64,000 nt of DNA, taken from the NCBI GenBank assembly GCA_016930915.1, contig JAFGFU010000013.1, positions 1 to 64,000 of the forward strand, in the 5' to 3' direction. Made by a program: the position numbers and the translations under genes. The notes beneath the pieces were generated by a model. The model was not told the origin of the DNA and searched no databases. It saw only the letters and a program-made list of their open reading frames with translations. Positions within the stretch are counted from its first letter, which is position 1, and each line of letters begins with the position of its first letter. This DNA is from Campylobacterales bacterium (GTDB lineage: Bacteria; Campylobacterota; Campylobacteria; Campylobacterales; Sulfurospirillaceae). Below are positions 1 to 64,000 of this stretch, one piece after another.

Positions 1-87
1 AGCATTGATAATGTCTCACAAGCCAGTGAGCATTTACATGTTATGACTGAAAACCTCAATAATGAACTGGGGAAATTTAAGTCGTAA
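1..87 (+). CDS. Methyl-accepting chemotaxis protein, C-terminal end only
   Basis: The window opens inside a gene whose last 28 codons are visible, ending at the TAA at 85-87. The peptide is nearly identical to the last 28 residues of the complete receptor gene that follows ([12 protein letters not shown] at the start, NNELGKFKS at the end), so this is the tail of a tandem paralogue of that chemoreceptor. Only the distal part of the cytoplasmic helical hairpin is represented. The ligand-binding part lies outside the window, so its stimulus cannot be judged. A strong terminator follows directly. Confidence 0.85.
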   Translation, partial: SIDNVSQASEHLHVMTENLNNELGKFKS

Positions 88-97
88 CACTTTACAT

Positions 98-147
98 GTA
101 ACGATCTTGGTAAGAAGCATATCTTGCCAAGATCGTTACTTTTTTTT
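98..147 (+). terminator. Rho-independent terminator after the partial chemoreceptor gene
   Basis: A near-perfect stem of about 18 bp has arms 98-115 and 122-139, with one G-U pair and a 6-base loop. Seven T residues follow at 141-147. The left arm overlaps a copy of the TTTACATGTAA palindrome at 91-102. Confidence 0.9.
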
Positions 148-218
148 CTACTTTATCACCCATTTACAACGCTCGCATGCTACAATTCCCAAAAGTCTCA
201 TTTTTTACTTCAAGATTC

Positions 219-227
219 TGTTATACT
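219..227 (+). promoter_or_regulatory. Candidate extended -10 promoter for the chemoreceptor gene
   Basis: TG-T-TATACT at 219-227 is an extended -10 element about 85 bases before the start codon at 312. No good -35 is visible, which is common in this phylum. The 5-prime leader would be about 80 nt. Confidence 0.4.
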
Positions 228-311
228 AAAATGTGTGTGGGATTGGATGTTACATTATTTACTTCCTTCCTAATTTTAAGCATTAAAAAACATCTTATAA
301 ATAAGGAATAC

Positions 312-2183
312 ATGATGAATTTCAAAACGAAAGTTACCCTCATCATCTCATTGTTAATTTGTATCAGCCTTATGGCATTTGGCGTTGTAAGCTATATGGA
401 TACAAAGAAAAACAGCATCACTCAAGTTGAGGCAACTCTTAAAATGGCGTCTCGTTCTTTAACAGATTATATTGATCTGTGGGTTGCAAGTAAGAAGAAA
501 AGTCTCTCAAGTTCAGCAAGAATGCTTAGCGATATTGAAAATATGAGCGAAGCCGAGATTAAAGCTATTCTAAAAGAGACCACTCAAGCCTCAGAAAGCC
601 GTGATACCTTTGTGGGTATTGAATCTTCAGGTATTATGATTTATGGTAGCAATACTACACCCAAGGCTGGTTTTGATCCACGAAAACGACCGTGGTACAT
701 TATGGGTAAAACAACAGGCAAATCAGGTATGACTGATATTTATAAAGGCTCAGCAGATCCTATTGATCTCGTAGCGGTCATGGCACCTATTGTTAAAAAT
801 GGGAAAATTATCGGTGTAGTAGCAAGCTCTTTTGAACTCACGCACATTGTAAAAGCAGTGAGCGATATTAATTTCAACGGTGGTTATGGCATGCTCCTCG
901 ATGCTAAGAAAACGATTGTAGCGCACCCAAAACCAACCATGCTGGGCAAAGAGTCAATTTTAGCACCACACCTTAAAGGTGATGCAGAAGGTTTTATAGA
1001 ATACACTTTTGAAGGTAGTGATAAAATTTTTACCTATAAGGCTTCAACGGAAACAAACTGGACACCTGGTATTAGCTTTGATAAAGAGACTGCTTATGCA
1101 TTTTTAGATGCTCAAGTCAAAGAACTTTTTTTCATCGGAATTCTCATGCTTGTTATCTCTGTAGGTATCATGATTTTCTTAATTAAAATGCTTCTTCAAC
1201 CTCTTGATCAGCTTAACAATGTTGTCAAAGACCTCTCTAGTTCTGAAGGTGATCTTCGTCAAAGGCTACAAGCTAATAGCCAAGATGAGTTTGGTCAAGT
1301 CTCTGGAAACATCAACCGATTTATTGAAAAATTACATGAAATTGTCAAAAAATCAAAAGAGATTAGCAATGAAAATGCCTCTATTTCAGAAGAACTTTCC
1401 CGTACTGCCTCTGAAGTTGTTAGAAATGTAGACGCTGAAGCTCGCATTGTCAGTAAAACAAAAGAGAGTGGTATTTCACTCACAAATGCTATTGAAGACT
1501 CTGTTACTAAAGCGACTGCCTCTCAAGAAGCACTACGTCAAACACAACAGGACATTAATCAGGTCAAAGATCAAGCAGAACATTTAGAGCGTACTATGCA
1601 AGAAACGGCTGTCAAAGAACAAAACTTAGCAGAACGCCTTAATACGGTAAGCCATAATGCTAATGAAGTGAAAGAAATTTTAAATATTATCCGAGATATT
1701 GCTGATCAAACCAACCTTCTAGCACTCAATGCCGCTATTGAAGCAGCCCGTGCGGGAGAGCATGGACGTGGATTTGCAGTAGTCGCAGACGAAGTACGAA
1801 AGCTTGCAGAACGTACCCAAAAGAGCTTAGTGGAAATTGATGCAACCATTAATGTTGTCGTTCAATCTATTATGGATGCTAATACAGATATTGCGCATAA
1901 TGCAGCAGAAGTAAACACGCTTGCTTCCATCTCTATTGAACTTCAAAATGGAATGAATGCCATCGATAGTACTATCAAAAGAACCATTGAAGATGCGCAT
2001 GCAACGGTTGATAACTTTGTTCATACCGCAACACAAATAAAAGGAATGGTGGAAGAAATTGAGAAAATCAATGTGATTTCTAAAGAGAACGTGACCAGTA
2101 TTGATAACGTTTCACAAGCCAGTGAACACCTTCACGCTATGACAGAGAATCTTAACAATGAATTAGGAAAATTCAAATCCTAA
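312..2183 (+). CDS. Methyl-accepting chemotaxis protein with double-Cache sensor
   Basis: This is a 623-residue transmembrane chemoreceptor. The start at 312 was chosen because AAGGAA lies just upstream at 303-308 and the product then begins with a signal-anchor helix (about residues 8-28). A periplasmic dCache-type domain (about 30-270) carries the typical DPRKRPWY signature near residue 123. It is followed by a second membrane helix (about 273-293), a HAMP linker and the methyl-accepting helical hairpin. The conserved signalling tip ([20 protein letters not shown] and onward) lies near residues 460-505. dCache receptors commonly bind amino acids or small organic acids; the ligand here is unknown. 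It signals to CheA through CheW at the cytoplasmic tip. It is tandem with a near-identical paralogue just upstream. There is no NWETF-type C-terminal pentapeptide. Confidence 0.93.
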
Positions 2184-2187
2184 TTCA

Positions 2188-2844
2188 TTACACTTCAGCG
2201 AGGAGTTTAATCACCTCGCTGGGTGTTTGTACAATCTGTCTTGCCCCATGAGCTAAAAGCTCATCTTCATCTCTAAACCCCCACAAAGCACCAATAGCAA
2301 TCATGCCAGCACGAGTAGCTGTTTGCATATCAATCATCGTATCACCTAAATAGTAACACGCTTCAGGCTTTACATGTAAAGATTCACAAATCTCAAAAAC
2401 AGCGCTAGGATCAGGTTTTCGTGGCACACCTTCTCGAATGCCAAAAACATAATCAAACGTCCATTGACGCAAATATTTTACTGCACACATTTTTGTAAAA
2501 CTATCGGGTTTATTCGAAAGAATAGCCATTTTAAATCCACGAGTTTGAAGAAAGGTCAGCATTTTGCTCACACCCTCATACAACTTCGTATTTTGATTAA
2601 ACTGCTTCGCATAGTGTGATTCAAATAACGTTACAGCTTTTTGAATTGTCTCTGGATTTTGAGGATTAGAAGCAAAAACATTTTCGAAAAGCTTAAAGAC
2701 GCCCTCACCTACAAAATAACGGTATTTTTGACTCTCTTGTGCTTCAAAGCCCAACTGCGTTAGTGCAAAATTAGCACTAATAGCAATATCTTCGAGTGTA
2801 TCTAAAAGAGTGCCATCTAAATCGAAAATAATGACTTTTTCCAT
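2188..2844 (-). CDS. gph: HAD-family phosphatase, probable phosphoglycolate phosphatase
   Basis: This 218-residue HAD hydrolase has the nucleophile motif FDLDGT at residues 7-12, a LSNKPD motif II and a GDTMIDM motif IV, with the small helical cap typical of Gph/PGP enzymes. The likely reaction is dephosphorylation of 2-phosphoglycolate, but related HAD enzymes act on other sugar phosphates, so substrate is inferred. It is the last gene of the operon running down from nfu and starts 3 bases after tkt stops. A copy of TTTACATGTAAA at 2369-2380 encodes its SLHVK stretch. Confidence 0.8.
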   Translation of the reverse strand: MEKVIIFDLDGTLLDTLEDIAISANFALTQLGFEAQESQKYRYFVGEGVFKLFENVFASNPQNPETIQKAVTLFESHYAKQFNQNTKLYEGVSKMLTFLQTRGFKMAILSNKPDSFTKMCAVKYLRQWTFDYVFGIREGVPRKPDPSAVFEICESLHVKPEACYYLGDTMIDMQTATRAGMIAIGALWGFRDEDELLAHGARQIVQTPSEVIKLLAEV

Positions 2845-2846
2845 GC

Positions 2847-4817
2847 TTACTGCTTACAATCCACACCGACATTTGCATATGAAATATTTAAAAATTCACA
2901 CACTGTTTTTGTAACACCCTCAGGTGTAAGTCCAAATTTTTCAAATAAGAGCTCAGCTGGGGCACTTGCACCAAAACGTTTCATGCCAATGACTTCATCG
3001 GCAAAACGATACCACTCATTCCCCGCACTCGCTTCAATCGCAATGACTTTTGTTTTAGGATCAATAATGGTTGCAATGTATGCTTTTTCTTGCTCAACCA
3101 ATAAATCAAAACATGGCACACTAACAATATTGGCATTCACACCCAACTTCGCCAAACGACACCCCACTTGAAGCGCAAGATAGACTTCACTTCCACTTGC
3201 CATCAAAGTAAGCGTAGCATTCTCACGCTTTGTCAGTAAATAACCGCCATTTTCAACATCACCATAAGCTCTATCATCTTTGAGTGCTTTTAGTTTTTGG
3301 CGAGAACAAACAAACGCTGCTGGTGCTTGCATACCAAGTGCCTTTTGCCATGCTTTTACATTTTCTCTGCCATCACACGGACGGTAGACATAAAAGTTTG
3401 GAAGCGCTCTAAATTGACTGAGTTGCTCAATAGGCTGATGCGTTGGCCCATCCTCACCTACACCAATGCTATCATGTGTCCAAATGTAAAAGTTTTTCAG
3501 TTTCATAAGCGCTGCTAAACGAACCGAAGGCTTCATGTAATCACTAAAAATAAAAAATGTTGCGCCATAGGGAATAAAAAGCCCATACAAAGCAAACGAG
3601 TTAATAATAGCACCCATCGCATGTTCACGAATACCAAAGTGCATATTGCGTCCAAATGGAAAATCTCCCATGCCTGCTAATTCACTTTTATTGGAAGGTC
3701 CCAAATCGGCACTTCCTCCCAAAAAGCTAGGAAGTGCTTTGGCAATCGCATTGAGGATTTTTCCATTACTATCACGTGTTGCCACATCACTCTCAAAATT
3801 AGGCCACTCAATTTTTGAGAAATCAGGATTTAAAAGGGCTTCAAAAAGTTCCTTTTGCTCAGGAGTAAGACTGTTTTTAATAAGTGCATTCCATTGCGCT
3901 TCTGCAAGGTCTCCTTTTTCAAGAGCACAACTAAAACGTGCTTTGACATCTTCCTCAACAACAAAGCTTAACTCTGGGTCAAACCCTGCTTTAATTTTTG
4001 CATTTTTAATCTCTTCACACCCTAATGGAGCACCATGCGCATGATGGCTTCCTTCCATCTCACATGCCCCTTTGGCAATAATCGTATCTGCAATAATCAA
4101 ATAGGGTTTTGTTTGCCCTTTTGCTTGCTCTAAAACGGCATTAATTTCATCATAATCATGCCCATCAATACGTGAAACTTCCCATCCTTGTGCCTCGAAA
4201 CGATGCTTTACATCTTCGCTCCACGCAATCGAAGTATCACCCTCAATAGTAATAGCATTGCTATCATAAATAACCACTAAATTATCTAAAGCTAAATGCC
4301 CCGCTAAAGAACACGCTTCATAGCTAATGCCCTCTTGAAGATCACCATCGCCACACAAACAATAGACTTTATGGGATATGACTTCTGCGCTAGGTTTGTT
4401 CAAAATATTTGCAGCATACTTTGCCGCCATAGCAAAACCAACGGCATTAGAAATACCCTGACCTAAAGGCCCTGTAGTCACTTCAACGCCTGGAACATCA
4501 CCGTATTCTGGATGCCCTGGTGTTTTACTGCCTAATTGTCTAAAATTTTTTAAATCTTCAATACTTAAATCATACCCACTCAAATGTAAAAATGAATAAA
4601 CAAGCGCTGAGGCATGTCCACCACTAAAAACTAAACGGTCACGATTCATCCATTTTGGATTTTTGGGATTATGATGAATATGTCTAGCCAAAATAGTCAC
4701 AATATCAGCAAGTCCCATCGGTGCACCTGGATGTCCACTATTGGCACGTTGCACCATATCCGCTGCCAAAAAGCGAATGGTGTCAGCTTGTTTTTTTAAT
4801 AACGTCTTATTTTCCAT
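2847..4817 (-). CDS. tkt: Transketolase
   Basis: Thiamine-diphosphate enzyme of 656 residues, close to the usual ~660. It moves two-carbon units between ketoses and aldoses in the non-oxidative pentose phosphate pathway. The N-terminal NSGHPGAPMG motif, the diphosphate-binding GDGDLQEG motif, the GEDGPTHQP motif of the pyrimidine-binding domain and the C-terminal domain are all present in order. In organisms without an oxidative pentose branch it supplies pentoses and erythrose-4-phosphate. It lies 13 bases after the prenyl synthase gene in the same operon. Confidence 0.97.
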   Translation of the reverse strand: MENKTLLKKQADTIRFLAADMVQRANSGHPGAPMGLADIVTILARHIHHNPKNPKWMNRDRLVFSGGHASALVYSFLHLSGYDLSIEDLKNFRQLGSKTPGHPEYGDVPGVEVTTGPLGQGISNAVGFAMAAKYAANILNKPSAEVISHKVYCLCGDGDLQEGISYEACSLAGHLALDNLVVIYDSNAITIEGDTSIAWSEDVKHRFEAQGWEVSRIDGHDYDEINAVLEQAKGQTKPYLIIADTIIAKGACEMEGSHHAHGAPLGCEEIKNAKIKAGFDPELSFVVEEDVKARFSCALEKGDLAEAQWNALIKNSLTPEQKELFEALLNPDFSKIEWPNFESDVATRDSNGKILNAIAKALPSFLGGSADLGPSNKSELAGMGDFPFGRNMHFGIREHAMGAIINSFALYGLFIPYGATFFIFSDYMKPSVRLAALMKLKNFYIWTHDSIGVGEDGPTHQPIEQLSQFRALPNFYVYRPCDGRENVKAWQKALGMQAPAAFVCSRQKLKALKDDRAYGDVENGGYLLTKRENATLTLMASGSEVYLALQVGCRLAKLGVNANIVSVPCFDLLVEQEKAYIATIIDPKTKVIAIEASAGNEWYRFADEVIGMKRFGASAPAELLFEKFGLTPEGVTKTVCEFLNISYANVGVDCKQ

Positions 4818-4830
4818 TTCTATTCCTCAA

Positions 4831-5691
4831 TCAAACTTTAAAATAATCATTCATAATACCTTGAAGTCTTTTTGCCAAAGGTGCTTCAAGCCTTGTTAAT
4901 TCTTCCTCCAACTCACGCAAGAGCCTCTCTTTTTCCATCAACGCACCCTCTAAGCCTAAAAGATTGACAAAAGAGTTCTTATGACTATCATTTTGGGTAG
5001 GCTTTCCCGCTTCTTCAGGACTCAATGTCGCATCAATAATGTCATCTTGTACTTGAAACAAAAGCCCTAATTTTAATCCAAATTGGTACAGTGTCTCTTG
5101 TGTTGCCTTATCCAATTCACAAATCACAGCTCCCATAAGAAGAGATGCCGCAATAAGTTTGGCTGTTTTATGTACATGTAAAAAGCTTAGTTGTTCCACA
5201 TCCAAACGTTTGTCTTCAAAAAAACAATCAATCGCTTGCCCTAAAACCATACCAAAAATACCAGCATCACCTGAGAGAATAGAAACGAGTTTAATCTTCG
5301 TTTCTGCACTTAGAGGTGCATTAGCAATTCTATAAAACGCATGGGTATTAAGCGCATCACCAACTAACACAGCCGTTGTTTCATCATAGCTTACATGTAA
5401 GGTCGGATGCCCTCTTCTTAACTGCGCATTATCCATGCAAGGAAGATCATCATGAATCAATGAATACGTATGCATCATCTCTAAGCCCAAACTTACATGT
5501 AAAGCATTTTCAAGCAATAAAGGAGAAGAAGATTCAACAACACTTAAGAGCAAAAGTGGGCGAAAACGTTTACCTCCTACATCAAGCATTTCGCTAAGCG
5601 CACGGTTAAAATGAGGGTGGAAACTCTCGACAGTAGGAAGCTCTTTTTTTAAAAAAGCTTCAAATGTTTCAACTAAAATTTTAGAACTCAA
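4831..5691 (-). CDS. ispA: Polyprenyl synthetase, probable farnesyl (geranyl) diphosphate synthase
   Basis: This 286-residue trans-prenyltransferase condenses isopentenyl diphosphate with allylic diphosphates. The first aspartate-rich motif DDLPCMDN lies near residue 80 and the second, QDDIID, near residue 215. The short chain-length region before the first motif and the overall length fit the IspA (C15) class rather than long-chain quinone synthases; exact chain length is inference. Two exact copies of the TTACATGTAA palindrome (5391, 5493) and one variant (5171) fall inside the gene and encode Leu-His-Val each time. It sits between the PDZ protein and tkt genes. Confidence 0.9.
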   Translation of the reverse strand: MSSKILVETFEAFLKKELPTVESFHPHFNRALSEMLDVGGKRFRPLLLLSVVESSSPLLLENALHVSLGLEMMHTYSLIHDDLPCMDNAQLRRGHPTLHVSYDETTAVLVGDALNTHAFYRIANAPLSAETKIKLVSILSGDAGIFGMVLGQAIDCFFEDKRLDVEQLSFLHVHKTAKLIAASLLMGAVICELDKATQETLYQFGLKLGLLFQVQDDIIDATLSPEEAGKPTQNDSHKNSFVNLLGLEGALMEKERLLRELEEELTRLEAPLAKRLQGIMNDYFKV

Positions 5692-5701
5692 ACGATCCCT
5701 T

Positions 5702-6775
5702 TTAACGTTTTAAGGTAACAAAAAATTGAAAATCATCACGATCAAAAAGCAAACTCATATCATGCGCACGATTTTTCGCTAAATATGCGTCAGCTTCAGA
5801 CACACGCTCCATAGGAACTCGATCAATTTGCATCAAACGATCTCCGATTTTAAGACCACTCTTTTCTGCAAAGGAACCTCGCGCAATGCCAATAATTTTA
5901 AGATCATTGTCAAACTTAAAGCCTTTGGTTTGTAAATAACTCTCTTTTTTAGGAGGCGGTGTTTTTTTCACTTTAGGTGCTTCCACTTTTTTAGCTTGAA
6001 CTTTTGGTGCTAAGATATTCTCTTCAATCCATGCATTATCCCGCTGAATTTGAGCGCTCACCTTGCTTAAATCTTTAAAACTTTTCAGTGCTTCACCAAA
6101 CTCACTGACATTGGTCACTTTTTTTCCATTTAATAGGGTGATTTTATCACCTGCTTTTAAACGTGCCTCTTTAAAAAGAGGGTCAACAAAATCGACGATA
6201 ACACTCTCATTACCATCGACAATGCGCACTCCTAATTCTGAAAAAGAAGCACTTTTCCCGAGCATAAACTGCTCCAATGCTTCACTACCAATAAAAAATT
6301 TATCACCAATGCCTAAGCCATACATTTCACAGCACAAGCCACCCACAATGGCATTGACTTCGCCCGCGCCTCCAAATTCAAAAAACTCATTGGCACTTTT
6401 TCCTATTTTTGAAGCATTGACCGCAATAATAGATTTGTCCGTCATGCTTCCAAGCCATTCGCCTAATTTTAATTCTGCTGTCGTTTTTAGTTTCATAGGC
6501 ATTAAAGGTTTTGGCGACTCAAAAAGATAAAGATGCGAAAGGTAATCATATTTAGCATAAGCAACGCTGGGCTTCTCTTTGGAATAGGCAACCGCATACT
6601 TTTCACTCAAAGCAATCGCTCGGGTATTTCCAAAATAGACAATGGAGCCCTTGTTTTTTTCATAACACTGTGAAAAATCAGGATACACAAACTCTGCTTT
6701 ATTGGCAACAATAGGGGCATCTGCTGCAAAAAGAATACACGCTATGCTAAGAAAAAAAAGAGTAATACGTTTCAC
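5702..6775 (-). CDS. Exported protein with two PDZ-like domains
   Basis: The 357-residue protein has an N-terminal signal sequence (hydrophobic stretch to about residue 18, then AADAP), so it should act in the periplasm or be membrane-anchored. One PDZ-like segment lies around residues 195-250 (RLKAGDKITLLNGKKV) and a clearer C-terminal one around 290-357 (AEKSGLKIGDRLMQID). They are joined by a lysine/proline-rich linker. No protease catalytic triad is visible, so it is probably a scaffold or substrate-binding protein rather than a DegP-type protease. Conserved hypothetical PDZ proteins of this sort occur in Campylobacterota. Function unknown. Confidence 0.75.
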   Translation of the reverse strand: MKRITLFFLSIACILFAADAPIVANKAEFVYPDFSQCYEKNKGSIVYFGNTRAIALSEKYAVAYSKEKPSVAYAKYDYLSHLYLFESPKPLMPMKLKTTAELKLGEWLGSMTDKSIIAVNASKIGKSANEFFEFGGAGEVNAIVGGLCCEMYGLGIGDKFFIGSEALEQFMLGKSASFSELGVRIVDGNESVIVDFVDPLFKEARLKAGDKITLLNGKKVTNVSEFGEALKSFKDLSKVSAQIQRDNAWIEENILAPKVQAKKVEAPKVKKTPPPKKESYLQTKGFKFDNDLKIIGIARGSFAEKSGLKIGDRLMQIDRVPMERVSEADAYLAKNRAHDMSLLFDRDDFQFFVTLKR

Positions 6776-6784
6776 TCACGCTCC

Positions 6785-7102
6785 TTATGGCTTTATGCCA
6801 AATCCTCCAAAATGAGAAAGCATTTGGTTTGTTGCCAGTTTTTTATTATCTTCAACCATCTTTGTGACATCGTTTATCGCACTGATTAACAAAATTTGTA
6901 ATGACTCTTTGTCGTTTAAAAGAGAATCATCAATAGTAATATCAATCACTTCACCATTGCCATTCATGCTCACACTGACAAGTCCACCACCACTTTTGGC
7001 CGTAAACTCTTTAGTGCTTGCCTCTTCTTGCATCTTTTGCGCTTGTTTTTGTGCCTCTTCAAGCATAGCACCCATTTTAGATAAATCAAAATTTTCAAAC
7101 AT
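6785..7102 (-). CDS. YbaB/EbfC family nucleoid-associated protein
   Basis: This small 105-residue protein has the YbaB signature: a glutamine-rich N-terminal helix (EEAQKQAQKMQEE), then the SGGGLVSVSMNGNGEVIDI beta segment. Family members form dimers that bind DNA; in many bacteria they neighbour dnaX-recR, which is not the case here. Its ATG overlaps the panD stop codon by one base (TAATG), so translation is probably coupled. Confidence 0.9.
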   Translation of the reverse strand: MFENFDLSKMGAMLEEAQKQAQKMQEEASTKEFTAKSGGGLVSVSMNGNGEVIDITIDDSLLNDKESLQILLISAINDVTKMVEDNKKLATNQMLSHFGGFGIKP

Positions 7103-7467
7103 TAAATATAGTCTCTTACTTCCACCATGGCATTGCTCTCATCCACTAAGACAACGGTTGGTTTAAATGTTTGTATCTCATTTTCATTCAAATGGGCATA
7201 CGCAATAATAATAATTTTATCCCCAATATGTGCCTTTCTAGCAGCAGCACCATTAAGACAAATATCTTTTTGACCTGCACGTCCCTCAATCACATAGGTC
7301 GTAAAGCGCTCACCGTTGTTAATATTCACCACTTCTACTTTTTGACCCACTTTTAAATGGGATGCTTCAATTAACTCTTGATCAATCGTAATAGATCCAA
7401 CATAATTTAAATTCGCATCCGTGACCGTGGCTCTGTGAATTTTACTGTATAACATCTCCAGCGTCAT
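7102..7467 (-). CDS. panD: Aspartate 1-decarboxylase
   Basis: PanD makes beta-alanine from L-aspartate for pantothenate and coenzyme A synthesis. The 121-residue pro-enzyme contains the self-cleavage site Gly24-Ser25 (YVGSITID), where Ser25 becomes the pyruvoyl cofactor. LNGAAAR and [10 protein letters not shown] complete the double-psi barrel. Length and cleavage position match the bacterial family. It is followed directly by ybaB with a one-base overlap, and lies 43 bases after murE. Confidence 0.96.
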
Positions 7468-7510
7468 CGCTTGTTACCTCATTCAAGTTAAGAAATTTGT
7501 TTATTTTATC

Positions 7511-8824
7511 CTATTTTTGCTTAGCCCATCGTGCAAGAATCTCTTGAACCACAACCCTATCATCAAAAGGATACTTCACCCCTGCAATCTCCTGATAGGT
7601 TTCATCCCCTTTTCCAAGGATAAGCACCACATCATTACCTTTCTGCATTAAAAGCGCTTGCTCAATAGCTTCGTAACGATCTACCTTTACATGTAAAGAT
7701 TCTTTGGCATGCATGCCACTTAAAATTTCATCAATGATGGTCTGAGGATTTTCAGAACGTGGATTGTCACTGGTGACAATAATCTTTTTAGCATAACGCT
7801 CAGCCATGGCTCCCATTTTAGGGCGCTTCGTTCGATCCCTATCGCCTCCTGCTCCAAAAACAACAATCACATCACGCTCTTTCATACTCTCTAAAACTTT
7901 TTCCATTCCATCAGGCGTGTGTGCAAAATCAACAATGACCAATGGCTCTTGTGAAACCACTTGCACACGTCCCTCCACACCACCAAAATGAGAAACTGCT
8001 TCGCAAATCTCTTCCATACTCGCACCCTTTAACATATCCACAGCACTAATAGCGCACAAAAGATTGTAAAGATTGAAAAAACCATGCATTGATGACTCAA
8101 ATTCATAAACTTTCTCAATTTTTGAAACCGCTACACTGATACCTTCTTTTAAAGAATAGGCTAAAATTTTATACGTTGCGGGATGTTCTATGCCATAACT
8201 CATTGCATTCGTACGATTAAAGCGAATATTACGTTCATCTTTATTGATGAGCTTTAAACTTTCATCTTCAAAAAAACGACTCTTAATAGCAATATACTCC
8301 TCAATGCTCTTATGAAAATCTAAATGATCTTGCGTGACATTGGTTAAAATTTTAAGTGCAAAGCTGAGTCCATCAATACGATTTTGAGCAATCGCATGAG
8401 AGCTCACTTCCATGACAAAATACTCACACCCCTCTTCTACTGCTATTTTAAGATTTTTGATGGTTTGTAAAATAGGTGGAGTCGTTAAGCTTTTCTCTTC
8501 AATACGCACATCATTGATAAAACAACCACGTGTGCCTTGTAATCCCACTTTTTTGCCCACATCAAGCAAAATAGAATAAATAGCAGCTGCTGTGGTCGTC
8601 TTCCCATTCGTACCTGTTATACCAATAATTTTAATCTTTCCATCAATCTCTAAAAGTGATAAACACTCTTTGGCAGAAATAATCTTTACGCATCCATTTT
8701 CAATTGCTTTTTGCGCATAAGAGCGATTTTGATCTGTTGAAACAAAAATTGTTGAGGCATCACATTCGGCTGAATTATCCGTTACATGTAAAAATGGAGC
8801 ATGGTTTTCTAATGCTATTTTCAA
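7511..8824 (-). CDS. murE: UDP-MurNAc-tripeptide synthetase (meso-diaminopimelate-adding)
   Basis: Cytoplasmic Mur ligase that adds the third residue to the peptidoglycan stem peptide. At 437 residues it is shorter than the E. coli enzyme (about 495), a shortening mainly in the N-terminal uridine-binding domain. The ATP-binding GTNGKTT motif is at residues 71-77. The DNPRSENP motif near residue 340 is the hallmark of ligases specific for meso-diaminopimelate. Two palindrome copies (7686, 8782) lie within the gene, one near each end, encoding SLHVK and FLHVT. Confidence 0.96.
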   Translation of the reverse strand: MKIALENHAPFLHVTDNSAECDASTIFVSTDQNRSYAQKAIENGCVKIISAKECLSLLEIDGKIKIIGITGTNGKTTTAAAIYSILLDVGKKVGLQGTRGCFINDVRIEEKSLTTPPILQTIKNLKIAVEEGCEYFVMEVSSHAIAQNRIDGLSFALKILTNVTQDHLDFHKSIEEYIAIKSRFFEDESLKLINKDERNIRFNRTNAMSYGIEHPATYKILAYSLKEGISVAVSKIEKVYEFESSMHGFFNLYNLLCAISAVDMLKGASMEEICEAVSHFGGVEGRVQVVSQEPLVIVDFAHTPDGMEKVLESMKERDVIVVFGAGGDRDRTKRPKMGAMAERYAKKIIVTSDNPRSENPQTIIDEILSGMHAKESLHVKVDRYEAIEQALLMQKGNDVVLILGKGDETYQEIAGVKYPFDDRVVVQEILARWAKQK

Positions 8825-8835
8825 AGAATTTCTCC

Positions 8836-9399
8836 CTATTTTTGTACTTTTTTAATCAATGATAAAAGCTGTTCATCATTAGGGAAAAGGGTCACAGCAC
8901 TTTCAAGGTAATTAAGTGACATTTCAACAAAACCATTCTCCATTAATTTTGAAAGAAAATCAACAAAATCTTCTTTTTTAGAAATGATAACTTTTGTTGA
9001 AAACATAATATCTTCAAAAGCTTCTTTGAAACTCCCACGAGATTCAATAAGTGTCAAAAAATCTTCATATTTAATACCATTTTCTGCATTAATACGGCTT
9101 TCTAAATCACCTTGCTTAAATAAATGTGCGATTTTTTCACTATTTTTCACAACTGAATTTATAATCTCTTCAATGGCTTCTTCAATATCTTCAGAACCAT
9201 GTTCTTTTGTAAAAAGATAATACTCAAAAAGAGCTACCGCTTGTTCTTCATTATGCATAGCCATATCAGATAAAATAGCACCTATCCGTGCTTCTTGTGC
9301 ATCTGGTTGCTCACTTAACGCTAATGAAAACTGAAACATCGCCTCCCTAAAGTTTTTTTCATAAAATTTTTCAATACCTTTTTTTATATACTCGTTCAT
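8836..9399 (-). CDS. TPR-like helical protein of unknown function
   Basis: This 187-residue, all-helical acidic protein begins with a recognisable TPR-like unit (FYEKNFREAMFQFSLALSEQPDAQEARIG, split over residues 11-40). A second weak repeat lies at the C-terminus (SLNYLESAVTLFPNDEQLL). There is no signal peptide or catalytic motif. It lies between nfu, whose stop overlaps its start by one base (TAATG), and murE, 11 bases downstream. I do not recognise a specific function. Confidence 0.7.
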   Translation of the reverse strand: MNEYIKKGIEKFYEKNFREAMFQFSLALSEQPDAQEARIGAILSDMAMHNEEQAVALFEYYLFTKEHGSEDIEEAIEEIINSVVKNSEKIAHLFKQGDLESRINAENGIKYEDFLTLIESRGSFKEAFEDIMFSTKVIISKKEDFVDFLSKLMENGFVEMSLNYLESAVTLFPNDEQLLSLIKKVQK

Positions 9400-9680
9400 T
9401 ACTCTCCAAATGATTCAAACTCGTCTTCCATTCCGGGTAAAATATTTACAACCTCAAGCTCGGGATGAATGTCAATTCTTAATTGACGCTCTACCCCATA
9501 TTTTAAAGTTTGGCCACTCGAGGCACATCCTTGACAAGCACCTTGTAATTGAACAAAAACATGGCCGTTTTTTATTCCAAGCAATGTCAATCCACCACCA
9601 TCTAACGCTAACATTGGTTTAATTTTCTCAAGTGATTTTTCAACAGCAGGAAGTAGCTCTTCGTCACTAAATGGTATCAT
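9399..9680 (-). CDS. NifU-like (Nfu) iron-sulfur scaffold protein
   Basis: The 93 residues consist of a single NifU C-terminal domain with the cluster-binding Cys49-Gln-Gly-Cys52 in the context GACQGCASSG. Such proteins carry [4Fe-4S] clusters to apo-proteins in the cytoplasm. The LDGGGLTL segment just before is also typical. It is the first gene of the nine-gene operon that ends with gph. Confidence 0.92.
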   Translation of the reverse strand: MIPFSDEELLPAVEKSLEKIKPMLALDGGGLTLLGIKNGHVFVQLQGACQGCASSGQTLKYGVERQLRIDIHPELEVVNILPGMEDEFESFGE

Positions 9681-9792
9681 ATATTCTCCTATAGCAAAGT
9701 AGCTAATTTAACAATAGTTTGCGTTAAAAGTGACTTAATTTAAGAGGAAAGAAGAAAAGAAAGAAGTAAAAAAATTTTTAATTTTTAAGAAA

Positions 9793-9817
9793 ATTTGGGA
9801 ACATAAAGTTCCCAAAT
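9793..9817 (-). terminator. Terminator of the ribosomal-protein operon
   Basis: A perfect 10-bp stem (arms 9793-9802 and 9808-9817) with a 5-base loop is followed on the minus strand by a T-rich tail (TTTTCTT). It lies 8 bases after the rplQ stop and separates the ribosomal operon from nfu. Confidence 0.88.
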
Positions 9818-9824
9818 AAAAGAA

Positions 9825-10175
9825 TTAAACGAGCTCTAAAAACGCCATTGGCGCAGCATCGCCTTTTCGAATACGTGTTTTAATAATACGTGTGTAACCA
9901 CCGTTTCTTTCAACATATTTAGGGGCAATTTCATTCACAAGTTTTTTGGTACACTCTTTATCTTGAAGTGCCGCAAAAACTGTTTTATGAGCGTGATCAC
10001 CACCAACTCCAGCTTTTGTAATCAATTTTTCAACATATCCTCTAAGCTCTTTAGCTTTAGGAAGTGTTGTCTCGATTTTCTCATATTTAATAACAGCTAT
10101 AGCCAAGTTCTTCAACAACGCTGCTCTGTGTGATGAAGTACGACCAAGCTTTCTATATCCATGCTTATGTCTCAT
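9825..10175 (-). CDS. rplQ: 50S ribosomal protein L17
   Basis: Large-subunit protein near the peptide exit region, 116 residues. It begins with the conserved [12 protein letters not shown] and contains the [11 protein letters not shown] segment that defines L17. It is the last gene of the merged S10-spc-alpha operon, 3 bases after rpoA and 8 bases before the terminator. Confidence 0.98.
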
Positions 10176-10178
10176 AAA

Positions 10179-11192
10179 TTAACCCTCATTGGCTTCAGAT
10201 TTTAAATCTTCAATTTTTTTCTTGAGCAAACTTGCTGTCTCTTCAGAAAAGTTATACCCTACTGGATAACCACTCTCTTCCATGACTTGTCTGATCTCTT
10301 CTAACGATTTTTTGCCTAGATTTTTAAGGTCTTTCAACTCTGTTTCACTCATAAGAGAAAGTTCACCAATATACTTAACCTCTGCTCTATCTAAACAATT
10401 AAAACTACGTGCACTGAGATTTAACTCCTCAACACTTTGTAGTAGTTTTCCAAGTTCAACATCTTCATTAGAACTTTCGCTCTTTGGAACAACGGCTATA
10501 TCTAAGATACCATTAAATACTGACATCTGAGCATACATAGCCTCAAGCGAATTCTTAAACGCTTCAATTGGGGAGACAAGTCCATCTGTTTCAATTGTAA
10601 AAACAATTTTTTCATAATTTGGATTATCTTCAACTAAAACATTTTCTATATCATAAACAGCTCTTTTTACAGGAGTAAAAAAAGCATCGAGTGCAATATA
10701 ATCATCACTCACTAAATCTCGTGTATTTTCACTTGGAACGTAACCAATTCCTTTTTCAAGAATCAAAGAAAAATTAAGCTCTGCATCTTCATTGATTGTT
10801 GCCAAATAAGTATCTGGTGTAACAATTTCAACGTGTGCATTAGCGAGATCACTTCCTTTGATTTCCCGTGGTCCAGAAAAAGAGTAGTTCACTTCTATAC
10901 GTTTCTCATCGCCTTTAATTTTAAAGCGAATATTTTTAAGATTAATAATAAAAAGAGCAACATCTTCAAGCATACCACGCATGCTATCAAATTCATGGGT
11001 TACGCCCTCAATCTTTACAGCCGTTGGTGCCGATCCTACAGTACTACTTAAAAGAAGTCTTCGTAAAGGATGGGCCAATGTTACAGCAAAACCAGATTCA
11101 AATGGATATGCACTAATTTGAACTTTATTTGCCGAAATATTTTCGACCTCAATCTCAGTTGGCATGTAAGCTGATGTATTGATTTTTTTCAT
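10179..11192 (-). CDS. rpoA: RNA polymerase alpha subunit
   Basis: The 337-residue alpha subunit nucleates RNA polymerase assembly. The N-terminal dimerisation domain contains the conserved [12 protein letters not shown] motif. The C-terminal domain holds the helix-hairpin-helix that binds UP elements and activators ([12 protein letters not shown], then the conserved [10 protein letters not shown] region). Its place between rpsD and rplQ is the standard alpha operon order. Confidence 0.98.
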
Positions 11193-11207
11193 ATGCTACC
11201 TACTTAA

Positions 11208-11834
11208 TTATTTAGAGTATAGCTCAACGATTAATCTTTCTTCAACCGGAATAACTACTTCTTCTCTCTCTGGGATTCGTGTAAAAATACCCATTGCTTT
11301 TTCTCTTTCAACATCAACCCATGGAGCTATACCAGTTTGTTGTGTTAACTCTAGTGCTCTTTTAACTTGAGGATTATTTTTAGATTTTTCACAAACCTCA
11401 ACTTTATCACCTGCACGTACAATATAGGAAGGAATGTCAACTTTGCTTCCATTCACTAAAATATGTCCATGTGTTACGAGTTGACGTGCAAATCTTCTGG
11501 TTGTTGCAAAACCCATACGATATACAACATTATCAAGTCTTCTTTCAATTAAAAGAACAAGATTAATACCAGTATTACCTTCTTTTCTTGCTGCTTCATC
11601 AAAAATACGTCTGAATTGTTTTTCAGAAACTCCATACATAAATTTAGCTTTTTGCTTCTCTCTTAATTGAAGTCCATACTCACTAATTTTTGCTCTTCTT
11701 TGTCCATGTTGACCTGGTGCATATGGTCGCTTATCTAATGCGCTTTTACCAGCAAGTCTGCGCTCACCTTTAAGGGCTAAGCTGACACCAAGTCTTCTTT
11801 CAAGCTTTTCGACTGGTCCTCTATATCTTGCCAT
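11208..11834 (-). CDS. rpsD: 30S ribosomal protein S4
   Basis: Primary 16S rRNA-binding protein, 208 residues, with an S4 RNA-binding domain in the second half ([13 protein letters not shown] and onward). The N-terminus lacks the CxxC zinc ribbon found in some S4 proteins. In E. coli S4 is also the translational repressor of the alpha operon; whether the 75-base spacer upstream of rpsD serves that role here is not visible. Confidence 0.98.
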
Positions 11835-11909
11835 TTTTTCTCCTAATCTATTGCATAAACGAAAAAATTTATTCTGTTTCTCTTAAAAAGTAAATTCAAA
11901 AAGTTAGAA

Positions 11910-12302
11910 TTATACTCTTCTTCTTTTTGGAGGTCTACAGCCATTGTGTGGTAGAGGTGTAATGTCTTTTAAGAAAGAGACTTTAATACCTTCTGTTGTA
12001 CCAGCACTTTTCACCGCTGTTTCACGACCACTGCCAGGTCCTTGAACTTTAATACCGATTTCCTTGAGACCATGTTCTTTTGCTTTTGTAAGTGCATCTT
12101 CTACAGCTTGCTGTGCAGCATAAGGAGTTGATTTTTTACTCCCTTTGAAGCCCAAACTGCCTGCGCTACTCCAAGCAATAACATTTCCCATCTCATCAGT
12201 TACAGTTACGACAGTGTTATTAAATGTTGCTGAGATATAAATGATACCCTTTGCAATATTTTTCTTAACAACTTTTTTACGTACTACTTTTCTTTTTGCC
12301 AT
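11910..12302 (-). CDS. rpsK: 30S ribosomal protein S11
   Basis: Platform protein of the small subunit, 130 residues. The conserved segments are [32 protein letters not shown] and the C-terminal [14 protein letters not shown]. Twenty-one bases separate it from rpsM, and 75 bases from rpsD. Confidence 0.98.
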
Positions 12303-12323
12303 CTGTTTCCCTTTGAGACTTCG

Positions 12324-12692
12324 TTATTTAGCTTTTGCGCCAACGGTGCGTTTTTTACCTTTTCGAGTACGCGCATTCGTTTTTGTTTTTTGACCACGAA
12401 CTGGCAAGCCTTTTCTGTGTCTAAGACCTCTATAACTTCCCATATCCATCAAAGCTTTAATATCCATAGCCACTTTCTTACGAAGATCACCCTCTACTTG
12501 GTAACCTGCTTGAATCTCTTTACGAATCGCAGCAACATCATCTTCACTTAGCTCATGAACTCTCTTATCAAACGAAATTCCTGTAGCTGTTAAAATAGCT
12601 CTAGAACTTGTTAAACCAATACCGTAGATGTATGTCAAACCATACTCTACTCTTTTCTTCATTGGAAGGTCTACACCTGCAATCCTTGCCAT
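12324..12692 (-). CDS. rpsM: 30S ribosomal protein S13
   Basis: Head protein of the small subunit that contacts the P-site tRNA and the inter-subunit bridge, 122 residues. It starts [10 protein letters not shown], has the YIYGIG helix-hairpin-helix region and ends with the usual basic tail ([11 protein letters not shown]). It starts 2 bases after rpmJ. Confidence 0.98.
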
Positions 12693-12694
12693 GA

Positions 12695-12808
12695 TTATCC
12701 TTGTCTCTGTTTATGTTTTGGATTTACGCAAATGACTCTAACGATATTTTTTCGTTTAATCACTTTACATTTATCGCACATCTTCTTTACAGAAGGTCGT
12801 ACTTTCAT
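12695..12808 (-). CDS. rpmJ: 50S ribosomal protein L36 (zinc-binding form)
   Basis: Short gene of 37 codons, found by translating the gap between infA and rpsM. The product starts [15 protein letters not shown] and ends NPKHKQRQG. Cys11, Cys14, Cys27 and His32 form the CCCH zinc site, so this is the zinc-dependent L36 rather than the zinc-free paralogue. It lies 2 bases upstream of rpsM and 161 bases after infA. Confidence 0.96.
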
Positions 12809-12884
12809 TGTGACTCCTGAACTTTTTTTCCACTGGAATTTTGAGTTAAACTGTCACAGGTTTGACGACGTTTGCCAAACCAAC

Positions 12885-12914
12885 AATCGAAAAAACAGTG
12901 GTCTTTTTTCGATT
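12885..12914 (-). promoter_or_regulatory. AT-rich stem-loop between infA and rpmJ
   Basis: A perfect 11-bp inverted repeat (12885-12895 and 12904-12914) with an 8-base loop lies in the largest spacer of the ribosomal operon (12809-12969). There is no downstream T run separate from the arm. It may be an attenuator or mRNA processing site; no function is proven. Confidence 0.5.
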
Positions 12915-12969
12915 ATTCTTCACACAGTTTTACAAAAGGGGTTAATTATACATAAATTAAACTAATAAT

Positions 12970-13188
12970 TTACTTATACCTATAGGTTATACGCCCTTTA
13001 TCTAAACTATACGGGGTCAACTCAACTTTTACTGTATCACCTGGCATTATCTTAATATAATGCATTCTCATCTTACCAGCAATGTGACACAAAATCACAT
13101 GACTATTTTGCACTTCAACTTTAAATGTAGCATTTGGAAGTGCTTCAATTACTTTTCCATCAATTTCAATTACATCATCTTTTGCCAT
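12970..13188 (-). CDS. infA: Translation initiation factor IF-1
   Basis: OB-fold factor of 72 residues that occupies the ribosomal A site during initiation. The ATG at 13188 was chosen because AGGAGGT sits at 13193-13198 and the product then starts [11 protein letters not shown], as in the family. A longer in-frame reading would add 16 unlikely residues overlapping map. The product ends [10 protein letters not shown]. It lies 16 bases after map. Confidence 0.97.
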
Positions 13189-13204
13189 TTTACCTCCTAG
13201 ACCT

Positions 13205-13963
13205 TCAAGATAGCGACAAAATCTCTGCTTTGCCATCTATGATTGCAACCGTATGCTCATAGTGACTTCCTCTTAACCCATCTGTTGAAACAACAGACCA
13301 CTTATCTTCTAAAATTTTCGGTGTTGCTTCTTTTTGACATATCATTGGTTCAATGCAAAAAACCATACCATTTTTTATTTTAGGACCACTTTTGGGATTA
13401 TTACCTTCTAAATAATTAGGTAATTCTGGCTCTTCATGTGGCTTTCGACCAATGCCATGACCACAAAAGCCTCGTAATGGAACATATCCCTTTGAAAGAA
13501 TAAACTGTTCTATTGCATAACTTAACTCTTTAAAACGCATTTCAACATGAATAATATCTATCGCATAATAAAGAGCATCTTTAGCGCAAGCTATCAATGC
13601 TTCATCTGTTTGCGATATTTTTCCAACACCAACCGTTACAGCAGAATCACCATACCAACCATTAAGCTCTGTACCAATATCCATGCCAACAATATCACCC
13701 TCTTGAAGTTTATAGTCTGTTGGTATACCATGAATAATTACTTCATTCACAGAAGTACAAACACCAGCAGGAAAACCATAAAGACCTTTAAAAGCAGGAC
13801 GAGCACCATGGCTCTGAATGTAAGCTTCACCCATGGCATTTAGCTCTTTCAAACTCATGCCAGGATGAATGTTACATGTAAGATACTCTAATGTTTTGGC
13901 AACAATCCTATTCGCATCAGAAAGCTTTGCAATTTCTTGCGCTTTTTTAATGGTAATTGCCAT
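13205..13963 (-). CDS. map: Methionine aminopeptidase (type I)
   Basis: Removes the initiator methionine from nascent proteins. It has 252 residues with the pita-bread fold metal ligands: [17 protein letters not shown] (two Asp), [12 protein letters not shown] (His) and FCIEPM plus the late YEHTVAI segment (two Glu/His region). The placement secY-map-infA, without adk, is common in Campylobacterota. The only palindrome copy in the ribosomal cluster (13872-13881) lies in this gene and reads Leu-Thr-Cys-Asn. Confidence 0.97.
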
Positions 13964-13967
13964 ACGA

Positions 13968-15230
13968 TTAAAGCCCTACAGCACTAAGTGTTTCATATTT
14001 ATTCATATACATTTGTGCTTCAATTTTACGCATTGTATCAAGGGCTACTTGAACAACAATTAAAACAGCTGTTCCACCAAAATAAAACGGTACACCCATA
14101 ACCTTCACTAAAACCCATGGAAGAGTAGAAATCAGTCCTAAATAAATAGATCCCCAAAGCGTTAGACGTCCTGCTACTTCATTCAAATAAAGTGCTGTAC
14201 TCTCACCTGGTCTCACACCAGGAATAAAACCACCTTGTTTTTTGAGATTTTCTGAAATATCTTTTGCATTAAAAACAATGGATGCATAAAAATAAGCAAA
14301 GAAAATAACAAAAATAAAAGTTAGTACATTGAAGATATAACTGTTTGGATTAAGAAAATCGTGAATAGTTTGAACAATTGGATTAGTACTTGCTTGCATG
14401 ATGGTTGAAGGAAACATTAAAATAGCACTTGCAAAAATCGGGGGGATGACACCACTAAGATTCATTTTAATCGGTACATAATTCATAATACGTTTATGTT
14501 GATTTTGAAGAACAACTTTTCGTGAATATGAAATAGGAACCCTCCGTTCACCCATCTCTACATAAATAATAGAACCAACTGTTGCCAGTATGACGATGAG
14601 TATTCCAATAACCACAAGGAAATTCAACTCTCCTGTATTAACAAGATTGATTGTTCCACCAATTGCATTTGGAATTCCCGAAACAATACCTGCAAAAATA
14701 ATTAAGCTGATACCATTACCAATACCACGTTGTGTGATCTGTTCACCAATCCACATAAGAAGCATTGTCCCTGTTAACATACTTGCAGCTGCAATTGCTG
14801 AAAATGTTGTCATATCAAGCATAATGGCGCTTTCACCAGATCGACCTGTCATTCCCCCTAGCCCTACAGAAACACCAATCGCCTGTACGATTGTAATAGC
14901 TATCGTAGCATAACGAATAATCTGCATGTATTTAACCATACCATCACGTTCTTTTTTCATTTTACCAAGAGCTGGAAATGTTGCAGCAAGAAGTTCCATA
15001 ATAATTGAAGCAGTGATGTAAGGCATGATACCTAAGGAGATAATGCTTAATCGTTCAGCAGCATTACCGCTGAACATATTAAACATACCAAGAGCATTGG
15101 AGCTATTGGAGTCGAAGAACTCTTTAATTACTTCTATATTGACACCAGGAACTGGCACATACGCCAGAATCCTGTATGCAAATATAAAACCTAATGTAAC
15201 TAAAATCTTCCTCGTAAGATCTTGATTCAT
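13968..15230 (-). CDS. secY: Protein translocase subunit SecY
   Basis: Core channel of the Sec translocon, 420 residues with ten predicted membrane helices. It contains the conserved [15 protein letters not shown] segment, the [13 protein letters not shown] cytoplasmic loop and the [10 protein letters not shown] loop that contacts SecA and the ribosome. Its ATG overlaps the rplO TGA by four bases (ATGA), which suggests translational coupling. Confidence 0.98.
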
Positions 15231-15631
15231 TTACTCATTCCAGTAAAAACAACATTTTCGTCTTTGATTTTAGCCGTTAATTCTTTTGCACCTGCACCAA
15301 TCAATTTTACTTTAATAACACTACTTGACATTTTATGTACAGTTCTAATTGCATCAACAGTAATTTCTGCAAGTTCAGCCACTGCTTTAATTTTATCAAT
15401 GTTAATTACATAAGGCTTTACGATTTTAGAAGTAAAACCAATTTTTGGTAGTCTTCTTTGAAGGGGTTGTTGACCGCCCTCAAAACCTCTTTTACGTTTA
15501 TAACCTGTACGAGATTTTTGTCCGTTATTACCACGACTAGCAGTTTTTCCCATACCACTACCTTGACCACGACCTACGCGTTTGATCTCTTTAGTAGAAT
15601 TTTCTGCTGGAGTAAGATTATCTAATGCCAT
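15227..15631 (-). CDS. rplO: 50S ribosomal protein L15
   Basis: Late-assembly large-subunit protein, 134 residues. It has the glycine/arginine-rich N-terminus ([17 protein letters not shown]) and the conserved [15 protein letters not shown] segment. No rpmD (L30) lies between rpsE and this gene, unlike in E. coli; that absence is usual for Campylobacterota. Confidence 0.98.
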
Positions 15632-15650
15632 TTTGAATCCCTTTCTTCAC

Positions 15651-16094
15651 TTAGCTTTTAATCATACTAAGAGCTTTAATCGTTGCTCTTACTACATTAG
15701 AAGCGTTGTTTGAACCCAATGACTTTGTCAAAATATCTTTAATACCCGCAAGTTCAACAACAGGACGTGTTGCACCACCAGCAATTACGCCAGTACCATC
15801 ACTAGCAGGTTTTAGAATAATACGACTTGCATTAAATTTAACTTCAACATCATGCGCGATAGTTGAACCTTTAATGTTCACTTTGACAATGTTTTTAAAT
15901 GCATCATCAACTGCTTTTCTAATCGCATCAGGAACCTCTTTAGCTTTACCAAAACCAAAGCCAACAAGACCTTTTTTATTTCCAACAACGACAAGTGCTG
16001 TAAATCTAAAACGTCTACCACCTTTAACAACTTTTGTTACGCGGCCAATGTTAACGATGACTTCTTCAAACTCTTCTCTGTTATATTTTTCCAT
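15651..16094 (-). CDS. rpsE: 30S ribosomal protein S5
   Basis: Small-subunit protein involved in decoding accuracy, 147 residues. It has the N-terminal double-stranded-RNA-like domain ([20 protein letters not shown]) and the C-terminal domain ([19 protein letters not shown]). It starts [11 protein letters not shown], shorter at the N-terminus than E. coli S5. Confidence 0.98.
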
Positions 16095-16118
16095 TGAATC
16101 GTTTTCCTCTTCTTTTTC

Positions 16119-16475
16119 TTATAGCACTATGCCGTTTGCTCTAAGGCCATCAGCAAAAGCAGCAACTACGCCATGATACAAATAACCATTTCTATCGTAG
16201 ACAACTTGAGTTAAATTTTTAGCCTTAAGTGTTTCTGCAAACGCTTTTGCAACTTCTGTTGCCGCTGCTTTACTTGCATTAAATCCTAACTTTTTACCAT
16301 CTACACTTGCTAAAGTAACACCTGTAGCATCATCAATTGCTTGCGCATAAAGATATCTATTAGATTTAAAAAGAGAAATTCTTGGTCTTACTTCTGTACC
16401 AGAAATATCAGCTCTAATTCTTCTTTTACGCTTAATTCTTAATGCAAGCTTTCGTTTTAAAATATTTGCTCTCAT
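16119..16475 (-). CDS. rplR: 50S ribosomal protein L18
   Basis: 5S rRNA-binding protein of 118 residues with the basic N-terminus ([20 protein letters not shown]) and the C-terminal [20 protein letters not shown] segment that defines L18. Ten bases separate it from rplF. Confidence 0.98.
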
Positions 16476-16485
16476 TCCCTACCCT

Positions 16486-17022
16486 TTACTTCTTGGAAGT
16501 TTTTCCGGCTTTACGGATAATAGTCTCATCAACATACTTAATACCCTTACCTTTATATGGTTCAGGAGCCCTAAAACTTCTAATTTCGGCAGCAATTTGA
16601 CCTACGACTTGCTTATCATCACCGACAATTGTGATTACGTTTTTCTCAACACTAATTTGAACATCTTGTGGAAATTCATAATTAATTGGATGAGAATAAC
16701 CGAGTTGAAGCTCAAGAACTTTACCATTAACAGCTGCTCTATAACCAACACCATTAATTTCAAGTTGCTTTTTAAAACCTTCAGTTAAACCCGTAATGAC
16801 GTTTTGACCAAGCGCGCGATATGTTCCCCAAAAAGCGCTGCTCTGACGATCAGCACCTTTTGAAATAAACACAAGCTCTCCATCTTGAACTGTGACGTCA
16901 ACATTTCCTTTAGTGTCCAAAGCTTTTTGTACACTACCTTTTTTAAATTCTACTAAATCACCATTAACAGATACTTCTACACCTGCAGGAATTTTAATAG
17001 GTTTTTTACCAATACGAGACAT
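16486..17022 (-). CDS. rplF: 50S ribosomal protein L6
   Basis: Large-subunit protein near the factor-binding region, 178 residues with two homologous L6 domains. It starts MSRIGKKPI and ends with the conserved [14 protein letters not shown] signature plus a lysine tail. A 76-base spacer separates it from rpsH. Confidence 0.98.
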
Positions 17023-17098
17023 TTTTCTTTCCTTTTACTTGTCTACGATAAGCTTACAATCTTAGAATGGATATCGAATACCATAAAAGAACAGCTAA

Positions 17099-17494
17099 TT
17101 ACCAGATACTACAAATAACTTCGCCACCAAGACCTGCTTTGTGTGCGTCATCATTACTAAGAACACCTTTTGATGTACTAACAACAATAGTACCATAACC
17201 ATTTTTGAAGCGTTTAATCTCATCTCGGCCTTTATAGACTCTACGTCCTGGCTTTGAGATTTTTTTTACTTCATTAATAACTTGTTGGCCTCTTGCATCA
17301 TACTTCAAAACAACATTGATAAATTTCTTAGGACCTTCTTCAACAACGTTAAAACTTTCGATATAACCTTTGTTTTGGAAAATAACTAAAATCGCTTCTA
17401 CCAGTTTTGAATGCATTAATTTCGTTACATCAAGTTTTCTCATTGATGCATTTCTGATTCTCGTTAAAGAATCTGCTACTAGATCATTAATCAT
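17099..17494 (-). CDS. rpsH: 30S ribosomal protein S8
   Basis: 16S rRNA-binding protein of 131 residues. It starts [16 protein letters not shown] and ends with the [21 protein letters not shown] region typical of S8. In E. coli S8 represses the spc operon at rplE; no equivalent hairpin was identified here. Confidence 0.98.
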
Positions 17495-17505
17495 AGTCTA
17501 TTTCC

Positions 17506-17691
17506 TTACCAGCTTGCTTTTTTGAGGCCTGGAATAAGACCCTCATTTGCCATTTTACGAAGACAAATTCTGCAGATACCAAAATCTCTGTAAACAGAGT
17601 GTGGACGTCCACAAATTTGACATCGTGTGTACGCTCTTACTTGAAACTTAGGCTTTCTTGCAGCCTTTGCAATCATTGATTTTTTAGCCAT
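17506..17691 (-). CDS. rpsN: 30S ribosomal protein S14, type Z (zinc-binding)
   Basis: The 61-residue product starts [16 protein letters not shown] at the ATG ending at 17691, one base after rplE. Cys24-x2-Cys27 (CQIC) and Cys40-x2-Cys43 (CRIC) make it the short zinc-dependent form of S14. A longer in-frame reading would overlap rplE and does not match the family. Confidence 0.97.
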
Positions 17692-17692
17692 A

Positions 17693-18238
17693 TTATTTAC
17701 CTTTTGCGAACGGCAAACCAATGAGTTCAAGAAGTCTAAATGCTTCTTTATCATTGCTAGCAGTTGTTACGACTGTAATATTCATTCCGTGAGTTTTCAT
17801 AATATTATCATATTCAACTTCTGGAAACATCAATTGCTCATTAAGACCAAAGTTATAATTTGCTCTTCCATCAAATCCAGTTCTTGGAAGACCTCTAAAA
17901 TCTTTTACTCTAGGAAGAGCAACTGAAATGAGTTTATCCAAAAATGCGTACATATTCTCTTTACGAAGAGATACTTTAACACCTACTGGATATCCAGCAC
18001 GTACTTTAAAGCCCGCAACAGATTTTTTAGCATTCGCAACAACCGCTTTTTGACCAGCGATTAAAGAAATAGTATCAACGATATTTTGCAATAATTTCGT
18101 ATCTTTACCTTCTTCACCAGCTCCAACGCTAATAACAATTTTTTCGATCTTAGGAGCCAACATAGGGTTTGAAATATTAAACTCTTTAACCAATGCTGCT
18201 TGAACTTCAGCATTAAATTTTTCTTGCAATCTGTTCAT
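17693..18238 (-). CDS. rplE: 50S ribosomal protein L5
   Basis: 5S rRNA-binding protein of 181 residues that contacts the P-site tRNA. The conserved [14 protein letters not shown] and [11 protein letters not shown] segments are present. Its ATG overlaps the rplX stop by one base. Confidence 0.98.
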
Positions 18239-18474
18239 TATTTACCCTCTACTTTAGCCACATTAGAGATATGAATTGGTTTTTCAACATTAGCAAAACC
18301 ACCCTTAGGATTACTCTCACTTGGCTTAATGGCTTTCTTTGCTACCTTGCAACCCTCAACGACAACTTGTGAAGTTTTTGGCAAAACTTGAACAACTTTT
18401 GCCTCTTTACCTTTATCGTCGCCTGCGATAACTTTAACCGTATCGCCTTTTTTAATTTTCATCTTTGTTGCCAT
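18238..18474 (-). CDS. rplX: 50S ribosomal protein L24
   Basis: Assembly-initiating large-subunit protein of 78 residues with the KOW motif ([20 protein letters not shown]). It overlaps its neighbours rplN and rplE by one base each. Confidence 0.98.
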
Positions 18475-18842
18475 TATAGTACCTCCGGCGCCAAAGATAC
18501 GATTTTCATAAAGTTAGCATAACGAACTTCACGACCGACTGGTCCGAAAATCCTTGTACCAATTGGCTCTCTTTTGTTATCAAGAATAACAGCAGCATTT
18601 TCATCAAAACGAATCAATGAGCCATTTTCTCTTTGGATCTCTTTTTTTGTTCTAACGATAACCGCTTTAACAACCTGTCCTTTTTTCACTTTACCACTTG
18701 GCAATGCTTTTTTGACAGAAGCGACAATAACGTCACCTACCGTTGCATAACGACGCTTACTACCACCTAGAACTTTAATACACATAATTTCTTTAGCACC
18801 ACTGTTATCAGCTACCGCTAATCTTGTAAAACTTTGAATCAT
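18474..18842 (-). CDS. rplN: 50S ribosomal protein L14
   Basis: Subunit-interface protein of 122 residues. It starts [20 protein letters not shown] and ends with the conserved [10 protein letters not shown], both diagnostic for L14. It overlaps rpsQ and rplX by one base each. Confidence 0.98.
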
Positions 18843-19093
18843 TATTCAACTCCTACTTTAACAACAGCACTGAGTCTGAAAGACTTTCTTTTTGAAAGTG
18901 GTCTACACTCAATCGCACTTACCGTATCACCAATTTTTACTTGGTTGCTCTCGTCATGGACTAGGTATTTTTTGAAACGTTTAACGAACTTGCGATATCG
19001 TGGGTGCATTACACGTCTCTCTACCAAAACGGTGATAGTTTTGTCACCTGTCTTTTGAACAACTACGCCTTGAATCTCTCGTTTTAAAGCCAT
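18842..19093 (-). CDS. rpsQ: 30S ribosomal protein S17
   Basis: 16S rRNA-binding OB-fold protein of 83 residues. The conserved [19 protein letters not shown] and the [17 protein letters not shown] region identify S17. It starts 9 bases after rpmC. Confidence 0.98.
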
Positions 19094-19102
19094 TAGTTAC
19101 CC

Positions 19103-19291
19103 CTACTTGTTTTGAGCAGAAATTGCCGTATTAATACGTGCGATATCTCTTCTAACTTCTTTAATCTCATTAGGATTAGTAAGTTGCATTGTTTTTAACT
19201 TTTGTCTTAATGTAAACAAAAGAACCTTTTTCTCTTTTAACAATTCTGCAAGCTCTGATGCGCTTTTGCTATTTAAATCAATATACTTCAT
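19103..19291 (-). CDS. rpmC: 50S ribosomal protein L29
   Basis: Small helical protein of 62 residues at the peptide exit; the [23 protein letters not shown] portion (read in two halves) is typical of L29. Its start lies 14 bases inside the end of rplP. Confidence 0.97.
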
Positions 19292-19703
19292 TTTCGCTCT
19301 CTCGAGTTACGATCTTGGTTTTGAAAGGCAATTTGTGCATTGCAAGGGTTAACGCTTCACGTGCCAACTCTTCAGGAACACCAGCCATTTCAAAAATAAT
19401 TCTGCCAGGTTTAATATTCATAACCCATTTATCAACAGAGCCTTTACCTTTACCCATTCTGGTTTCAAGAGGTTTTGCTGTTAATGGTTTATCTGGGAAT
19501 ACACGAATCCATGTTTTTGCTTGACGCTTAACGTGACGTGTGTATGCAATCCTTGCAGCTTCAATTTGGCGTGAATCAATACGACCCGCCTCAACCGCTT
19601 TTAGACCAATTTCACCAAAAGAGATAGAAGCACCACTTTGCGCTTCACCGCGATTGCGGCCTTTCATCTGCTTTTTATATTTTGTTCTTTTAGGCATTAA
19701 CAT
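19278..19703 (-). CDS. rplP: 50S ribosomal protein L16
   Basis: A-site region large-subunit protein of 141 residues. It starts [20 protein letters not shown] kept the first ATG because it overlaps the rpsC TAA by one base, the AGAGAGG ribosome-binding site is well spaced for it, and many L16 proteins start ML.PKR; the second ATG at 19697 is possible. The [11 protein letters not shown] and GMP-loop-like regions are normal. Confidence 0.97.
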
Positions 19704-20416
19704 TAGTTTTTACCTCTCTCTTTGCGTGCTCTAGGCTTTCTAGTATTTTCTTTTTCAGATGTTTCTTCTTTCTCAGGAGCAAGCCCCTTTACAAGAACTT
19801 CACCTTTAAAAATCCATACTTTAACACCAATAACACCGTATGTAGTGTGTGCTTCAGCAAAACCATAATCAATTTTTGCACGAAGTGTATGAAGAGGAAC
19901 ACGTCCTTCAAGATACCATTCAGTTCTTGCCATCTCTGCACCGCCCAAACGACCAGCAACAGAAATTTTAATACCTTTAGCACCTGATTTTTGCGCACCT
20001 TGAATCACTTTTTTCATGGCACGACGAAATGCAACACGACGCTCAAGTTGCATTGCAACATTTTCTGCACATAGTTGAGCAGAAGATTGAGGACGTCTCT
20101 CTTCTTTAATATTAACATTGACATCTTTATTGATAAGTTTGCTAAGTTTGAGTCTTAATTTCTCAATATCCGAGCCTTTTTTACCAATGATGATACCAGG
20201 ACGTGCAGCAACAACAGTGACTCTTAATTTCTTAGCTGTACGCTCAATTAAAATTTGACTCACACCCGCATAGTAAAGTTCTTTTTTCAAAAATGTTCTG
20301 ATTTTATAATCTTCACCAATGCTGGTTGCTAATGTTTGCTTACCAGGAAACCATCTTGAATCCCAGTTTCTATTAATACCAAGTCTTAAACCAATCGGAT
20401 TTACTTTTTGACCCAT
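19703..20416 (-). CDS. rpsC: 30S ribosomal protein S3
   Basis: Head protein of the small subunit at the mRNA entry tunnel, 237 residues. It starts [14 protein letters not shown], contains the type II KH domain with [11 protein letters not shown], and ends with a lysine/arginine-rich extension. Confidence 0.98.
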
Positions 20417-20417
20417 C

Positions 20418-20750
20418 TTAGTCTTCCTTCTTTGCAGCTTTTGCTACTTCAACAATGATATGAGAAGTTGGTTTTCTAATGCCACCAGCACTACCTCTTG
20501 CTCTTGGCATAAAACGCTTCAACACTGGACCTGCATCAACGCGGCAAGAAGCAACAACGACTTCATTTGGCTCAAATCCGCCATTTGCAACTGCAGAAGC
20601 GATCACTTTAGAGATAATTTTTGCCGCTTTGTTTGGCATGAACTCTAAACTTGCCATAGCAAATTCTGCATTCATTCCTTGAACTTCACGTGCAACTAAC
20701 CTTGCTTTTGTAGGTGATAAACGGATAAATTTTAATACTGCTTTACTCAT
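20418..20750 (-). CDS. rplV: 50S ribosomal protein L22
   Basis: Exit-tunnel protein of 110 residues. The start [20 protein letters not shown] at 20750 matches the family; a longer in-frame reading would overlap rpsS by 68 bases. The beta-hairpin region [20 protein letters not shown], which lines the tunnel, is intact. Confidence 0.97.
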
Positions 20751-20757
20751 CTTATAC

Positions 20758-21039
20758 CTACTTACCAATTTTTTTCTGAACAGAGCCTTTATGACCCTTG
20801 AACGTACGAGTTGGTGCAAATTCACCCATTTTGTAGCCGATATGATTCTCTGTTACATAGACAGGTACAAAGTTTCTACCATTATGAACATTGAATGTAA
20901 GTCCGATCATATCAGGAAGAATTGTACTTCTACGAGACCATGTCTTAATCGGCTTGTTTGATTTTGTCTCTTTTGCTTCGAGCGTTTTTTTCAACAAATG
21001 AGCGTCAACAAAAGGACCTTTTTTTAGCGATCTAGCCAT
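20758..21039 (-). CDS. rpsS: 30S ribosomal protein S19
   Basis: Head protein of 93 residues. It starts [12 protein letters not shown] and ends with [14 protein letters not shown] plus a basic tail, both typical of S19. It is directly adjacent to rplB with no spacer. Confidence 0.98.
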
Positions 21040-21870
21040 CTATTTTCCTTTTCTTCTAGAAATAATCAGTTTGTCGCTCGCTTTTTTCTTACGAGTTTTT
21101 CTACCTTTGGTTGGTTGTCCCCATGGAGTTACTGGATGACGTCCTGAGTTGGTTTTACCCTCACCACCACCGTGTGGGTGATCCACTGGGTTCATTGCAG
21201 AACCACGTGTTTGAGGTCTAATACCACGGTGTCTGTTACGACCCGCTTTACCAATCACAACGTTTGCCCAATCTTCATTTCCAACAACGCCAACGGTTGC
21301 CATACATTCAGCCAATACCTGTCTCATTTCACCACTAGGGAGTCTTACCATAACATATTGAGTCTCTTTACCCATAAGTTGAGCGTAACCACCAGCACTA
21401 CGTGCCATCTGACCACCCTTACCAGGTTTAAGTTCAAGGTTATGTAAAATAGTACCTACAGGAATGTTTTTTAGCTTCATAGCGTTACCTGGTTTAATAT
21501 CGAGTCCGCCTTCTGCTGATTGTACTTTATCACCTACTTTAAGACCTGATGGTTGAAGAATATATCTTTTGTCGCCATCAACATAGTTGATAAGTGCAAT
21601 TCTACAGTTTCTGTTTGGATCATATTCGATTGCTGCTACAGTACCTTCGATATTAAACTTTGTACGTTTAAAATCAATAATTCTGTAAAGTTTTTTGGCA
21701 CCCGCTTCTTTATGACGAGAAGTGATTCTACCATTATTATTTCTACCTGCTGTTGCAGCAATTTTTACTAACAAAGAAGGAACACTTGCTTTTGCAGTAA
21801 TATCTTTAGAATCAAGACTGGTTAAAAATCTACGACTCGGGGTGTAAGGTTTAAATGATTTTATTGCCAT
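21040..21870 (-). CDS. rplB: 50S ribosomal protein L2
   Basis: Large-subunit protein of 276 residues needed for subunit association and peptidyl transfer. The conserved C-terminal [14 protein letters not shown] contains the key histidine, followed by the usual basic tail. Two bases separate it from rplW. Confidence 0.98.
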
Positions 21871-21872
21871 GA

Positions 21873-22154
21873 TTACGCCTCCACATTCTCAAGTTTTGCG
21901 CCTTCAGGCAACTGAACATAAAACTTTTTAAAATCATTACGTTTGCCTTCAATGCCTTTAAACTTCTTAACTTTTCCCATAACTCTAAGAGAATTAATTT
22001 TCAATGGGGTGAAACCAAAATATTGTTTTAATACTTCTTTCAAGCCATTTTTTGTCATTCTAACAGATGTTTGAATAACAACCGTACCATTCTCTTGAAG
22101 GCTCAAGCTCTTTTCAGTATAAAGGATTGCTTTAATATCAGTAATATCAGCCAT
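21873..22154 (-). CDS. rplW: 50S ribosomal protein L23
   Basis: Exit-site protein of 93 residues that docks trigger factor and SRP. The [17 protein letters not shown] opening and the KVNSLRV-like segment ([18 protein letters not shown]) identify L23. It starts 2 bases after rplD. Confidence 0.98.
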
Positions 22155-22156
22155 TC

Positions 22157-22771
22157 TTAGCCCTCTTTTGTGATTGTTTCAAGCACTGATTTTTCTATGA
22201 TTACTGCATAGAAAGCAGTTGCTAAGTAAGCATTTAATTCGCTTGCATCAACAAGATAGCAATTTTGGATATTTCTAAACGCTAACATGGTTTTTTCATC
22301 AACCAACTCTTTAACGATTAATGCATCTCTTGTACCCAATGTTTTAATTATGCTTGCTGCATCTTTTGTTTTGCCTGATTCGATATTTAAAGAATCAACA
22401 ACAAAAAGTGCATTATTTACCGCTTTTTCATTTAAAGCAAACTCTAACGCTAATCTTTTTTGTTTTTTATTGACTTTCAAATCATAATTTCTGTTAGCTT
22501 TGGGACCAAATGCAGCACCACCGCCAACCCATACAGGACTTCTTCTACTACCAGCACGAGCACCACCACGACCTTTTTGAGCCCATGGTTTTTTACCACC
22601 ACCACTGACTTCACCTTTTGTTTTAGAGTGAGCCGTGTTTGAGCGGAGCGCAGCTTGGTATGATTTAACATAAAGATATAAGTTGTGTGAGTGAATCTCT
22701 TCAAAACTTGCTGGAAGAGCTAATGCACCAACATTTTCTAGTTTTTCATTTAATACGATTGCGCTACTCAT
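22157..22771 (-). CDS. rplD: 50S ribosomal protein L4
   Basis: Exit-tunnel protein of 204 residues; the extended loop [19 protein letters not shown] is diagnostic. In E. coli L4 also represses the S10 operon; nothing in the short 5-prime leader here shows an equivalent. Its start overlaps the rplC stop by four bases (ATGA). Confidence 0.98.
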
Positions 22772-23346
22772 TTAACAATCCTTGCTTTACCTAATGATCC
22801 ATTCGCGCCAGGAACTGATCCCTTAACAGCTAAAATGCCATTTTCTGCGTCAAATGAAACGATCTCATTTTGTACTGTCACTTGGGTATTACCATAGTGA
22901 CCAGGCATTTTTTTGCCTTTTTGAACACGACCTGGCCATTCACAGTTACCAATTGAACCAGGAGCTCTATGGAAACGGCTACCATGTCCACCAGGACCAC
23001 CGTGAAAGTTATGACGTTTAATAACACCTGTAAAACCTCTACCTTTTGTGTTCAAAGAAACTTTTAATCTCTGTGCTTCACTCAAAGGTGCAGTGTTTAA
23101 ATCGCCTACTTCAGTATTCGCAACATCCAATGTAACAAAACGATTAAATGCAGCAGAAAGGTTATACTTTTTTTGCTGACCCGCAATTGCTTTGTTCATT
23201 TTTTTGCCACTTACATAAGAAACTAAAGCACGTTTGTTCTCATCAACTGAACATACTTTTGCTTCTAACACTCTGAGTAACGTAACAGGAACGCTTGGTA
23301 CTGCAATTGTTCGGCTCATGCCGATTTTTTCAATAATATATTCCAT
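22768..23346 (-). CDS. rplC: 50S ribosomal protein L3
   Basis: Large-subunit protein of 192 residues near the peptidyl-transferase centre. The [17 protein letters not shown] loop, including the commonly methylated glutamine region, is conserved. Two ATGs lie in tandem (23349 and 23346); the second has better spacing to AAGGGG, so it was chosen, giving [13 protein letters not shown]. Confidence 0.97.
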
Positions 23347-23355
23347 CATTACCCC

Positions 23356-23667
23356 TTATTTACCCATTGCTCTAACTTCAACATTGACTTCAGGAGCGAG
23401 GTCAAGTTTCATAAGTGAATCAACTGTATCCGTCGTCGCAGACACGATGTCAATCATACGTGCATGGATTCTCATCTCAAATTGCTCTCTTGAAGTTTTG
23501 TTTACGTGCGGTGATCGAAGCACTGTATAGCGCTTGATTTTTGTAGGCATAGGAATTGGTCCGACGATCTCGGCTCCAGTTCGTTTAACAGCTTCTACGA
23601 TAGCTGCAACAGATCTGTCTAAAACTCTATGGTCATACGCCTTGAGTTTAAGTCTAATTTTTTCCAT
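23356..23667 (-). CDS. rpsJ: 30S ribosomal protein S10
   Basis: First gene of the ribosomal operon, 103 residues. S10 is also the NusE antitermination factor. [35 protein letters not shown] and the C-terminal [13 protein letters not shown] are typical. A consensus promoter lies 58 bases upstream. Confidence 0.98.
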
Positions 23668-23724
23668 TTAGGACCCCTGTAAAGAACTTGCCACCTTGAA
23701 AGATGACCTAATTAAAGGACTGTG

Positions 23725-23753
23725 ATTTTACTACAATAGATAGCAAAAGTCAA
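23725..23753 (-). promoter_or_regulatory. Sigma-70 promoter of the S10-spc-alpha operon
   Basis: On the minus strand, -35 TTGACT (23753-23748), a 17-base spacer and -10 TAAAAT (23730-23725). It lies about 58-86 bases upstream of rpsJ. This is the best -35/-10 pair seen in the window, as expected for a strong housekeeping operon. Confidence 0.8.
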
Positions 23754-23842
23754 GAAATACAGGGGTTTTTCAACTCGGATTTCTTATTTTATTTCCTTTT
23801 AATAAGGAAAGATATAAAATGCTTTTACCAAGGAGCGAAAAA

Positions 23843-24916
23843 ATGAAAACCCTACAACTTCTCTACGAAGTTTCTTGCAAAAATAGTTTTTTTATTGATC
23901 GTAAAATCACCTTTGAACATGCCAAAGTCATTCTTCATGGTCCTAGAAAAAGTGGAAAAACCCATCTTGTTTTTGACCATCTAAGTCGCTATGAATCGAA
24001 AGAATACCTCTACATAGACCTTGCAGACGAACGCATTGACAAAGCTGAAATTATCGACTATTTAGAGATATTTGTACGTCAGAATTCGCTTCAACTTTTG
24101 GTCATTGAATCTTTTGATTTTTCATTTACATTGCCCCTTGTTCCTGAAATAATTCTAACAACACCCTTTACATGTAAAACCCTTGAAGGCTTTCATAACT
24201 ATGCACTCTATCCTTTGGATTTTGAGGAGTTTTTAGCCTTTGACAAAAAGCACTCCAACATTGAACATCTTTTCAACCTTTACACCAATTATGGTACATT
24301 TCCACAGCACATTCAGCACGGCGAAAGCATTGAGGCAAAAAGTATTCAAGAATTGCTTCACATTCTTCTAAAAGAGAAGTCCCGTTTTTTGGTTTATAAG
24401 CGTTTTTGTGAATTGCAAGGCACGAAAGTATCTCTTTTTCAAATTTACAACTATTTAAAAAGTGTTACAAAAATTTCAAAAGATAAACTCTATGCTATCA
24501 CCTCAGAGTTGGTCGATGAAAAACTTCTTTTTTTTGTAGAAAAATTTAACCAATCCAATGCCAATAAAAAAGTTTTTTTACTTGATTTTACGTTTAAAGA
24601 TGCCCTCACCTTTAAAAAAGATTTTTTAAGACGCTTTGAAAATATGGTTTTTTTAGAACTCATCAAACGGGATAAAAAAATCTTCTATGAAGAGGGGATT
24701 GATTTTTATCTTCCAGAAGAATCGTTAGCTATTTTATGTGTAGGATTTGCAACCACAGAGGCGATTGAGATGCGTTTGCAAAAACTCTTACCCACTTTTT
24801 GGTCTTTACATGTAAAGCGAGTTGAAGTGGTGACGTTAAGCAGTGAAAGTGCTAAAGATATCGAAGGTCTTAGTTTTTCCATTTACCCTTTTTGGGAATG
24901 GGCATTGCAACTCTAG
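23843..24916 (+). CDS. AAA-type ATP-binding protein of unknown function
   Basis: The 357-residue protein has a Walker A at residues 33-40 (GPRKSGKT) and a hydrophobic strand ending VIESFDF that could be Walker B. The C-terminal half resembles the winged-helix/nuclease-like region of the AAA_14/DUF4143 ATPases, but this is from memory and weakly supported. The start at 23843 was chosen over 23819 because AAGGAG precedes it by 7 bases. It lies immediately upstream of rnhB. Two palindrome copies (24167, 24805) fall inside; one reads Phe-Thr-Cys-Lys, the other Leu-His-Val-Lys. The biological role is unknown. Confidence 0.7.
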   Translation: MKTLQLLYEVSCKNSFFIDRKITFEHAKVILHGPRKSGKTHLVFDHLSRYESKEYLYIDLADERIDKAEIIDYLEIFVRQNSLQLLVIESFDFSFTLPLVPEIILTTPFTCKTLEGFHNYALYPLDFEEFLAFDKKHSNIEHLFNLYTNYGTFPQHIQHGESIEAKSIQELLHILLKEKSRFLVYKRFCELQGTKVSLFQIYNYLKSVTKISKDKLYAITSELVDEKLLFFVEKFNQSNANKKVFLLDFTFKDALTFKKDFLRRFENMVFLELIKRDKKIFYEEGIDFYLPEESLAILCVGFATTEAIEMRLQKLLPTFWSLHVKRVEVVTLSSESAKDIEGLSFSIYPFWEWALQL

Positions 24917-24945
24917 TATTTTTACATGTAAGAAAGGAAATGAGA

Positions 24946-25494
24946 ATGTTATGTGGCATTGATGAAGCAGGACGAGGTTGTTTAGCAGGTCCTTTGGTGG
25001 TAGCAGGTGCTGTGTTAAAAGAACCAGTTGAGGGCTTAGCAGACTCAAAGCAACTGAGTGAAAAACAACGTGAGGCGTTATTTGAGCGCTTACAAAATGC
25101 AGCAGAGTTTAAAATCGTCTTTTGTGACCATGCAATGGTTGATAGCAAAGGGTTAAGTGCGTGTTTAAAATACGCCATTGAAACCATTAAAGAGCATTTT
25201 TGTGAGCATGAGATTTTAATGGATGGCAATTGCACCTTTGGAGTTTTGGGTATTTCTACCATGGTCAAAGCCGATGCCAAAGTCGCAGAAGTCAGTGCGG
25301 CAAGTATCTTAGCCAAAGTCAGTCGTGATCGTTATATGTGTGAGATAGCACATCTCTATCCACACTATGAATTTGAAAAGCACAAAGGCTACGGCAGTGC
25401 TTTACATGTAAAGATGATTCAACAATTTGGCTATTGTGACATTCATCGAAAAAGTTTTAAACTCAAAGCTCTCACACAACCAACACTTTTTTAA
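24946..25494 (+). CDS. rnhB: Ribonuclease HII
   Basis: Removes ribonucleotides from DNA and the RNA of RNA-DNA hybrids. The chosen ATG at 24946 has AAGGA seven bases upstream and gives a 182-residue protein starting MLCGIDEAGRG, the family opening. Acidic active-site residues are Asp6, Glu7, Asp93 (LMDGN) and Asp110 (KADAKV); the SAASILAKVSRD and HKGYGS motifs follow. A palindrome copy lies in the spacer just upstream (24922) and one inside (25401, ALHVK). A second RNase H (rnhA) is also in the window. Confidence 0.95.
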   Translation: MLCGIDEAGRGCLAGPLVVAGAVLKEPVEGLADSKQLSEKQREALFERLQNAAEFKIVFCDHAMVDSKGLSACLKYAIETIKEHFCEHEILMDGNCTFGVLGISTMVKADAKVAEVSAASILAKVSRDRYMCEIAHLYPHYEFEKHKGYGSALHVKMIQQFGYCDIHRKSFKLKALTQPTLF

Positions 25495-25498
25495 AAGA

Positions 25499-25579
25499 TG
25501 ATAATTACAATCAAAACAAAGCTTTACAAAAGGCTTTTTACTCTATTATTCCAATAACAATTATCAAAAGCATGATAAT
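25499..25579 (+). promoter_or_regulatory. Fur-box-like sites upstream of feoAB
   Basis: Two inverted-repeat elements built from TGATAAT lie in the 113-base spacer before feoA. The first, 25499-25513, reads TGATAAT-T-ACAATCA, close to the 7-1-7 Fur consensus. The second, 25560-25579, is ATTATCA-AAAGCA-TGATAAT. A possible -10 (TATTAT) lies between them. Iron-dependent repression by Fur would fit the genes downstream; binding is inferred. Confidence 0.5.
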
Positions 25580-25607
25580 TTAATCGTCATTTAAAAGGAA
25601 TCTAGGG

Positions 25608-25835
25608 ATGGACTTATCACTTGTTAACACCCATCAAAAAGTGTTAATTAAAGCAATCAATGCACAAAATACCCTTAAAAAACGTCTACTTTCGTTAGGT
25701 TTTTGTGTCGGTAAAACCGTAGAAGTTTTGGAAACAAGCCTTCAAAAAAATACCATTAAATTAGCACTTGGATTTAGTTCTGTTGCCCTTCGTTTGGAAG
25801 AAGCAAAACTGATTGAAGTAGAGGTCTTGTCGTGA
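25608..25835 (+). CDS. feoA: Ferrous iron transport protein A
   Basis: Small cytoplasmic SH3-like protein of 75 residues (KKRLLSLGFCVGKTVEVLE, then ALRLEEAKLIEVE) that interacts with FeoB. AAAGGAATCTAGGG precedes the ATG. Its stop codon overlaps the GTG start of feoB by four bases (GTGA), so the two are translationally coupled. Confidence 0.93.
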   Translation: MDLSLVNTHQKVLIKAINAQNTLKKRLLSLGFCVGKTVEVLETSLQKNTIKLALGFSSVALRLEEAKLIEVEVLS

Positions 25836-27997
25836 AAAAAGTTGTTATTGCCCTTGTGGGTCAACCCAATGTTGGTAAAAGCCATCTTGCCAATGCCATC
25901 AGTGGCTCAAACCTCAAAATTGGAAATTTCGCAGGTGTCACGGTTGAAAAAGCAACCGCACATTTTAGTAAAGAAGAGTTTGCTATTGAGTTTATTGACC
26001 TTCCTGGTCTTTACTCTTTAGAGGATTTTTCAGCCGATGAAAAAGTGACCAAAGATTTTTTAGTAAAAGGGGAGTACGACCTTATTTTAAATGTCGTTGA
26101 TTCAACCAATCTGGATAGAAACCTGCTTTTAAGCACACAATTACTTGAACTGCATAAAAAAATGGTTATTGCTTTAAATATGGACGATGAAGCAATTAAA
26201 GATGGGATTCATATTAATGCAGAGATGATGAGCACCATTTTAAATGTTCCCTGTATCAAAGTTTCTTCCAAAACCAAAGCGAATGTCCCTGTTTTAGTAG
26301 ATACTATAATGAGAACTCTCAAAGAGCCCTTTGTTGAATCTAAACTTATTTACAGCAATGAAGTAGAAGAACAGCTGGAAAAAATTGTCACTTTTCTCAA
26401 TGAAAAACGTTTTCAGTATAACACAATGACCAATCGTCAAATTGCAGTTGGGCTTTTATGGCAGAAAAAAGAGATTTACGCTTTAATGCATGAGCAACCC
26501 CTTTATGTTGAGCTTCAACCCATTTTAAATAATGCGTTAGGGCATGTGTACATGTACTGTGCATGCGACGACATTGAAGAGGTAATTCATAATCAACACA
26601 GTGCATTTGCAACAGGCTTGTGTGCAGAAGTGCTGAGCCTGAAAACACCCAAAAGTAAAAACCTTACCCAAGCGATTGATGCGCTCTTAATTCACAAACT
26701 TTTCGGACTTCCTATTTTTGTCTTTTTGATGTGGGGGCTTTTTCAACTCACTTTTAGCTTAGGTGAAATTCCTATGGGATGGATTGAAGATGGCTTTGGA
26801 TGGTTAGGCGATACGCTAGGAGCTACCATTGAAAATGAAGCGCTTAAATCACTTATCGTTGATGGAATCATTACGGGTGTAGGCAGTGTGGTTATGTTCT
26901 TGCCGAACATTATGATTTTATTCTTAGGCATTGCGCTTTTGGAGACCACAGGATACATGGCACGTGCGGCGTTTTTGCTCGATGGTTTTTTCCATAAATT
27001 TGGACTTCACGGTAAAAGTTTTATTCCTTTAGTGACAGGCTTTGGCTGTTCCGTACCTGCGTATATGGCTGCACGAACCCTTAAAAACAAAAAAGACAGA
27101 CTCCTTACCATGTTTATCATTGGATTTATGAGTTGTGGTGCACGCTTGCCTGTGTATGTTCTCTTTGCAGGTGCATTTTTTGAAGAAGAGATGGCGGGTA
27201 ATGTTCTTTTTGGTATTTACATCTCAGGTGCGCTTTTAGGACTTCTTGCCGCTAAAGTGCTTCGTGTCACTGCCTTTAAAGGCGAGGATGAGCCTTTTGT
27301 TATGGAGATGCCAAAATACCGTCTTCCAAGCCTCAAACTTTTATGGTTTGTGGTCTACTCAAAATCAATTATGTACCTTAAAAAAGCAGGAACGTATATT
27401 CTTATTGCATCCATGCTCATTTGGTTTATTAGTTCGTATCCACAAAATTCACTCATTGAAGAGAGTTATAGCGCTAAAATTGAAGCCCTTCAAGCCACTG
27501 AACCAGAAGCTGTTGAGCCATCGTTAGAGCAAAATGTAACCGAAGCATCGGTGCCACAAGAAGAGGCAATTGCAGCGCTTGAAAATGAAAAAAATGAAAA
27601 ATTGATGGAGAATACGTACCTAGGAATGATGGGCAAAACCATTGAGCCTTTGTTTGAACCTTTGGGCTTTGATTGGAAAATGAGTGTTGCAACGCTGAGT
27701 GGTTTAGCCGCCAAAGAAGTGATTGTCTCAACGCTGGGTGTCTTGTATTCGCTGGGTGATGAAGTGACCGAAGAGGATAGCTCTTTACGCAAAATTATCG
27801 CCTCCAATATGAGCTTTGCATCCGCTATGGCGTTTATTGTGTTTGTTATGATTTACCTGCCGTGCCTTGCCGCAACGGTTGTCTTTGCCAAAGAGGCACA
27901 AAGCTACAAATACACCGCTTATTTAGTGCTTTTTACCTTTGTAACCGCATGGATATTAGCCTTTATAACCTATCAGGTACTTACCCTTCTTGCATAA
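25832..27997 (+). CDS. feoB: Ferrous iron transporter FeoB
   Basis: Fe2+ uptake across the inner membrane, 721 residues, starting at GTG 25832. The N-terminal G domain has GQPNVGKS (G1), DLPGLYSL (G3) and NMDD (G4), followed by a helical GDI-like domain and a C-terminal polytopic membrane region. The two Gate motifs contain the conserved cysteines (GFGCSVPAYMAARTL; the later segment is IYLPCLAAT). A charged insertion with Glu-rich sequence (about residues 548-590) lies in the membrane part. Supports growth under reducing, iron(II) conditions. Confidence 0.97.
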   Translation: MKKVVIALVGQPNVGKSHLANAISGSNLKIGNFAGVTVEKATAHFSKEEFAIEFIDLPGLYSLEDFSADEKVTKDFLVKGEYDLILNVVDSTNLDRNLLLSTQLLELHKKMVIALNMDDEAIKDGIHINAEMMSTILNVPCIKVSSKTKANVPVLVDTIMRTLKEPFVESKLIYSNEVEEQLEKIVTFLNEKRFQYNTMTNRQIAVGLLWQKKEIYALMHEQPLYVELQPILNNALGHVYMYCACDDIEEVIHNQHSAFATGLCAEVLSLKTPKSKNLTQAIDALLIHKLFGLPIFVFLMWGLFQLTFSLGEIPMGWIEDGFGWLGDTLGATIENEALKSLIVDGIITGVGSVVMFLPNIMILFLGIALLETTGYMARAAFLLDGFFHKFGLHGKSFIPLVTGFGCSVPAYMAARTLKNKKDRLLTMFIIGFMSCGARLPVYVLFAGAFFEEEMAGNVLFGIYISGALLGLLAAKVLRVTAFKGEDEPFVMEMPKYRLPSLKLLWFVVYSKSIMYLKKAGTYILIASMLIWFISSYPQNSLIEESYSAKIEALQATEPEAVEPSLEQNVTEASVPQEEAIAALENEKNEKLMENTYLGMMGKTIEPLFEPLGFDWKMSVATLSGLAAKEVIVSTLGVLYSLGDEVTEEDSSLRKIIASNMSFASAMAFIVFVMIYLPCLAATVVFAKEAQSYKYTAYLVLFTFVTAWILAFITYQVLTLLA

Positions 27998-28003
27998 GGA
28001 TGT

Positions 28004-28019
28004 GGCTACGAAAGTAGCC
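28004..28019. terminator. Short GC-rich hairpin between convergent feoB and aroC
   Basis: GGCTAC-GAAA-GTAGCC forms a 6-bp stem closed by a GNRA-type tetraloop, 6 bases after feoB stops and 8 bases before aroC stops. The plus strand then runs into CTCTTTT. It probably serves as a shared terminator. Confidence 0.55.
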
Positions 28020-28027
28020 CATCTCTT

Positions 28028-29104
28028 TTACATGTAAATCTTTTTTAAATGCTCCATAGATGCACCAAGATTTAGTAGCAATAAATCAGCAATGACTAAA
28101 GCCGCCATGGACTCCGCCACCACACTTCCACGCACTGCAATACACGGATCATGCCTTCCTTTGAGATTACATATGAGTTCAGTTCCCTGCGTATCTATCG
28201 TTTCTTGAGAGAGAAAAATGGACGGGGTAGGTTTAAAATAGACTTTGCATGTAATGGTATCACCATTGCTCATACCGCCTAAAATTCCCCCACTGTGGTT
28301 GCTTGCAAAGCCCTTCTTGCTCATAGCATCATTGTTTTGAGAACCCATAAGCGTTGATGCCTGAAACCCCTCACCAATTTCAACCCCTTTCACCCCATTA
28401 ATGCCCATCATCGCATCCGCTAAAAGTGCGTCAAGCTTATAATAAATCGGCTCTCCTAATCCAATAGGTGCTCCCACAATCTGCACCAATGCCACACCGC
28501 CAATGGAATCATGCGCATTCTTCGCCTCTAAAATTTTTGCCTTTTGCGCCTCTTCGACACTGCCATCCAACGCATAAATCTCGCTCTCTGCCACACGCTC
28601 AAAATCATACTGTTGCGCTTCAATGCCACCAATGGCGCAAATGCCACTTTGAACTTTTACATGTAAAGTATTTAAAAGCAGTTTTGCAATCGCTCCAGCC
28701 GCCACACGTGCAGCAGTTTCTCTAGCACTAGAGCGTCCGCCCCCCCTGTAATCCCTGATACCGTATTTGTGAAAATAGGTAAAATCGGCATGCCCTGGGC
28801 GAAAAAGGTTTTTGACATTTTCATAATCACCGCTTTTTTGATTTTCATTGAAAATCACCATCGCAATAGGTGTACCCGTGCTACGTCCTTCAAAAACTCC
28901 GCTTAAAATTTCAACCTTATCGCCCTCTTTACGTGCCGTGGCAAATTTATTCTGCCCTGGTTTTCGCCTGTCTAACTCACCTTGAATAAACGCTTCATCC
29001 ATCACTAATCCAGCAGGCACACCATCGACTACACAGCCAAGTGCCCGTCCATGCGACTCACCAAAGGTTGTAAAACTAAACGCTCTTCCAAATGTATTGT
29101 TCAT
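28028..29104 (-). CDS. aroC: Chorismate synthase
   Basis: Last step of the shikimate pathway: EPSP to chorismate, using reduced FMN. The 358-residue product starts [19 protein letters not shown], and has [36 protein letters not shown] (conserved His/Arg region, here in pieces) and [16 protein letters not shown]. Its stop codon lies inside a TTTACATGTAAA copy (28027-28038), which also encodes the last Tyr-Met; a second copy is at 28656. Confidence 0.97.
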
Positions 29105-29784
29105 CGAAACTCTTTTTTCAAAATTTCTAATGCTAGCAAAGCCGCTTTTTGCTGTGCCTCTTTTTTGCTTTTTCCACTTGCAAGGGCTAAATCACTCCCT
29201 CGAACACATACTGCAATTTCAAACTCTTTTTTATGATCAGGACCAAAAGAGCGCACCAAACGATACTCTGGTGTTACCCCAAAGTGTGCTTGTGTCAGCT
29301 CTTGCAGCGTGGTTTTATGGTCTCTAAAAATAGCATCCATATCTATCTTTGGATACGCCTCTTCCAAAAGCGAAATCGCTAAGGCTCTGGTTATCTCTAA
29401 ACCCGCTTCCAAATAAAGCGCTCCCATAATCGCCTCAAAGGCGTTAGACAGTAAGGAGGGTTTTTCACGCCCATTGTTATTTTCCTCCGCCAAAGAGATA
29501 TAAATCGACTCTCCCAAATGAAGCAAACGAGCCAATTTTTCAAAACTTTTTTCATTGACCAATGAGGCTCGAAGCTTCGAAAGCTCTCCCTCTGCCACCT
29601 CTAAAAACTCGTGGTACAAATACTCCCCCACAATCAAATCCAACACCGCATCGCCCAAAAACTCCAAACGCTCATTGTTATAAGGCTGTTTGGAACTCTT
29701 GTGCGTAAGTGCCTCGATTATCAGGTTTTGGTTTTTAAACTGATAACCCAAACGCTTCTGTAACGCCTCTAATTTTTGTTGCAT
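29101..29784 (-). CDS. rnc: Ribonuclease III
   Basis: Double-stranded RNA endonuclease for rRNA and mRNA processing, 227 residues. The signature [19 protein letters not shown] carries the catalytic acidic residues, and a C-terminal dsRNA-binding domain (about residues 155-227) follows. Its stop overlaps the aroC start by four bases (ATGA). It lies 2 bases after rnhA. Confidence 0.97.
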
Positions 29785-29786
29785 TT

Positions 29787-30215
29787 TTACCCCTTCTCTT
29801 TAATTTTCATTGCTTCTTCTTTGGCAATTTTGTCACACATCTCATTCTCCGTATGCCCATCATGCCCTCTTACCCACACGCCCTTCACCTTATGCCCTTT
29901 AGAAGCTTGCAAATAGGCTTGCCATAACTCAGGATTTTTAACCTTCACAAACCCTTTTTTCACCCAACCGCTCAGCCACTCATTAATGCCCTTAACCACA
30001 TAACTCGAATCACTAATAATCGTTACTTCGCAAGGCTCTTTAAGCGCCTCTAGTCCTTTAATTACCGCTAAAAGTTCCATTTGATTGTTGGTTGCATCTG
30101 CCATGCCACCACTGACGATTTTTTCCACATCCCCAAAACGTAAAATCGCACAATACCCACCCGCTCCTGGATTTCCCAAGGAGGAGCCATCAGAGAAAAG
30201 AGATATTTTCTTCAT
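29787..30215 (-). CDS. rnhA: Ribonuclease HI
   Basis: Degrades the RNA strand of RNA-DNA hybrids. The 142-residue protein has [13 protein letters not shown] (first Asp), [13 protein letters not shown] (Glu), [10 protein letters not shown] (Asp) and the C-terminal [13 protein letters not shown] (His/Asp). Its first 26 bases overlap the end of the upstream TPR gene. It forms a cluster with rnc and aroC. Confidence 0.97.
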
Positions 30216-31233
30216 GACTTGCTAAGGAGAGAAAGGGTTGAATTTTTGCGGTGTGAATGCTTTGACAATGCAGGCATCGGTAAAAGTGAATCGGGAAAAC
30301 CTGCTTGCACTCAGAACAAACATACTCAAATCCTAACGTGGCTTTGGTATAACCCGTACTACGCAATTTTCCTAAAACATCCACAGCAAAGGGAGCATCA
30401 CCCTCTTCTTCATACGGGATAAAACCTTTTGCCATGGCAATTTTGCGTACCAAAATATCTTTACATGTAAGAATATCATACGCCTTCACGTCCATATACC
30501 AAAGACTATCTATCATCTCTTCAAACGGTAATGTTTCAAAAAAATCAGGCTCTATTTTCAACCCGACTTCTTGCATAAATTCAAATAATTTTCGTCGTAA
30601 AAAAGGCTCTTCCATAGAAAGATTTAACAGCTGTTCTTTTTTTTGTATATCTGTAAAATGGCTCTCTTTTAAAATAGCAAGGGCTTTAAGATAAGTTCGC
30701 TGTAAACGCACCTTTGCACCTAACTCTTCAAGAGAATCTAAAACTTCTTGCGCTTTGGTGTACTCTTGAAGTTGCTCATATACGACACTTAAATATTTTA
30801 AGGACTCTTCATTACGAGGATGCAGACGCAAAGACTCTAAAAAAACTTCTGAGCCACGATGCAAAAATCCCGCTTTAAAATAGATTTTTCCAAGCGTTGA
30901 GAGCAAATACTGTTTCTCATCTTTGCCTTTAACCCGTTTGAGCGTTACCAAATAGATATTAATTGCTTTTTCATAATCCCCACCTTTAGCATACGCATGG
31001 GCAAGTAACGCTAAGGATTCAAGAGGAATAGAAGCATCTTCAAGGAGTTTTTTATACTCATTTTCATCAGTCACAATTTCAAATTTTTTCACAAATTTAT
31101 CAATGCTTTGTTTATCTTCTTTGCTTTTAAAAACACCCCACCAGTAATTCGAAAAAGAGATAACAAAAACGATGGCAAATAAGATGATAACACCAAAAAG
31201 AGGATCACGATACTCTATAAAAAAATTATCCAC
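30190..31233 (-). CDS. LapB/YciM-like membrane-anchored TPR protein with C-terminal zinc ribbon
   Basis: The start was placed at GTG 31233, preceded by AAAGG with 6-base spacing, giving 347 residues beginning VDNFFIEYRDPLFGVII. One N-terminal membrane helix (about 12-32) is followed by several TPR units (for example YEKAINIYLVTLKRVKG, HRGSEVFLESLRLHP). The C-terminal CSEC...CLHC pair near residues 305-325 forms a rubredoxin-like metal site. This order (helix, TPRs, rubredoxin) is that of LapB/YciM, which in E. coli scaffolds lipopolysaccharide assembly and FtsH control of LpxC. Identity by architecture only. Confidence 0.7.
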   Translation of the reverse strand: MDNFFIEYRDPLFGVIILFAIVFVISFSNYWWGVFKSKEDKQSIDKFVKKFEIVTDENEYKKLLEDASIPLESLALLAHAYAKGGDYEKAINIYLVTLKRVKGKDEKQYLLSTLGKIYFKAGFLHRGSEVFLESLRLHPRNEESLKYLSVVYEQLQEYTKAQEVLDSLEELGAKVRLQRTYLKALAILKESHFTDIQKKEQLLNLSMEEPFLRRKLFEFMQEVGLKIEPDFFETLPFEEMIDSLWYMDVKAYDILTCKDILVRKIAMAKGFIPYEEEGDAPFAVDVLGKLRSTGYTKATLGFEYVCSECKQVFPIHFYRCLHCQSIHTAKIQPFLSLASHEENISFL

Positions 31234-31277
31234 ACAAGACCTTTCAAACCAACATAAAAAGTGCACAAAAGAACTCT

Positions 31278-31299
31278 ATTATACCAAACTTGCTATAAT
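31278..31299. promoter_or_regulatory. Back-to-back extended -10 promoters between the TPR gene and dnaG
   Basis: On the minus strand TGG-TATAAT ends at 31278 (hexamer 31283-31278, TG at 31286-31285). On the plus strand TGC-TATAAT has its hexamer at 31294-31299. The hexamers are only 10 bases apart and point away from each other, so the two polymerase footprints overlap. The plus-strand start site would fall at or next to the dnaG ATG. Confidence 0.7.
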
Positions 31300-31305
31300 T
31301 TAGTC

Positions 31306-32964
31306 ATGATAGATAAAACATCCATAGAAAACCTCAAACAACGTCTTGACATTGTCGAAGTGATTGGCTCCTATTTGGAGTTGAAAAAAAACGGTGCAAA
31401 CTACAAGTGTGTTTGTCCTTTTCACAATGACACGAGTCCTAGTTTGGTGGTCAGTCCTTCTAAACAAATTTATCACTGTTTTGCTTGCGGTGCAGGAGGC
31501 GATAGCATTAAATTTGTGATGGAATATGAAAAATTAAGCTATCCTGAAAGTATTGAAAAACTAGCAAACATGGTCAACTTTTCCCTCTCCTATACTACCA
31601 GCAATGGTGTCAAAAAAGAGGATAGAAAATTGATGGAAAATCTCAATGCTTTTTATACCAAACACTTAGATAAAAATTTAACCGCAAAAAACTATTTGGC
31701 ACAAAGAGGAATTTCTGAAGCCTCTGTTGAAAAATTTGAAATAGGCTATGCTCCCTCCTCCTTTGCTACCCTTGATTTTTTAAGTAAACAGGGGTATGCC
31801 ATGAGTGAAGCAATAGAATATGGCGTTGCAGGTCTTGGTGAAAACAATCAGCCCTATGCACGTTTTATTGAGCGCGTAACCTTTCCCATCTACTCTCCCA
31901 ACAATCGTCTGGTGGGATTTGGAGGAAGAACCCTCTCTAACCATCCTGCAAAATACGTCAATTCTCCCCAAACCAAATACTTCAACAAGTCTCAACTTCT
32001 TTATGGTTACCCTCTTGCTAAAGAGAGTATTTTTAAACATAAATTACTCATTATTACCGAAGGTTATTTGGATGTCGTGATGCTGCATCAAGCAGGTTTT
32101 ACACAAGCGGTTGCAACCCTTGGAACTGCCCTTACCCATGAACATCTACCGCTCATTACCCGAGGTGATCCTGAAGTCATTGTCGCCTACGATGGTGATG
32201 AAGCAGGCATTAATGCCGCCCTTAAAGCTTCGATACTTCTTAGCCAACATGCACTAAGAGGGGGCGTGGTACTCTTTTCAGGAGGGATGGATCCTGCGGA
32301 CATGGTACAAAAAGGGCTCTTTGACGCGCTCAATCATCTCTTTCGAAAGCCTCAACCGTTTATTGAATTTGCGCTAGAGCGTATGATTAAGAAGTACAAT
32401 CTTAAAGACCCTCTTTTAAAACAACACGCTCTTGAAGAAGCGATGAGCTACCTCAAAACATTGCCACAAGCTGTGCAAGAGAGCTACACAGGTTTGGTTT
32501 CTGAGAAATTAGGCTTACACCATAATCTCATCAAAATACAAACCCATAAACCCAAACGCCTAGAGAAAAAAGAGCGTGTGTTTGAAGATATGCTAGAACT
32601 CACCATCATTAAAACCATTTTAAGTGAGCCCACGCTTATTGAGACCGTTTTAGACACCATTGATAGTTCTATGTTTAAAACCCATCAAGAAGAGTTTACG
32701 CTTTTGTTGGAAAATCACTTCGAACATCCCAAACTCAGACGCATCTTACTCTGGGAAGATATAAAAATATACGATGAAAAAGAGCTTATTGCCTCTATGA
32801 TCTCTTTTTTATACCACTACTACAACGAAAAATTTCAAGAGATAAAATCTGCTCGTGAACTTAGCTATGAAAAAAAACAGTTTTTGATTCGTAAGATTCA
32901 AGAAAAAATGATGAAATTAAAACAAGGTGAACTCGTCCCCTATGAAAGCATTAGTACTCTTTAG
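31306..32964 (+). CDS. dnaG: DNA primase
   Basis: Synthesises RNA primers at the replication fork; 552 residues. The ATG at 31306 gives the family opening MIDKTSIENLKQRLDIVEVI. The CHC2 zinc ribbon uses Cys37, His40, Cys58 and Cys61. The TOPRIM domain follows (TEGYLDVVML, AYDGDEAG), and then a C-terminal helicase-binding region. There is no ribosome-binding site, and a TGCTATAAT element ends 6 bases before the ATG, so the mRNA may be leaderless. It overlaps the next gene by 23 bases. Confidence 0.95.
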   Translation: MIDKTSIENLKQRLDIVEVIGSYLELKKNGANYKCVCPFHNDTSPSLVVSPSKQIYHCFACGAGGDSIKFVMEYEKLSYPESIEKLANMVNFSLSYTTSNGVKKEDRKLMENLNAFYTKHLDKNLTAKNYLAQRGISEASVEKFEIGYAPSSFATLDFLSKQGYAMSEAIEYGVAGLGENNQPYARFIERVTFPIYSPNNRLVGFGGRTLSNHPAKYVNSPQTKYFNKSQLLYGYPLAKESIFKHKLLIITEGYLDVVMLHQAGFTQAVATLGTALTHEHLPLITRGDPEVIVAYDGDEAGINAALKASILLSQHALRGGVVLFSGGMDPADMVQKGLFDALNHLFRKPQPFIEFALERMIKKYNLKDPLLKQHALEEAMSYLKTLPQAVQESYTGLVSEKLGLHHNLIKIQTHKPKRLEKKERVFEDMLELTIIKTILSEPTLIETVLDTIDSSMFKTHQEEFTLLLENHFEHPKLRRILLWEDIKIYDEKELIASMISFLYHYYNEKFQEIKSARELSYEKKQFLIRKIQEKMMKLKQGELVPYESISTL

Positions 32965-33925
32965 TGGCGGACTTGATAGCATGCTAGCTGTCAATCTGCT
33001 CACACAACAAGGCATTGAAGTGATTGCCTTACATGTAAACATTGGTTTTGGTATCAAAGACGACCATTATGAAGCGCTCCAACGAAGAGCCAACCTTGCA
33101 GGTGCAACACTTGAAGTCATTGATGTAAGAGATGAATACCTTCAAAACATTCTTTTTAGCCCAAGATATGGCTATGGAAAACAGTTCAATCCCTGTATTG
33201 ACTGCCATGGATTTATGTTTAGCGTTGCTAAATCGCTTCTATCTCGCTATGGTGCCTCTTTTATTGCCACAGGAGAGGTGGTGGGTCAGCGCCCCATGAG
33301 TCAAAACAAAGATGCCCTACAACTGGTCAAAAAACTCGCAAATGATATGGAAGAGGAGCTCATCCTCCGCCCCCTCTCAGCAAAGGTAATGAAAGAGACG
33401 AAACCTGAGCGTGAAGGATGGGTCGATAGAAATTACCTTTTAGATATTAATGGACGTGGACGTCACAAGCAACTTGAACTGGCTCAAACATTAGGATGGG
33501 AAGATTATCCTTCTCCTGCTGGTGGGTGCCTGCTTACCGATGTTGCCTTTACAACCCGCTTACGTGATTTTATTGCACACGATAGCTTTAACAAAGAAGA
33601 TATCGATGTCTTAAAAAACGGACGTCATTTTCGTTTGCCTCATGGCGCTAAACTGGTCGTTGGGCGCAATGAAGCGGAAAATAATTTTCTTGATGCTCTG
33701 CAAAATTCAAAATTTCATCTTTTACATGTAAACGAGGCTATGAGTGCCCCTAGTGCGCTTCTTTCACGCACAGCAAACCCAGAAGATGAAGCTTTAGCCT
33801 GCCAAATTGTGCTCAGTTTTACCAAAGCACTTCCCACGCAAGCGTATGAACTTTGTATTAACACTAAAGTGGTACAATCTTCTCCTTTACAAAGCAAAGA
33901 AGAAAGTAAAAAATATCTTATATAA
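32942..33925 (+). CDS. PP-loop ATPase, probable tRNA thiolation-type enzyme
   Basis: The 327-residue protein has a PP-loop at residues 8-13 (SGGLDS) and two cysteine sites that resemble those of MnmA/TtuA-type sulfur-inserting enzymes: Cys85/Cys88 (PCIDCHG) and a later cysteine in SPAGGCLLTD. The C-terminal part (GRHFRL, then AKLVVGRNEAEN) resembles an NFACT-R-like RNA-binding domain. Such fusions are usually annotated as MnmA-like; the modified nucleotide is not known. ATG 32942 was chosen over GTG 32927. It overlaps dnaG by 23 bases. Two palindrome copies (33029, 33721) encode ALHVN and LLHVN. Confidence 0.75.
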   Translation: MKALVLFSGGLDSMLAVNLLTQQGIEVIALHVNIGFGIKDDHYEALQRRANLAGATLEVIDVRDEYLQNILFSPRYGYGKQFNPCIDCHGFMFSVAKSLLSRYGASFIATGEVVGQRPMSQNKDALQLVKKLANDMEEELILRPLSAKVMKETKPEREGWVDRNYLLDINGRGRHKQLELAQTLGWEDYPSPAGGCLLTDVAFTTRLRDFIAHDSFNKEDIDVLKNGRHFRLPHGAKLVVGRNEAENNFLDALQNSKFHLLHVNEAMSAPSALLSRTANPEDEALACQIVLSFTKALPTQAYELCINTKVVQSSPLQSKEESKKYLI

Positions 33926-33990
33926 TTATTTAAAGATAATTTTTGTACTATTTAAACCTTTTATAAAAATTGAAACATTAGGATTATGAG

Positions 33991-34371
33991 ATGGGTAGTT
34001 CCCAAAAGATGATTTTTTTGGTTGTGGATGACTCTAAGATTTCCCGTAAATGGCTTATAGAGATGATTCCAAAAAAAATTGTTGAAAACGCACATATTTT
34101 TGAGGCATGCGATGGGGAAGAAGCTATCACACTGTACAAAGAACACCAACCTGATCTTGTTTTTTTAGATATTACCATGCCAGTCATTGATGGCATAGAA
34201 ACTCTTAAGCGCATTCGAGAGATTAACCCTAATGCATTGGTGATTATGATTTCAGCTGATCGTCAAAAAAGCACAAAAGAGAAAGTTTTAAGCCTTGGAG
34301 CGTCTGCGATTCTTTCCAAACCTGTTGATGCAGAAGAGTTTAGAGCAACCTTATTAAAGTTGGTATTTTAA
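33991..34371 (+). CDS. CheY-like single-domain response regulator
   Basis: A 126-residue stand-alone receiver with Asp13/Asp14, phospho-acceptor Asp60 (LVFLDITMP), a conserved Ser in MISADRQ and Lys in LSKPVD. There is no output domain, so it acts by protein contact. It is the first gene of a three-gene operon with CheC and a diguanylate cyclase (1-base and 2-base spacing). Confidence 0.9.
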   Translation: MGSSQKMIFLVVDDSKISRKWLIEMIPKKIVENAHIFEACDGEEAITLYKEHQPDLVFLDITMPVIDGIETLKRIREINPNALVIMISADRQKSTKEKVLSLGASAILSKPVDAEEFRATLLKLVF

Positions 34372-34372
34372 A

Positions 34373-34969
34373 ATGACACACTCTTTCAATCCGCAACAAG
34401 AAGATGTACTAAAAGAACTTATCAACGTCTCTTTTGGACTTTCTGCCTCTTTAATTGGTGATATGCTTGATAACCATGCCAAATTGCATATTCCTGAAAT
34501 TTCAAATATCGCCATTGCCAATTTAGATAAAAAAATTGTGGAAGTCTTAGGAGAAAAACACGATTTCTATCTTACCAAACAGCGCTTCTTAGGTTCTTTT
34601 AATGGCGAAGTACTTTTTGTTTTTAATACCTTTTCTGCCCAAGCTTTCTCCAATCTTTTACTCCAGCAAGAGGTGGAAGATGAAGGGGATGTTAAGGCTT
34701 CCATTTTAGAATTAACCAATATTATTACCTCTGCCTGTATTGGAAAATTTTGTGAAATTATTGATGGGGAGACTATTTTTAAAGTACCTTCTATTGAAAA
34801 ACGCGAAATTTCTCGTATGGATGAGTATGCGAAGATTGAAGGTTATGATAATGTTATTGTCATTAAAACAGCGCTAGATATTGAAAAAGAGAATATCTTA
34901 GGGCATATGTTTATTTTACTCAACAATCAAATGCTTGAACAACTTAAACGTACGATTGATAAGCTTTAA
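34373..34969 (+). CDS. cheC: CheC-family CheY-phosphate phosphatase
   Basis: The 198-residue protein contains the two ExxN phosphatase motifs of CheC: Glu15-Asn18 (KELINVSFG) and Glu113-Asn116 (LELTNIITS). CheC proteins dephosphorylate CheY-P and, in Bacillus and Thermotoga, bind the deamidase CheD; a cheD gene is present 5 kb downstream in the neighbouring operon. The target here is probably the receiver encoded just upstream. Confidence 0.85.
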   Translation: MTHSFNPQQEDVLKELINVSFGLSASLIGDMLDNHAKLHIPEISNIAIANLDKKIVEVLGEKHDFYLTKQRFLGSFNGEVLFVFNTFSAQAFSNLLLQQEVEDEGDVKASILELTNIITSACIGKFCEIIDGETIFKVPSIEKREISRMDEYAKIEGYDNVIVIKTALDIEKENILGHMFILLNNQMLEQLKRTIDKL

Positions 34970-34971
34970 CC

Positions 34972-35979
34972 ATGATACGATGCAATACCATTATTGACTC
35001 TTTGAATGTCGGTATCTTAATCATTGATGAGGATTTAACCATCCATTTTGCGAACAAATGGGTTGCCATCCATGCCAATTTTGAACCTGAAGATGCCATA
35101 GAACACCCTTTAAGTCAATTCTTTGATTTGGATGAGAATCGTCTTAAATCACTTAAACGTCATATTAAAACGGCACTGACACTCAGTAGTCCCTCTTTTT
35201 TCACCACCGATTCTAATCACTATTTGCTTCCGATGAAGAATTCTGTCACCACCAAATCGGTCTTTGAATTTATGCAACAAGATATTACGATTTTACCTTA
35301 CGATAAAGAGAAGAAACAAGTTACCTTGCTCATTTACGACCAAACCTCTTTAATGGAAGAAAAAATGCGCTGTGAAAAAGAGAGCGAAGCACTTGCTCAA
35401 GCAGTCAAAGTAGCAAATACTACCATCAAAAAGCTTGAGACCGCTAAAAATAAACTGATTAAACAAAAAGATATTATTTACCAACAAGCCCATTGCGATC
35501 ATCTTACCTCTTTACCAAATCGTACGGTACTTAACCAAAGGCTCCATCGTCTTATTGAGAACAATCTTGAAACAGGTAAAAAATTTGGCGTACTCTTTTT
35601 GGATTTAGATAATTTTAAAGAGATTAATGACACATTAGGACACGATGTTGGCGATATGATTTTAATTCATATCGCTAAAACCTTGCTTTTATGTACCCGA
35701 AAAACTGATACTGTAACACGTTTTGGAGGCGATGAATTTATTATTTTAATTGACAGCATTGAGGATGAAGAGACCTTAAAGAACATTGCTTCTAAGCTCA
35801 TTGAAACCATAGGGCAACCCATTCAAATACGCCATCATCATTTACATGTAACCGCAAGTATTGGCGTGAGTCTTTTTCCAAAACACGGAACCGATTTTAA
35901 TGCCCTCATTAAAAATGCTGATTTAGCGCTCTATCTTGCAAAAGCAGATGGTAGAGATACCTACCGAATTCACCCTTAA
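34972..35979 (+). CDS. Diguanylate cyclase with N-terminal PAS domain
   Basis: 335 residues: a PAS-like sensor (about 5-120; GILIIDEDLTIHFANKW), a coiled-coil linker (about 130-170), then a GGDEF domain with the intact active site GGDEF at 252-256. An RxxD inhibitory site (RKTD, 243-246) lies five residues before it, so product feedback by c-di-GMP is expected. No membrane helix, so it senses a cytoplasmic signal. A palindrome copy at 35842 encodes HLHVT. Confidence 0.92.
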   Translation: MIRCNTIIDSLNVGILIIDEDLTIHFANKWVAIHANFEPEDAIEHPLSQFFDLDENRLKSLKRHIKTALTLSSPSFFTTDSNHYLLPMKNSVTTKSVFEFMQQDITILPYDKEKKQVTLLIYDQTSLMEEKMRCEKESEALAQAVKVANTTIKKLETAKNKLIKQKDIIYQQAHCDHLTSLPNRTVLNQRLHRLIENNLETGKKFGVLFLDLDNFKEINDTLGHDVGDMILIHIAKTLLLCTRKTDTVTRFGGDEFIILIDSIEDEETLKNIASKLIETIGQPIQIRHHHLHVTASIGVSLFPKHGTDFNALIKNADLALYLAKADGRDTYRIHP

Positions 35980-35981
35980 TG

Positions 35982-36017
35982 AAGTACCTCTTGATGGAGG
36001 TACTTAAAATAGCTTAA
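35982..36017. terminator. Convergent terminator region
   Basis: A 9-bp stem (35982-35990 with 35997-36005, 6-base loop) follows the diguanylate cyclase stop. A second small stem reads on the minus strand as TAGCT-TTA-AGCTA-TTTT just after the stop of the response-regulator gene. Together they separate two convergent operons. Confidence 0.65.
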
Positions 36018-36019
36018 AG

Positions 36020-37306
36020 CTAAAAAAACTCTATTTCATCATCGTGACTTGGATCCAAACTTTTTTCTTCAAAAATAGCTTCAATCTGAATACACGAGGA
36101 AAGCAAAGAAGAATCTAAATAGTGAATATCACGAGCGACTTGTGTAATAAAGACATTTTCTCTCCATGACGCTAAATCATGCAACAAATTTAAAAGCATA
36201 GCACTGAGTCGTTTTGATTTCTCACCATCTATTTGTTCTTTCGTTAACGTATCTAAAAAATTAATAAGCGTTTGAATGGCAAATCCTAAATGCTCAAATT
36301 CCATTAGTTCTTCCAATATATCTGCATACTCTTGAAAATTCTCAGAAATGACCGTAAGATGACGCTTATCAGGCTCTTTTTCAAAATCTAAAATGGCTTT
36401 ATCGGTTTCATCATTCAAGACTTCGAGTCCATCAATTTTTGACATAAAAGAGATGGCTGTGGTATTTACATATTCACGTGCACTTAAAACATTATCGTGC
36501 GTTTTGGAGAGAATTTTTTTCGCTTCATCACTAACTTCTATCGAACCGTTTTCTTTCTTAACCACTTTATCAAGCTGAAACGTCAACATATCATTTGATA
36601 AAATATACTTTGCATTCGAAAAGTGTTTAAGTAAAATATTTTTAATAATATTGCTTCTAAGAGGCTTTACATGTAAAAGCATCATATAGAGTTTTTCTTC
36701 ATTCTCTTCTACAACAACACTACACGCATGTTCATGTTTTAAAAGCCATAAAGCAAAGCCATACATCAAACGAACACAATCGCTCAAATCCATCACACTC
36801 TTTTCACCATTCAGCCAATAATCCCAAAACTCAACCAAAGCATTTTCGTCTTCGATATGAAAAGTAATTGAACGATGAAAAACATGTGAATTAAAAGGAT
36901 TTAACGCTTTAGGGTACTTTTGCATAGGCTTATGACGCAAAGCAATAATACGCAAATACTGTTTAACACGCTGTAAAAAATGCTCCGCATAAATAGGTTT
37001 TGTTAAATAATCCTCAGCACCTAAGGAGAGCATCTTATTTTTTGAAGCATCATCATCTAAAGCACTAACAGCAATAACCATACTTTTTTTATGCAGTTGT
37101 TTAATAAATTTTGTCGCCTCAAATCCATCCAGATTGGGCATCATAATATCCATAAAAATTAGATCATAATTTTGCCTTGCACACATTTCAACAGCAATTT
37201 GCCCATCTTCTGCTTCATACACTTCAATATCTTCAACCTCCTCCAAAAGAAGATTGATCGTGAGTCTATTATTGTCATTATCATCAACAATCAATACCTT
37301 AACCAT
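36020..37306 (-). CDS. Receiver-domain protein with large unrecognised C-terminal region
   Basis: The 428-residue protein starts with a canonical receiver (residues 1-120: LIVDDND, phospho-Asp in LIFMDIMMP, Lys in LTKPI). The remaining ~300 residues are mostly helical and do not match an output domain I recognise; they include a segment with many hydrophobic heptads (about 300-400). It is the last gene of the chemosensory operon and overlaps the PAS kinase gene by 8 bases, so that kinase is its likely partner. The C-terminus HDDEIEFF resembles the tails of two other proteins of the same operon. Confidence 0.8.
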   Translation of the reverse strand: MVKVLIVDDNDNNRLTINLLLEEVEDIEVYEAEDGQIAVEMCARQNYDLIFMDIMMPNLDGFEATKFIKQLHKKSMVIAVSALDDDASKNKMLSLGAEDYLTKPIYAEHFLQRVKQYLRIIALRHKPMQKYPKALNPFNSHVFHRSITFHIEDENALVEFWDYWLNGEKSVMDLSDCVRLMYGFALWLLKHEHACSVVVEENEEKLYMMLLHVKPLRSNIIKNILLKHFSNAKYILSNDMLTFQLDKVVKKENGSIEVSDEAKKILSKTHDNVLSAREYVNTTAISFMSKIDGLEVLNDETDKAILDFEKEPDKRHLTVISENFQEYADILEELMEFEHLGFAIQTLINFLDTLTKEQIDGEKSKRLSAMLLNLLHDLASWRENVFITQVARDIHYLDSSLLSSCIQIEAIFEEKSLDPSHDDEIEFF

Positions 37307-38819
37307 TTTTCCACTCCTTCAATCGTTTGCGTAGTGTAAATTTTGTACCACCCAGACTTGCAGAATCTTCGAGTGCATACTCCAAACTAAGTCCTTCACA
37401 CAAAAGTTTAACAAAATGAAGCCCAATCCCCGTTCCTTTTTTTTCACGACTTACTTGCGCTGATGAGCTTTTATTGTAAAGTTCAAAAACCTCTTTTTTA
37501 TCCTGAATACCTTTTCCATCATCTTGTATCACGACCTCAATGACATCTTTTTTTGCAAATAAAAAGACTTCGACTACGGTATTTCCATATTTAAGTGCAT
37601 TGGAGAGGATGTTGGAAATAATTTGTTTAAAACGATACTCATCAGTCGTTAAAAAAGGCTCATGCCCATCGTGTTTAAATACAATGCGACGCTTGTGCTC
37701 CAAGGCTAAAGCTCCATGTTTTTCAATCACATCCAAAATCGCCTCTTTGACATTAAACAATGTCATATTATAGTGCAATTTATCGTGACGTAATTTACCT
37801 AAATCTAAAATATTGGTCACATTCTCCAACATAGAAGAAGCGCTTTTATAAATCTGCTCTAAAAGATAAAGCCGTTTTTCATGAGGCACTTCATCAATAT
37901 GAGGCATACGTTTGTATAAATACTGTGCAAAATTCAAAATAGCATTAAGAGGTGTTTTAAGCTCATGGGTAAAAAGAACTAAAAAAGCATCTTTAGCTTC
38001 AGAGAGTTGTTCTTGCTCTAAGGCTTGACGCTTAATTTCATTGGCAAGACGCTCTTTTTCCAAAAAATAGGTAATATCGTGGCGAATTGCCAAATATTGC
38101 AAAATTTTTCCACTTTGTTTCTCTTTAAAAGGAATAATCATCGTCTCTGCCCAAAAATCACTTCCATCTTTATTGCGATTGACAATTTGTGCACGCCACA
38201 CCTTTCCTTGTGTGATAGTTTGCCACATGTCTTCAAATACCTCTGGTGATGTACTAGGATGCTTTAAAACACGGTGATTTCTCCCAATTAACTCCTCAGG
38301 TTGATACCCTGTGACTCGTGTAAAATTATCGTTCACATACGTAATCTTCCCATCCACATCGGTTTGTGAAACAATCGAAAAATCAAGCAAGGTTTGAAAA
38401 TAGTGACGTTCCGCCAAATAAACATCATGCGTAAATTGTTCAACACACTGTGTAAAATGGAACAATGCATTGGCACGCTCTTTTTTCATACTTAAATAAC
38501 GCTCACACTGAAGCGATAAAATTTCATCCAATAAAACCAGATAATCGCTTTGCAAAAATAAAATAATTTTAATTAATGGAAAATTTGCTTTAAGCTCTTT
38601 GAGAACAGGAACATAAAGGGCTTCATTCGAAACGGAGAGTGAACCAAAGATAAGATGAATCTTCTCTTCTTGAACAATTTTAGGAATATAGTGTGGCAAA
38701 ATATTTACATGTAAACTTCCACACACCTTTTTTGCTTCATTTAAAAATGTCGTATCGTACGCAATTTCTCCAATAATCAGCACCGAAACCATGCTTGATT
38801 GATAGAAACAATGCTCCAT
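37299..38819 (-). CDS. Cytoplasmic PAS sensor histidine kinase
   Basis: 506 residues. The N-terminal ~130 residues look like a degenerate receiver fold without the phosphorylation Asp. A PAS domain of the Aer type follows (about 145-255; VNDNFTRVTGYQPEELIG, then NRNKDGSDFWAE), often flavin- or haem-binding. The HisKA domain has its phospho-His in THELKTPLNA, and the HATPase has N and G boxes (SNALKYG, DDGKGI, GTGIGL). There are no membrane segments, so it is soluble, perhaps sensing redox or energy. A palindrome copy at 38704 encodes SLHVN. It ends 8 bases inside the next gene. Confidence 0.88.
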   Translation of the reverse strand: MEHCFYQSSMVSVLIIGEIAYDTTFLNEAKKVCGSLHVNILPHYIPKIVQEEKIHLIFGSLSVSNEALYVPVLKELKANFPLIKIILFLQSDYLVLLDEILSLQCERYLSMKKERANALFHFTQCVEQFTHDVYLAERHYFQTLLDFSIVSQTDVDGKITYVNDNFTRVTGYQPEELIGRNHRVLKHPSTSPEVFEDMWQTITQGKVWRAQIVNRNKDGSDFWAETMIIPFKEKQSGKILQYLAIRHDITYFLEKERLANEIKRQALEQEQLSEAKDAFLVLFTHELKTPLNAILNFAQYLYKRMPHIDEVPHEKRLYLLEQIYKSASSMLENVTNILDLGKLRHDKLHYNMTLFNVKEAILDVIEKHGALALEHKRRIVFKHDGHEPFLTTDEYRFKQIISNILSNALKYGNTVVEVFLFAKKDVIEVVIQDDGKGIQDKKEVFELYNKSSSAQVSREKKGTGIGLHFVKLLCEGLSLEYALEDSASLGGTKFTLRKRLKEWKNG

Positions 38820-38821
38820 AG

Positions 38822-39847
38822 CTATTCCTCGTTTAGTATCTTAACAACACTGTTGGCAATCATTTCCAAAGGTACAACCTCATCAATTCCACCAAGCTTA
38901 ATCGCCTCTTTTGGCATACCAAAAACCACACAACTCTCTTCAGATTGTGCAATCGTTTTAGCGCCTGCTTGATGCATATTGAAAATGCCTCGTGCCCCAT
39001 CGCTTCCCATGCCTGTTAAGATAACACCCACGGCATTCCCACCCGCAACCTTAGAAACGGAGTTAAAAAGCACGTCAACACTCGGACAATGCCCACTGAC
39101 ACATTTACCGACTCCTATTTCAATAAAATAACGCACACCCAAACGTCGTAACACCATATGCTTATCACCTTGTGCAATATAGACTACGCCCCTTTGAATG
39201 CTCTCCCCATGCACAGCAACTTTCACATCCATAGCGCAAAGCTCATTTAAGCGTTTTGCAAAGGGAGGAATAAACGTTTGAGGCATATGCTGTACCACTA
39301 AAATAGCAGGACTATTTTGAGGCATTGCACTTAATACCGCTCTTAACGCTTCTGTGCCTCCCGTACTTGAACCAATGGCAATCACTTTTTGTGTGGTTTC
39401 GCTTAAGTGTATAAAAGGATGACTCCCTGTATGCAATACTTTTTTTTGAACCTTCGCATACGAAGCATTCACCACTTTTTGAATTAACTCCTCTTGAATT
39501 TCATCTTTACCATCAAATAAATAGGCATGCGATTTTTGAACATAATCCACAGCTCCTGCTTCAAAAGCATCCAGCGTCACTCTTGCACTGCTACGACTAA
39601 GCGATGAAACAATGACCACAGGCGTTGGATAATGTAGCATCAATTTTTGTAAAAAGGTCAATCCATCCATACGGGGCATCTCAAGATCTAAACAAATCAC
39701 ATCAGGCTTTAATTCGATAATCATATCACGGGCAATATACGCATCCGCAGCAAGTCCTACCACTTCTATGCGTTTATCAGCACTTAAAATTTCATGCAAA
39801 ATATGCCGTGCGGTGGCACTGTCATCCACAATTAAAACCTTAATCAT
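38822..39847 (-). CDS. cheB: Chemotaxis protein-glutamate methylesterase/deamidase CheB
   Basis: 341 residues with an N-terminal receiver (LIVDDSATAR, phospho-Asp in ICLDLEMPRMDG) and a C-terminal methylesterase. The catalytic Ser is in AIGSSTGGTEAL, the His in VQHMPQTF, and the Asp in GMGSDGARG. It removes methyl groups from chemoreceptors in opposition to CheR. Its start overlaps cheD by 8 bases. Confidence 0.97.
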   Translation of the reverse strand: MIKVLIVDDSATARHILHEILSADKRIEVVGLAADAYIARDMIIELKPDVICLDLEMPRMDGLTFLQKLMLHYPTPVVIVSSLSRSSARVTLDAFEAGAVDYVQKSHAYLFDGKDEIQEELIQKVVNASYAKVQKKVLHTGSHPFIHLSETTQKVIAIGSSTGGTEALRAVLSAMPQNSPAILVVQHMPQTFIPPFAKRLNELCAMDVKVAVHGESIQRGVVYIAQGDKHMVLRRLGVRYFIEIGVGKCVSGHCPSVDVLFNSVSKVAGGNAVGVILTGMGSDGARGIFNMHQAGAKTIAQSEESCVVFGMPKEAIKLGGIDEVVPLEMIANSVVKILNEE

Positions 39848-40313
39848 TCATCATCTCATTTTGGACATATTTGAGCATAATACGATTAGCATCACTAATC
39901 ATCATAATGCGTCTACCATTGTTACCACCTGTATCTTCTGCCTTAATGGGAATATGCCACTGCCGTAAAATCTCTTTGGCAATTAAAATATTTTTTTGCC
40001 CAATCATCTGCCCTTCGCTATTAGCTCGATGAATGTTCGCTCCTCCAAAAATTTTTGCTTCCATATTACAGCGTAAACAACCAATATTTTCCATGTTTTC
40101 AATCAATTTAGGAATAGCAACATTGCCAAATTTTGGACTTTCAAGTCCATTCCCATTCCATAAAGGCAGTAAGTAATGGTTCATTCCCCCAATCATCTCT
40201 ACTTTATCGTACAAACACACACTCACACATGAGCCTAAGACCGTCACAATTTCGGTGGGTTTAATACCCACGAAAATTTCGCCCACATGAATGAATTTAC
40301 GAGGAAGCATCAA
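39840..40313 (-). CDS. cheD: Chemoreceptor glutamine deamidase CheD
   Basis: 157 residues with catalytic Cys29 (LGSCVSVCLYD) and His46 (GMNHYLLP), the same spacing as in the Thermotoga enzyme. CheD deamidates receptor glutamines and interacts with CheC; a cheC gene is encoded nearby. It overlaps the upstream kinase-like gene by four bases (ATGA). Confidence 0.95.
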   Translation of the reverse strand: MMLPRKFIHVGEIFVGIKPTEIVTVLGSCVSVCLYDKVEMIGGMNHYLLPLWNGNGLESPKFGNVAIPKLIENMENIGCLRCNMEAKIFGGANIHRANSEGQMIGQKNILIAKEILRQWHIPIKAEDTGGNNGRRIMMISDANRIMLKYVQNEMMND

Positions 40314-41215
40314 AACTCTTTCATTTGTATATCATCAAACATAAATTCATTCGCACTATCACTCATCAGTGCTTCTGCTTTTGATGTATCTTGCAAAGGA
40401 AGGAGAATCGTAAAAACGGTTTCCGTAGGGGTAGAGACATAATCAATTTCACCATCCAAGGACTCCACAAGGGCGTTGACCACACTAAGACCTAAACCTA
40501 AGCCATCCACACTCTCACGAGCTTGACTGCGTCTACTCACCTTTTTAAAGCGACTAAAAATCTCTTTTTTTGACTCTTTTTCAATTACATCACCCACATT
40601 ACTAATGCGTACACACAACTGCTCGCCTAGAAGATGGGCGTCAATAAGAACGCGATTACTAGGAAAAGAGTATTCACATGCATTAGAGATAAGATTGGAA
40701 AAAATAGTATGGAGTTTTCGAGCATCGCTCACAATAAAATCTCCTACATTTATTTTGACGCTAAAAAGTAACTCTTTTTCATGAATAAGATAACTAAACG
40801 CTTCTTGCAACTCTTTAATTAACAACCCTAAATTAACCTCACTCCAGTAGTTTGCAATTTCCCCTGCTTCAATCTCAGCAGCAGTAAAAATATTATTGAG
40901 TTGAAAATCTAACTTGCGCAATTCCATATCCAAAAGAAGCTTCATTTTCTGTGTTTTTGGAGTATCATCATTTTTTCGCATCATAGAAGAGAGATTAAGT
41001 AAGGAGCTAAGGGGATTATTAAAAACATTTTTGATTAAAGAGAGAAATTCCCCCTTAATCGAATCATGCTCTTTAAGTTTTTCATTGAGGTCATAAAGTT
41101 TTTTGGTTAAGAATGCCATCTCTTCTAAGGTTTGATTTTTTTGGTCAAACCGTCTTTTTACCTCTTCAAGCAACATCGCATCACTCAGTGTGTCTAAATT
41201 GTTTTTCTTAGTCAT
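40310..41215 (-). CDS. Histidine kinase-like protein lacking the phospho-accepting histidine
   Basis: 301 residues; start at ATG 41215, one base after the cheR stop, with AAGG well spaced upstream. The dimerisation helix aligns with HisKA (FLSLIKNVFNNPLSSLL), but the position of the invariant His (as in SHELRTPL) is Asn, here KNVFNNPL. The ATPase part keeps the N box (SNLISNACEYS) and G2 box (GLGLGLSVV), while G1 is degenerate (SNVGDVI). It may be a pseudo-kinase scaffold or phosphatase acting with CheA or the receivers of this operon. Its tail is DDIQMKEF. Confidence 0.8.
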   Translation of the reverse strand: MTKKNNLDTLSDAMLLEEVKRRFDQKNQTLEEMAFLTKKLYDLNEKLKEHDSIKGEFLSLIKNVFNNPLSSLLNLSSMMRKNDDTPKTQKMKLLLDMELRKLDFQLNNIFTAAEIEAGEIANYWSEVNLGLLIKELQEAFSYLIHEKELLFSVKINVGDFIVSDARKLHTIFSNLISNACEYSFPSNRVLIDAHLLGEQLCVRISNVGDVIEKESKKEIFSRFKKVSRRSQARESVDGLGLGLSVVNALVESLDGEIDYVSTPTETVFTILLPLQDTSKAEALMSDSANEFMFDDIQMKEF

Positions 41216-41216
41216 G

Positions 41217-42044
41217 TTACACCTTCTGATAGATTGAAGCACTTTTGGATTGAAACCCTTTTTTCATATCGGTCAGCGCTTCAGAACTCCCGATGAAAAG
41301 GTACCCCTCTTTGTTCAAAAGGGAGAAAAATTTTTCAACCAATCCATTTTGGGTCGGTTTATCAAAATAAATCATCACGTTTCGACAAAAGATAATATCA
41401 AACGCAGTAGACTTAAAAAGGTCATAATTGCCCGTGACCAAATTAAATTCACGAAATAAAACCATTTTTTTAAGACGCTCATCAATCTGATATGCAGGTT
41501 CTTGGTTATGGTATAGCGAAGAAAAATAGCGTTCTATATAATGTGCATCAAGATTATTGCATGCTTTGTGCGAGTAAATACCTTGCGTGGCTATTTTAAG
41601 CACCTTAGAAGAGACATCGGTGGCTAAAATTTTAATATCATATGTTTTATCACGGGGTAAATGTTCTTTTAAAAACATAGCAAGACTGTAAGGCTCTTCG
41701 CCCGAAGAGCATGCCGCAGACCAAATACGCAATTTTCCACCACGTTGTTCTAAAATCTCATGAAGCTTCTGCTTTAAAAATTCCCACTGTTTTGCTTCTC
41801 GAAAGAAAGAGGTGACATTCGTTGAAATCAAGGAAGAGAGGTATTCAAGTTCACCACCACGTTTATCAGCGACTAAAAAATCATAATATGCCCCAAAACT
41901 TTCTAATCCTAACTGCTTCACACGCTTAGCGAGTCTGGCTTGCACAAGGTAAATTTTATGCTCCCCCAAAGAGATACCAATGTGCTCATAAATAAAGGCT
42001 TGAAAAAGCATAAACTCCTTACGCTTTAACACAAGCCTTTCCAT
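41217..42044 (-). CDS. cheR: Chemotaxis protein methyltransferase CheR
   Basis: 275 residues. It methylates glutamates on chemoreceptors using S-adenosylmethionine; the SAM-binding motif is WSAACSSGEEPYSLA. The late segment IIFCRNVMIYFDKPTQ is also conserved. It shares one base with cheA and is followed by the degenerate kinase gene. Confidence 0.97.
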   Translation of the reverse strand: MERLVLKRKEFMLFQAFIYEHIGISLGEHKIYLVQARLAKRVKQLGLESFGAYYDFLVADKRGGELEYLSSLISTNVTSFFREAKQWEFLKQKLHEILEQRGGKLRIWSAACSSGEEPYSLAMFLKEHLPRDKTYDIKILATDVSSKVLKIATQGIYSHKACNNLDAHYIERYFSSLYHNQEPAYQIDERLKKMVLFREFNLVTGNYDLFKSTAFDIIFCRNVMIYFDKPTQNGLVEKFFSLLNKEGYLFIGSSEALTDMKKGFQSKSASIYQKV

Positions 42045-44086
42045 CAGTATAACTCTTCAACATTTAAAATGAGAGCAATTTCACCATTTCCCATCACGGC
42101 ACCGCCACTAACACCCTCTGTTTTGGACAAAAATGATCCTAAGGTTTTAATAACAACTTGCTGTCTTCCTACCAATTCATCCACCAAAAGCGCAAACTTA
42201 CCTTTGCCATTTTCAATGCACACTAACGTACACTCCCATGGCGCAGGAGAGCTCTCATCGAGTTCTAAAACACGACTGAGACGCACAATGGGAAGCAATT
42301 CAGAACGCAGTTGTACAAACTCTTCTTTACCGCCTGCTATATGCACATTTTGCTCAAGCGGACGGAACGACTCCGTAATGGAAAGCGTTGGAATAATAAA
42401 AATTTTCTCATTAGAGCGTACCAACATGCCATCGATAATGGCTAAGGTTAAAGGAAGCACAATACTAAAAGTTGTACCAATACCCTCTTGCGAACTAATG
42501 TCCACCTTGCCTCGCACCCCTTCAATAGCAGTTCTTACCACGTCCAAACCAACCCCTCGTCCTGAAATATCGCTAATGGTATCGGCGGTTGAAAAACCAG
42601 GTTGCATAATTAGCCCATAAATTTGCGCATCACTAAGCAGTTCATCTTTTTCAATAATCCCACGTTCTAAGGCCTTTTGGTAGACTTTGGCTTTGTTAAT
42701 ACCACGACCATCATCTCTGACCTCAATAATAATACTTCCACCTCGATGATACGCACGCAAGCTCACATTACCCTCTTCGCTTTTGCCTGCTTTTTTTCGC
42801 TCTTCAGGGCTACTTTCAATGCCATGGTCTATGGCATTACGAATAATGTGCACCAGTGGATCAGAGAGTGCTTCAACCATTGTTTTATCAATCTCGGTCT
42901 CTTCTCCCTCTAAGCTTAAATGTATTGGCTTATTGACTTTTTTAGAAGAATCCCGCACCACACGCTTCATCTTCTCAAACGTATCACGAATAGGTACCAT
43001 GCGTAAACCCATCACACGGTTTTGAATCAAACGGGTAATTTTAGAGAGATTTTCAATGGTTTTTGAAACTTCCGCATCTTGAACTGCTTTAATTTTGGCA
43101 TTTTCGCCTAAACAGTTTTGTGCAATCACCAACTCCCCAATCGAATCAAACAGTTCATCCAGTTTTTGTGCATCAATTTTAAGAAAGTTTTTGCTCACCA
43201 CACTGCTTTTAATACTTTTGCTCTCCTCTTTAGAGCTACTTGACTCTGCGATAAGAGGTTCGTCGACTTTAATGCTCTGATTTTCTTTAGAATCACTCCG
43301 TGGCAAAGCAATAGCTTCAACATGAAACTCTTCTTCTTCTAAAAAAGCAAAGACATCTTCGATATCTTCTTTGCCTTGAGTCGTTGCAACATAGAGCGTC
43401 ACGTTTTGAAGACAATTGTGCTCCACATCAAACTCTTCTGACTCTAAAAAGATTGGAGTTTTCCAAAAAGAAGCAAGAATACGACTTACATGTAAAAGAT
43501 TTTTGAAGAAAAGAAAATGATCAAACCCTCGTAAATAGATATCACTATCGAGTGTTAAGAGAACTTTAAAAAGAGCTTCATTTTCATGAAGTTGTGCGAA
43601 AAAAGAGCTCTCCTCTGGCACGTGGGAAGCACAAAAATGCTCATTGTCAAATTCAAGCGTAACATCGTTAACGCCTGCTTCTAAGACAATTTTAGGCTCT
43701 TTCAAATTGACCAATAAGGCTTGAATTTTTTGCAAACAGACCTCATACATAAGAGGCAACTCCGCACGCTCTTCCACATCGCACCCAAGAGTCTCTTTGA
43801 TGACACTCACACTCTCCAAAAAGAGGTCAACATGCTCACTGTTTGGAATAGCTTCTGCGTTTCTAAAAAAATCCAAAACATCTTCAAAATGGTGTACAAA
43901 TTCACCCAAGCGTGAAAAATTAAATGCATTAGCACTCCCTTTAAGGGTGTGAACGCCTCTAAAAATCTCATTTAAAAGCTCTTTATTGCTCGCTTCTTCT
44001 TCATAATTGACAATATCAACATCCATTTTTTCAATGATTTCATTCGCCTCTTCAATGAAAATTTGTCGTAATTTTTCTCTACTCAT
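42044..44086 (-). CDS. cheA: Chemotaxis histidine kinase CheA
   Basis: 680 residues: an HPt domain with phospho-His46 (GVHTLKGSAN), a ~200-residue linker/P2-like region, the P3 dimerisation helix (KLDELFDSIGELVIAQN), the P4 ATPase (HIIRNAIDHGIES, RDDGRGI, GRGVGLDVV) and the P5 CheW-like domain. No receiver is fused, unlike the CheA-REC of Campylobacter. The genes around it supply the complete adaptation set (CheR, CheB, CheD), a CheW and a receptor. A palindrome at 43486 encodes LLHVS. Confidence 0.96.
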   Translation of the reverse strand: MSREKLRQIFIEEANEIIEKMDVDIVNYEEEASNKELLNEIFRGVHTLKGSANAFNFSRLGEFVHHFEDVLDFFRNAEAIPNSEHVDLFLESVSVIKETLGCDVEERAELPLMYEVCLQKIQALLVNLKEPKIVLEAGVNDVTLEFDNEHFCASHVPEESSFFAQLHENEALFKVLLTLDSDIYLRGFDHFLFFKNLLHVSRILASFWKTPIFLESEEFDVEHNCLQNVTLYVATTQGKEDIEDVFAFLEEEEFHVEAIALPRSDSKENQSIKVDEPLIAESSSSKEESKSIKSSVVSKNFLKIDAQKLDELFDSIGELVIAQNCLGENAKIKAVQDAEVSKTIENLSKITRLIQNRVMGLRMVPIRDTFEKMKRVVRDSSKKVNKPIHLSLEGEETEIDKTMVEALSDPLVHIIRNAIDHGIESSPEERKKAGKSEEGNVSLRAYHRGGSIIIEVRDDGRGINKAKVYQKALERGIIEKDELLSDAQIYGLIMQPGFSTADTISDISGRGVGLDVVRTAIEGVRGKVDISSQEGIGTTFSIVLPLTLAIIDGMLVRSNEKIFIIPTLSITESFRPLEQNVHIAGGKEEFVQLRSELLPIVRLSRVLELDESSPAPWECTLVCIENGKGKFALLVDELVGRQQVVIKTLGSFLSKTEGVSGGAVMGNGEIALILNVEELY

Positions 44087-44348
44087 GCGCTATCCAATAC
44101 ATCGTCCCAAAGCTTTCAAGTTCAAGATTCATGGTTTCAAAAAAATCAATTTTAATGGAGGGTTTTTGGCGTTTCACCCAAAAAAGGAGCGCAAAGAGTG
44201 CAGAGGTTGTTGGTACGCCATCTTTACCATGCAACAAAACAATCTCTTCAATATAATTGAGTCGGTCTTGAACAAATGTTTTAAGGCTTTTAACCTCTTC
44301 AAGATCCATTTCAATGTCGAGTTCTAATACATCTCCATCTATATACAT
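44079..44348 (-). CDS. Small STAS-like protein in the chemosensory operon
   Basis: 89 residues, overlapping cheA by 8 bases. The pattern (acidic N-terminus, hydrophobic strand, GVPTTSALFALLFWV helix with Ser/Thr, then SIKIDFFE strand) suggests the STAS fold seen in anti-sigma-factor antagonists and in some chemosensory clusters, where it couples phosphorylation to scaffolds. Assignment rests on pattern only. The first codons follow the MCP gene after an 81-base spacer holding two palindrome copies. Confidence 0.45.
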   Translation of the reverse strand: MYIDGDVLELDIEMDLEEVKSLKTFVQDRLNYIEEIVLLHGKDGVPTTSALFALLFWVKRQKPSIKIDFFETMNLELESFGTMYWIAHE

Positions 44349-44393
44349 AACACACCCTTTTTAAAAACCAAAATCACACAATGCTTTAGAATC

Positions 44394-44423
44394 TTTACAT
44401 GTAAAAAGGTTTTTACATGTAAA
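44394..44423. repeat. Tandem pair of TTTACATGTAAA palindromes
   Basis: Two exact 12-base palindromes at 44394-44405 and 44412-44423 lie 6 bases apart, centres 18 bases apart, between the MCP gene and the STAS-like gene. It is the only head-to-tail pair found in the window. The second lies 7 bases after the MCP stop (44430). Confidence 0.85.
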
Positions 44424-44429
44424 GAGCGA

Positions 44430-46415
44430 CTAAAACTCTTTTAAATCATCCTCATTTAAAGGAAAGACCTCTTCGTTACTCTGTTTTGAAGAAGAAGCGG
44501 GTGCTTTCATTTTCTTATTAGGAGTCATGCTCAAGCGTTTTGGAGGCATACTTAAGGTTGAAACACTTTTAGAGGTATTTGACATTTTCACCACAGGACG
44601 CTCTTTGCCCATATCATACCCTGCTAATGCAGCAATTTCAGCGACACTCTCCAACATGGAGATTGCTTGAGCATTAAGCTCTTCAGCAGCAGCTGCTGTC
44701 TCTTCAGAAGCTGAGGCATTTTGTTGGGTAATCTGATCAACCGAGCCCATTGCGGTGGCTATTTGGTTCATGCCTTCTGCTTGTTCTTTTGCAGAAATGG
44801 CGATTTCACCAATCAAATCAGACGTCTTTTTAATGCTCATTAAAATCTCGCCAAAAGAGGCTTTGGTACGGTTTGCCACTTCAGTACCCACTTTGACCTG
44901 ATCAATGCTCGCTTCAATAATACCCGTAATCTCTTTAGCGGCATTCGCACTGCGCTCTGCTAAATTTTTAACCTCTTCAGCTACCACGGCAAAACCTAAA
45001 CCGTGCTCTCCCGCCCGTGCTGCTTCTACAGCGGCATTGAGTGCTAAAAGATTGGTTTGGAAGGCAATTTCATCAATGGTTTTAATAATTTTGGCGATTT
45101 TTTGAGACGAATCGGTAATTTTTTCCATGGCAACCATGAGATCAGCCATTTGCTCATTGCCTTGTCGTGCTGCATCATTGGAGTGTTGTGCTAGCAAATT
45201 TGCCTCACGGCTGTTATCCGCATTTTGATTATTACTCGCTGTTGCTTCTTCAATAGTCGCACTGACCTCTTCCACACTGCTTGCTTGCGAACTTGCGCCT
45301 TCTGCTAAAGAGACAGAAGCGGAGCTAATTTGCTCACTCGCACTCACCACTTGCGTGGTTCCCTCGGAGAGTGAACGTACCGAATTGGTCACAATTTTGA
45401 CAATACTTCGAATAATATAAAGTGCAATAAAAATACTAAGAGCAAGTGCTACGATTAATCCTATAATCATGGTATTAGAGGCAACACTAAGTGTTTGTGT
45501 AGACTCTTTTGAGAGCTGCTCAACATCACGTAAACCCAGTTCTGCAACTGCTTCAGCAGCACTTAAAACATCAGCCGCCACTTTAATTAAAACGACTGAC
45601 TCTTTAGCCACTTCATTCATAATGGCTTCAAAACCTTTAAGTGAACTCTCATAATTTTTGGCTACACTTTCAATGTTTTTAAGCTCATTCAACTCTTCCA
45701 CTAACGTTGTAACTGCTCTCATCTGATCCAAAAGTTTATAAAGTGCCTCAAACTTTTGAATCGCACCCACAATCATCTCAACATCATTTTTAATTTGTGC
45801 CCGTTGTCCAAAAATACGTGAATAGGTAATAATTTCAACCACATCATGCATCTGTTTAATTTTTGCGCTGCGTTCAAGCAATTTTGCACTAGGGGCTTTT
45901 TCTTCAATTTCTTGCTTCAATTTTCGCTCTTGTACGTTTAAATAATTATCCACATTTTTCAAAAATACTGCAGAACTCTCACCCATAACCCCATCGAGTG
46001 CCTTACGTTTAATCAGTGCTTTTTCAATACGCTCAGAGGAGTTCATGTATTCACGCAAGCCTTTTGAAGCAACTTTTTCATTTTCAAGAAGAGCTGTTAA
46101 ATTATATTTTTTACCCAAAGCCTCCGCTTGTGCTAACGCATTTTTCAGTTCACTAAAATTTTTCTTGACATTGACCAGCGACGCTTCATCTTCACGGTAA
46201 ACATACCCTCGCATGTCATAGCGTATTTGGTTGGCAAGTTTAAAAATCTCACTTGCAAGAGACACTTCAGGAGCATAAGTATCTGAAAGTTTGGTTGCAT
46301 TTTGTGATGCTGTGCGCATGTTAATCACACCAATGGCACCTAAAACCACCATAATAAAAACTAATATACCAAATCCAAGAGAAATTCGTTTGCCCAACGT
46401 CATTGAACTACCCAT
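44430..46415 (-). CDS. Methyl-accepting chemotaxis protein with helical (HBM-like) sensor
   Basis: 661 residues: N-terminal membrane helix (about 11-31), an all-helical periplasmic region of about 275 residues that resembles the helical bimodular (HBM) sensor, second membrane helix (about 311-334), then the signalling domain with tip [24 protein letters not shown] flexible Ser/Lys-rich linker ends with EDDLKEF, similar to the CheR/CheB-docking pentapeptide position of E. coli receptors. It is encoded inside the che operon, so it is the probable cognate receptor for this CheA. HBM sensors usually bind organic acids; the ligand is unknown. Confidence 0.92.
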
Positions 46416-46418
46416 CGT

Positions 46419-46925
46419 CTATCCTTTATCGCTTGCTGTTTTACTGAGATTTTGTACCATACTAAGCTCTTCCTCGCCAAAAAGAGCCAGAAGATCTAAA
46501 ATCATAACTACCTTTTGTTTGTATTGCGCCATGTTTTTAATAAATTTTGTGTCAATGTGCCCACCAAATTCAGGAGGTAAACTTAAATGTTCATCGTCTA
46601 CATTAATGACCTCTTCAACCTTGTCAACAATAAAACCAATCTGCTTTTCATCGAGTTTAATAATCACTATGGCTGTATACATCTGAGGAGGAATGGAGGG
46701 CATATCAAATTTTAAACGCATATCTACCACGGGGATAATATTCCCACGAAGGTTCATCACACCTTGAATGAACTTCGGCGTTTTAGGAACGGGAGTAGTT
46801 TTCATCATCGCAATAATCTCTTTCACATCAGAGATATGCACCCCGTAAACTTCATCTTCCAAATAAAAGGTCAAAAAGCGGTTGCTTGCAACCTTGCTCT
46901 GCCTACTTCTAGTATCTATCTCCAT
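46419..46925 (-). CDS. cheW: Chemotaxis coupling protein CheW
   Basis: 168 residues with a CheW SH3-like fold (LTFYLEDEVYGVHISDVKEI, GVMNLRGNIIPVVDMR). It links receptor and CheA. It lies 3 bases upstream of the MCP gene and 3 bases downstream of cheY. Confidence 0.95.
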   Translation of the reverse strand: MEIDTRSRQSKVASNRFLTFYLEDEVYGVHISDVKEIIAMMKTTPVPKTPKFIQGVMNLRGNIIPVVDMRLKFDMPSIPPQMYTAIVIIKLDEKQIGFIVDKVEEVINVDDEHLSLPPEFGGHIDTKFIKNMAQYKQKVVMILDLLALFGEEELSMVQNLSKTASDKG

Positions 46926-46928
46926 TGT

Positions 46929-47315
46929 TTATAGCCCCAATACCATGTTTATCGCTTTGACAAGCTTTTCATCACTAAAAGGCTTCACCATCCAACCTGT
47001 AACGCCAATGGCTTTACCACGCGCTTTCATTTCAGGAGAACTCTCGGTTGTCAGAATTAAAATAGGTCTGTTTTTGAATTTTTCATGGGATTTTAACTGC
47101 TCGGAGAGATCAAGTCCGCTCATTTGAGCCATATTGATGTCACTAATCAATAAATCATAGGTTTCAGAGCCAGCAAGCAATGCGCTTAATAACTCTTCAG
47201 GATTGAGATACGTCGCAAATTCTATAAGACCTTTGCTCACCATCTCCTCAAGAGCCATTTGTGCTGTTGCTAGAATTGTTTTGGAATCATCCACCAAAAT
47301 AACTCGTTTACTCAC
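46929..47315 (-). CDS. CheY-like receiver, first gene of the chemosensory operon
   Basis: 128-residue single receiver starting at GTG 47315, with AAGGAG five bases upstream. LVDDSKT, phospho-Asp in LLISDINMAQM, Thr in LTTESS and Lys in MVKPFSD are conserved. It is the probable phosphorylation target of the cluster CheA, though the true motor CheY may lie elsewhere. Confidence 0.92.
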   Translation of the reverse strand: MSKRVILVDDSKTILATAQMALEEMVSKGLIEFATYLNPEELLSALLAGSETYDLLISDINMAQMSGLDLSEQLKSHEKFKNRPILILTTESSPEMKARGKAIGVTGWMVKPFSDEKLVKAINMVLGL

Positions 47316-47359
47316 GGAAACTCCTTTAAGTTAAGGATAATTTATTTGCATGTATATGA

Positions 47360-47368
47360 AATATAACA
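47360..47368 (-). promoter_or_regulatory. Candidate promoter of the chemosensory operon
   Basis: On the minus strand TG-T-TATATT (47368-47360) forms an extended -10, about 45 bases upstream of the GTG start of the first receiver gene. It would drive the eleven-gene che operon down to 36020. Confidence 0.5.
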
Positions 47369-47439
47369 GAAAAAATATTAAAAAGAGTTAACGAGGAATT
47401 ACTTTTGCTTTATAAGTATTATTAGGAAAGGAGTGTGTC

Positions 47440-47967
47440 ATGCGGTTACATATCATGCCTCATTGTATTATTATTCGTGTCGCTGAAAATTCGCCATTCT
47501 CTTTACATGTAAAGACATTTTTGAGTGAAAATCTAAGCCGTTCGTTCTGGGTGAATGAGACGCTTATTAATTTTCATACCTCTGTTGAAGCTAAAAAAAG
47601 ACAAGCATTTTTGACCAAACTTTACTACACCTGTGCCCAAATATCACGCACGCACAATACCTCTTTTTTGAAAAAACTGCTTTTATCCTCTCATAAACCC
47701 ATTAAACTCATGTATACCAAACACACAACACTAAAACTTATACCAAACACGCAAAACGAAGACGCCTACCGCCTTCTTAAAGCACACCCTGATGAGAGTT
47801 TACATACCATTCGAAAAAAATACCTCCAACTCGCCAAACAATTTCACCCAGATACCAAAAGAGATGAAAACCCTTTAATATCTGAGCGCAACACTAAAAT
47901 TTTCCAAAACATTCAAGAGGCTTATTCCACCATTAAAGCAGAAAAAATAAAACAAAATGTGGCATAA
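47440..47967 (+). CDS. J-domain protein
   Basis: 175 residues, ending with a J domain (about 108-170) that carries the HPD motif (FHPDTK) essential for stimulating Hsp70 ATPase. The first ~100 residues do not match known J-protein regions. It is preceded by AAGGAG and an AT-rich -10-like region. Palindrome 47502 encodes SLHVK. Divergent from the che operon. Confidence 0.85.
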   Translation: MRLHIMPHCIIIRVAENSPFSLHVKTFLSENLSRSFWVNETLINFHTSVEAKKRQAFLTKLYYTCAQISRTHNTSFLKKLLLSSHKPIKLMYTKHTTLKLIPNTQNEDAYRLLKAHPDESLHTIRKKYLQLAKQFHPDTKRDENPLISERNTKIFQNIQEAYSTIKAEKIKQNVA

Positions 47968-47990
47968 AAACTATTTTTTAAGGTTTGCTT

Positions 47991-47998
47991 GGTAAAAT
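47991..47998 (+). promoter_or_regulatory. Extended -10 promoter of tRNA-Ala
   Basis: TGG-TAAAAT, with the hexamer at 47993-47998, lies about 15 bases before the tRNA 5-prime end. The gene is thus likely transcribed on its own. Confidence 0.6.
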
Positions 47999-48012
47999 AC
48001 TTTTCTTCTTTT

Positions 48013-48088
48013 GGGGTGTTAGCTCAGCTGGGAGAGCGCAACGCTGGCAGCGTTGAGGTCAGGGGTTCGATCCCCCTACACTCCACCA
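48013..48088 (+). tRNA. tRNA-Ala (anticodon GGC)
   Basis: A 76-nt cloverleaf with the 7-bp acceptor stem GGGGTGT/ACACTCC (one G-U), D-arm AGCTCAGCTGGGAGAGC, anticodon loop CTGGCAG (GGC), T-arm GGGGTTCGATCCCC and genome-encoded CCA. It marks the left border of the accessory lipase region. Confidence 0.97.
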
Positions 48089-48092
48089 TGTA

Positions 48093-48177
48093 TTAACTCA
48101 TATTCAAATCTTTAGCAAATTCCCACACACCATTCCATTCCTTTCTAGGGTTCTCTTCAATATAAAAATTTTGTCGT
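48093..48177 (-). pseudogene. Displaced 3-prime end of the first lipase gene
   Basis: The spacer between tRNA-Ala and the lipase stop is open in another frame and reads TKRQNFYIEENPRKEWNGV and then WEFAKDLNMS-stop. Dropping one base from the A5 run at 48185-48189 joins this frame to the lipase frame (TFNFYTKRQNF). It is therefore probably the real end of the lipase, cut off by a frameshift, not a separate gene. Confidence 0.55.
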
Positions 48178-49386
48178 TTAGTGTAAAAAGTTAAAAGTAA
48201 AGCCCTGACCCCTAATTTTATAGGTAGTTACATCAGTTGTGTCATATTTATCAAGGTGTATGGTGTAATAGAGCATTTGACTTCGATCTTTCAGGTACAT
48301 CTCGGAGTAGTCGTTAGCGTTGATGTTATTGTAGGCTTCGAGGTTACCTTGAATGGCAAATGGGGTTAAGTGAACGAGTGCGTAGAGCGTGGCGGTGTCG
48401 GTTTTGGCTTGCGAAGAGATGGAAGCGGCGGTATTGTCAGTGAGGAAGTCGATATTAAGATTAGTACTATTGTTAATCTGTTGTTTTATGCTAACAATAT
48501 CATCTGCTACATTTCCACTTGAAGATATTTGAAAGAGGTTAAGAAGTTTTTCTACACTGGTTGAAATGACATTATCAACATGATAACTCTCATAAAACTC
48601 TGTAACTTCTCCCACGGTCATTTCTTTGTTAATCTCTGCAAATATAGAATAAAAACTAATCATATTTGCCAAAGTAACACTACTGTGCCCAGAATTTGGG
48701 AATTCAACATCAATACTGCCAAGGTTGATACCGATACCTGCAACGAAGGTCAATCCATCACCTGCGATGATATTTGTGATTTTACTCTCGGAATAAACAT
48801 CAATACCAAACATAACTTTAATATTTCCCCATATACCATCAATTCCAGGGGCATTGTAGGTATAAGCTTCATTGACAACAATTGGATGTTTTGAGACAAA
48901 AATTTGAGCTAAAAAACCTCCCAAAGAGTGACCTGTTACGTCTATAATTTCATTTGTGCCTAAAAGTCCTAAACCGCCTTCTGAGACAGGAGTGGTAAGC
49001 CTTCGATAAAATGCTTCTAAAGCTACATTTTGCTCATATGCCACACCTGTTGTGCCAAGAAAAACATCATTGAGAATGTCTTTAAAGGTATTTGCTTCGG
49101 TACCACGAATAGCGATGACATGACGATTAAGCTCATTATCCCAAAAGAGTGTCGCTCCAAAACCTGTGATGTTGTCGGAGTATTGGTATTCGACTCGGTA
49201 GCGTTTTGCAAATTCTTCTGCTTGGGACTGGGTGAAGTCGTAAGATTCTGCAAAAACTCCTGTATTTTCTTGGAGGATGTTTCTATATGCTTGCGTATCT
49301 AACTGACCAAAAACACTAGTTAAATCATGGTATGTAGCCACTGCCATCCATGCGTTTGATTCATAACTTAAAATCTCATTTGCCAT
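48178..49386 (-). CDS. Lipase-fold protein (class 3-like), paralogue without RTX repeats
   Basis: 402 residues, start ATG 49386 with AAGGAG. Alpha/beta-hydrolase of the fungal-type lipase_3 group: AIRGTE strand, nucleophile elbow TGHSLGG with Ser154, and a downstream Asp/His region not pinpointed. Most of the protein is paralogous to the RTX lipase further right (shared TATLYALVHL.PF.IQG and MLYYTI segments), but it has no calcium-binding repeats. No signal peptide. It overlaps the upstream membrane-protein gene by 11 bases. The C-terminus is probably truncated by a frameshift (see the adjacent 85-base feature). Confidence 0.78.
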   Translation of the reverse strand: MANEILSYESNAWMAVATYHDLTSVFGQLDTQAYRNILQENTGVFAESYDFTQSQAEEFAKRYRVEYQYSDNITGFGATLFWDNELNRHVIAIRGTEANTFKDILNDVFLGTTGVAYEQNVALEAFYRRLTTPVSEGGLGLLGTNEIIDVTGHSLGGFLAQIFVSKHPIVVNEAYTYNAPGIDGIWGNIKVMFGIDVYSESKITNIIAGDGLTFVAGIGINLGSIDVEFPNSGHSSVTLANMISFYSIFAEINKEMTVGEVTEFYESYHVDNVISTSVEKLLNLFQISSSGNVADDIVSIKQQINNSTNLNIDFLTDNTAASISSQAKTDTATLYALVHLTPFAIQGNLEAYNNINANDYSEMYLKDRSQMLYYTIHLDKYDTTDVTTYKIRGQGFTFNFLH

Positions 49387-50038
49387 TGTTTACTCCTTCT
49401 TTATTTTTTAGTTTTAATGTTTGTTCTAAAAGCATATATGGATAATTTTCACATTTTTGAGTAGGATTTGATACTCCAGATACTAAATGATTAGCAATTA
49501 TCCCAATCCAAGCTCCGAAGTAGTCAAATCCTATATCCTCACCCAAAATTTCATCGGTAGTTCGGTCTTTAACCAATGCTCTATTTTTAACAATTGGAAG
49601 CCATTTTATGGGCTTACTTTTTTCATTGTAAATAAATATATACTTACTTAGGGGTTCTTTTATTAACTGGATTGTTTGATTAGTATCAGTGAGGTCTAAA
49701 TGTTGTATCTCCTTGCCTTTCCAACCATTATTAATACCTTCAATATATCTGAAGCCTATATTTTTATAAAAACTGGAATCTCCAATTGCAATACTGTTTT
49801 TAGTTAAAAACCCATCCACTTCCACACTTTTATATACCTTCAGCCCACCTTCTGTTTTACACAAATTGTCAAAGTAAATCTTTCCAATGATTACATCCCA
49901 AGTAGGAAGCAAGATGAAAAACAAAATAGCTAAAATCGCATAGCGTTTCTTTTGTGATTTATCATATACGTATTCCACACCTTTAAATGAAACAAATAGA
50001 TAAAGCACTATCAAGACTATAATGGTAAGTCCTATCAT
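49376..50038 (-). CDS. Two-helix membrane protein, candidate immunity partner of the lipase
   Basis: 220 residues with two N-terminal membrane helices (about 2-18 and 33-49), a conserved PTWDVIIGKI segment, and a soluble domain with Cys near residues 59 and 198. It is paralogous to the membrane protein that precedes the second lipase (PTWD/PTYD after the helices; DRTTDEILG versus NQTGETIAY; KCENYP versus VCGYKYP). It starts with a strong GAGGAGG site and its end overlaps the lipase start. Function unknown; an immunity role is inference from pairing and location. Confidence 0.6.
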   Translation of the reverse strand: MIGLTIIVLIVLYLFVSFKGVEYVYDKSQKKRYAILAILFFILLPTWDVIIGKIYFDNLCKTEGGLKVYKSVEVDGFLTKNSIAIGDSSFYKNIGFRYIEGINNGWKGKEIQHLDLTDTNQTIQLIKEPLSKYIFIYNEKSKPIKWLPIVKNRALVKDRTTDEILGEDIGFDYFGAWIGIIANHLVSGVSNPTQKCENYPYMLLEQTLKLKNKEGVNNGK

Positions 50039-50078
50039 CTTTTGCCCTCCTCTTCTATCTTTACATGTAAACTATTAT

Positions 50079-50151
50079 CTAGCTCATGCAACTTGTACTT
50101 CTTCACCACTGTTTGCCCCTTTGTGTTGAATTTCATTTCTTACATGTAAAG
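50079..50151 (-). repeat. 73-bp repeat, copy A
   Basis: About 81 percent identical (59 of 73 positions by eye) to 54467-54539. It lies just upstream of the first membrane-protein gene and contains a TTACATGTAA copy at 50140-50149. Read on the minus strand in the RTX frame it encodes RNEIQHKGANSGEEVQVA; differences from copy B fall only at first and third codon positions in that frame. Confidence 0.75.
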
Positions 50152-51664
50152 ATTTCATTGTGTGGAAATGTTTACATGTAAGAAGATTATTTGTACAATT
50201 GTTATGATCTAATAATGATTTTATCTTGAACATGTCACAGTTTGTGTCACAGAAACAAACATCCCCATACGTTCCCACCACTTCACCTAAAGCATTCACA
50301 CTGTAACTAATGCCATTGGTACCAAGCGCTGTTTTAAAGGTTGTGTATGAAAGCAGTGTGTCATCGAAACTCTCTAAAGTGTCTAAACCATAACGATAGA
50401 CCATGGTGGAGAGTAGTAAGGTAGAGAGTGTGTCAGCTGGTGTGGTGGTAAGTGTGGTTTGAAGTTTGGTGATGAGTTCATCTTTACTTAAAGATTCACC
50501 GTACAGTGCATCACTGAGGAATTCTATCATTTGGGAGTATTGAAGCTCTTTATAGGCATCATTCATCGCTACACTGGCTTCGGTTCCTATGACATCAGAG
50601 GTTGTGACACTATCAGCTACCATACTAAAGCTTTTTCCTGCAAAGGCTTCTAAGATAGCAACATCTCTGGCATAGGCATAGACTTCTTTGACTTTAATGG
50701 GTGTTGCATTGATATATCCGTAAGGATGGTTAAGGATGTATTGTTCTCCTCTAGTTGTGGTGGCACTGATGGTATCGGTACCCGTCCAACGTGCAACCAT
50801 ATCTTTAAACGCACTGCTAAAATTTGAGAAACTCATGGAAGAGGCATTGTTTAAAAGGTTGGTGACTTTGGCTTCTAAAACACTATCATCATTCATCGCA
50901 TCTCTTAAATCTTTGACTCTGCCACTGCCTTCGATGGTGGGAAGTGAAGCAACGCTTTCTTTGATGGGTGTGGTGTAGTCATAGGTGGTATCGGATTTAT
51001 CTTGGTAAAACCAGACATCATTGATGGTTTTTGTCTCACCATTTTGGGTAAAAGAAGAACTATCTGAGATTTGGTTATAAGCTTCAGAGGTTGAAGTCTC
51101 TGTAGCATTGAGGTTAATGGTGGTGATGTTTAACTCTTCGAGTGTTTTAAGTTCATCTGTTGTGCTAATGCCATCACTGTTCGTGTCCATCCATACTTTG
51201 AGATGAGAGTAGATGCTGTCTTTTGCATCAATGACATTATCGTGATTGAGATCGTATTGGCTCAAAGCTTCAAAGCCATCTTTGGCATTGGTTCCATTGG
51301 CGAGTTTGGTGTTGTTTCCAAAGAGTTCTGAGCCATTGGTGACTTTGCCATCATTGTTTAGATCTAGGGTTAAGAGTCCATCACTGCTTTCAGTCCAACT
51401 GGTTCGCTCACGAAAGCCATCTCCGTCCATATCGAAGTAGGTTTGTGTAGCATATAAAGGCATAGATGTCATACCATCATTATCTAAGTCTAAAACCAAG
51501 GGAGAGGAGAAATCCTCTAAGGTGACACCCGTACCTGTATGGTGGGTAGCGATAGTTGTGCCACCTGTTATTGAAGGTAAAATTGTTTCACTGGTGGCAA
51601 CAGGGGTTTCTATCGTTAATGTAGCGCCGCTATCGGCTACAAATTGAAAGCCATTACTGGTTAA
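50084..51664 (-). pseudogene. C-terminal part of the RTX lipase, separated by a frameshift
   Basis: The frame is open from the T5 run at 51663-51667 to the stop at 50084. It reads FLTSNGFQFVADSGATLTIE at the junction and continues into SSPLVLDLDNDG, the central region typical of large RTX exoproteins. Several calcium-binding DxDxDG loops follow (YFDMDGDGF, LDLNNDGKV, MDTNSDGIS). The last ~60 residues are cysteine-rich and contain two palindrome copies. A TTG at 51499 could start a separate 471-residue product, but the 54 open codons before it and the perfect join to the lipase show it is the rest of one gene. Confidence 0.7.
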
Positions 51665-53544
51665 AAATAGGTTCCATGATCTTCTTGGGAATAGTAGTGT
51701 GTCTCACCAAGCTCCATACTCGCACCACTTAAAAGATTTCCTTGGAAAATGACTCTTCCTTTGCCATCACTGTCAATAACCGTATCGCCTGCATCAACGA
51801 TATATGTATCATAGCCATCTCCCCCCATTAAGAGGTCATTACCTTCACCACCTTCTAGAGTATCATTGCCTTTATTTCCTATTAAAATATCATCACCCTC
51901 TGTTCCTTCTAGGGTATTATCGTTTTCAGTGCCTTGAATAGAATCTGCTTCTGGTGTTGTCATAAGATCTAAGATATTTTCTTCATCCAAAAGAGTTCCA
52001 TCTGCAAATTCAAAGTACTCTATACGGTTTTCTTTGGTGTACCAGTCTTTAAGAGTAATACTATCGCTTTGGCTACTATCTTTAAGAGTGATGATAAGGT
52101 CATTACCGTCATATTGTACTATCAGGTCATCTTTTGTGATATTTTTTCCAAATAGGAGCGTATCGTCTCCACTTTTATCGTAAACAGTATCTAGAAAATC
52201 TCCTCTTTGGAAGTAGTAAGTGTCATTTCCAGCACCTCCTCTTAGGCTATCTACTCCTTTACCACCTTCTAGGTAGTCATTACCTGTATTACCCTCTAGG
52301 GCATCATTTCCATTCATACCAAAGATAAAGTCATCTCCGCTACTGCCGTTTAAGACCGTTTCATTATCATCTGTTTCTTTGCCAAAGAGGACTTTACTGG
52401 TGTAAACCACGCCACTTTGTCTGGTATAAGTCTCAATGTTTGTTGCTACATCTTTATAGTAGATAGCTTTTCCACTGGTTTCACTTTTTGGTTTAATGGT
52501 ATAGTAGAGCATTTCAGAGCGTTTTTGCATATACATATCGGAGTAGTCATCTACTTTGAGGGTTTTATAAGCTTGTAAATCTCCTTGGATAGTGAAAGGG
52601 TTTAAGTGAACGAGGGCGTAGAGGGTGGCAGTGTTGGTTTTAGCTTCATTGGCAATGGTTGGGGCTGGAGTATCGGTGAGGAAAGTGAAAGAAAGTCCTG
52701 ATGCTTGATAAACTCCAACATCATTGAAAACTTGTTCTGTTTTTTCAAAGCTTCCTTTAGAAAGATATGCTAACGAGAGTTCTTCGTAATTGCTGTTTGA
52801 AAAATGGGTTAAGACTTCATTATAGTGAGCTATTGCACTATTGAGTATAGGCATTCTATGTCCATCAGCTTCTATGTCTGCTCCCCAAATAGGTATAAAC
52901 GCATCGCCTAAGTGTTCTGATATAGCACCTGTTAAAAGATTTGAAAGAAAATCTCCATTTAGGTCTCCTCCATCTTGATACGAGATATTGGCGATGTTAT
53001 CTTTGGCGAAAGCTTCGGCTGAAGAGGTGTAGATGCCTACTGCTTCAAGGACTCTTGCTACGATATTAAGCGGACCGTTTGGTGGGTATTTGGTAAGAGC
53101 ATCTGCTCCCCAAGGGTTATAAGCATAACCCTTTATACCTAAACTTGCTCCGACTTGTTGGGTGAGGATACCACCTAGGCTATGACCTGTGAGCGTGAGG
53201 CTTGATTTATCGATACCATAAGTTTGGATTGCGTTATTTACAAACTCTACGGCACTGTTGTATTGAGGATTGTAATTAGCTAATGGTAGTGCTGTAATAT
53301 CAATTATTCCATCCACTAGACTATCGGTGCCACGAAAAGCGATAACATACTGAGTGCCGCTTTTTAGCAAAAGGGCTTGGAAGCCGTTGAGGCTACTGTC
53401 GGATGTGTGGTCAATTACTTCGTATTCTGTTCCATTGGCAACTAATGTTCCAGGATTATCTGTAAAATATTTTTGTCCATTATCTGCATAAACCTCGTTT
53501 GAAACAATCCCCATTGTTGTGATTGTATTTGCACTTGTATCCAT
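51661..53544 (-). CDS. RTX lipase, N-terminal part (frameshifted)
   Basis: 627 residues before the premature TAA. Residues 1-350 are a lipase domain with the nucleophile elbow TGHSLGG (Ser122) and AFRGTDS. Then come glycine-rich RTX nonapeptides in two blocks (GMNGNDALEGNTGNDYLEGG; GNKGNDTLEGGEGNDLLMGG), which bind calcium after type I secretion. AAGGAG precedes the ATG. It starts 2 bases after the upstream membrane protein stops. The protein continues in another frame, so the full product would be about 1150 residues. No type I secretion genes lie in the window. Confidence 0.85.
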   Translation of the reverse strand: MDTSANTITTMGIVSNEVYADNGQKYFTDNPGTLVANGTEYEVIDHTSDSSLNGFQALLLKSGTQYVIAFRGTDSLVDGIIDITALPLANYNPQYNSAVEFVNNAIQTYGIDKSSLTLTGHSLGGILTQQVGASLGIKGYAYNPWGADALTKYPPNGPLNIVARVLEAVGIYTSSAEAFAKDNIANISYQDGGDLNGDFLSNLLTGAISEHLGDAFIPIWGADIEADGHRMPILNSAIAHYNEVLTHFSNSNYEELSLAYLSKGSFEKTEQVFNDVGVYQASGLSFTFLTDTPAPTIANEAKTNTATLYALVHLNPFTIQGDLQAYKTLKVDDYSDMYMQKRSEMLYYTIKPKSETSGKAIYYKDVATNIETYTRQSGVVYTSKVLFGKETDDNETVLNGSSGDDFIFGMNGNDALEGNTGNDYLEGGKGVDSLRGGAGNDTYYFQRGDFLDTVYDKSGDDTLLFGKNITKDDLIVQYDGNDLIITLKDSSQSDSITLKDWYTKENRIEYFEFADGTLLDEENILDLMTTPEADSIQGTENDNTLEGTEGDDILIGNKGNDTLEGGEGNDLLMGGDGYDTYIVDAGDTVIDSDGKGRVIFQGNLLSGASMELGETHYYSQEDHGTYF

Positions 53545-53545
53545 T

Positions 53546-54370
53546 TTATTTTTCTCCTTTTATGTATTTGTTGTAAAGTGTTGTATTTAATCCATCTATA
53601 TGTTTTATCCCACCACGATGATTAGCTCTTTTATAATTAAACATTTCATCAAAATTGGGATACTTATATCCACACACAGGCTCTTTCCAATAATACTTAT
53701 CACCCTGTACCAAATCAGGGAATGCATTGTAAAAAAAATGCATTACCCTTCTATTGTAAGCAATAGTTTCCCCTGTTTGATTATCAATGATTTTCGTTTC
53801 ATCCGAATATAGAAACTTGCTTGAGAGTTGGTTTAGCTTCACTTCATCGAAGGTGACGGTATAGTTCATCTTTGGCATGGTCTCTTTGGTGTAAATCTGC
53901 TCAGATGTTTCCATGATATTTTGTGCTATTGCATTGACCCTATCGTAATAGGGTTGTCCTCTGTCCTTCTCTAAAGGTTTGAGTTCTTCCCATACAGAAG
54001 CATTGGTTTCATAGGTGTAAATCTTCCCATCCTCACCGTTAAGTGCCATAGTTTTGAGATGAATGCCGTCAAGATAGTTCATAACCATCAGCTTCCTATC
54101 CTCTTTACTAAATCCAGGATAAACATTATCTTCCCAGTAGATACTTTCTGGATACTCTACTTTTTTACTGATGTAGGTTGATGGGGTTGTAAGACAATGG
54201 TATGCTCCAAGAGTGTTGGTTATGATAATGTCGTAAGTTGGGATTAAAAAGATAATCGCGAGTACCGCTCGATGTAGCCATTTCTTCTCACTAAATCGTT
54301 TGGTGATTTTATATACTCCCATAGCTACCAATGTATAAATCAGTAGAAAAAATCCTATTAGCATACCCAT
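53546..54370 (-). CDS. Two-helix membrane protein, candidate immunity partner of the RTX lipase
   Basis: 274 residues from ATG 54370, which has AAGGAG well spaced upstream. Two N-terminal membrane helices (about 3-18 and 31-48), the motif IPTYDIIIT, then a soluble domain. It is the paralogue of the smaller membrane protein before the first lipase and, like it, lies immediately upstream of the lipase it is paired with (2-base gap). The pair order is membrane protein first. Function unknown; immunity is inferred. Confidence 0.6.
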   Translation of the reverse strand: MGMLIGFFLLIYTLVAMGVYKITKRFSEKKWLHRAVLAIIFLIPTYDIIITNTLGAYHCLTTPSTYISKKVEYPESIYWEDNVYPGFSKEDRKLMVMNYLDGIHLKTMALNGEDGKIYTYETNASVWEELKPLEKDRGQPYYDRVNAIAQNIMETSEQIYTKETMPKMNYTVTFDEVKLNQLSSKFLYSDETKIIDNQTGETIAYNRRVMHFFYNAFPDLVQGDKYYWKEPVCGYKYPNFDEMFNYKRANHRGGIKHIDGLNTTLYNKYIKGEK

Positions 54371-54466
54371 TGGCTCTCTCCTTGTTTTATCTTTACATGT
54401 AAAACTATTTCTAGTTTTTCTCTCCAACATTTCAACATACCGCCTCCTTATGTTTGTTATGTTTTT

Positions 54467-54539
54467 CTAGCCCCTGCCACCTTAATTTCTTTACCACTAT
54501 TTGCCCTTTTATGTTTAATTTCATTTCTTATATATAAAG
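54467..54539 (-). repeat. 73-bp repeat, copy B
   Basis: Second copy of the 50079-50151 repeat, about 100 bases upstream of the second membrane-protein gene and overlapping the end of the radical-SAM gene. The palindrome is altered to TTATATATAA by two symmetrical transitions. It may be the relic of another RTX gene end. Confidence 0.7.
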
Positions 54540-55271
54540 CCGTTCTATACCAGTGAGTTCACCACATTGTGTACAACAAGAAGGAACACTCTTTTGTGCT
54601 AAGTGTTGTCGTATTTCTTTCGTTGATAAAACTTTAGTGGGATCAATCATAAAGCAACATGGAGCCTTAGTACCATCCACAAAGTAGTAACGCATCTTTT
54701 CATTCTCTAAGTAAGAGCACTTAAATGTTGTATAGGGTAATGGTTCAGTAATGTAATGTGCCTGATAACTCTTTTTAGGTTGCAAATTTTGGATAGTAAG
54801 AGAAATACTATGCTCTTTTGCAAATGCTTTAAGAGGCGCTAGGTCTTGTCCATAATTTACCGCATAAAGTTTGATCTTTTTAGGGATAAGTGCATGGCAG
54901 GCTAAAAGATGTTTGATGGTTTGAGCCGGTGATGTTCTACCTCTTTTTCTGGCGATCTCTTCATCAAGCGTATCCAAAGAAAAGCCAAGAGTATCTAACA
55001 AGAAGAGATATTTTAGATCTATTGCTATACTGCCATTAGTGATAATTCCTATACGATGACCTCTCTCTTTCGCCAAGATAACCATTTTCCAAAAAGAAGG
55101 ATGTAAGAGTGGTTCTCCTGTACCTTGAAGCAAGAGCAATGTAGGCTTTTTTTCAGATTGAATAATCTTCTTAAAACACTCCACGGACATATGCCTATGA
55201 GGCAATGTATCTTGAGGGCAGTAGAAATAATGGGCATTACATACTGTTGTTATTTCTATTTGAGTAAACAC
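54528..55271 (-). CDS. Radical-SAM-like protein with a disrupted cluster motif
   Basis: 247 residues starting at GTG 55271. It has the radical-SAM fold: the N-terminal strand and loop ITTVCNAHYFYCPQ, GTGEP for the SAM amino group, and a C-terminal SPASM-like set of cysteines (KAPCCF, SCCTQCGE). But the CxxxCxxC motif is Cys11, Tyr15, Cys18: the middle cysteine is Tyr, a single G-to-A change (TGT to TAT). Without it the 4Fe-4S cluster should not form normally. Start overlaps the stop of the small gene upstream (TAGTG). Confidence 0.75.
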   Translation of the reverse strand: MFTQIEITTVCNAHYFYCPQDTLPHRHMSVECFKKIIQSEKKPTLLLLQGTGEPLLHPSFWKMVILAKERGHRIGIITNGSIAIDLKYLFLLDTLGFSLDTLDEEIARKRGRTSPAQTIKHLLACHALIPKKIKLYAVNYGQDLAPLKAFAKEHSISLTIQNLQPKKSYQAHYITEPLPYTTFKCSYLENEKMRYYFVDGTKAPCCFMIDPTKVLSTKEIRQHLAQKSVPSCCTQCGELTGIERLYI

Positions 55272-55405
55272 TATGCACGTTCCTTACTTGAAATATGTGT
55301 TTTTAACATATTTTTCGCTTTGGCACCATAATGGAAATTGAGCATGGCAAGCTTGAGGAAATATTCACTTTGTTCATGCGATATAGCTTCTAATTGATTG
55401 ATCAT
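55271..55405 (-). CDS. Small 44-residue protein coupled to the radical-SAM gene
   Basis: 44 codons, MINQLEAISHEQSEYFLKLA and onward to KTHISSKERA, ATG at 55405. Its TAG overlaps the GTG of the radical-SAM gene by one base, so it is co-translated. There is no cysteine and no leader-like GG motif, so a classical RiPP precursor is not shown; lysine/tyrosine-rich helical peptide. Ribosome-binding site weak (GAAAGAAAA). Confidence 0.5.
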   Translation of the reverse strand: MINQLEAISHEQSEYFLKLAMLNFHYGAKAKNMLKTHISSKERA

Positions 55406-55735
55406 TTTTATTTTCTTTCATGTAACCTTGTTTTTTTCAAAGGCGGTTATTGTTTATGTCCTACGGACATATTTTACATGTAAAGGCGATATGGGAACTA
55501 AAGTAATGTATAAAAAGCAATGATCACACGTTGAGGAAATGTTAGAGAAAATCTATTCAATACGCCCCCGTTTTGAGTTACGCACATATATCGGATTGTC
55601 TAATGGGGTGCTATTCTAGTCTTTATAGCCTTAAATTTATAACTCAAAGTATTACTCAGTAACTTTCACGCAAAGTGCAGAACTGGGAAGTTTTTGACCA
55701 GAAAATAAAAAATAAGATGCGGGATTTTGAAGTAT
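55406..55735. other. Gene-free spacer between the small gene and tRNA-Sec
   Basis: About 330 bases without a convincing gene. It contains one TTTACATGTAAA copy (55473-55484). A minus-strand reading that ends SKTSQFCTLRESY appears opposite the tRNA and has no ribosome-binding site; I regard it as non-coding. Confidence 0.5.
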
Positions 55736-55835
55736 TGGCGAGAGGGTGGAGGAATCGAACCTCCCAAGAGACGGTCAACCGCCCCTCCAATCGGCTTTGA
55801 AGGCCGTGGTGCACACCAGAGTCACATACCCCCCG
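55736..55835 (-). tRNA. selC: tRNA-Sec (anticodon TCA)
   Basis: Selenocysteine tRNA of about 100 nt on the minus strand. It has the anticodon loop CTTCAAA (TCA), a long variable arm, T-arm GGAGG-TTCGATT-CCTCC, discriminator G and encoded CCA (3-prime end 55736). The exact 5-prime end is uncertain by one base: an 8-bp acceptor with the 3-prime strand ACCCTCTC fits best if it begins at 55835, with one mismatch. The gene implies that the organism makes selenoproteins such as formate dehydrogenase. Confidence 0.92.
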
Positions 55836-55848
55836 CAAAAGGAAAATA

Positions 55849-55854
55849 ATTTTA
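55849..55854 (-). promoter_or_regulatory. Candidate -10 for tRNA-Sec
   Basis: TAAAAT on the minus strand (55854-55849) lies about 14 bases upstream of the tRNA 5-prime end. A T-rich region precedes it. Confidence 0.45.
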
Positions 55855-55893
55855 ACCTATCTTTGCTTTAGTGAGAATAAAGTTTCTATTCTT

Positions 55894-55899
55894 TATAAT
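55894..55899 (+). promoter_or_regulatory. -10 element of the lytic transglycosylase gene
   Basis: TATAAT at 55894-55899, about 29 bases before the ATG at 55928, with AGGAGG at 55917-55922 as the ribosome-binding site. Confidence 0.6.
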
Positions 55900-55927
55900 G
55901 AAAAGAAGTTCATAGCAGGAGGTTTAC

Positions 55928-56551
55928 ATGGCATTTCGTCTTTTTCTGTTGCTTTGTTTGCCTCTTTTCTTATGGGCAGCACCAAAACAATCAAATGAAA
56001 ACATTTGGGTCAAGGTGGGGCAGATTTATGGGATTGAACCGAGTCTTCTCTATTCCATTGCTAAGGTTGAGAGTAACCTAGATCGATATGTGGTTGCTTT
56101 TAGTGCTCATAAAATGACGCCCAAACAAGCCAGAGAGTTAGAAGCTTTTTTGAAACAAAAAGGCATTGAGAGTCAAATGCACACAAAAGTTATCTCGATT
56201 AGAAGTAAAAATAAATATGAAGCCAGCCATGTCGTGCATTTCCTGTACACACGTAATTACCCACGTTTTGACATGGGTATCATGCAAATTAACTCCATTC
56301 ATAAACCTATGCTTGATAGAGCAAATATCTCTTTTTATGACCTCTTTGACCCTAAGGTTAACATCCAAGTAGGCGCATATATTCTAGCAACGTGTTTTGC
56401 TAAACATAAAAATAACAAAGACGCCATTAATGCCTACAATGGCAAAATTAAAGACAACCCTTACTCTGCCAAAGTATTTAAAGAATTCAAAAAGCTTTAC
56501 AGCTCCTATCAAAAAGACAACTCAAAACTTCACTACAAAGACCCATCATAA
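55928..56551 (+). CDS. Lytic transglycosylase (SLT domain), exported
   Basis: 207 residues with a signal peptide (cleavage likely after LWAA, near residue 18). The SLT-type domain contains the catalytic Glu48 (SIAKVESN), and the FDMGIMQINSIH and AYNGK motifs of the family. It cleaves peptidoglycan glycan strands to 1,6-anhydro products in the periplasm; small soluble forms often serve secretion or flagellar assembly. Its end overlaps the response-regulator gene by 6 bases, tail to tail. Confidence 0.92.
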   Translation: MAFRLFLLLCLPLFLWAAPKQSNENIWVKVGQIYGIEPSLLYSIAKVESNLDRYVVAFSAHKMTPKQARELEAFLKQKGIESQMHTKVISIRSKNKYEASHVVHFLYTRNYPRFDMGIMQINSIHKPMLDRANISFYDLFDPKVNIQVGAYILATCFAKHKNNKDAINAYNGKIKDNPYSAKVFKEFKKLYSSYQKDNSKLHYKDPS

Positions 56552-57193
56552 TTCACCCAAGCGATACCCTACCTCTTTAATCATCTCAATGGCTCCCTCA
56601 GGGAGTTTTCTGCGCAAACGCTTGATAAGAGCTCGCATATTTAAAATGCTCGTCTCCTCGCCCTCCCACACATACTCTTCTAACTCACTAAAGGTAATGA
56701 CCCTGTGTCTGTCTTTAATAAAAAGGTCTAAGAACATACACTCTTTCTTCGCCAATTTTATCTCTTCGTTATCGGGTGCAAAGAGACGATGATTAACATA
56801 ATCATACGTATACCCTGTCCAAAGCGTGATGATTTGAGAAGGTTTATGGCAGAGTTTTTTCACTTTTTGAACCAACTCATAAATGAAAAAAGGTTTTTTA
56901 AGATAGTCATCACAGCCTATTTCATAAGAAGTCTGAATTTTTTCCAAGTCATGATTCGAACTCATAATAATAACAGGAATCTCTTTATGATAAAGTCGTA
57001 TGGTTTCTAAAATAGAGAGTCCATCAAGGGAGGGAACATTAATGTCCAAGATAAAACAGTGGTAGCCACAGTTAAGCGCATCGAGTGCTTTTTCGCCATC
57101 ATAAAAAATGTCGACACTGTATCCCTCTTTGTCTAAAACACCTTTAATGACTTTGGCTAAACGATCGTTATCTTCAAGAACTAAAATTTTCAT
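56546..57193 (-). CDS. OmpR/PhoB-type response regulator
   Basis: 215 residues from ATG 57193. Receiver (EDND, phospho-Asp50 in FILDINVP, Lys in LKKPF) and C-terminal winged-helix DNA-binding domain (ITFSELEEYVW, LNMRALIKRLRRKLP). ATG overlaps the kinase TGA by four bases (ATGA), so the two are coupled. Its position next to ansB-dcuA-aspA suggests, but does not prove, control of those genes. Confidence 0.93.
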   Translation of the reverse strand: MKILVLEDNDRLAKVIKGVLDKEGYSVDIFYDGEKALDALNCGYHCFILDINVPSLDGLSILETIRLYHKEIPVIIMSSNHDLEKIQTSYEIGCDDYLKKPFFIYELVQKVKKLCHKPSQIITLWTGYTYDYVNHRLFAPDNEEIKLAKKECMFLDLFIKDRHRVITFSELEEYVWEGEETSILNMRALIKRLRRKLPEGAIEMIKEVGYRLGEL

Positions 57194-59040
57194 GTTACAT
57201 TTCCTAGTATAATGGAGAAACAAGCCCCATCGTTTTTATTGAAAGCGGTAATTTTTCCACCCATTTTATCTTCAATAATCAGTTTACTCATATAAAGCCC
57301 AATCCCATGCCCTTGTTTTTTGGTTGTAAAGTAAGCATCAAAAAGATGAGACAGTTTCTCTTCTTTGATGCCTCCTGCATTATCACATATTTCAATGATA
57401 ACGTTTTGTGCATGGTTGTAGATGACAATAGAAATCATACCTCGTTTTAGCTTTTTTGCTTCTCGTTGTTCAATAATTTGGTCTTTGGCATTATTGACAA
57501 TATTTAAGAGCGTTTGCATGAATTCATTTTTATAGCCACGAACGGAGAGGTTGGTGGCATGGCTAATATCTACTGTGACATCAATATAATTGTACTTGAT
57601 CGTATGGTTAATTATCTTTAGCATCGTTTCAATCGCATCATTAATGTTAAAAACTGTTTTAGTGGTTGAGGGCATAATAAAGGCTTGAAAACTGTTAATG
57701 GTGTCTGTCATGTAGTGGACTTGCACCATAATGTCATGGACGAATTGATTGTTTTGTTCTTCTGACTGTTCTGTGGAGTTGTAAAAGTGATCTTGTGCTA
57801 TGGTAGCAATCTCAACCAAAGGGTTTTTCCATTGATGGGCAATTGAAGAGAATACTTCACCAATTTCAGCCAATTTGGATTGTTGAATAATAAACTGTTG
57901 GTGTTTGTTTTTTTGCAACTCCACCGCACGCAACTCTTTTTCAGAGCGAATGCGCATATAAATATTATGAAAGAGCCCTAAAATAAGAAAGACGAGAAAA
58001 GGAGAAATAAGAAAGACCGCATCAATAAGTTTTCGATGACGATCAAAAAAGGTTTCAGGCGCATTAATAAGCTCAAATTCTGGGACGGTAGGATTGGGAT
58101 AGATGTCAAATTGTTTAATTTTTTGAAGATCAAACTGGTACCAATACTCATCAAATGTCTTTACATGTAAAGGGTGAATTTTTTCATCTAACACATCTAA
58201 AATCATCTCACCTGTTGCCATACCAAGTTTTTGCACAGGAACCAGCTTGCCACCAAACGCTCCTTTTCCAATAAAAAGTGTATCGGTAATAAAAACGGGC
58301 AGAGCACTTTTTTGAATCATATTGGCAATTTGGTTATTTTTATAGAGATTTCCATAGCGGTCATTGTAAAAACGAATGTAAAAAATTGCCTCTTCTTTAT
58401 TAGGTGTAGAAAAGCGTTTTTCTAATTCTTCAAGGGTTGCTTCACGAATGTATTCGATCTCAAGTCTATCATGAAACTCTTGCATCGCTTCACGAATAAA
58501 CGGTTCACTATCATCCCCATTGGCACTGGCATCGTTGATGATGGTTATTTTTTTAAGCTGTGGTATCATCTTCGCCATTAAAGGAATTGTATCGCCAATA
58601 GCTCTTTTTTCCATAACCCCATAAATGCGGTCATCTAAGCCTTTGGCATGAATTTCTTTCACATCAAACTGCTCTAAGCCTGTAAATAAAATAGGCTCAT
58701 CGGTGAAAAGCTCATGATAATACTCAATTAAAAAATCATAAGCAAATTTATCGACAGCCACAATAAGATCATGTTTTTGATTTTTGAGTTGAAGTTTATA
58801 GAGTTCTCGCAGTTTCTCATAATACGCTTTGGAATTGATGCGCTTAGAATCCATGTATAAAATATTCATGGTAATTTCAGGATGATTGTAAAAAACATTT
58901 TCTATACCATGTAAAACGTCATCACTCCATTGAAAGCCTTTATGATAGGAGTTAATGATGAGGATTTTTTTATCATGTGCCCATGCAAAAGTAGTACCCA
59001 TGAAAATAAAAACAGTTAAATATAAGAGTATTTTTTTCAT
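57190..59040 (-). CDS. Sensor histidine kinase with periplasmic binding-protein-like domain
   Basis: 616 residues: signal/anchor at the N-terminus, a ~300-residue ABC-substrate-binding-type domain (KILIINSYHKGFQWSDD, TGLEQF, GVMEKRAIGDT), one membrane helix (about 337-360), then the kinase core. The phospho-His lies in SIAHQWKNPL near residue 400. The ATPase boxes are NNAKD, DNAGGI and GHGIGLY. Small-molecule sensing in the periplasm is expected; ligand unknown. The palindrome at 58160 encodes PLHVK. An extended -10 lies upstream. Confidence 0.92.
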   Translation of the reverse strand: MKKILLYLTVFIFMGTTFAWAHDKKILIINSYHKGFQWSDDVLHGIENVFYNHPEITMNILYMDSKRINSKAYYEKLRELYKLQLKNQKHDLIVAVDKFAYDFLIEYYHELFTDEPILFTGLEQFDVKEIHAKGLDDRIYGVMEKRAIGDTIPLMAKMIPQLKKITIINDASANGDDSEPFIREAMQEFHDRLEIEYIREATLEELEKRFSTPNKEEAIFYIRFYNDRYGNLYKNNQIANMIQKSALPVFITDTLFIGKGAFGGKLVPVQKLGMATGEMILDVLDEKIHPLHVKTFDEYWYQFDLQKIKQFDIYPNPTVPEFELINAPETFFDRHRKLIDAVFLISPFLVFLILGLFHNIYMRIRSEKELRAVELQKNKHQQFIIQQSKLAEIGEVFSSIAHQWKNPLVEIATIAQDHFYNSTEQSEEQNNQFVHDIMVQVHYMTDTINSFQAFIMPSTTKTVFNINDAIETMLKIINHTIKYNYIDVTVDISHATNLSVRGYKNEFMQTLLNIVNNAKDQIIEQREAKKLKRGMISIVIYNHAQNVIIEICDNAGGIKEEKLSHLFDAYFTTKKQGHGIGLYMSKLIIEDKMGGKITAFNKNDGACFSIILGNVT

Positions 59041-59063
59041 GGGATTTGTTCTTTTTGAGAGTT

Positions 59064-59072
59064 ATTATAACA
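59064..59072 (-). promoter_or_regulatory. Extended -10 promoter of the two-component operon
   Basis: On the minus strand TG-T-TATAAT (59072-59064), about 24 bases before the kinase ATG at 59040. It would drive the kinase and regulator genes. Confidence 0.6.
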
Positions 59073-59086
59073 CATGAGAGGAAAAG

Positions 59087-59116
59087 TCCTATCTCTTTCC
59101 GCCAAAAGAGATAGGA
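59087..59116 (-). terminator. Terminator after ansB
   Basis: A 12-bp perfect stem (59087-59098 and 59105-59116) with a 6-base loop and a downstream ACTTTTCC on the minus strand, 7 bases after the ansB stop. Confidence 0.8.
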
Positions 59117-59122
59117 ATGTTT

Positions 59123-60181
<1,059 letters not shown>

Positions 60182-60193
60182 TTAAAAATTTGG

Positions 60194-60229
60194 TTTACAT
60201 GTAAAGGCATTCGGCTCAAAAGAGCCGAA
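60194..60229 (-). terminator. Hairpin between dcuA and ansB
   Basis: TTCGGCTC-AAAA-GAGCCGAA gives an 8-bp stem (60210-60217 with 60222-60229). It lies 20 bases after the dcuA stop and is followed on the minus strand by a palindrome copy (60194-60205). The T tail is weak, so read-through into ansB is possible. Confidence 0.6.
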
Positions 60230-60249
60230 AGTAAAAGCATAAAAAAGGC

Positions 60250-61551
60250 TTATAAAATCATTCCGCCGATAACAAAGGCAAAGGCAACAGAAAGAGAAAT
60301 AGCAACCACACCAGGGATAAGGAATGGATGATTGAATACATATTTACCAATGCGTGTTGATCCTGTATCATCCATTTCTACCGCTGCAATCAATGTTGGG
60401 TAGGTTGGAAGAACAAAGAGTGCACTGACCGCTGCAAACGAAGCAACAATGGTTAAAGGTGAAACACCGAGTAACAACGCACTTGGCATCAACGCTTTAG
60501 CCGTTGCTGCTTGAGAGTAAAGAAGCATACTTGCAAAGAAAAGAACCACTGCTAACATCCATGGATAAACGTTAAGCAAATCACCTGCAAACGCTTTAAT
60601 TTCAGTAATATGATTTGCAACAAAGGTATCACCTAACCACGCAACACCCAATACACAGATACATGCACTCATACCTGATTTAAAGGTACCAGAGTTAAGA
60701 ATTTGCGCAGAATCAATTTTTGTCAAGAAGGTGATAAATGTTGCTCCTGTTAACATGAAAAGCATAATCGCTGCATCACGTCCAACCACAGGGTTTTTAA
60801 TCAAGCCAACTTTTCCACTAATCATGGTAGCGTATGCAACAACGGCTAAAATAGTCACAAGGAAAATAACCACAGAGAGTTTTGCACCTGGTTTGATTTC
60901 AAGTTTTGTAGCCCCTCTGGTTTTAACTAAACCTTTTGCTAATCGCTCTTGATACACTTCATCATCTTTTAAATCTTTGCCCAAAAAGTTAGCAACAAAC
61001 GCTGCACACATACATGCAAGAAAAGAAGAAGGAATACAAACCGCAAGTAAATCCAAATAACCTACACCGTGTTTTTCCAATGCACCACTTAAAAAGACAA
61101 CCGCTGCTGAAATTGGAGAAGCAGTAATCGCAATTTGAGAGGCAACAACGGCAATACTCAATGGACGAGATGGACGAATACCTTGCTCTTTTGCTACTTC
61201 TGCAATAACAGGGAGCGTAGAGAATGCTGTATGACCTGTGCCTGCAAAAAATGTCATAATGTACGTAACCACAGGGGCTAAAAACGTAATTTGCTTAGGA
61301 TTTTTACGAAGAATTTTCTCCGCAATACTGACCATATAATCCAGTCCACCTGCGACTTGCATAGCTGCAATAGCTGCAATAACAGACATAATGATAAGAA
61401 TAACATCAATAGGAATTGATCCTAATTTTAAACCCATACCTAAGGTTAAGACTAGAACGCCCAACCCTCCAGCATAACCGATAGCAATGCTACCGAGTCT
61501 TGCACCAAAAAAGATAGCGGCAAGAACAACAATAATTTCTAACCATAACAT
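60250..61551 (-). CDS. dcuA: C4-dicarboxylate transporter, DcuA-type
   Basis: 433 residues and about 10-12 membrane helices. The N-terminal half (GARLGSIAIGYAGGLGVLVL, SVIAAIAAMQVAGGLDY, TFFAGTGHTAF) is closer to DcuA than to DcuB as I recall them. Dcu carriers exchange fumarate, malate or aspartate for succinate under anaerobic conditions. It lies downstream of aspA with a structured 144-base spacer, so it may be co-transcribed with it. Confidence 0.9.
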   Translation of the reverse strand: MLWLEIIVVLAAIFFGARLGSIAIGYAGGLGVLVLTLGMGLKLGSIPIDVILIIMSVIAAIAAMQVAGGLDYMVSIAEKILRKNPKQITFLAPVVTYIMTFFAGTGHTAFSTLPVIAEVAKEQGIRPSRPLSIAVVASQIAITASPISAAVVFLSGALEKHGVGYLDLLAVCIPSSFLACMCAAFVANFLGKDLKDDEVYQERLAKGLVKTRGATKLEIKPGAKLSVVIFLVTILAVVAYATMISGKVGLIKNPVVGRDAAIMLFMLTGATFITFLTKIDSAQILNSGTFKSGMSACICVLGVAWLGDTFVANHITEIKAFAGDLLNVYPWMLAVVLFFASMLLYSQAATAKALMPSALLLGVSPLTIVASFAAVSALFVLPTYPTLIAAVEMDDTGSTRIGKYVFNHPFLIPGVVAISLSVAFAFVIGGMIL

Positions 61552-61581
61552 GGTAACTCCTTGTACTAAGTTTATGAACTC

Positions 61582-61674
61582 CTCTAATAGCTCAAAAAGC
61601 GATTAGAGCAATTGGGTGCCACAAAAGAGCGGTAAAAGGAAGAAGGTGTGTGAGCACCGCTTCTTCTGTGGCAC
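61582..61674 (-). promoter_or_regulatory. Two stem-loops between aspA and dcuA
   Basis: First on the minus strand comes a long imperfect stem (61674-61656 with 61633-61616; GTGCCACA arms perfect). Then comes a ~10-bp stem with one mismatch (61582-61591 with 61599-61608, CTCTAAT arms). Neither is followed by a T run. They could stabilise or process a bicistronic aspA-dcuA mRNA, or attenuate dcuA. Confidence 0.55.
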
Positions 61675-61695
61675 GGCAAAAGGCTAAAAGGCTAT

Positions 61696-63102
61696 TTATT
61701 TTTTATCGTATGTACGAGGTTTGATCATATTTTCTGGTTTGATAATATCATCAAGCTCATCTTTAGCCAAAAGACCACGAGCAAGAACGATGTCATACAC
61801 TGAACCACCTGTTTCTAGCGCTTCTTTTGCGACTGAAGTTGAGTTCTCATAACCGATAAATGGATTAAGAGCAGTAACAAGTCCAATGCTGTTAAGAACG
61901 AGTGATTTACATCTCTCAGGATTTGCTGTGATGCCATCAACACATGTATACGCTAAGGTCTCAAACGCATTTCTCATCATATTGATAGAGCTAAAAAGGT
62001 TATACGCAATCACTGGTTCAAATACGTTAAGTTGAAGCTGACCACCCTCGCACGCAAGTGTTACGGCGATGTCTGTACCAATCACTTGGAAACATACTTG
62101 GTTCACAACCTCAGGGATAACAGGATTGACTTTACCTGGCATAATAGAGCTACCTGGTTGCATTGCAGGAAGGTTGATCTCACCAAAACCTGTTCTAGGA
62201 CCTGAGCTTAACAAACGAAGGTCGTTACAAATTTTTGACATTTTGGTTGCTACACGTTTAAGAACACCAGAGATTTGTACATACGCACCTGTATCTTGTG
62301 TTGCTTCAACAAGATCACCCGCAGTTACAAATGGACGTCCTGTTACTTCTTGTAATTTTGCTTCAACCATTTTTGAATAATCAGGGTGTGAATTAATACC
62401 TGTACCAATCGCTGTTGCACCTAAGTTCATCTCACGAACGAGTTGTTGTGCTTCACTAACACGTTGGATATCTTCACCAATCATAACCGCATAGGTTCTG
62501 AACTCTTGCTCTAACGTCATAGGAACCGCATCTTGAAGTTGTGTACGTCCCATTTTAATGATGTCTTTAAACTCGCTTGCTTTGTTTGCAAATGAGCCTT
62601 TGATGATTTTCATAGACTCAGTAAGTTCACCTAATTTTTCATAAAGTGCTACACGAAGCGCTGTTGGGTAAGCATCATTGGTAGATTGAGAAAGGTTAAC
62701 ATCATTGTTTGGGTGTAAAAATTTGTATTCACCTTTTTGGTGACCCATTTTTTCCAAACCAATGTTTGCGATAACTTCATTGGCATTCATATTGGTTGAA
62801 GTACCTGCTCCACCTTGGAACATGTCTACAACAAATTGGTCATGGTATTTGCCTGCAATAATCTCATCACATGCTTCACAAATCACATTTTTTTTAGCTT
62901 CCGCAAGAAGTCCTAATTCGAAGTTTGCTAAAGCTGCTGCTTTTTTTACTTTTGCTAGCGATACAATAAACGTAGGGAAGCTTGAAAGTTTAATACCTGT
63001 AATATGAAAGTTCTCAGCCGCACGTGCCGTTTGAACGCCATAATAACATTCGTTAGATATTTCTTTATCACCGATTAAATCGTGTTCCATTCTGGTTGAC
63101 AT
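61696..63102 (-). CDS. aspA: Aspartate ammonia-lyase
   Basis: 468 residues, full length. Converts L-aspartate to fumarate and ammonia. The fumarase/aspartase superfamily signature GSSIMPGKVNPV (catalytic Ser in the flexible loop) is present. Other conserved parts are GGAGTSTNMNANEV and NDAYPTALR. Fumarate made here can feed fumarate reductase. A second, very similar gene starts beyond the right edge. Confidence 0.97.
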   Translation of the reverse strand: MSTRMEHDLIGDKEISNECYYGVQTARAAENFHITGIKLSSFPTFIVSLAKVKKAAALANFELGLLAEAKKNVICEACDEIIAGKYHDQFVVDMFQGGAGTSTNMNANEVIANIGLEKMGHQKGEYKFLHPNNDVNLSQSTNDAYPTALRVALYEKLGELTESMKIIKGSFANKASEFKDIIKMGRTQLQDAVPMTLEQEFRTYAVMIGEDIQRVSEAQQLVREMNLGATAIGTGINSHPDYSKMVEAKLQEVTGRPFVTAGDLVEATQDTGAYVQISGVLKRVATKMSKICNDLRLLSSGPRTGFGEINLPAMQPGSSIMPGKVNPVIPEVVNQVCFQVIGTDIAVTLACEGGQLQLNVFEPVIAYNLFSSINMMRNAFETLAYTCVDGITANPERCKSLVLNSIGLVTALNPFIGYENSTSVAKEALETGGSVYDIVLARGLLAKDELDDIIKPENMIKPRTYDKK

Positions 63103-63240
63103 TTTGTCTCCTTAAAAAGTTAAACATGGTGGAAGTTTAAACCTCTAAAGGGATTTGAAAATGACTTTTTGGATTTTTTTTTAAAAAAAGCTTGAAAGAA
63201 GAGAATTAATTAAAATATATAAAATTTTAAGGAAAAATGT

Positions 63241-63271
63241 TTTACATGTAAAGAGGGAAGTATCCCTCTTT
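63241..63271 (-). terminator. Terminator of the second aspA gene
   Basis: An 8-bp stem AAAGAGGG/CCCTCTTT (63250-63257 and 63264-63271), loop 6 bases, just after the aspA2 stop. A TTTACATGTAAA copy follows on the minus strand (63241-63252) and overlaps the arm. Confidence 0.65.
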
Positions 63272-63273
63272 GC

Positions 63274-64000
63274 TTAGAGCTTGACGAATTTACTTTTTTC
63301 AGAAAGTCCGAAATTTCGAGGTTTTATCATGTTTTCAGGCTGAATAATATCATCCAGTTCGGCTTTATCCAGTAAGCCTTTTTCTAGGACAATATCATAC
63401 ACTGAGCGCCCGCTCTCCAGCGCCTCTTTCGCTACCATCGTAGAATTTTCATAACCGATGAAAGGATTAAGTGCGGTGACTAAGCCAATGCTATTGAGTA
63501 CCAACGCTTTGCATCGCTCTGGATTGGCGGTAATACCATCCACGCAGGTGTACGCTAAAGTTTCAAACGCATTTTTCATCATATTAATGGAGTTAAAAAG
63601 GTTATAGCCAATCAGTGGTTCAAAGACGTTGAGTTGCAGTTGTCCGCCCTCGCACGCAAGCGTTACGGCAATGTCCGTTCCAATGACTTGAAAGCAGACT
63701 TGATTGACCACTTCGGGGATGACGGGATTGACCTTGCCTGGCATGATGGAGCTTCCTGGTTGCATCGCAGGCAGGTTAATCTCCCCAAAACCTGTACGAG
63801 GGCCTGAGCTTAAAAGCCTCAAATCGTTGCAAATTTTTGACATTTTGGTTGCCACTCTTTTTAAAACACCTGAGATTTGCACGTACGCACCCGTATCTTG
63901 CGTCGCTTCAATCAAATCACCTGCGGTGACAAAGGGACGACCTGTGACTTCTTGCAGTTTTGCTTCAACCGTTTTTGCATAATCAGGATGTGCGTTAATG
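63274..64000 (-). CDS. aspA: Aspartate ammonia-lyase, second copy (5-prime end outside window)
   Basis: The frame is open to the right edge, so this is a truncated view of a gene that starts beyond 64000. The 242 visible residues are close to identical to the C-terminal half of the first aspA (GSSIMPGKVNPV, VDGITANPERCK). It ends with an extra tail (NFGLSEKSKFVKL). Tandem duplicates may differ in regulation or affinity; no specific reason is visible. Confidence 0.95.
   Translation of the reverse strand, partial: INAHPDYAKTVEAKLQEVTGRPFVTAGDLIEATQDTGAYVQISGVLKRVATKMSKICNDLRLLSSGPRTGFGEINLPAMQPGSSIMPGKVNPVIPEVVNQVCFQVIGTDIAVTLACEGGQLQLNVFEPLIGYNLFNSINMMKNAFETLAYTCVDGITANPERCKALVLNSIGLVTALNPFIGYENSTMVAKEALESGRSVYDIVLEKGLLDKAELDDIIQPENMIKPRNFGLSEKSKFVKL

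Follow-up and report, generated by a model that had tools for sequence, protein, structure and literature searches.

A ten-base palindrome iterated through Sulfurospirillum-related genomes and a candidate partner adenine methyltransferase

A short palindrome repeated across the genome

The 64-kb stretch of Campylobacterales DNA analysed here (the window) contains 31 exact copies of a perfect palindrome, TTACATGTAA, which raises the question of what maintains one word at so many positions. The initial annotation had counted 31 copies and considered them far above chance. Both statements are borne out: an exact recount gives 31, and 100 dinucleotide shuffles of the window give a mean of 0.11 and a maximum of 2. 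The annotation's claim would have fallen with genome-wide counts near expectation. The counts are far from it, as the 2.23-Mb genome holds 1127 copies against 6 of a control (the word read backwards), and such over-representation of a short palindrome is typical of HIP-type systems. The density is about one copy per 2 kb and the enrichment about 200-fold.

The sharp unit is the 10-mer rather than the 12-mer TTTACATGTAAA of the annotation's title, which occurs 19 times in the window. TACATGTAA is found 63 times on both strands of the window, and 62 of these belong to the 31 palindromes. The 23 other genus genomes searched have 49–1496 copies of TTACATGTAA each. Searches of an open-licence library turned up no paper describing the word. 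Copy number alone might suggest a small mobile repeat or an assembly artefact, but this explanation is already contradicted and we attach practically no weight to it: only about two bases beyond the 10-mer are constrained, in-frame copies lie inside conserved genes, and the word is also abundant in several genomes assembled as one contig (G007, G013, G014, G015 and G019).

The copies were placed on a gene model of the window picked by hand from the ORF list (Table 1). By this model 24/31 copies lie wholly inside genes and 7/31 in spacers, compared with a non-coding share of 7.6% (binomial P 0.008). Eighteen of the 24 in-gene copies read Leu-His-Val, five read x-Thr-Cys and one lies over the end of aroC. 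The earlier statement that most copies sit in unrelated genes and usually read Leu-His-Val-x is upheld. Its gene labels murE, rnhB and aroC are supported by NCBIfam matches above curated cut-offs; the ispA-type synthase and cheA match only below them. Spacing in the 64 kb is Poisson-like (coefficient of variation 0.97). Taken alone, a copy-free 10.3-kb stretch at 13.9–24.2 kb could well be chance (P 0.13), and its reading as meaningful avoidance in a ribosomal region was dropped. The stretch was called ribosomal because of how its genes are arranged and a single match to SecY.

Table 1. Copies of TTACATGTAA in the window, with residues read from in-gene copies.
Copy	Location	Reading
92..101	spacer	
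2370..2379	ORF 2188-2844(-)	LHVK
5391..5400	ispA-type synthase ORF 4831-5691(-)	LHVS
5493..5502	ispA-type synthase ORF 4831-5691(-)	LHVS
7687..7696	murE 7511-8824(-)	LHVK
8782..8791	murE 7511-8824(-)	LHVT
13872..13881	ORF 13205-13963(-)	LTCN
24168..24177	ORF 23819-24916(+)	FTCK
24806..24815	ORF 23819-24916(+)	LHVK
24922..24931	rnhB 24892-25494(+)	LHVR
25402..25411	rnhB 24892-25494(+)	LHVK
28028..28037	last codons and stop of aroC 28028-29104(-)	
28657..28666	aroC 28028-29104(-)	LHVK
30461..30470	ORF 30190-31266(-), weak TPR-type matches	LTCK
33029..33038	ORF 32927-33925(+)	LHVN
33722..33731	ORF 32927-33925(+)	LHVN
35842..35851	GGDEF ORF 34972-35979(+)	LHVT
36667..36676	ORF 36020-37306(-)	LHVK
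38705..38714	sensor-kinase-like ORF 37299-38819(-)	LHVN
43486..43495	cheA-like ORF 42044-44086(-)	LHVS
44395..44404	spacer	
44413..44422	spacer, 18 bases after copy 44395..44404	
47503..47512	ORF 47440-47967(+)	LHVK
50061..50070	spacer	
50140..50149	ORF 50084-51499(-)	LHVR
50172..50181	ORF 50084-51499(-)	LTCK
54393..54402	ORF 53546-54430(-)	FTCK
55474..55483	spacer	
58161..58170	sensor-kinase-like ORF 57190-59040(-)	LHVK
60195..60204	spacer	
63242..63251	spacer	

Conservation and loss of sites between species

One-mismatch words were summed over five groups of methyltransferase-carrying genomes, omitting G036 (which has another outer base) and the non-carrier groups. Words with the mismatch in the inner ACATGT show no excess (24 seen for 27.7 expected), and those with the mismatch at the two outer bases are in excess (103 seen for 10.4 expected). 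As in HIP-type systems, one-off deviations spare the core and affect the outermost positions instead. ACATGT outside the full motif is not depleted relative to other CATG words.

Sites were compared between aligned relatives, much as the initial annotation had proposed for in-gene copies. Among ten pairs of motif-rich species (72–83% DNA identity) 100/135 site views are identical versus 362/2147 composition-matched 10-mers, and in the nine pairs below 80% identity the figures are 92/127 and 332/2028; the views are not independent, because each pair is counted from both sides and genomes are common to several pairs. Against CTSoil_042, a methyltransferase-less genome nested among motif-rich species in the aroC tree (72–81% identity), 0/34 site views are identical, and matched 10-mers give 188/1185. 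That sites are kept among the rich species and not in CTSoil_042 supports the earlier claim that selection acts on the DNA rather than on the protein. In the one alignable enzyme-less genome that retains the enzyme's neighbour gene, 0 of 10–11 sites survive. Sites seem to erode once the methyltransferase is lost, a pattern seen in one enzyme-less lineage.

A candidate partner methyltransferase

The gene linked to the word encodes a solitary D12-class adenine methyltransferase of 323 aa, G000:C23:169433-170401(-), on the window's contig and outside the window. PADLOC models place it among type II or orphan methyltransferases. Its confidently predicted structure (pLDDT 90) matches generic class I methyltransferases; the structure matches listed included no prominent DNA adenine methylase, and the protein was not assigned to a family on this basis. 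No sequence match in the PDB was found at E 0.001. The enzyme adjoins the same transglutaminase gene in four motif-rich species, and in G005 it is split in two pieces. In motif-poor G020, G008 and G010 the locus is present with other small genes where the enzyme would be; a weak partial match in G008, to a 686-aa protein, was not counted as the enzyme. An in-place swap in S. cavolei, suggested by a common kinase neighbour, was rejected because identity between those kinases reaches only about 40% where they align.

Seven neighbour genes were scanned (transglutaminase, MerT-like just under the cut-off, kinase, regulator, EF-hand protein, RhuM-like and DEAD helicase). No nuclease was found among them, an arrangement expected of a CtsM-type adenine methylase and not of a type II restriction-modification system. 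An ordinary restriction-modification trace, in which the methylase shields the word from a cognate nuclease and the high copy number is a side effect, would fit the PADLOC call and also G357, where a gene overlapping that of the enzyme homologue weakly matches PD-(D/E)XK. Some sites are indeed over-represented in their hosts, such as CCGG in Helicobacter (excerpts of PMC4687349). The same excerpts describe restriction sites as mostly avoided, whereas this word is about 200-fold enriched, and as the seven adjacent genes scanned included no nuclease we consider such a trace very improbable.

Enzyme and word co-distribute, with exceptions. In the genus, copies per Mb are higher with the enzyme (14 versus 5 genomes at least 90% complete, P 0.001), in a test that used rounded genome sizes and placed G017 among the enzyme-less genomes, a choice unfavourable to the methylase reading. 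The four genus genomes that keep the neighbour gene but lack the enzyme have 49, 168, 238 and 412 copies. In family f17, more than 15 copies occur in 6/10 genomes with a close homologue (E below 1e-80) versus 3/35 others (P 0.0016), where the 15-copy threshold was chosen after the table was seen and distant homologues in G268, G337, G365 and G381 (2 to 11 copies) were grouped with the non-carriers. N6_N4 methylases (PF01555), present in 11/23 genus genomes, do not track the motif.

In three apparent exceptions, all motif-rich, the assembly either omits the locus or breaks within it: the neighbour gene is likewise absent from G017 and G001, and G018 has it at the end of a contig. The enzyme is not strictly necessary, as the word occurs without it in G027 (567 copies), G009 (412), G166 (340), G320 (194), G387 (87), G321 (22) and G376 (19), and G025 has 265 copies with only an enzyme remnant. 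Exceptions persist outside the genus. Nor is the enzyme sufficient, since 23/54 sampled carriers lack such a palindrome in their sample; some samples are small (G083, G091), and G196 and G235 are counted here despite 48 and 31 copies genome-wide. The core of the palindrome is thus a candidate site of the enzyme. Two competence genes, expected if the word serves uptake, are present: ComEC in 57/60 genomes and DprA in 8/8. Both are also found in motif-poor genomes and therefore cannot separate rich from poor, and ComEC was discarded as a discriminator.

Dialects, related systems and a proposed explanation

Sampled relatives carry other palindromes with a central AT, namely CTACATGTAG, TATCATGATA, TCATGA, GCATGC and RAATTY; alternate palindromes in relatives are another HIP-type feature. 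RAATTY is the top degenerate palindrome in G202 and G357 (z 10.7 and 14.6), whose enzyme homologues are 48–51% identical to the enzyme of the window's genome. A CtsM-type RAATTY specificity was not seen in the window's own genome: the word is absent from the top three degenerate words in 84 kb, and AAATTT occurs 20 times for 21.9 expected in a 20-kb sample. Some samples have other enriched palindromes without the central-AT form, which in G130 are stronger than its CATG word. Dialect fits the enzyme tree weakly (5 changes versus 6.6 shuffled, reached by 51/1000 shuffles) with G000 standing for the main clade and G130, G213 and G357 omitted; after thinning, with G138, G021 and G216 omitted too, the fit is matched by 214/1000 shuffles. 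A comparison of ACATGT with TCATGA enzymes, made to find a residue that tells them apart, gave just a single variable column.

The word might instead be bound by a protein that organises or segregates the chromosome (a nucleoid protein, or one like Noc or MatP), with the methyltransferase as modulator or passenger. A palindrome of ten to fourteen bases with graded outer preference, strong positional conservation and modest spacer enrichment are consistent with a binding site. Poisson-like spacing in the 64 kb, near-loss in some relatives, dialect shifts and co-distribution with a methylase argue against one, and we regard it as improbable.

In density, near one per 1–2 kb, and in having species dialects, the uptake sequences of Haemophilus and Neisseria offer a comparison; they are asymmetric words recognised without methylation. 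Unlike them, TTACATGTAA is a perfect palindrome rather than an oriented word and is associated with a methylase. That known uptake sequences are not palindromes is a point against an uptake label. Like them, TTACATGTAA is short, scattered and over-represented, and is conserved as DNA, with over-representation dropping steeply from 0 to 1 mismatch and selection on DNA (excerpts of PMC1939737).

The closest look-alike is HIP1 of cyanobacteria (GCGATCGC) with the alternate HIPs, as described in excerpts of Elhai 2015 (PMC4390886). Common to both are a palindrome repeated very many times, orphan methylases as partners, relatives with alternate palindromes, and outer-position deviations that spare the core, and HIP1, at about one per 1 kb, likewise has some genomes with the word but without the enzyme (same excerpts of PMC4390886). 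TTACATGTAA is not HIP1 proper, being an AT-rich Campylobacterota 10-mer built around CATG; its putative partner belongs to the D12 class, sites are eroded where the locus lacks the enzyme gene, and the host's nearest named matches are Sulfurospirillum, not cyanobacteria. It could still be a second HIP1-type system with no uptake role, in which the methyltransferase marks the core and methylation-directed repair or conversion makes or restores the palindrome as a by-product or strand mark. To our knowledge, Campylobacterota lack MutS1/MutL. Elhai's model requires mismatch repair with a nicking partner (excerpts of PMC4390886), and we hold this explanation to be unlikely, though it is the closest match in form and compatible with every measurement made here.

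Another model is found within the order. Campylobacter jejuni belongs to the same order as Sulfurospirillum, and its CtsM is also D12-like. Excerpts of PMC8468864, PMC10046745 and PMC8627207 report that CtsM methylates RAATTY at the central A, that this is a condition of DNA uptake, and that one C. coli genome has 28,482 RAATTY sites. The likeness, drawn without the CtsM sequence, lies in an adenine methylase paired with a six-base palindrome with a central AT, and RAATTY itself is enriched in two relatives with homologues of the Sulfurospirillum-type enzyme. Unlike the short and, in those excerpts, very common RAATTY, TTACATGTAA has ten bases, is about 200-fold enriched and has a putative role in uptake.

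We give about even credence to the reading that TTACATGTAA is a methylated self-label for DNA uptake, held by a methylation-linked drive; we infer the enzyme's target, the base, and uptake as the driving force. The solitary D12-class methyltransferase would methylate the central adenine of the inner ACATGT, and the uptake machinery would prefer DNA with a methylated site in the favoured outer context. Because marked fragments would enter and recombine more often, sites would be created and restored to about one per 2 kb. Groups of species would hold their own dialects, and sites would erode after methyltransferase loss. Somewhat more tentatively, enriched word and methyl mark may form one kin-DNA system across Campylobacterales. 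Mobile solitary D12 methylases would mark six-base palindromes with a central AT (RAATTY, ACATGT, TCATGA, GCATGC), uptake bias would drive long rare words to more than 1000 copies with species dialects, and enzyme loss would lead to genome-wide decay.

The initial annotation had named uptake sequences, HIP1 and methylation sites as comparisons; all are apt, and the data point to a combination of them linked to methylation. The dialects, the putative methyltransferase link and the apparent erosion after enzyme loss lay beyond its reach. The reason for HIP1 and the force behind uptake words have been debated for a long time. The TTACATGTAA system should help with both questions: closely related genomes either have or lack the putative partner enzyme, individual sites can be matched between species, and a single order contains several dialects, among them RAATTY, for which methylation-dependent uptake is proven. 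The chain from methylase to mark, uptake and genome-wide enrichment becomes directly testable in environmental Sulfurospirillum strains.

Some palindrome is evident in 10/52 loci of at least 12 kb from the order, six of them with TTACATGTAA (one, L028, from this family). In a viral collection the 14-mer CTTTACATGTAAAG occurs in at least 120 stretches, 3/120 of which have four or more TTACATGTAA. The one inspected, L330, reads like an unrelated phage, and no inference on Sulfurospirillum phages was drawn. A MAG titled Sulfurimonas (G071), outside the set of 398 genomes, has 216 copies.

An iterated palindrome in Sulfurospirillum and its relatives

The initial annotation had claimed 31 copies of a palindrome where fewer than one was expected. 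The window does contain 31 exact copies of TTACATGTAA compared with 0.11 in dinucleotide shuffles, and the excess extends to the whole 2.23-Mb genome, with 1127 copies versus 6 for the word read backwards. Among 10-base palindromes of the window, TTACATGTAA has a z score of 56; the runner-up has 5. The unit is the 10-base palindrome. In 84 kb of the source genome the outside flank is graded, T at 63/82 half-sites and then C at 42/82, with little constraint beyond. As also claimed, most copies are genic (24, with 7 in spacers) and usually read Leu-His-Val (18/24). Spacing in the window is Poisson-like.

By its aroC region the source genome belongs with Sulfurospirillum: isolates of that genus, such as S. 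diekertiae JPD-1 and S. cavolei UCH003, are among its nearest named matches. TTACATGTAA occurs 1211 times in S. diekertiae and 411 times in S. cavolei; in the 23 genus genomes searched besides the source, counts run from 49 to 1496. Among 398 genomes drawn from the order, more than 15 copies were found in 37/44 of the same family, 9/45 of family f17 and 0/309 others. Outside this draw, a MAG titled Sulfurimonas (G071) has 216 copies.

A D12 methyltransferase largely accompanying the palindrome

The adenine-methylase families PF01555 and PF02086 were scanned over 37 genomes. PF01555 was rejected as partner as its distribution does not track the motif. The PF02086 scan yielded a D12-class methyltransferase, encoded outside the window, whose distribution largely follows the motif. 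Its DPPY motif is invariant among 22 homologues, and no nuclease was found among the scanned neighbours of the gene. In G357, a gene overlapping a methylase homologue has a weak PD-(D/E)XK nuclease match, from which a restriction system may be predicted there.

Features located in the analysis
Feature	Location	Strand	Remark
D12 methyltransferase of the source genome	G000:C23:169433-170401		323 aa; PF02086 lead
D12 methylase gene, plasmid pSDCE1	L433 1692-2732		intact, beside IS21 element
D12 methylase gene, plasmid pSDIE1	L434 6885-7829		in pieces
G357 gene with weak PD-(D/E)XK match	L258:10376-11518	-	
Selenocysteine tRNA gene	window 55736-55836	-	

By protein search the enzyme is present in 17/24 genomes of the genus, and the absences that were tested were confirmed by profile search. 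Among genus genomes at least 90% complete, those with the enzyme carry 152–505 TTACATGTAA copies per Mb (14 genomes) versus 19–389 in those without (5 genomes; P 0.001). In f17, 6/10 genomes with close homologues exceed 15 copies compared with 3/35 others (P 0.0016).

A transglutaminase gene adjoins the methyltransferase gene in four genomes (G000, G013, G011 and G007). The enzyme was undetected in G017, G001, G018, G020, G008, G010 and G009. Motif-rich G017 and G001 lack the transglutaminase as well, and in G018 a contig end 238 bases away cuts off its enzyme side, so the absences in these three genomes are probably assembly gaps. At the G020, G008 and G010 loci (238, 49 and 168 TTACATGTAA copies), a small Lys-rich protein and a CheY-like gene take the place of the enzyme. 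At these three motif-poor loci (L437, L439 and L440) the pair stands between the transglutaminase and kinase genes. The G020 transglutaminase gene is 90% identical to those of enzyme-bearing G011 and G007. G009 has the transglutaminase, lacks the enzyme, and yet retains 412 copies.

Outside the genus, TTACATGTAA occurs without a homologue in G027 (567), G166 (340), G320 (194), G387 (87), G321 (22) and G376 (19), and G025 (265 copies) has only a 93-residue enzyme remnant. These genomes, like G009 within the genus, may represent recent losses or use another enzyme.

Conservation and erosion of sites

Conservation was scored on alignments of orthologous DNA, as site views in ten pairs of motif-rich species at 72–83% identity. 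Identical views numbered 100/135 for TTACATGTAA compared with 362/2147 for composition-matched 10-mers and 29106/225088 for all 10-mers; the weakest pair was the source genome and G011 (2/7). Counted as distinct aligned places, 9/14 are common to the window and relative SCADC, 7/10 to S. diekertiae and SCADC, and 7/12 to the window and relative UBA2217. The alignments show that sites keep their positions across motif-rich species.

CTSoil_042, a relative without the methyltransferase, shares 0/10 sites with the window (76% identity) and 0/11 with SCADC (81% identity); its ungapped counterparts each differ by 1 to 6 changes. The aroC tree places it within a supported motif-rich group, so the absence of sites looks like secondary loss. 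Motif-rich G006, G031 and G025 fall outside that group, and the outgroup does not form one side. In S. cavolei and relative UBA4058, 12/44 views are identical, and several counterparts retain ACATGT while the outer bases drift.

One-mismatch words were counted in five groups having both enzyme and TTACATGTAA. The inner six positions show no excess (24 for 27.7 expected); the outer two do (103 for 10.4). A comparable asymmetry about the methylase core is described for the cyanobacterial palindrome HIP1 (PMC4390886). That decayed forms are nearly missing from the strict species is not in itself evidence against uptake words, because over-representation of those of Haemophilus and Neisseria is likewise reported to drop, by a factor of 80 to 90 with a single mismatch (PMC1939737).

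We infer methylation, uptake preference and drive as successive steps. The D12 enzyme would methylate the central adenine of ACATGT; preferential uptake of marked DNA with the long outer context would account for the enrichment and conservation seen; and loss of the mark would let the word decay. In Campylobacter, the methylase CtsM is reported to mark RAATTY at the central adenine (PMC8627207), and uptake to be restricted to CtsM-marked DNA (PMC8468864, PMC10046745). Here, members of the same D12 enzyme family accompany RAATTY in two genomes and CATG-core words in others.

An iterated palindrome with a methylase is a kind already known from cyanobacteria. What appears to be new is the word itself, its phylum, the class of the enzyme, the set of dialects and the evidence of loss and erosion. 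Among the open-access papers searched, none names TTACATGTAA in this context and three unrelated ones contain the 12-mer form; the titles and abstracts listed for Sulfurospirillum (palindromes, transformation, methylomes, competence) or for Campylobacterota uptake words show nothing comparable.

Dialects, plasmids and other enriched words

Dialects were read from stretches sampled from relatives. The palindrome is TKACATGTMA in S. cavolei, CTACATGTAG in G036 and TCATGA in G138, G200 and G239. TATCATGATA is common to G089 (50 for 0.42 expected) and, at lower enrichment, G026 (8 for 0.37). GCATGC is enriched in three f14 genomes (45, 33 and 29 for 12.3, 10.7 and 10.4) and degenerate RAATTY in two f11 genomes (445 for 270, 520 for 278). 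Their common form is N[C/A]AT[G/T]N, six palindromic bases centred on AT. A palindrome of this type is seen in the samples of 31/54 carriers of the enzyme (not in the other 23) and of 7/12 non-carriers.

Dialect tracks the enzyme tree only weakly. In a rapidly built tree, many of whose forks are weak, G024 joins G353, G216, G235 and G196 in a clade that crosses families and has TTACATGTAA in common, and G089 and G026 agree in having TATCATGATA, but the f7 TCATGA genomes draw their enzymes from several clades.

Two S. diekertiae plasmids, pSDCE1 and pSDIE1, carry 4 TTACATGTAA copies each (0.09 and 0.08 expected). Chromosomal density would by our arithmetic give about 17, so the full word is below chromosomal density, yet well over chance. 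TACATGTA, with 14 and 13 copies (0.75 and 0.69 expected), is a strongly enriched, relaxed dialect of Sulfurospirillum plasmids.

Words outside the common form came up as well, among them AATATT or RATATY (G026), GATATC or RATATY (G089), YGATCR (G131), RTCGAY (G073), TTCACGTGAA (G211) and, in all three f14 genomes, RCCGGY (exceeding the CATG word in G130). Elsewhere in the order, CGATCG (16 for 0.61) in L061 (WTBY01000017), ATCGAT (37 for 10.9) in L088 (JQIT01000003) and GCGCGC (12 for 1.8) in L060 (JADGDM010000005) are enriched and perhaps other iterated-word systems. CAATTG is strongly depleted in samples of RAATTY-enriched G202 and G357 (2 for 20.1 and 5 for 18.8). The G017 and G009 samples have almost no AGATCT (1 for 24 expected), with GATC at 0.25 of expectation, which points to a GATC restriction system.
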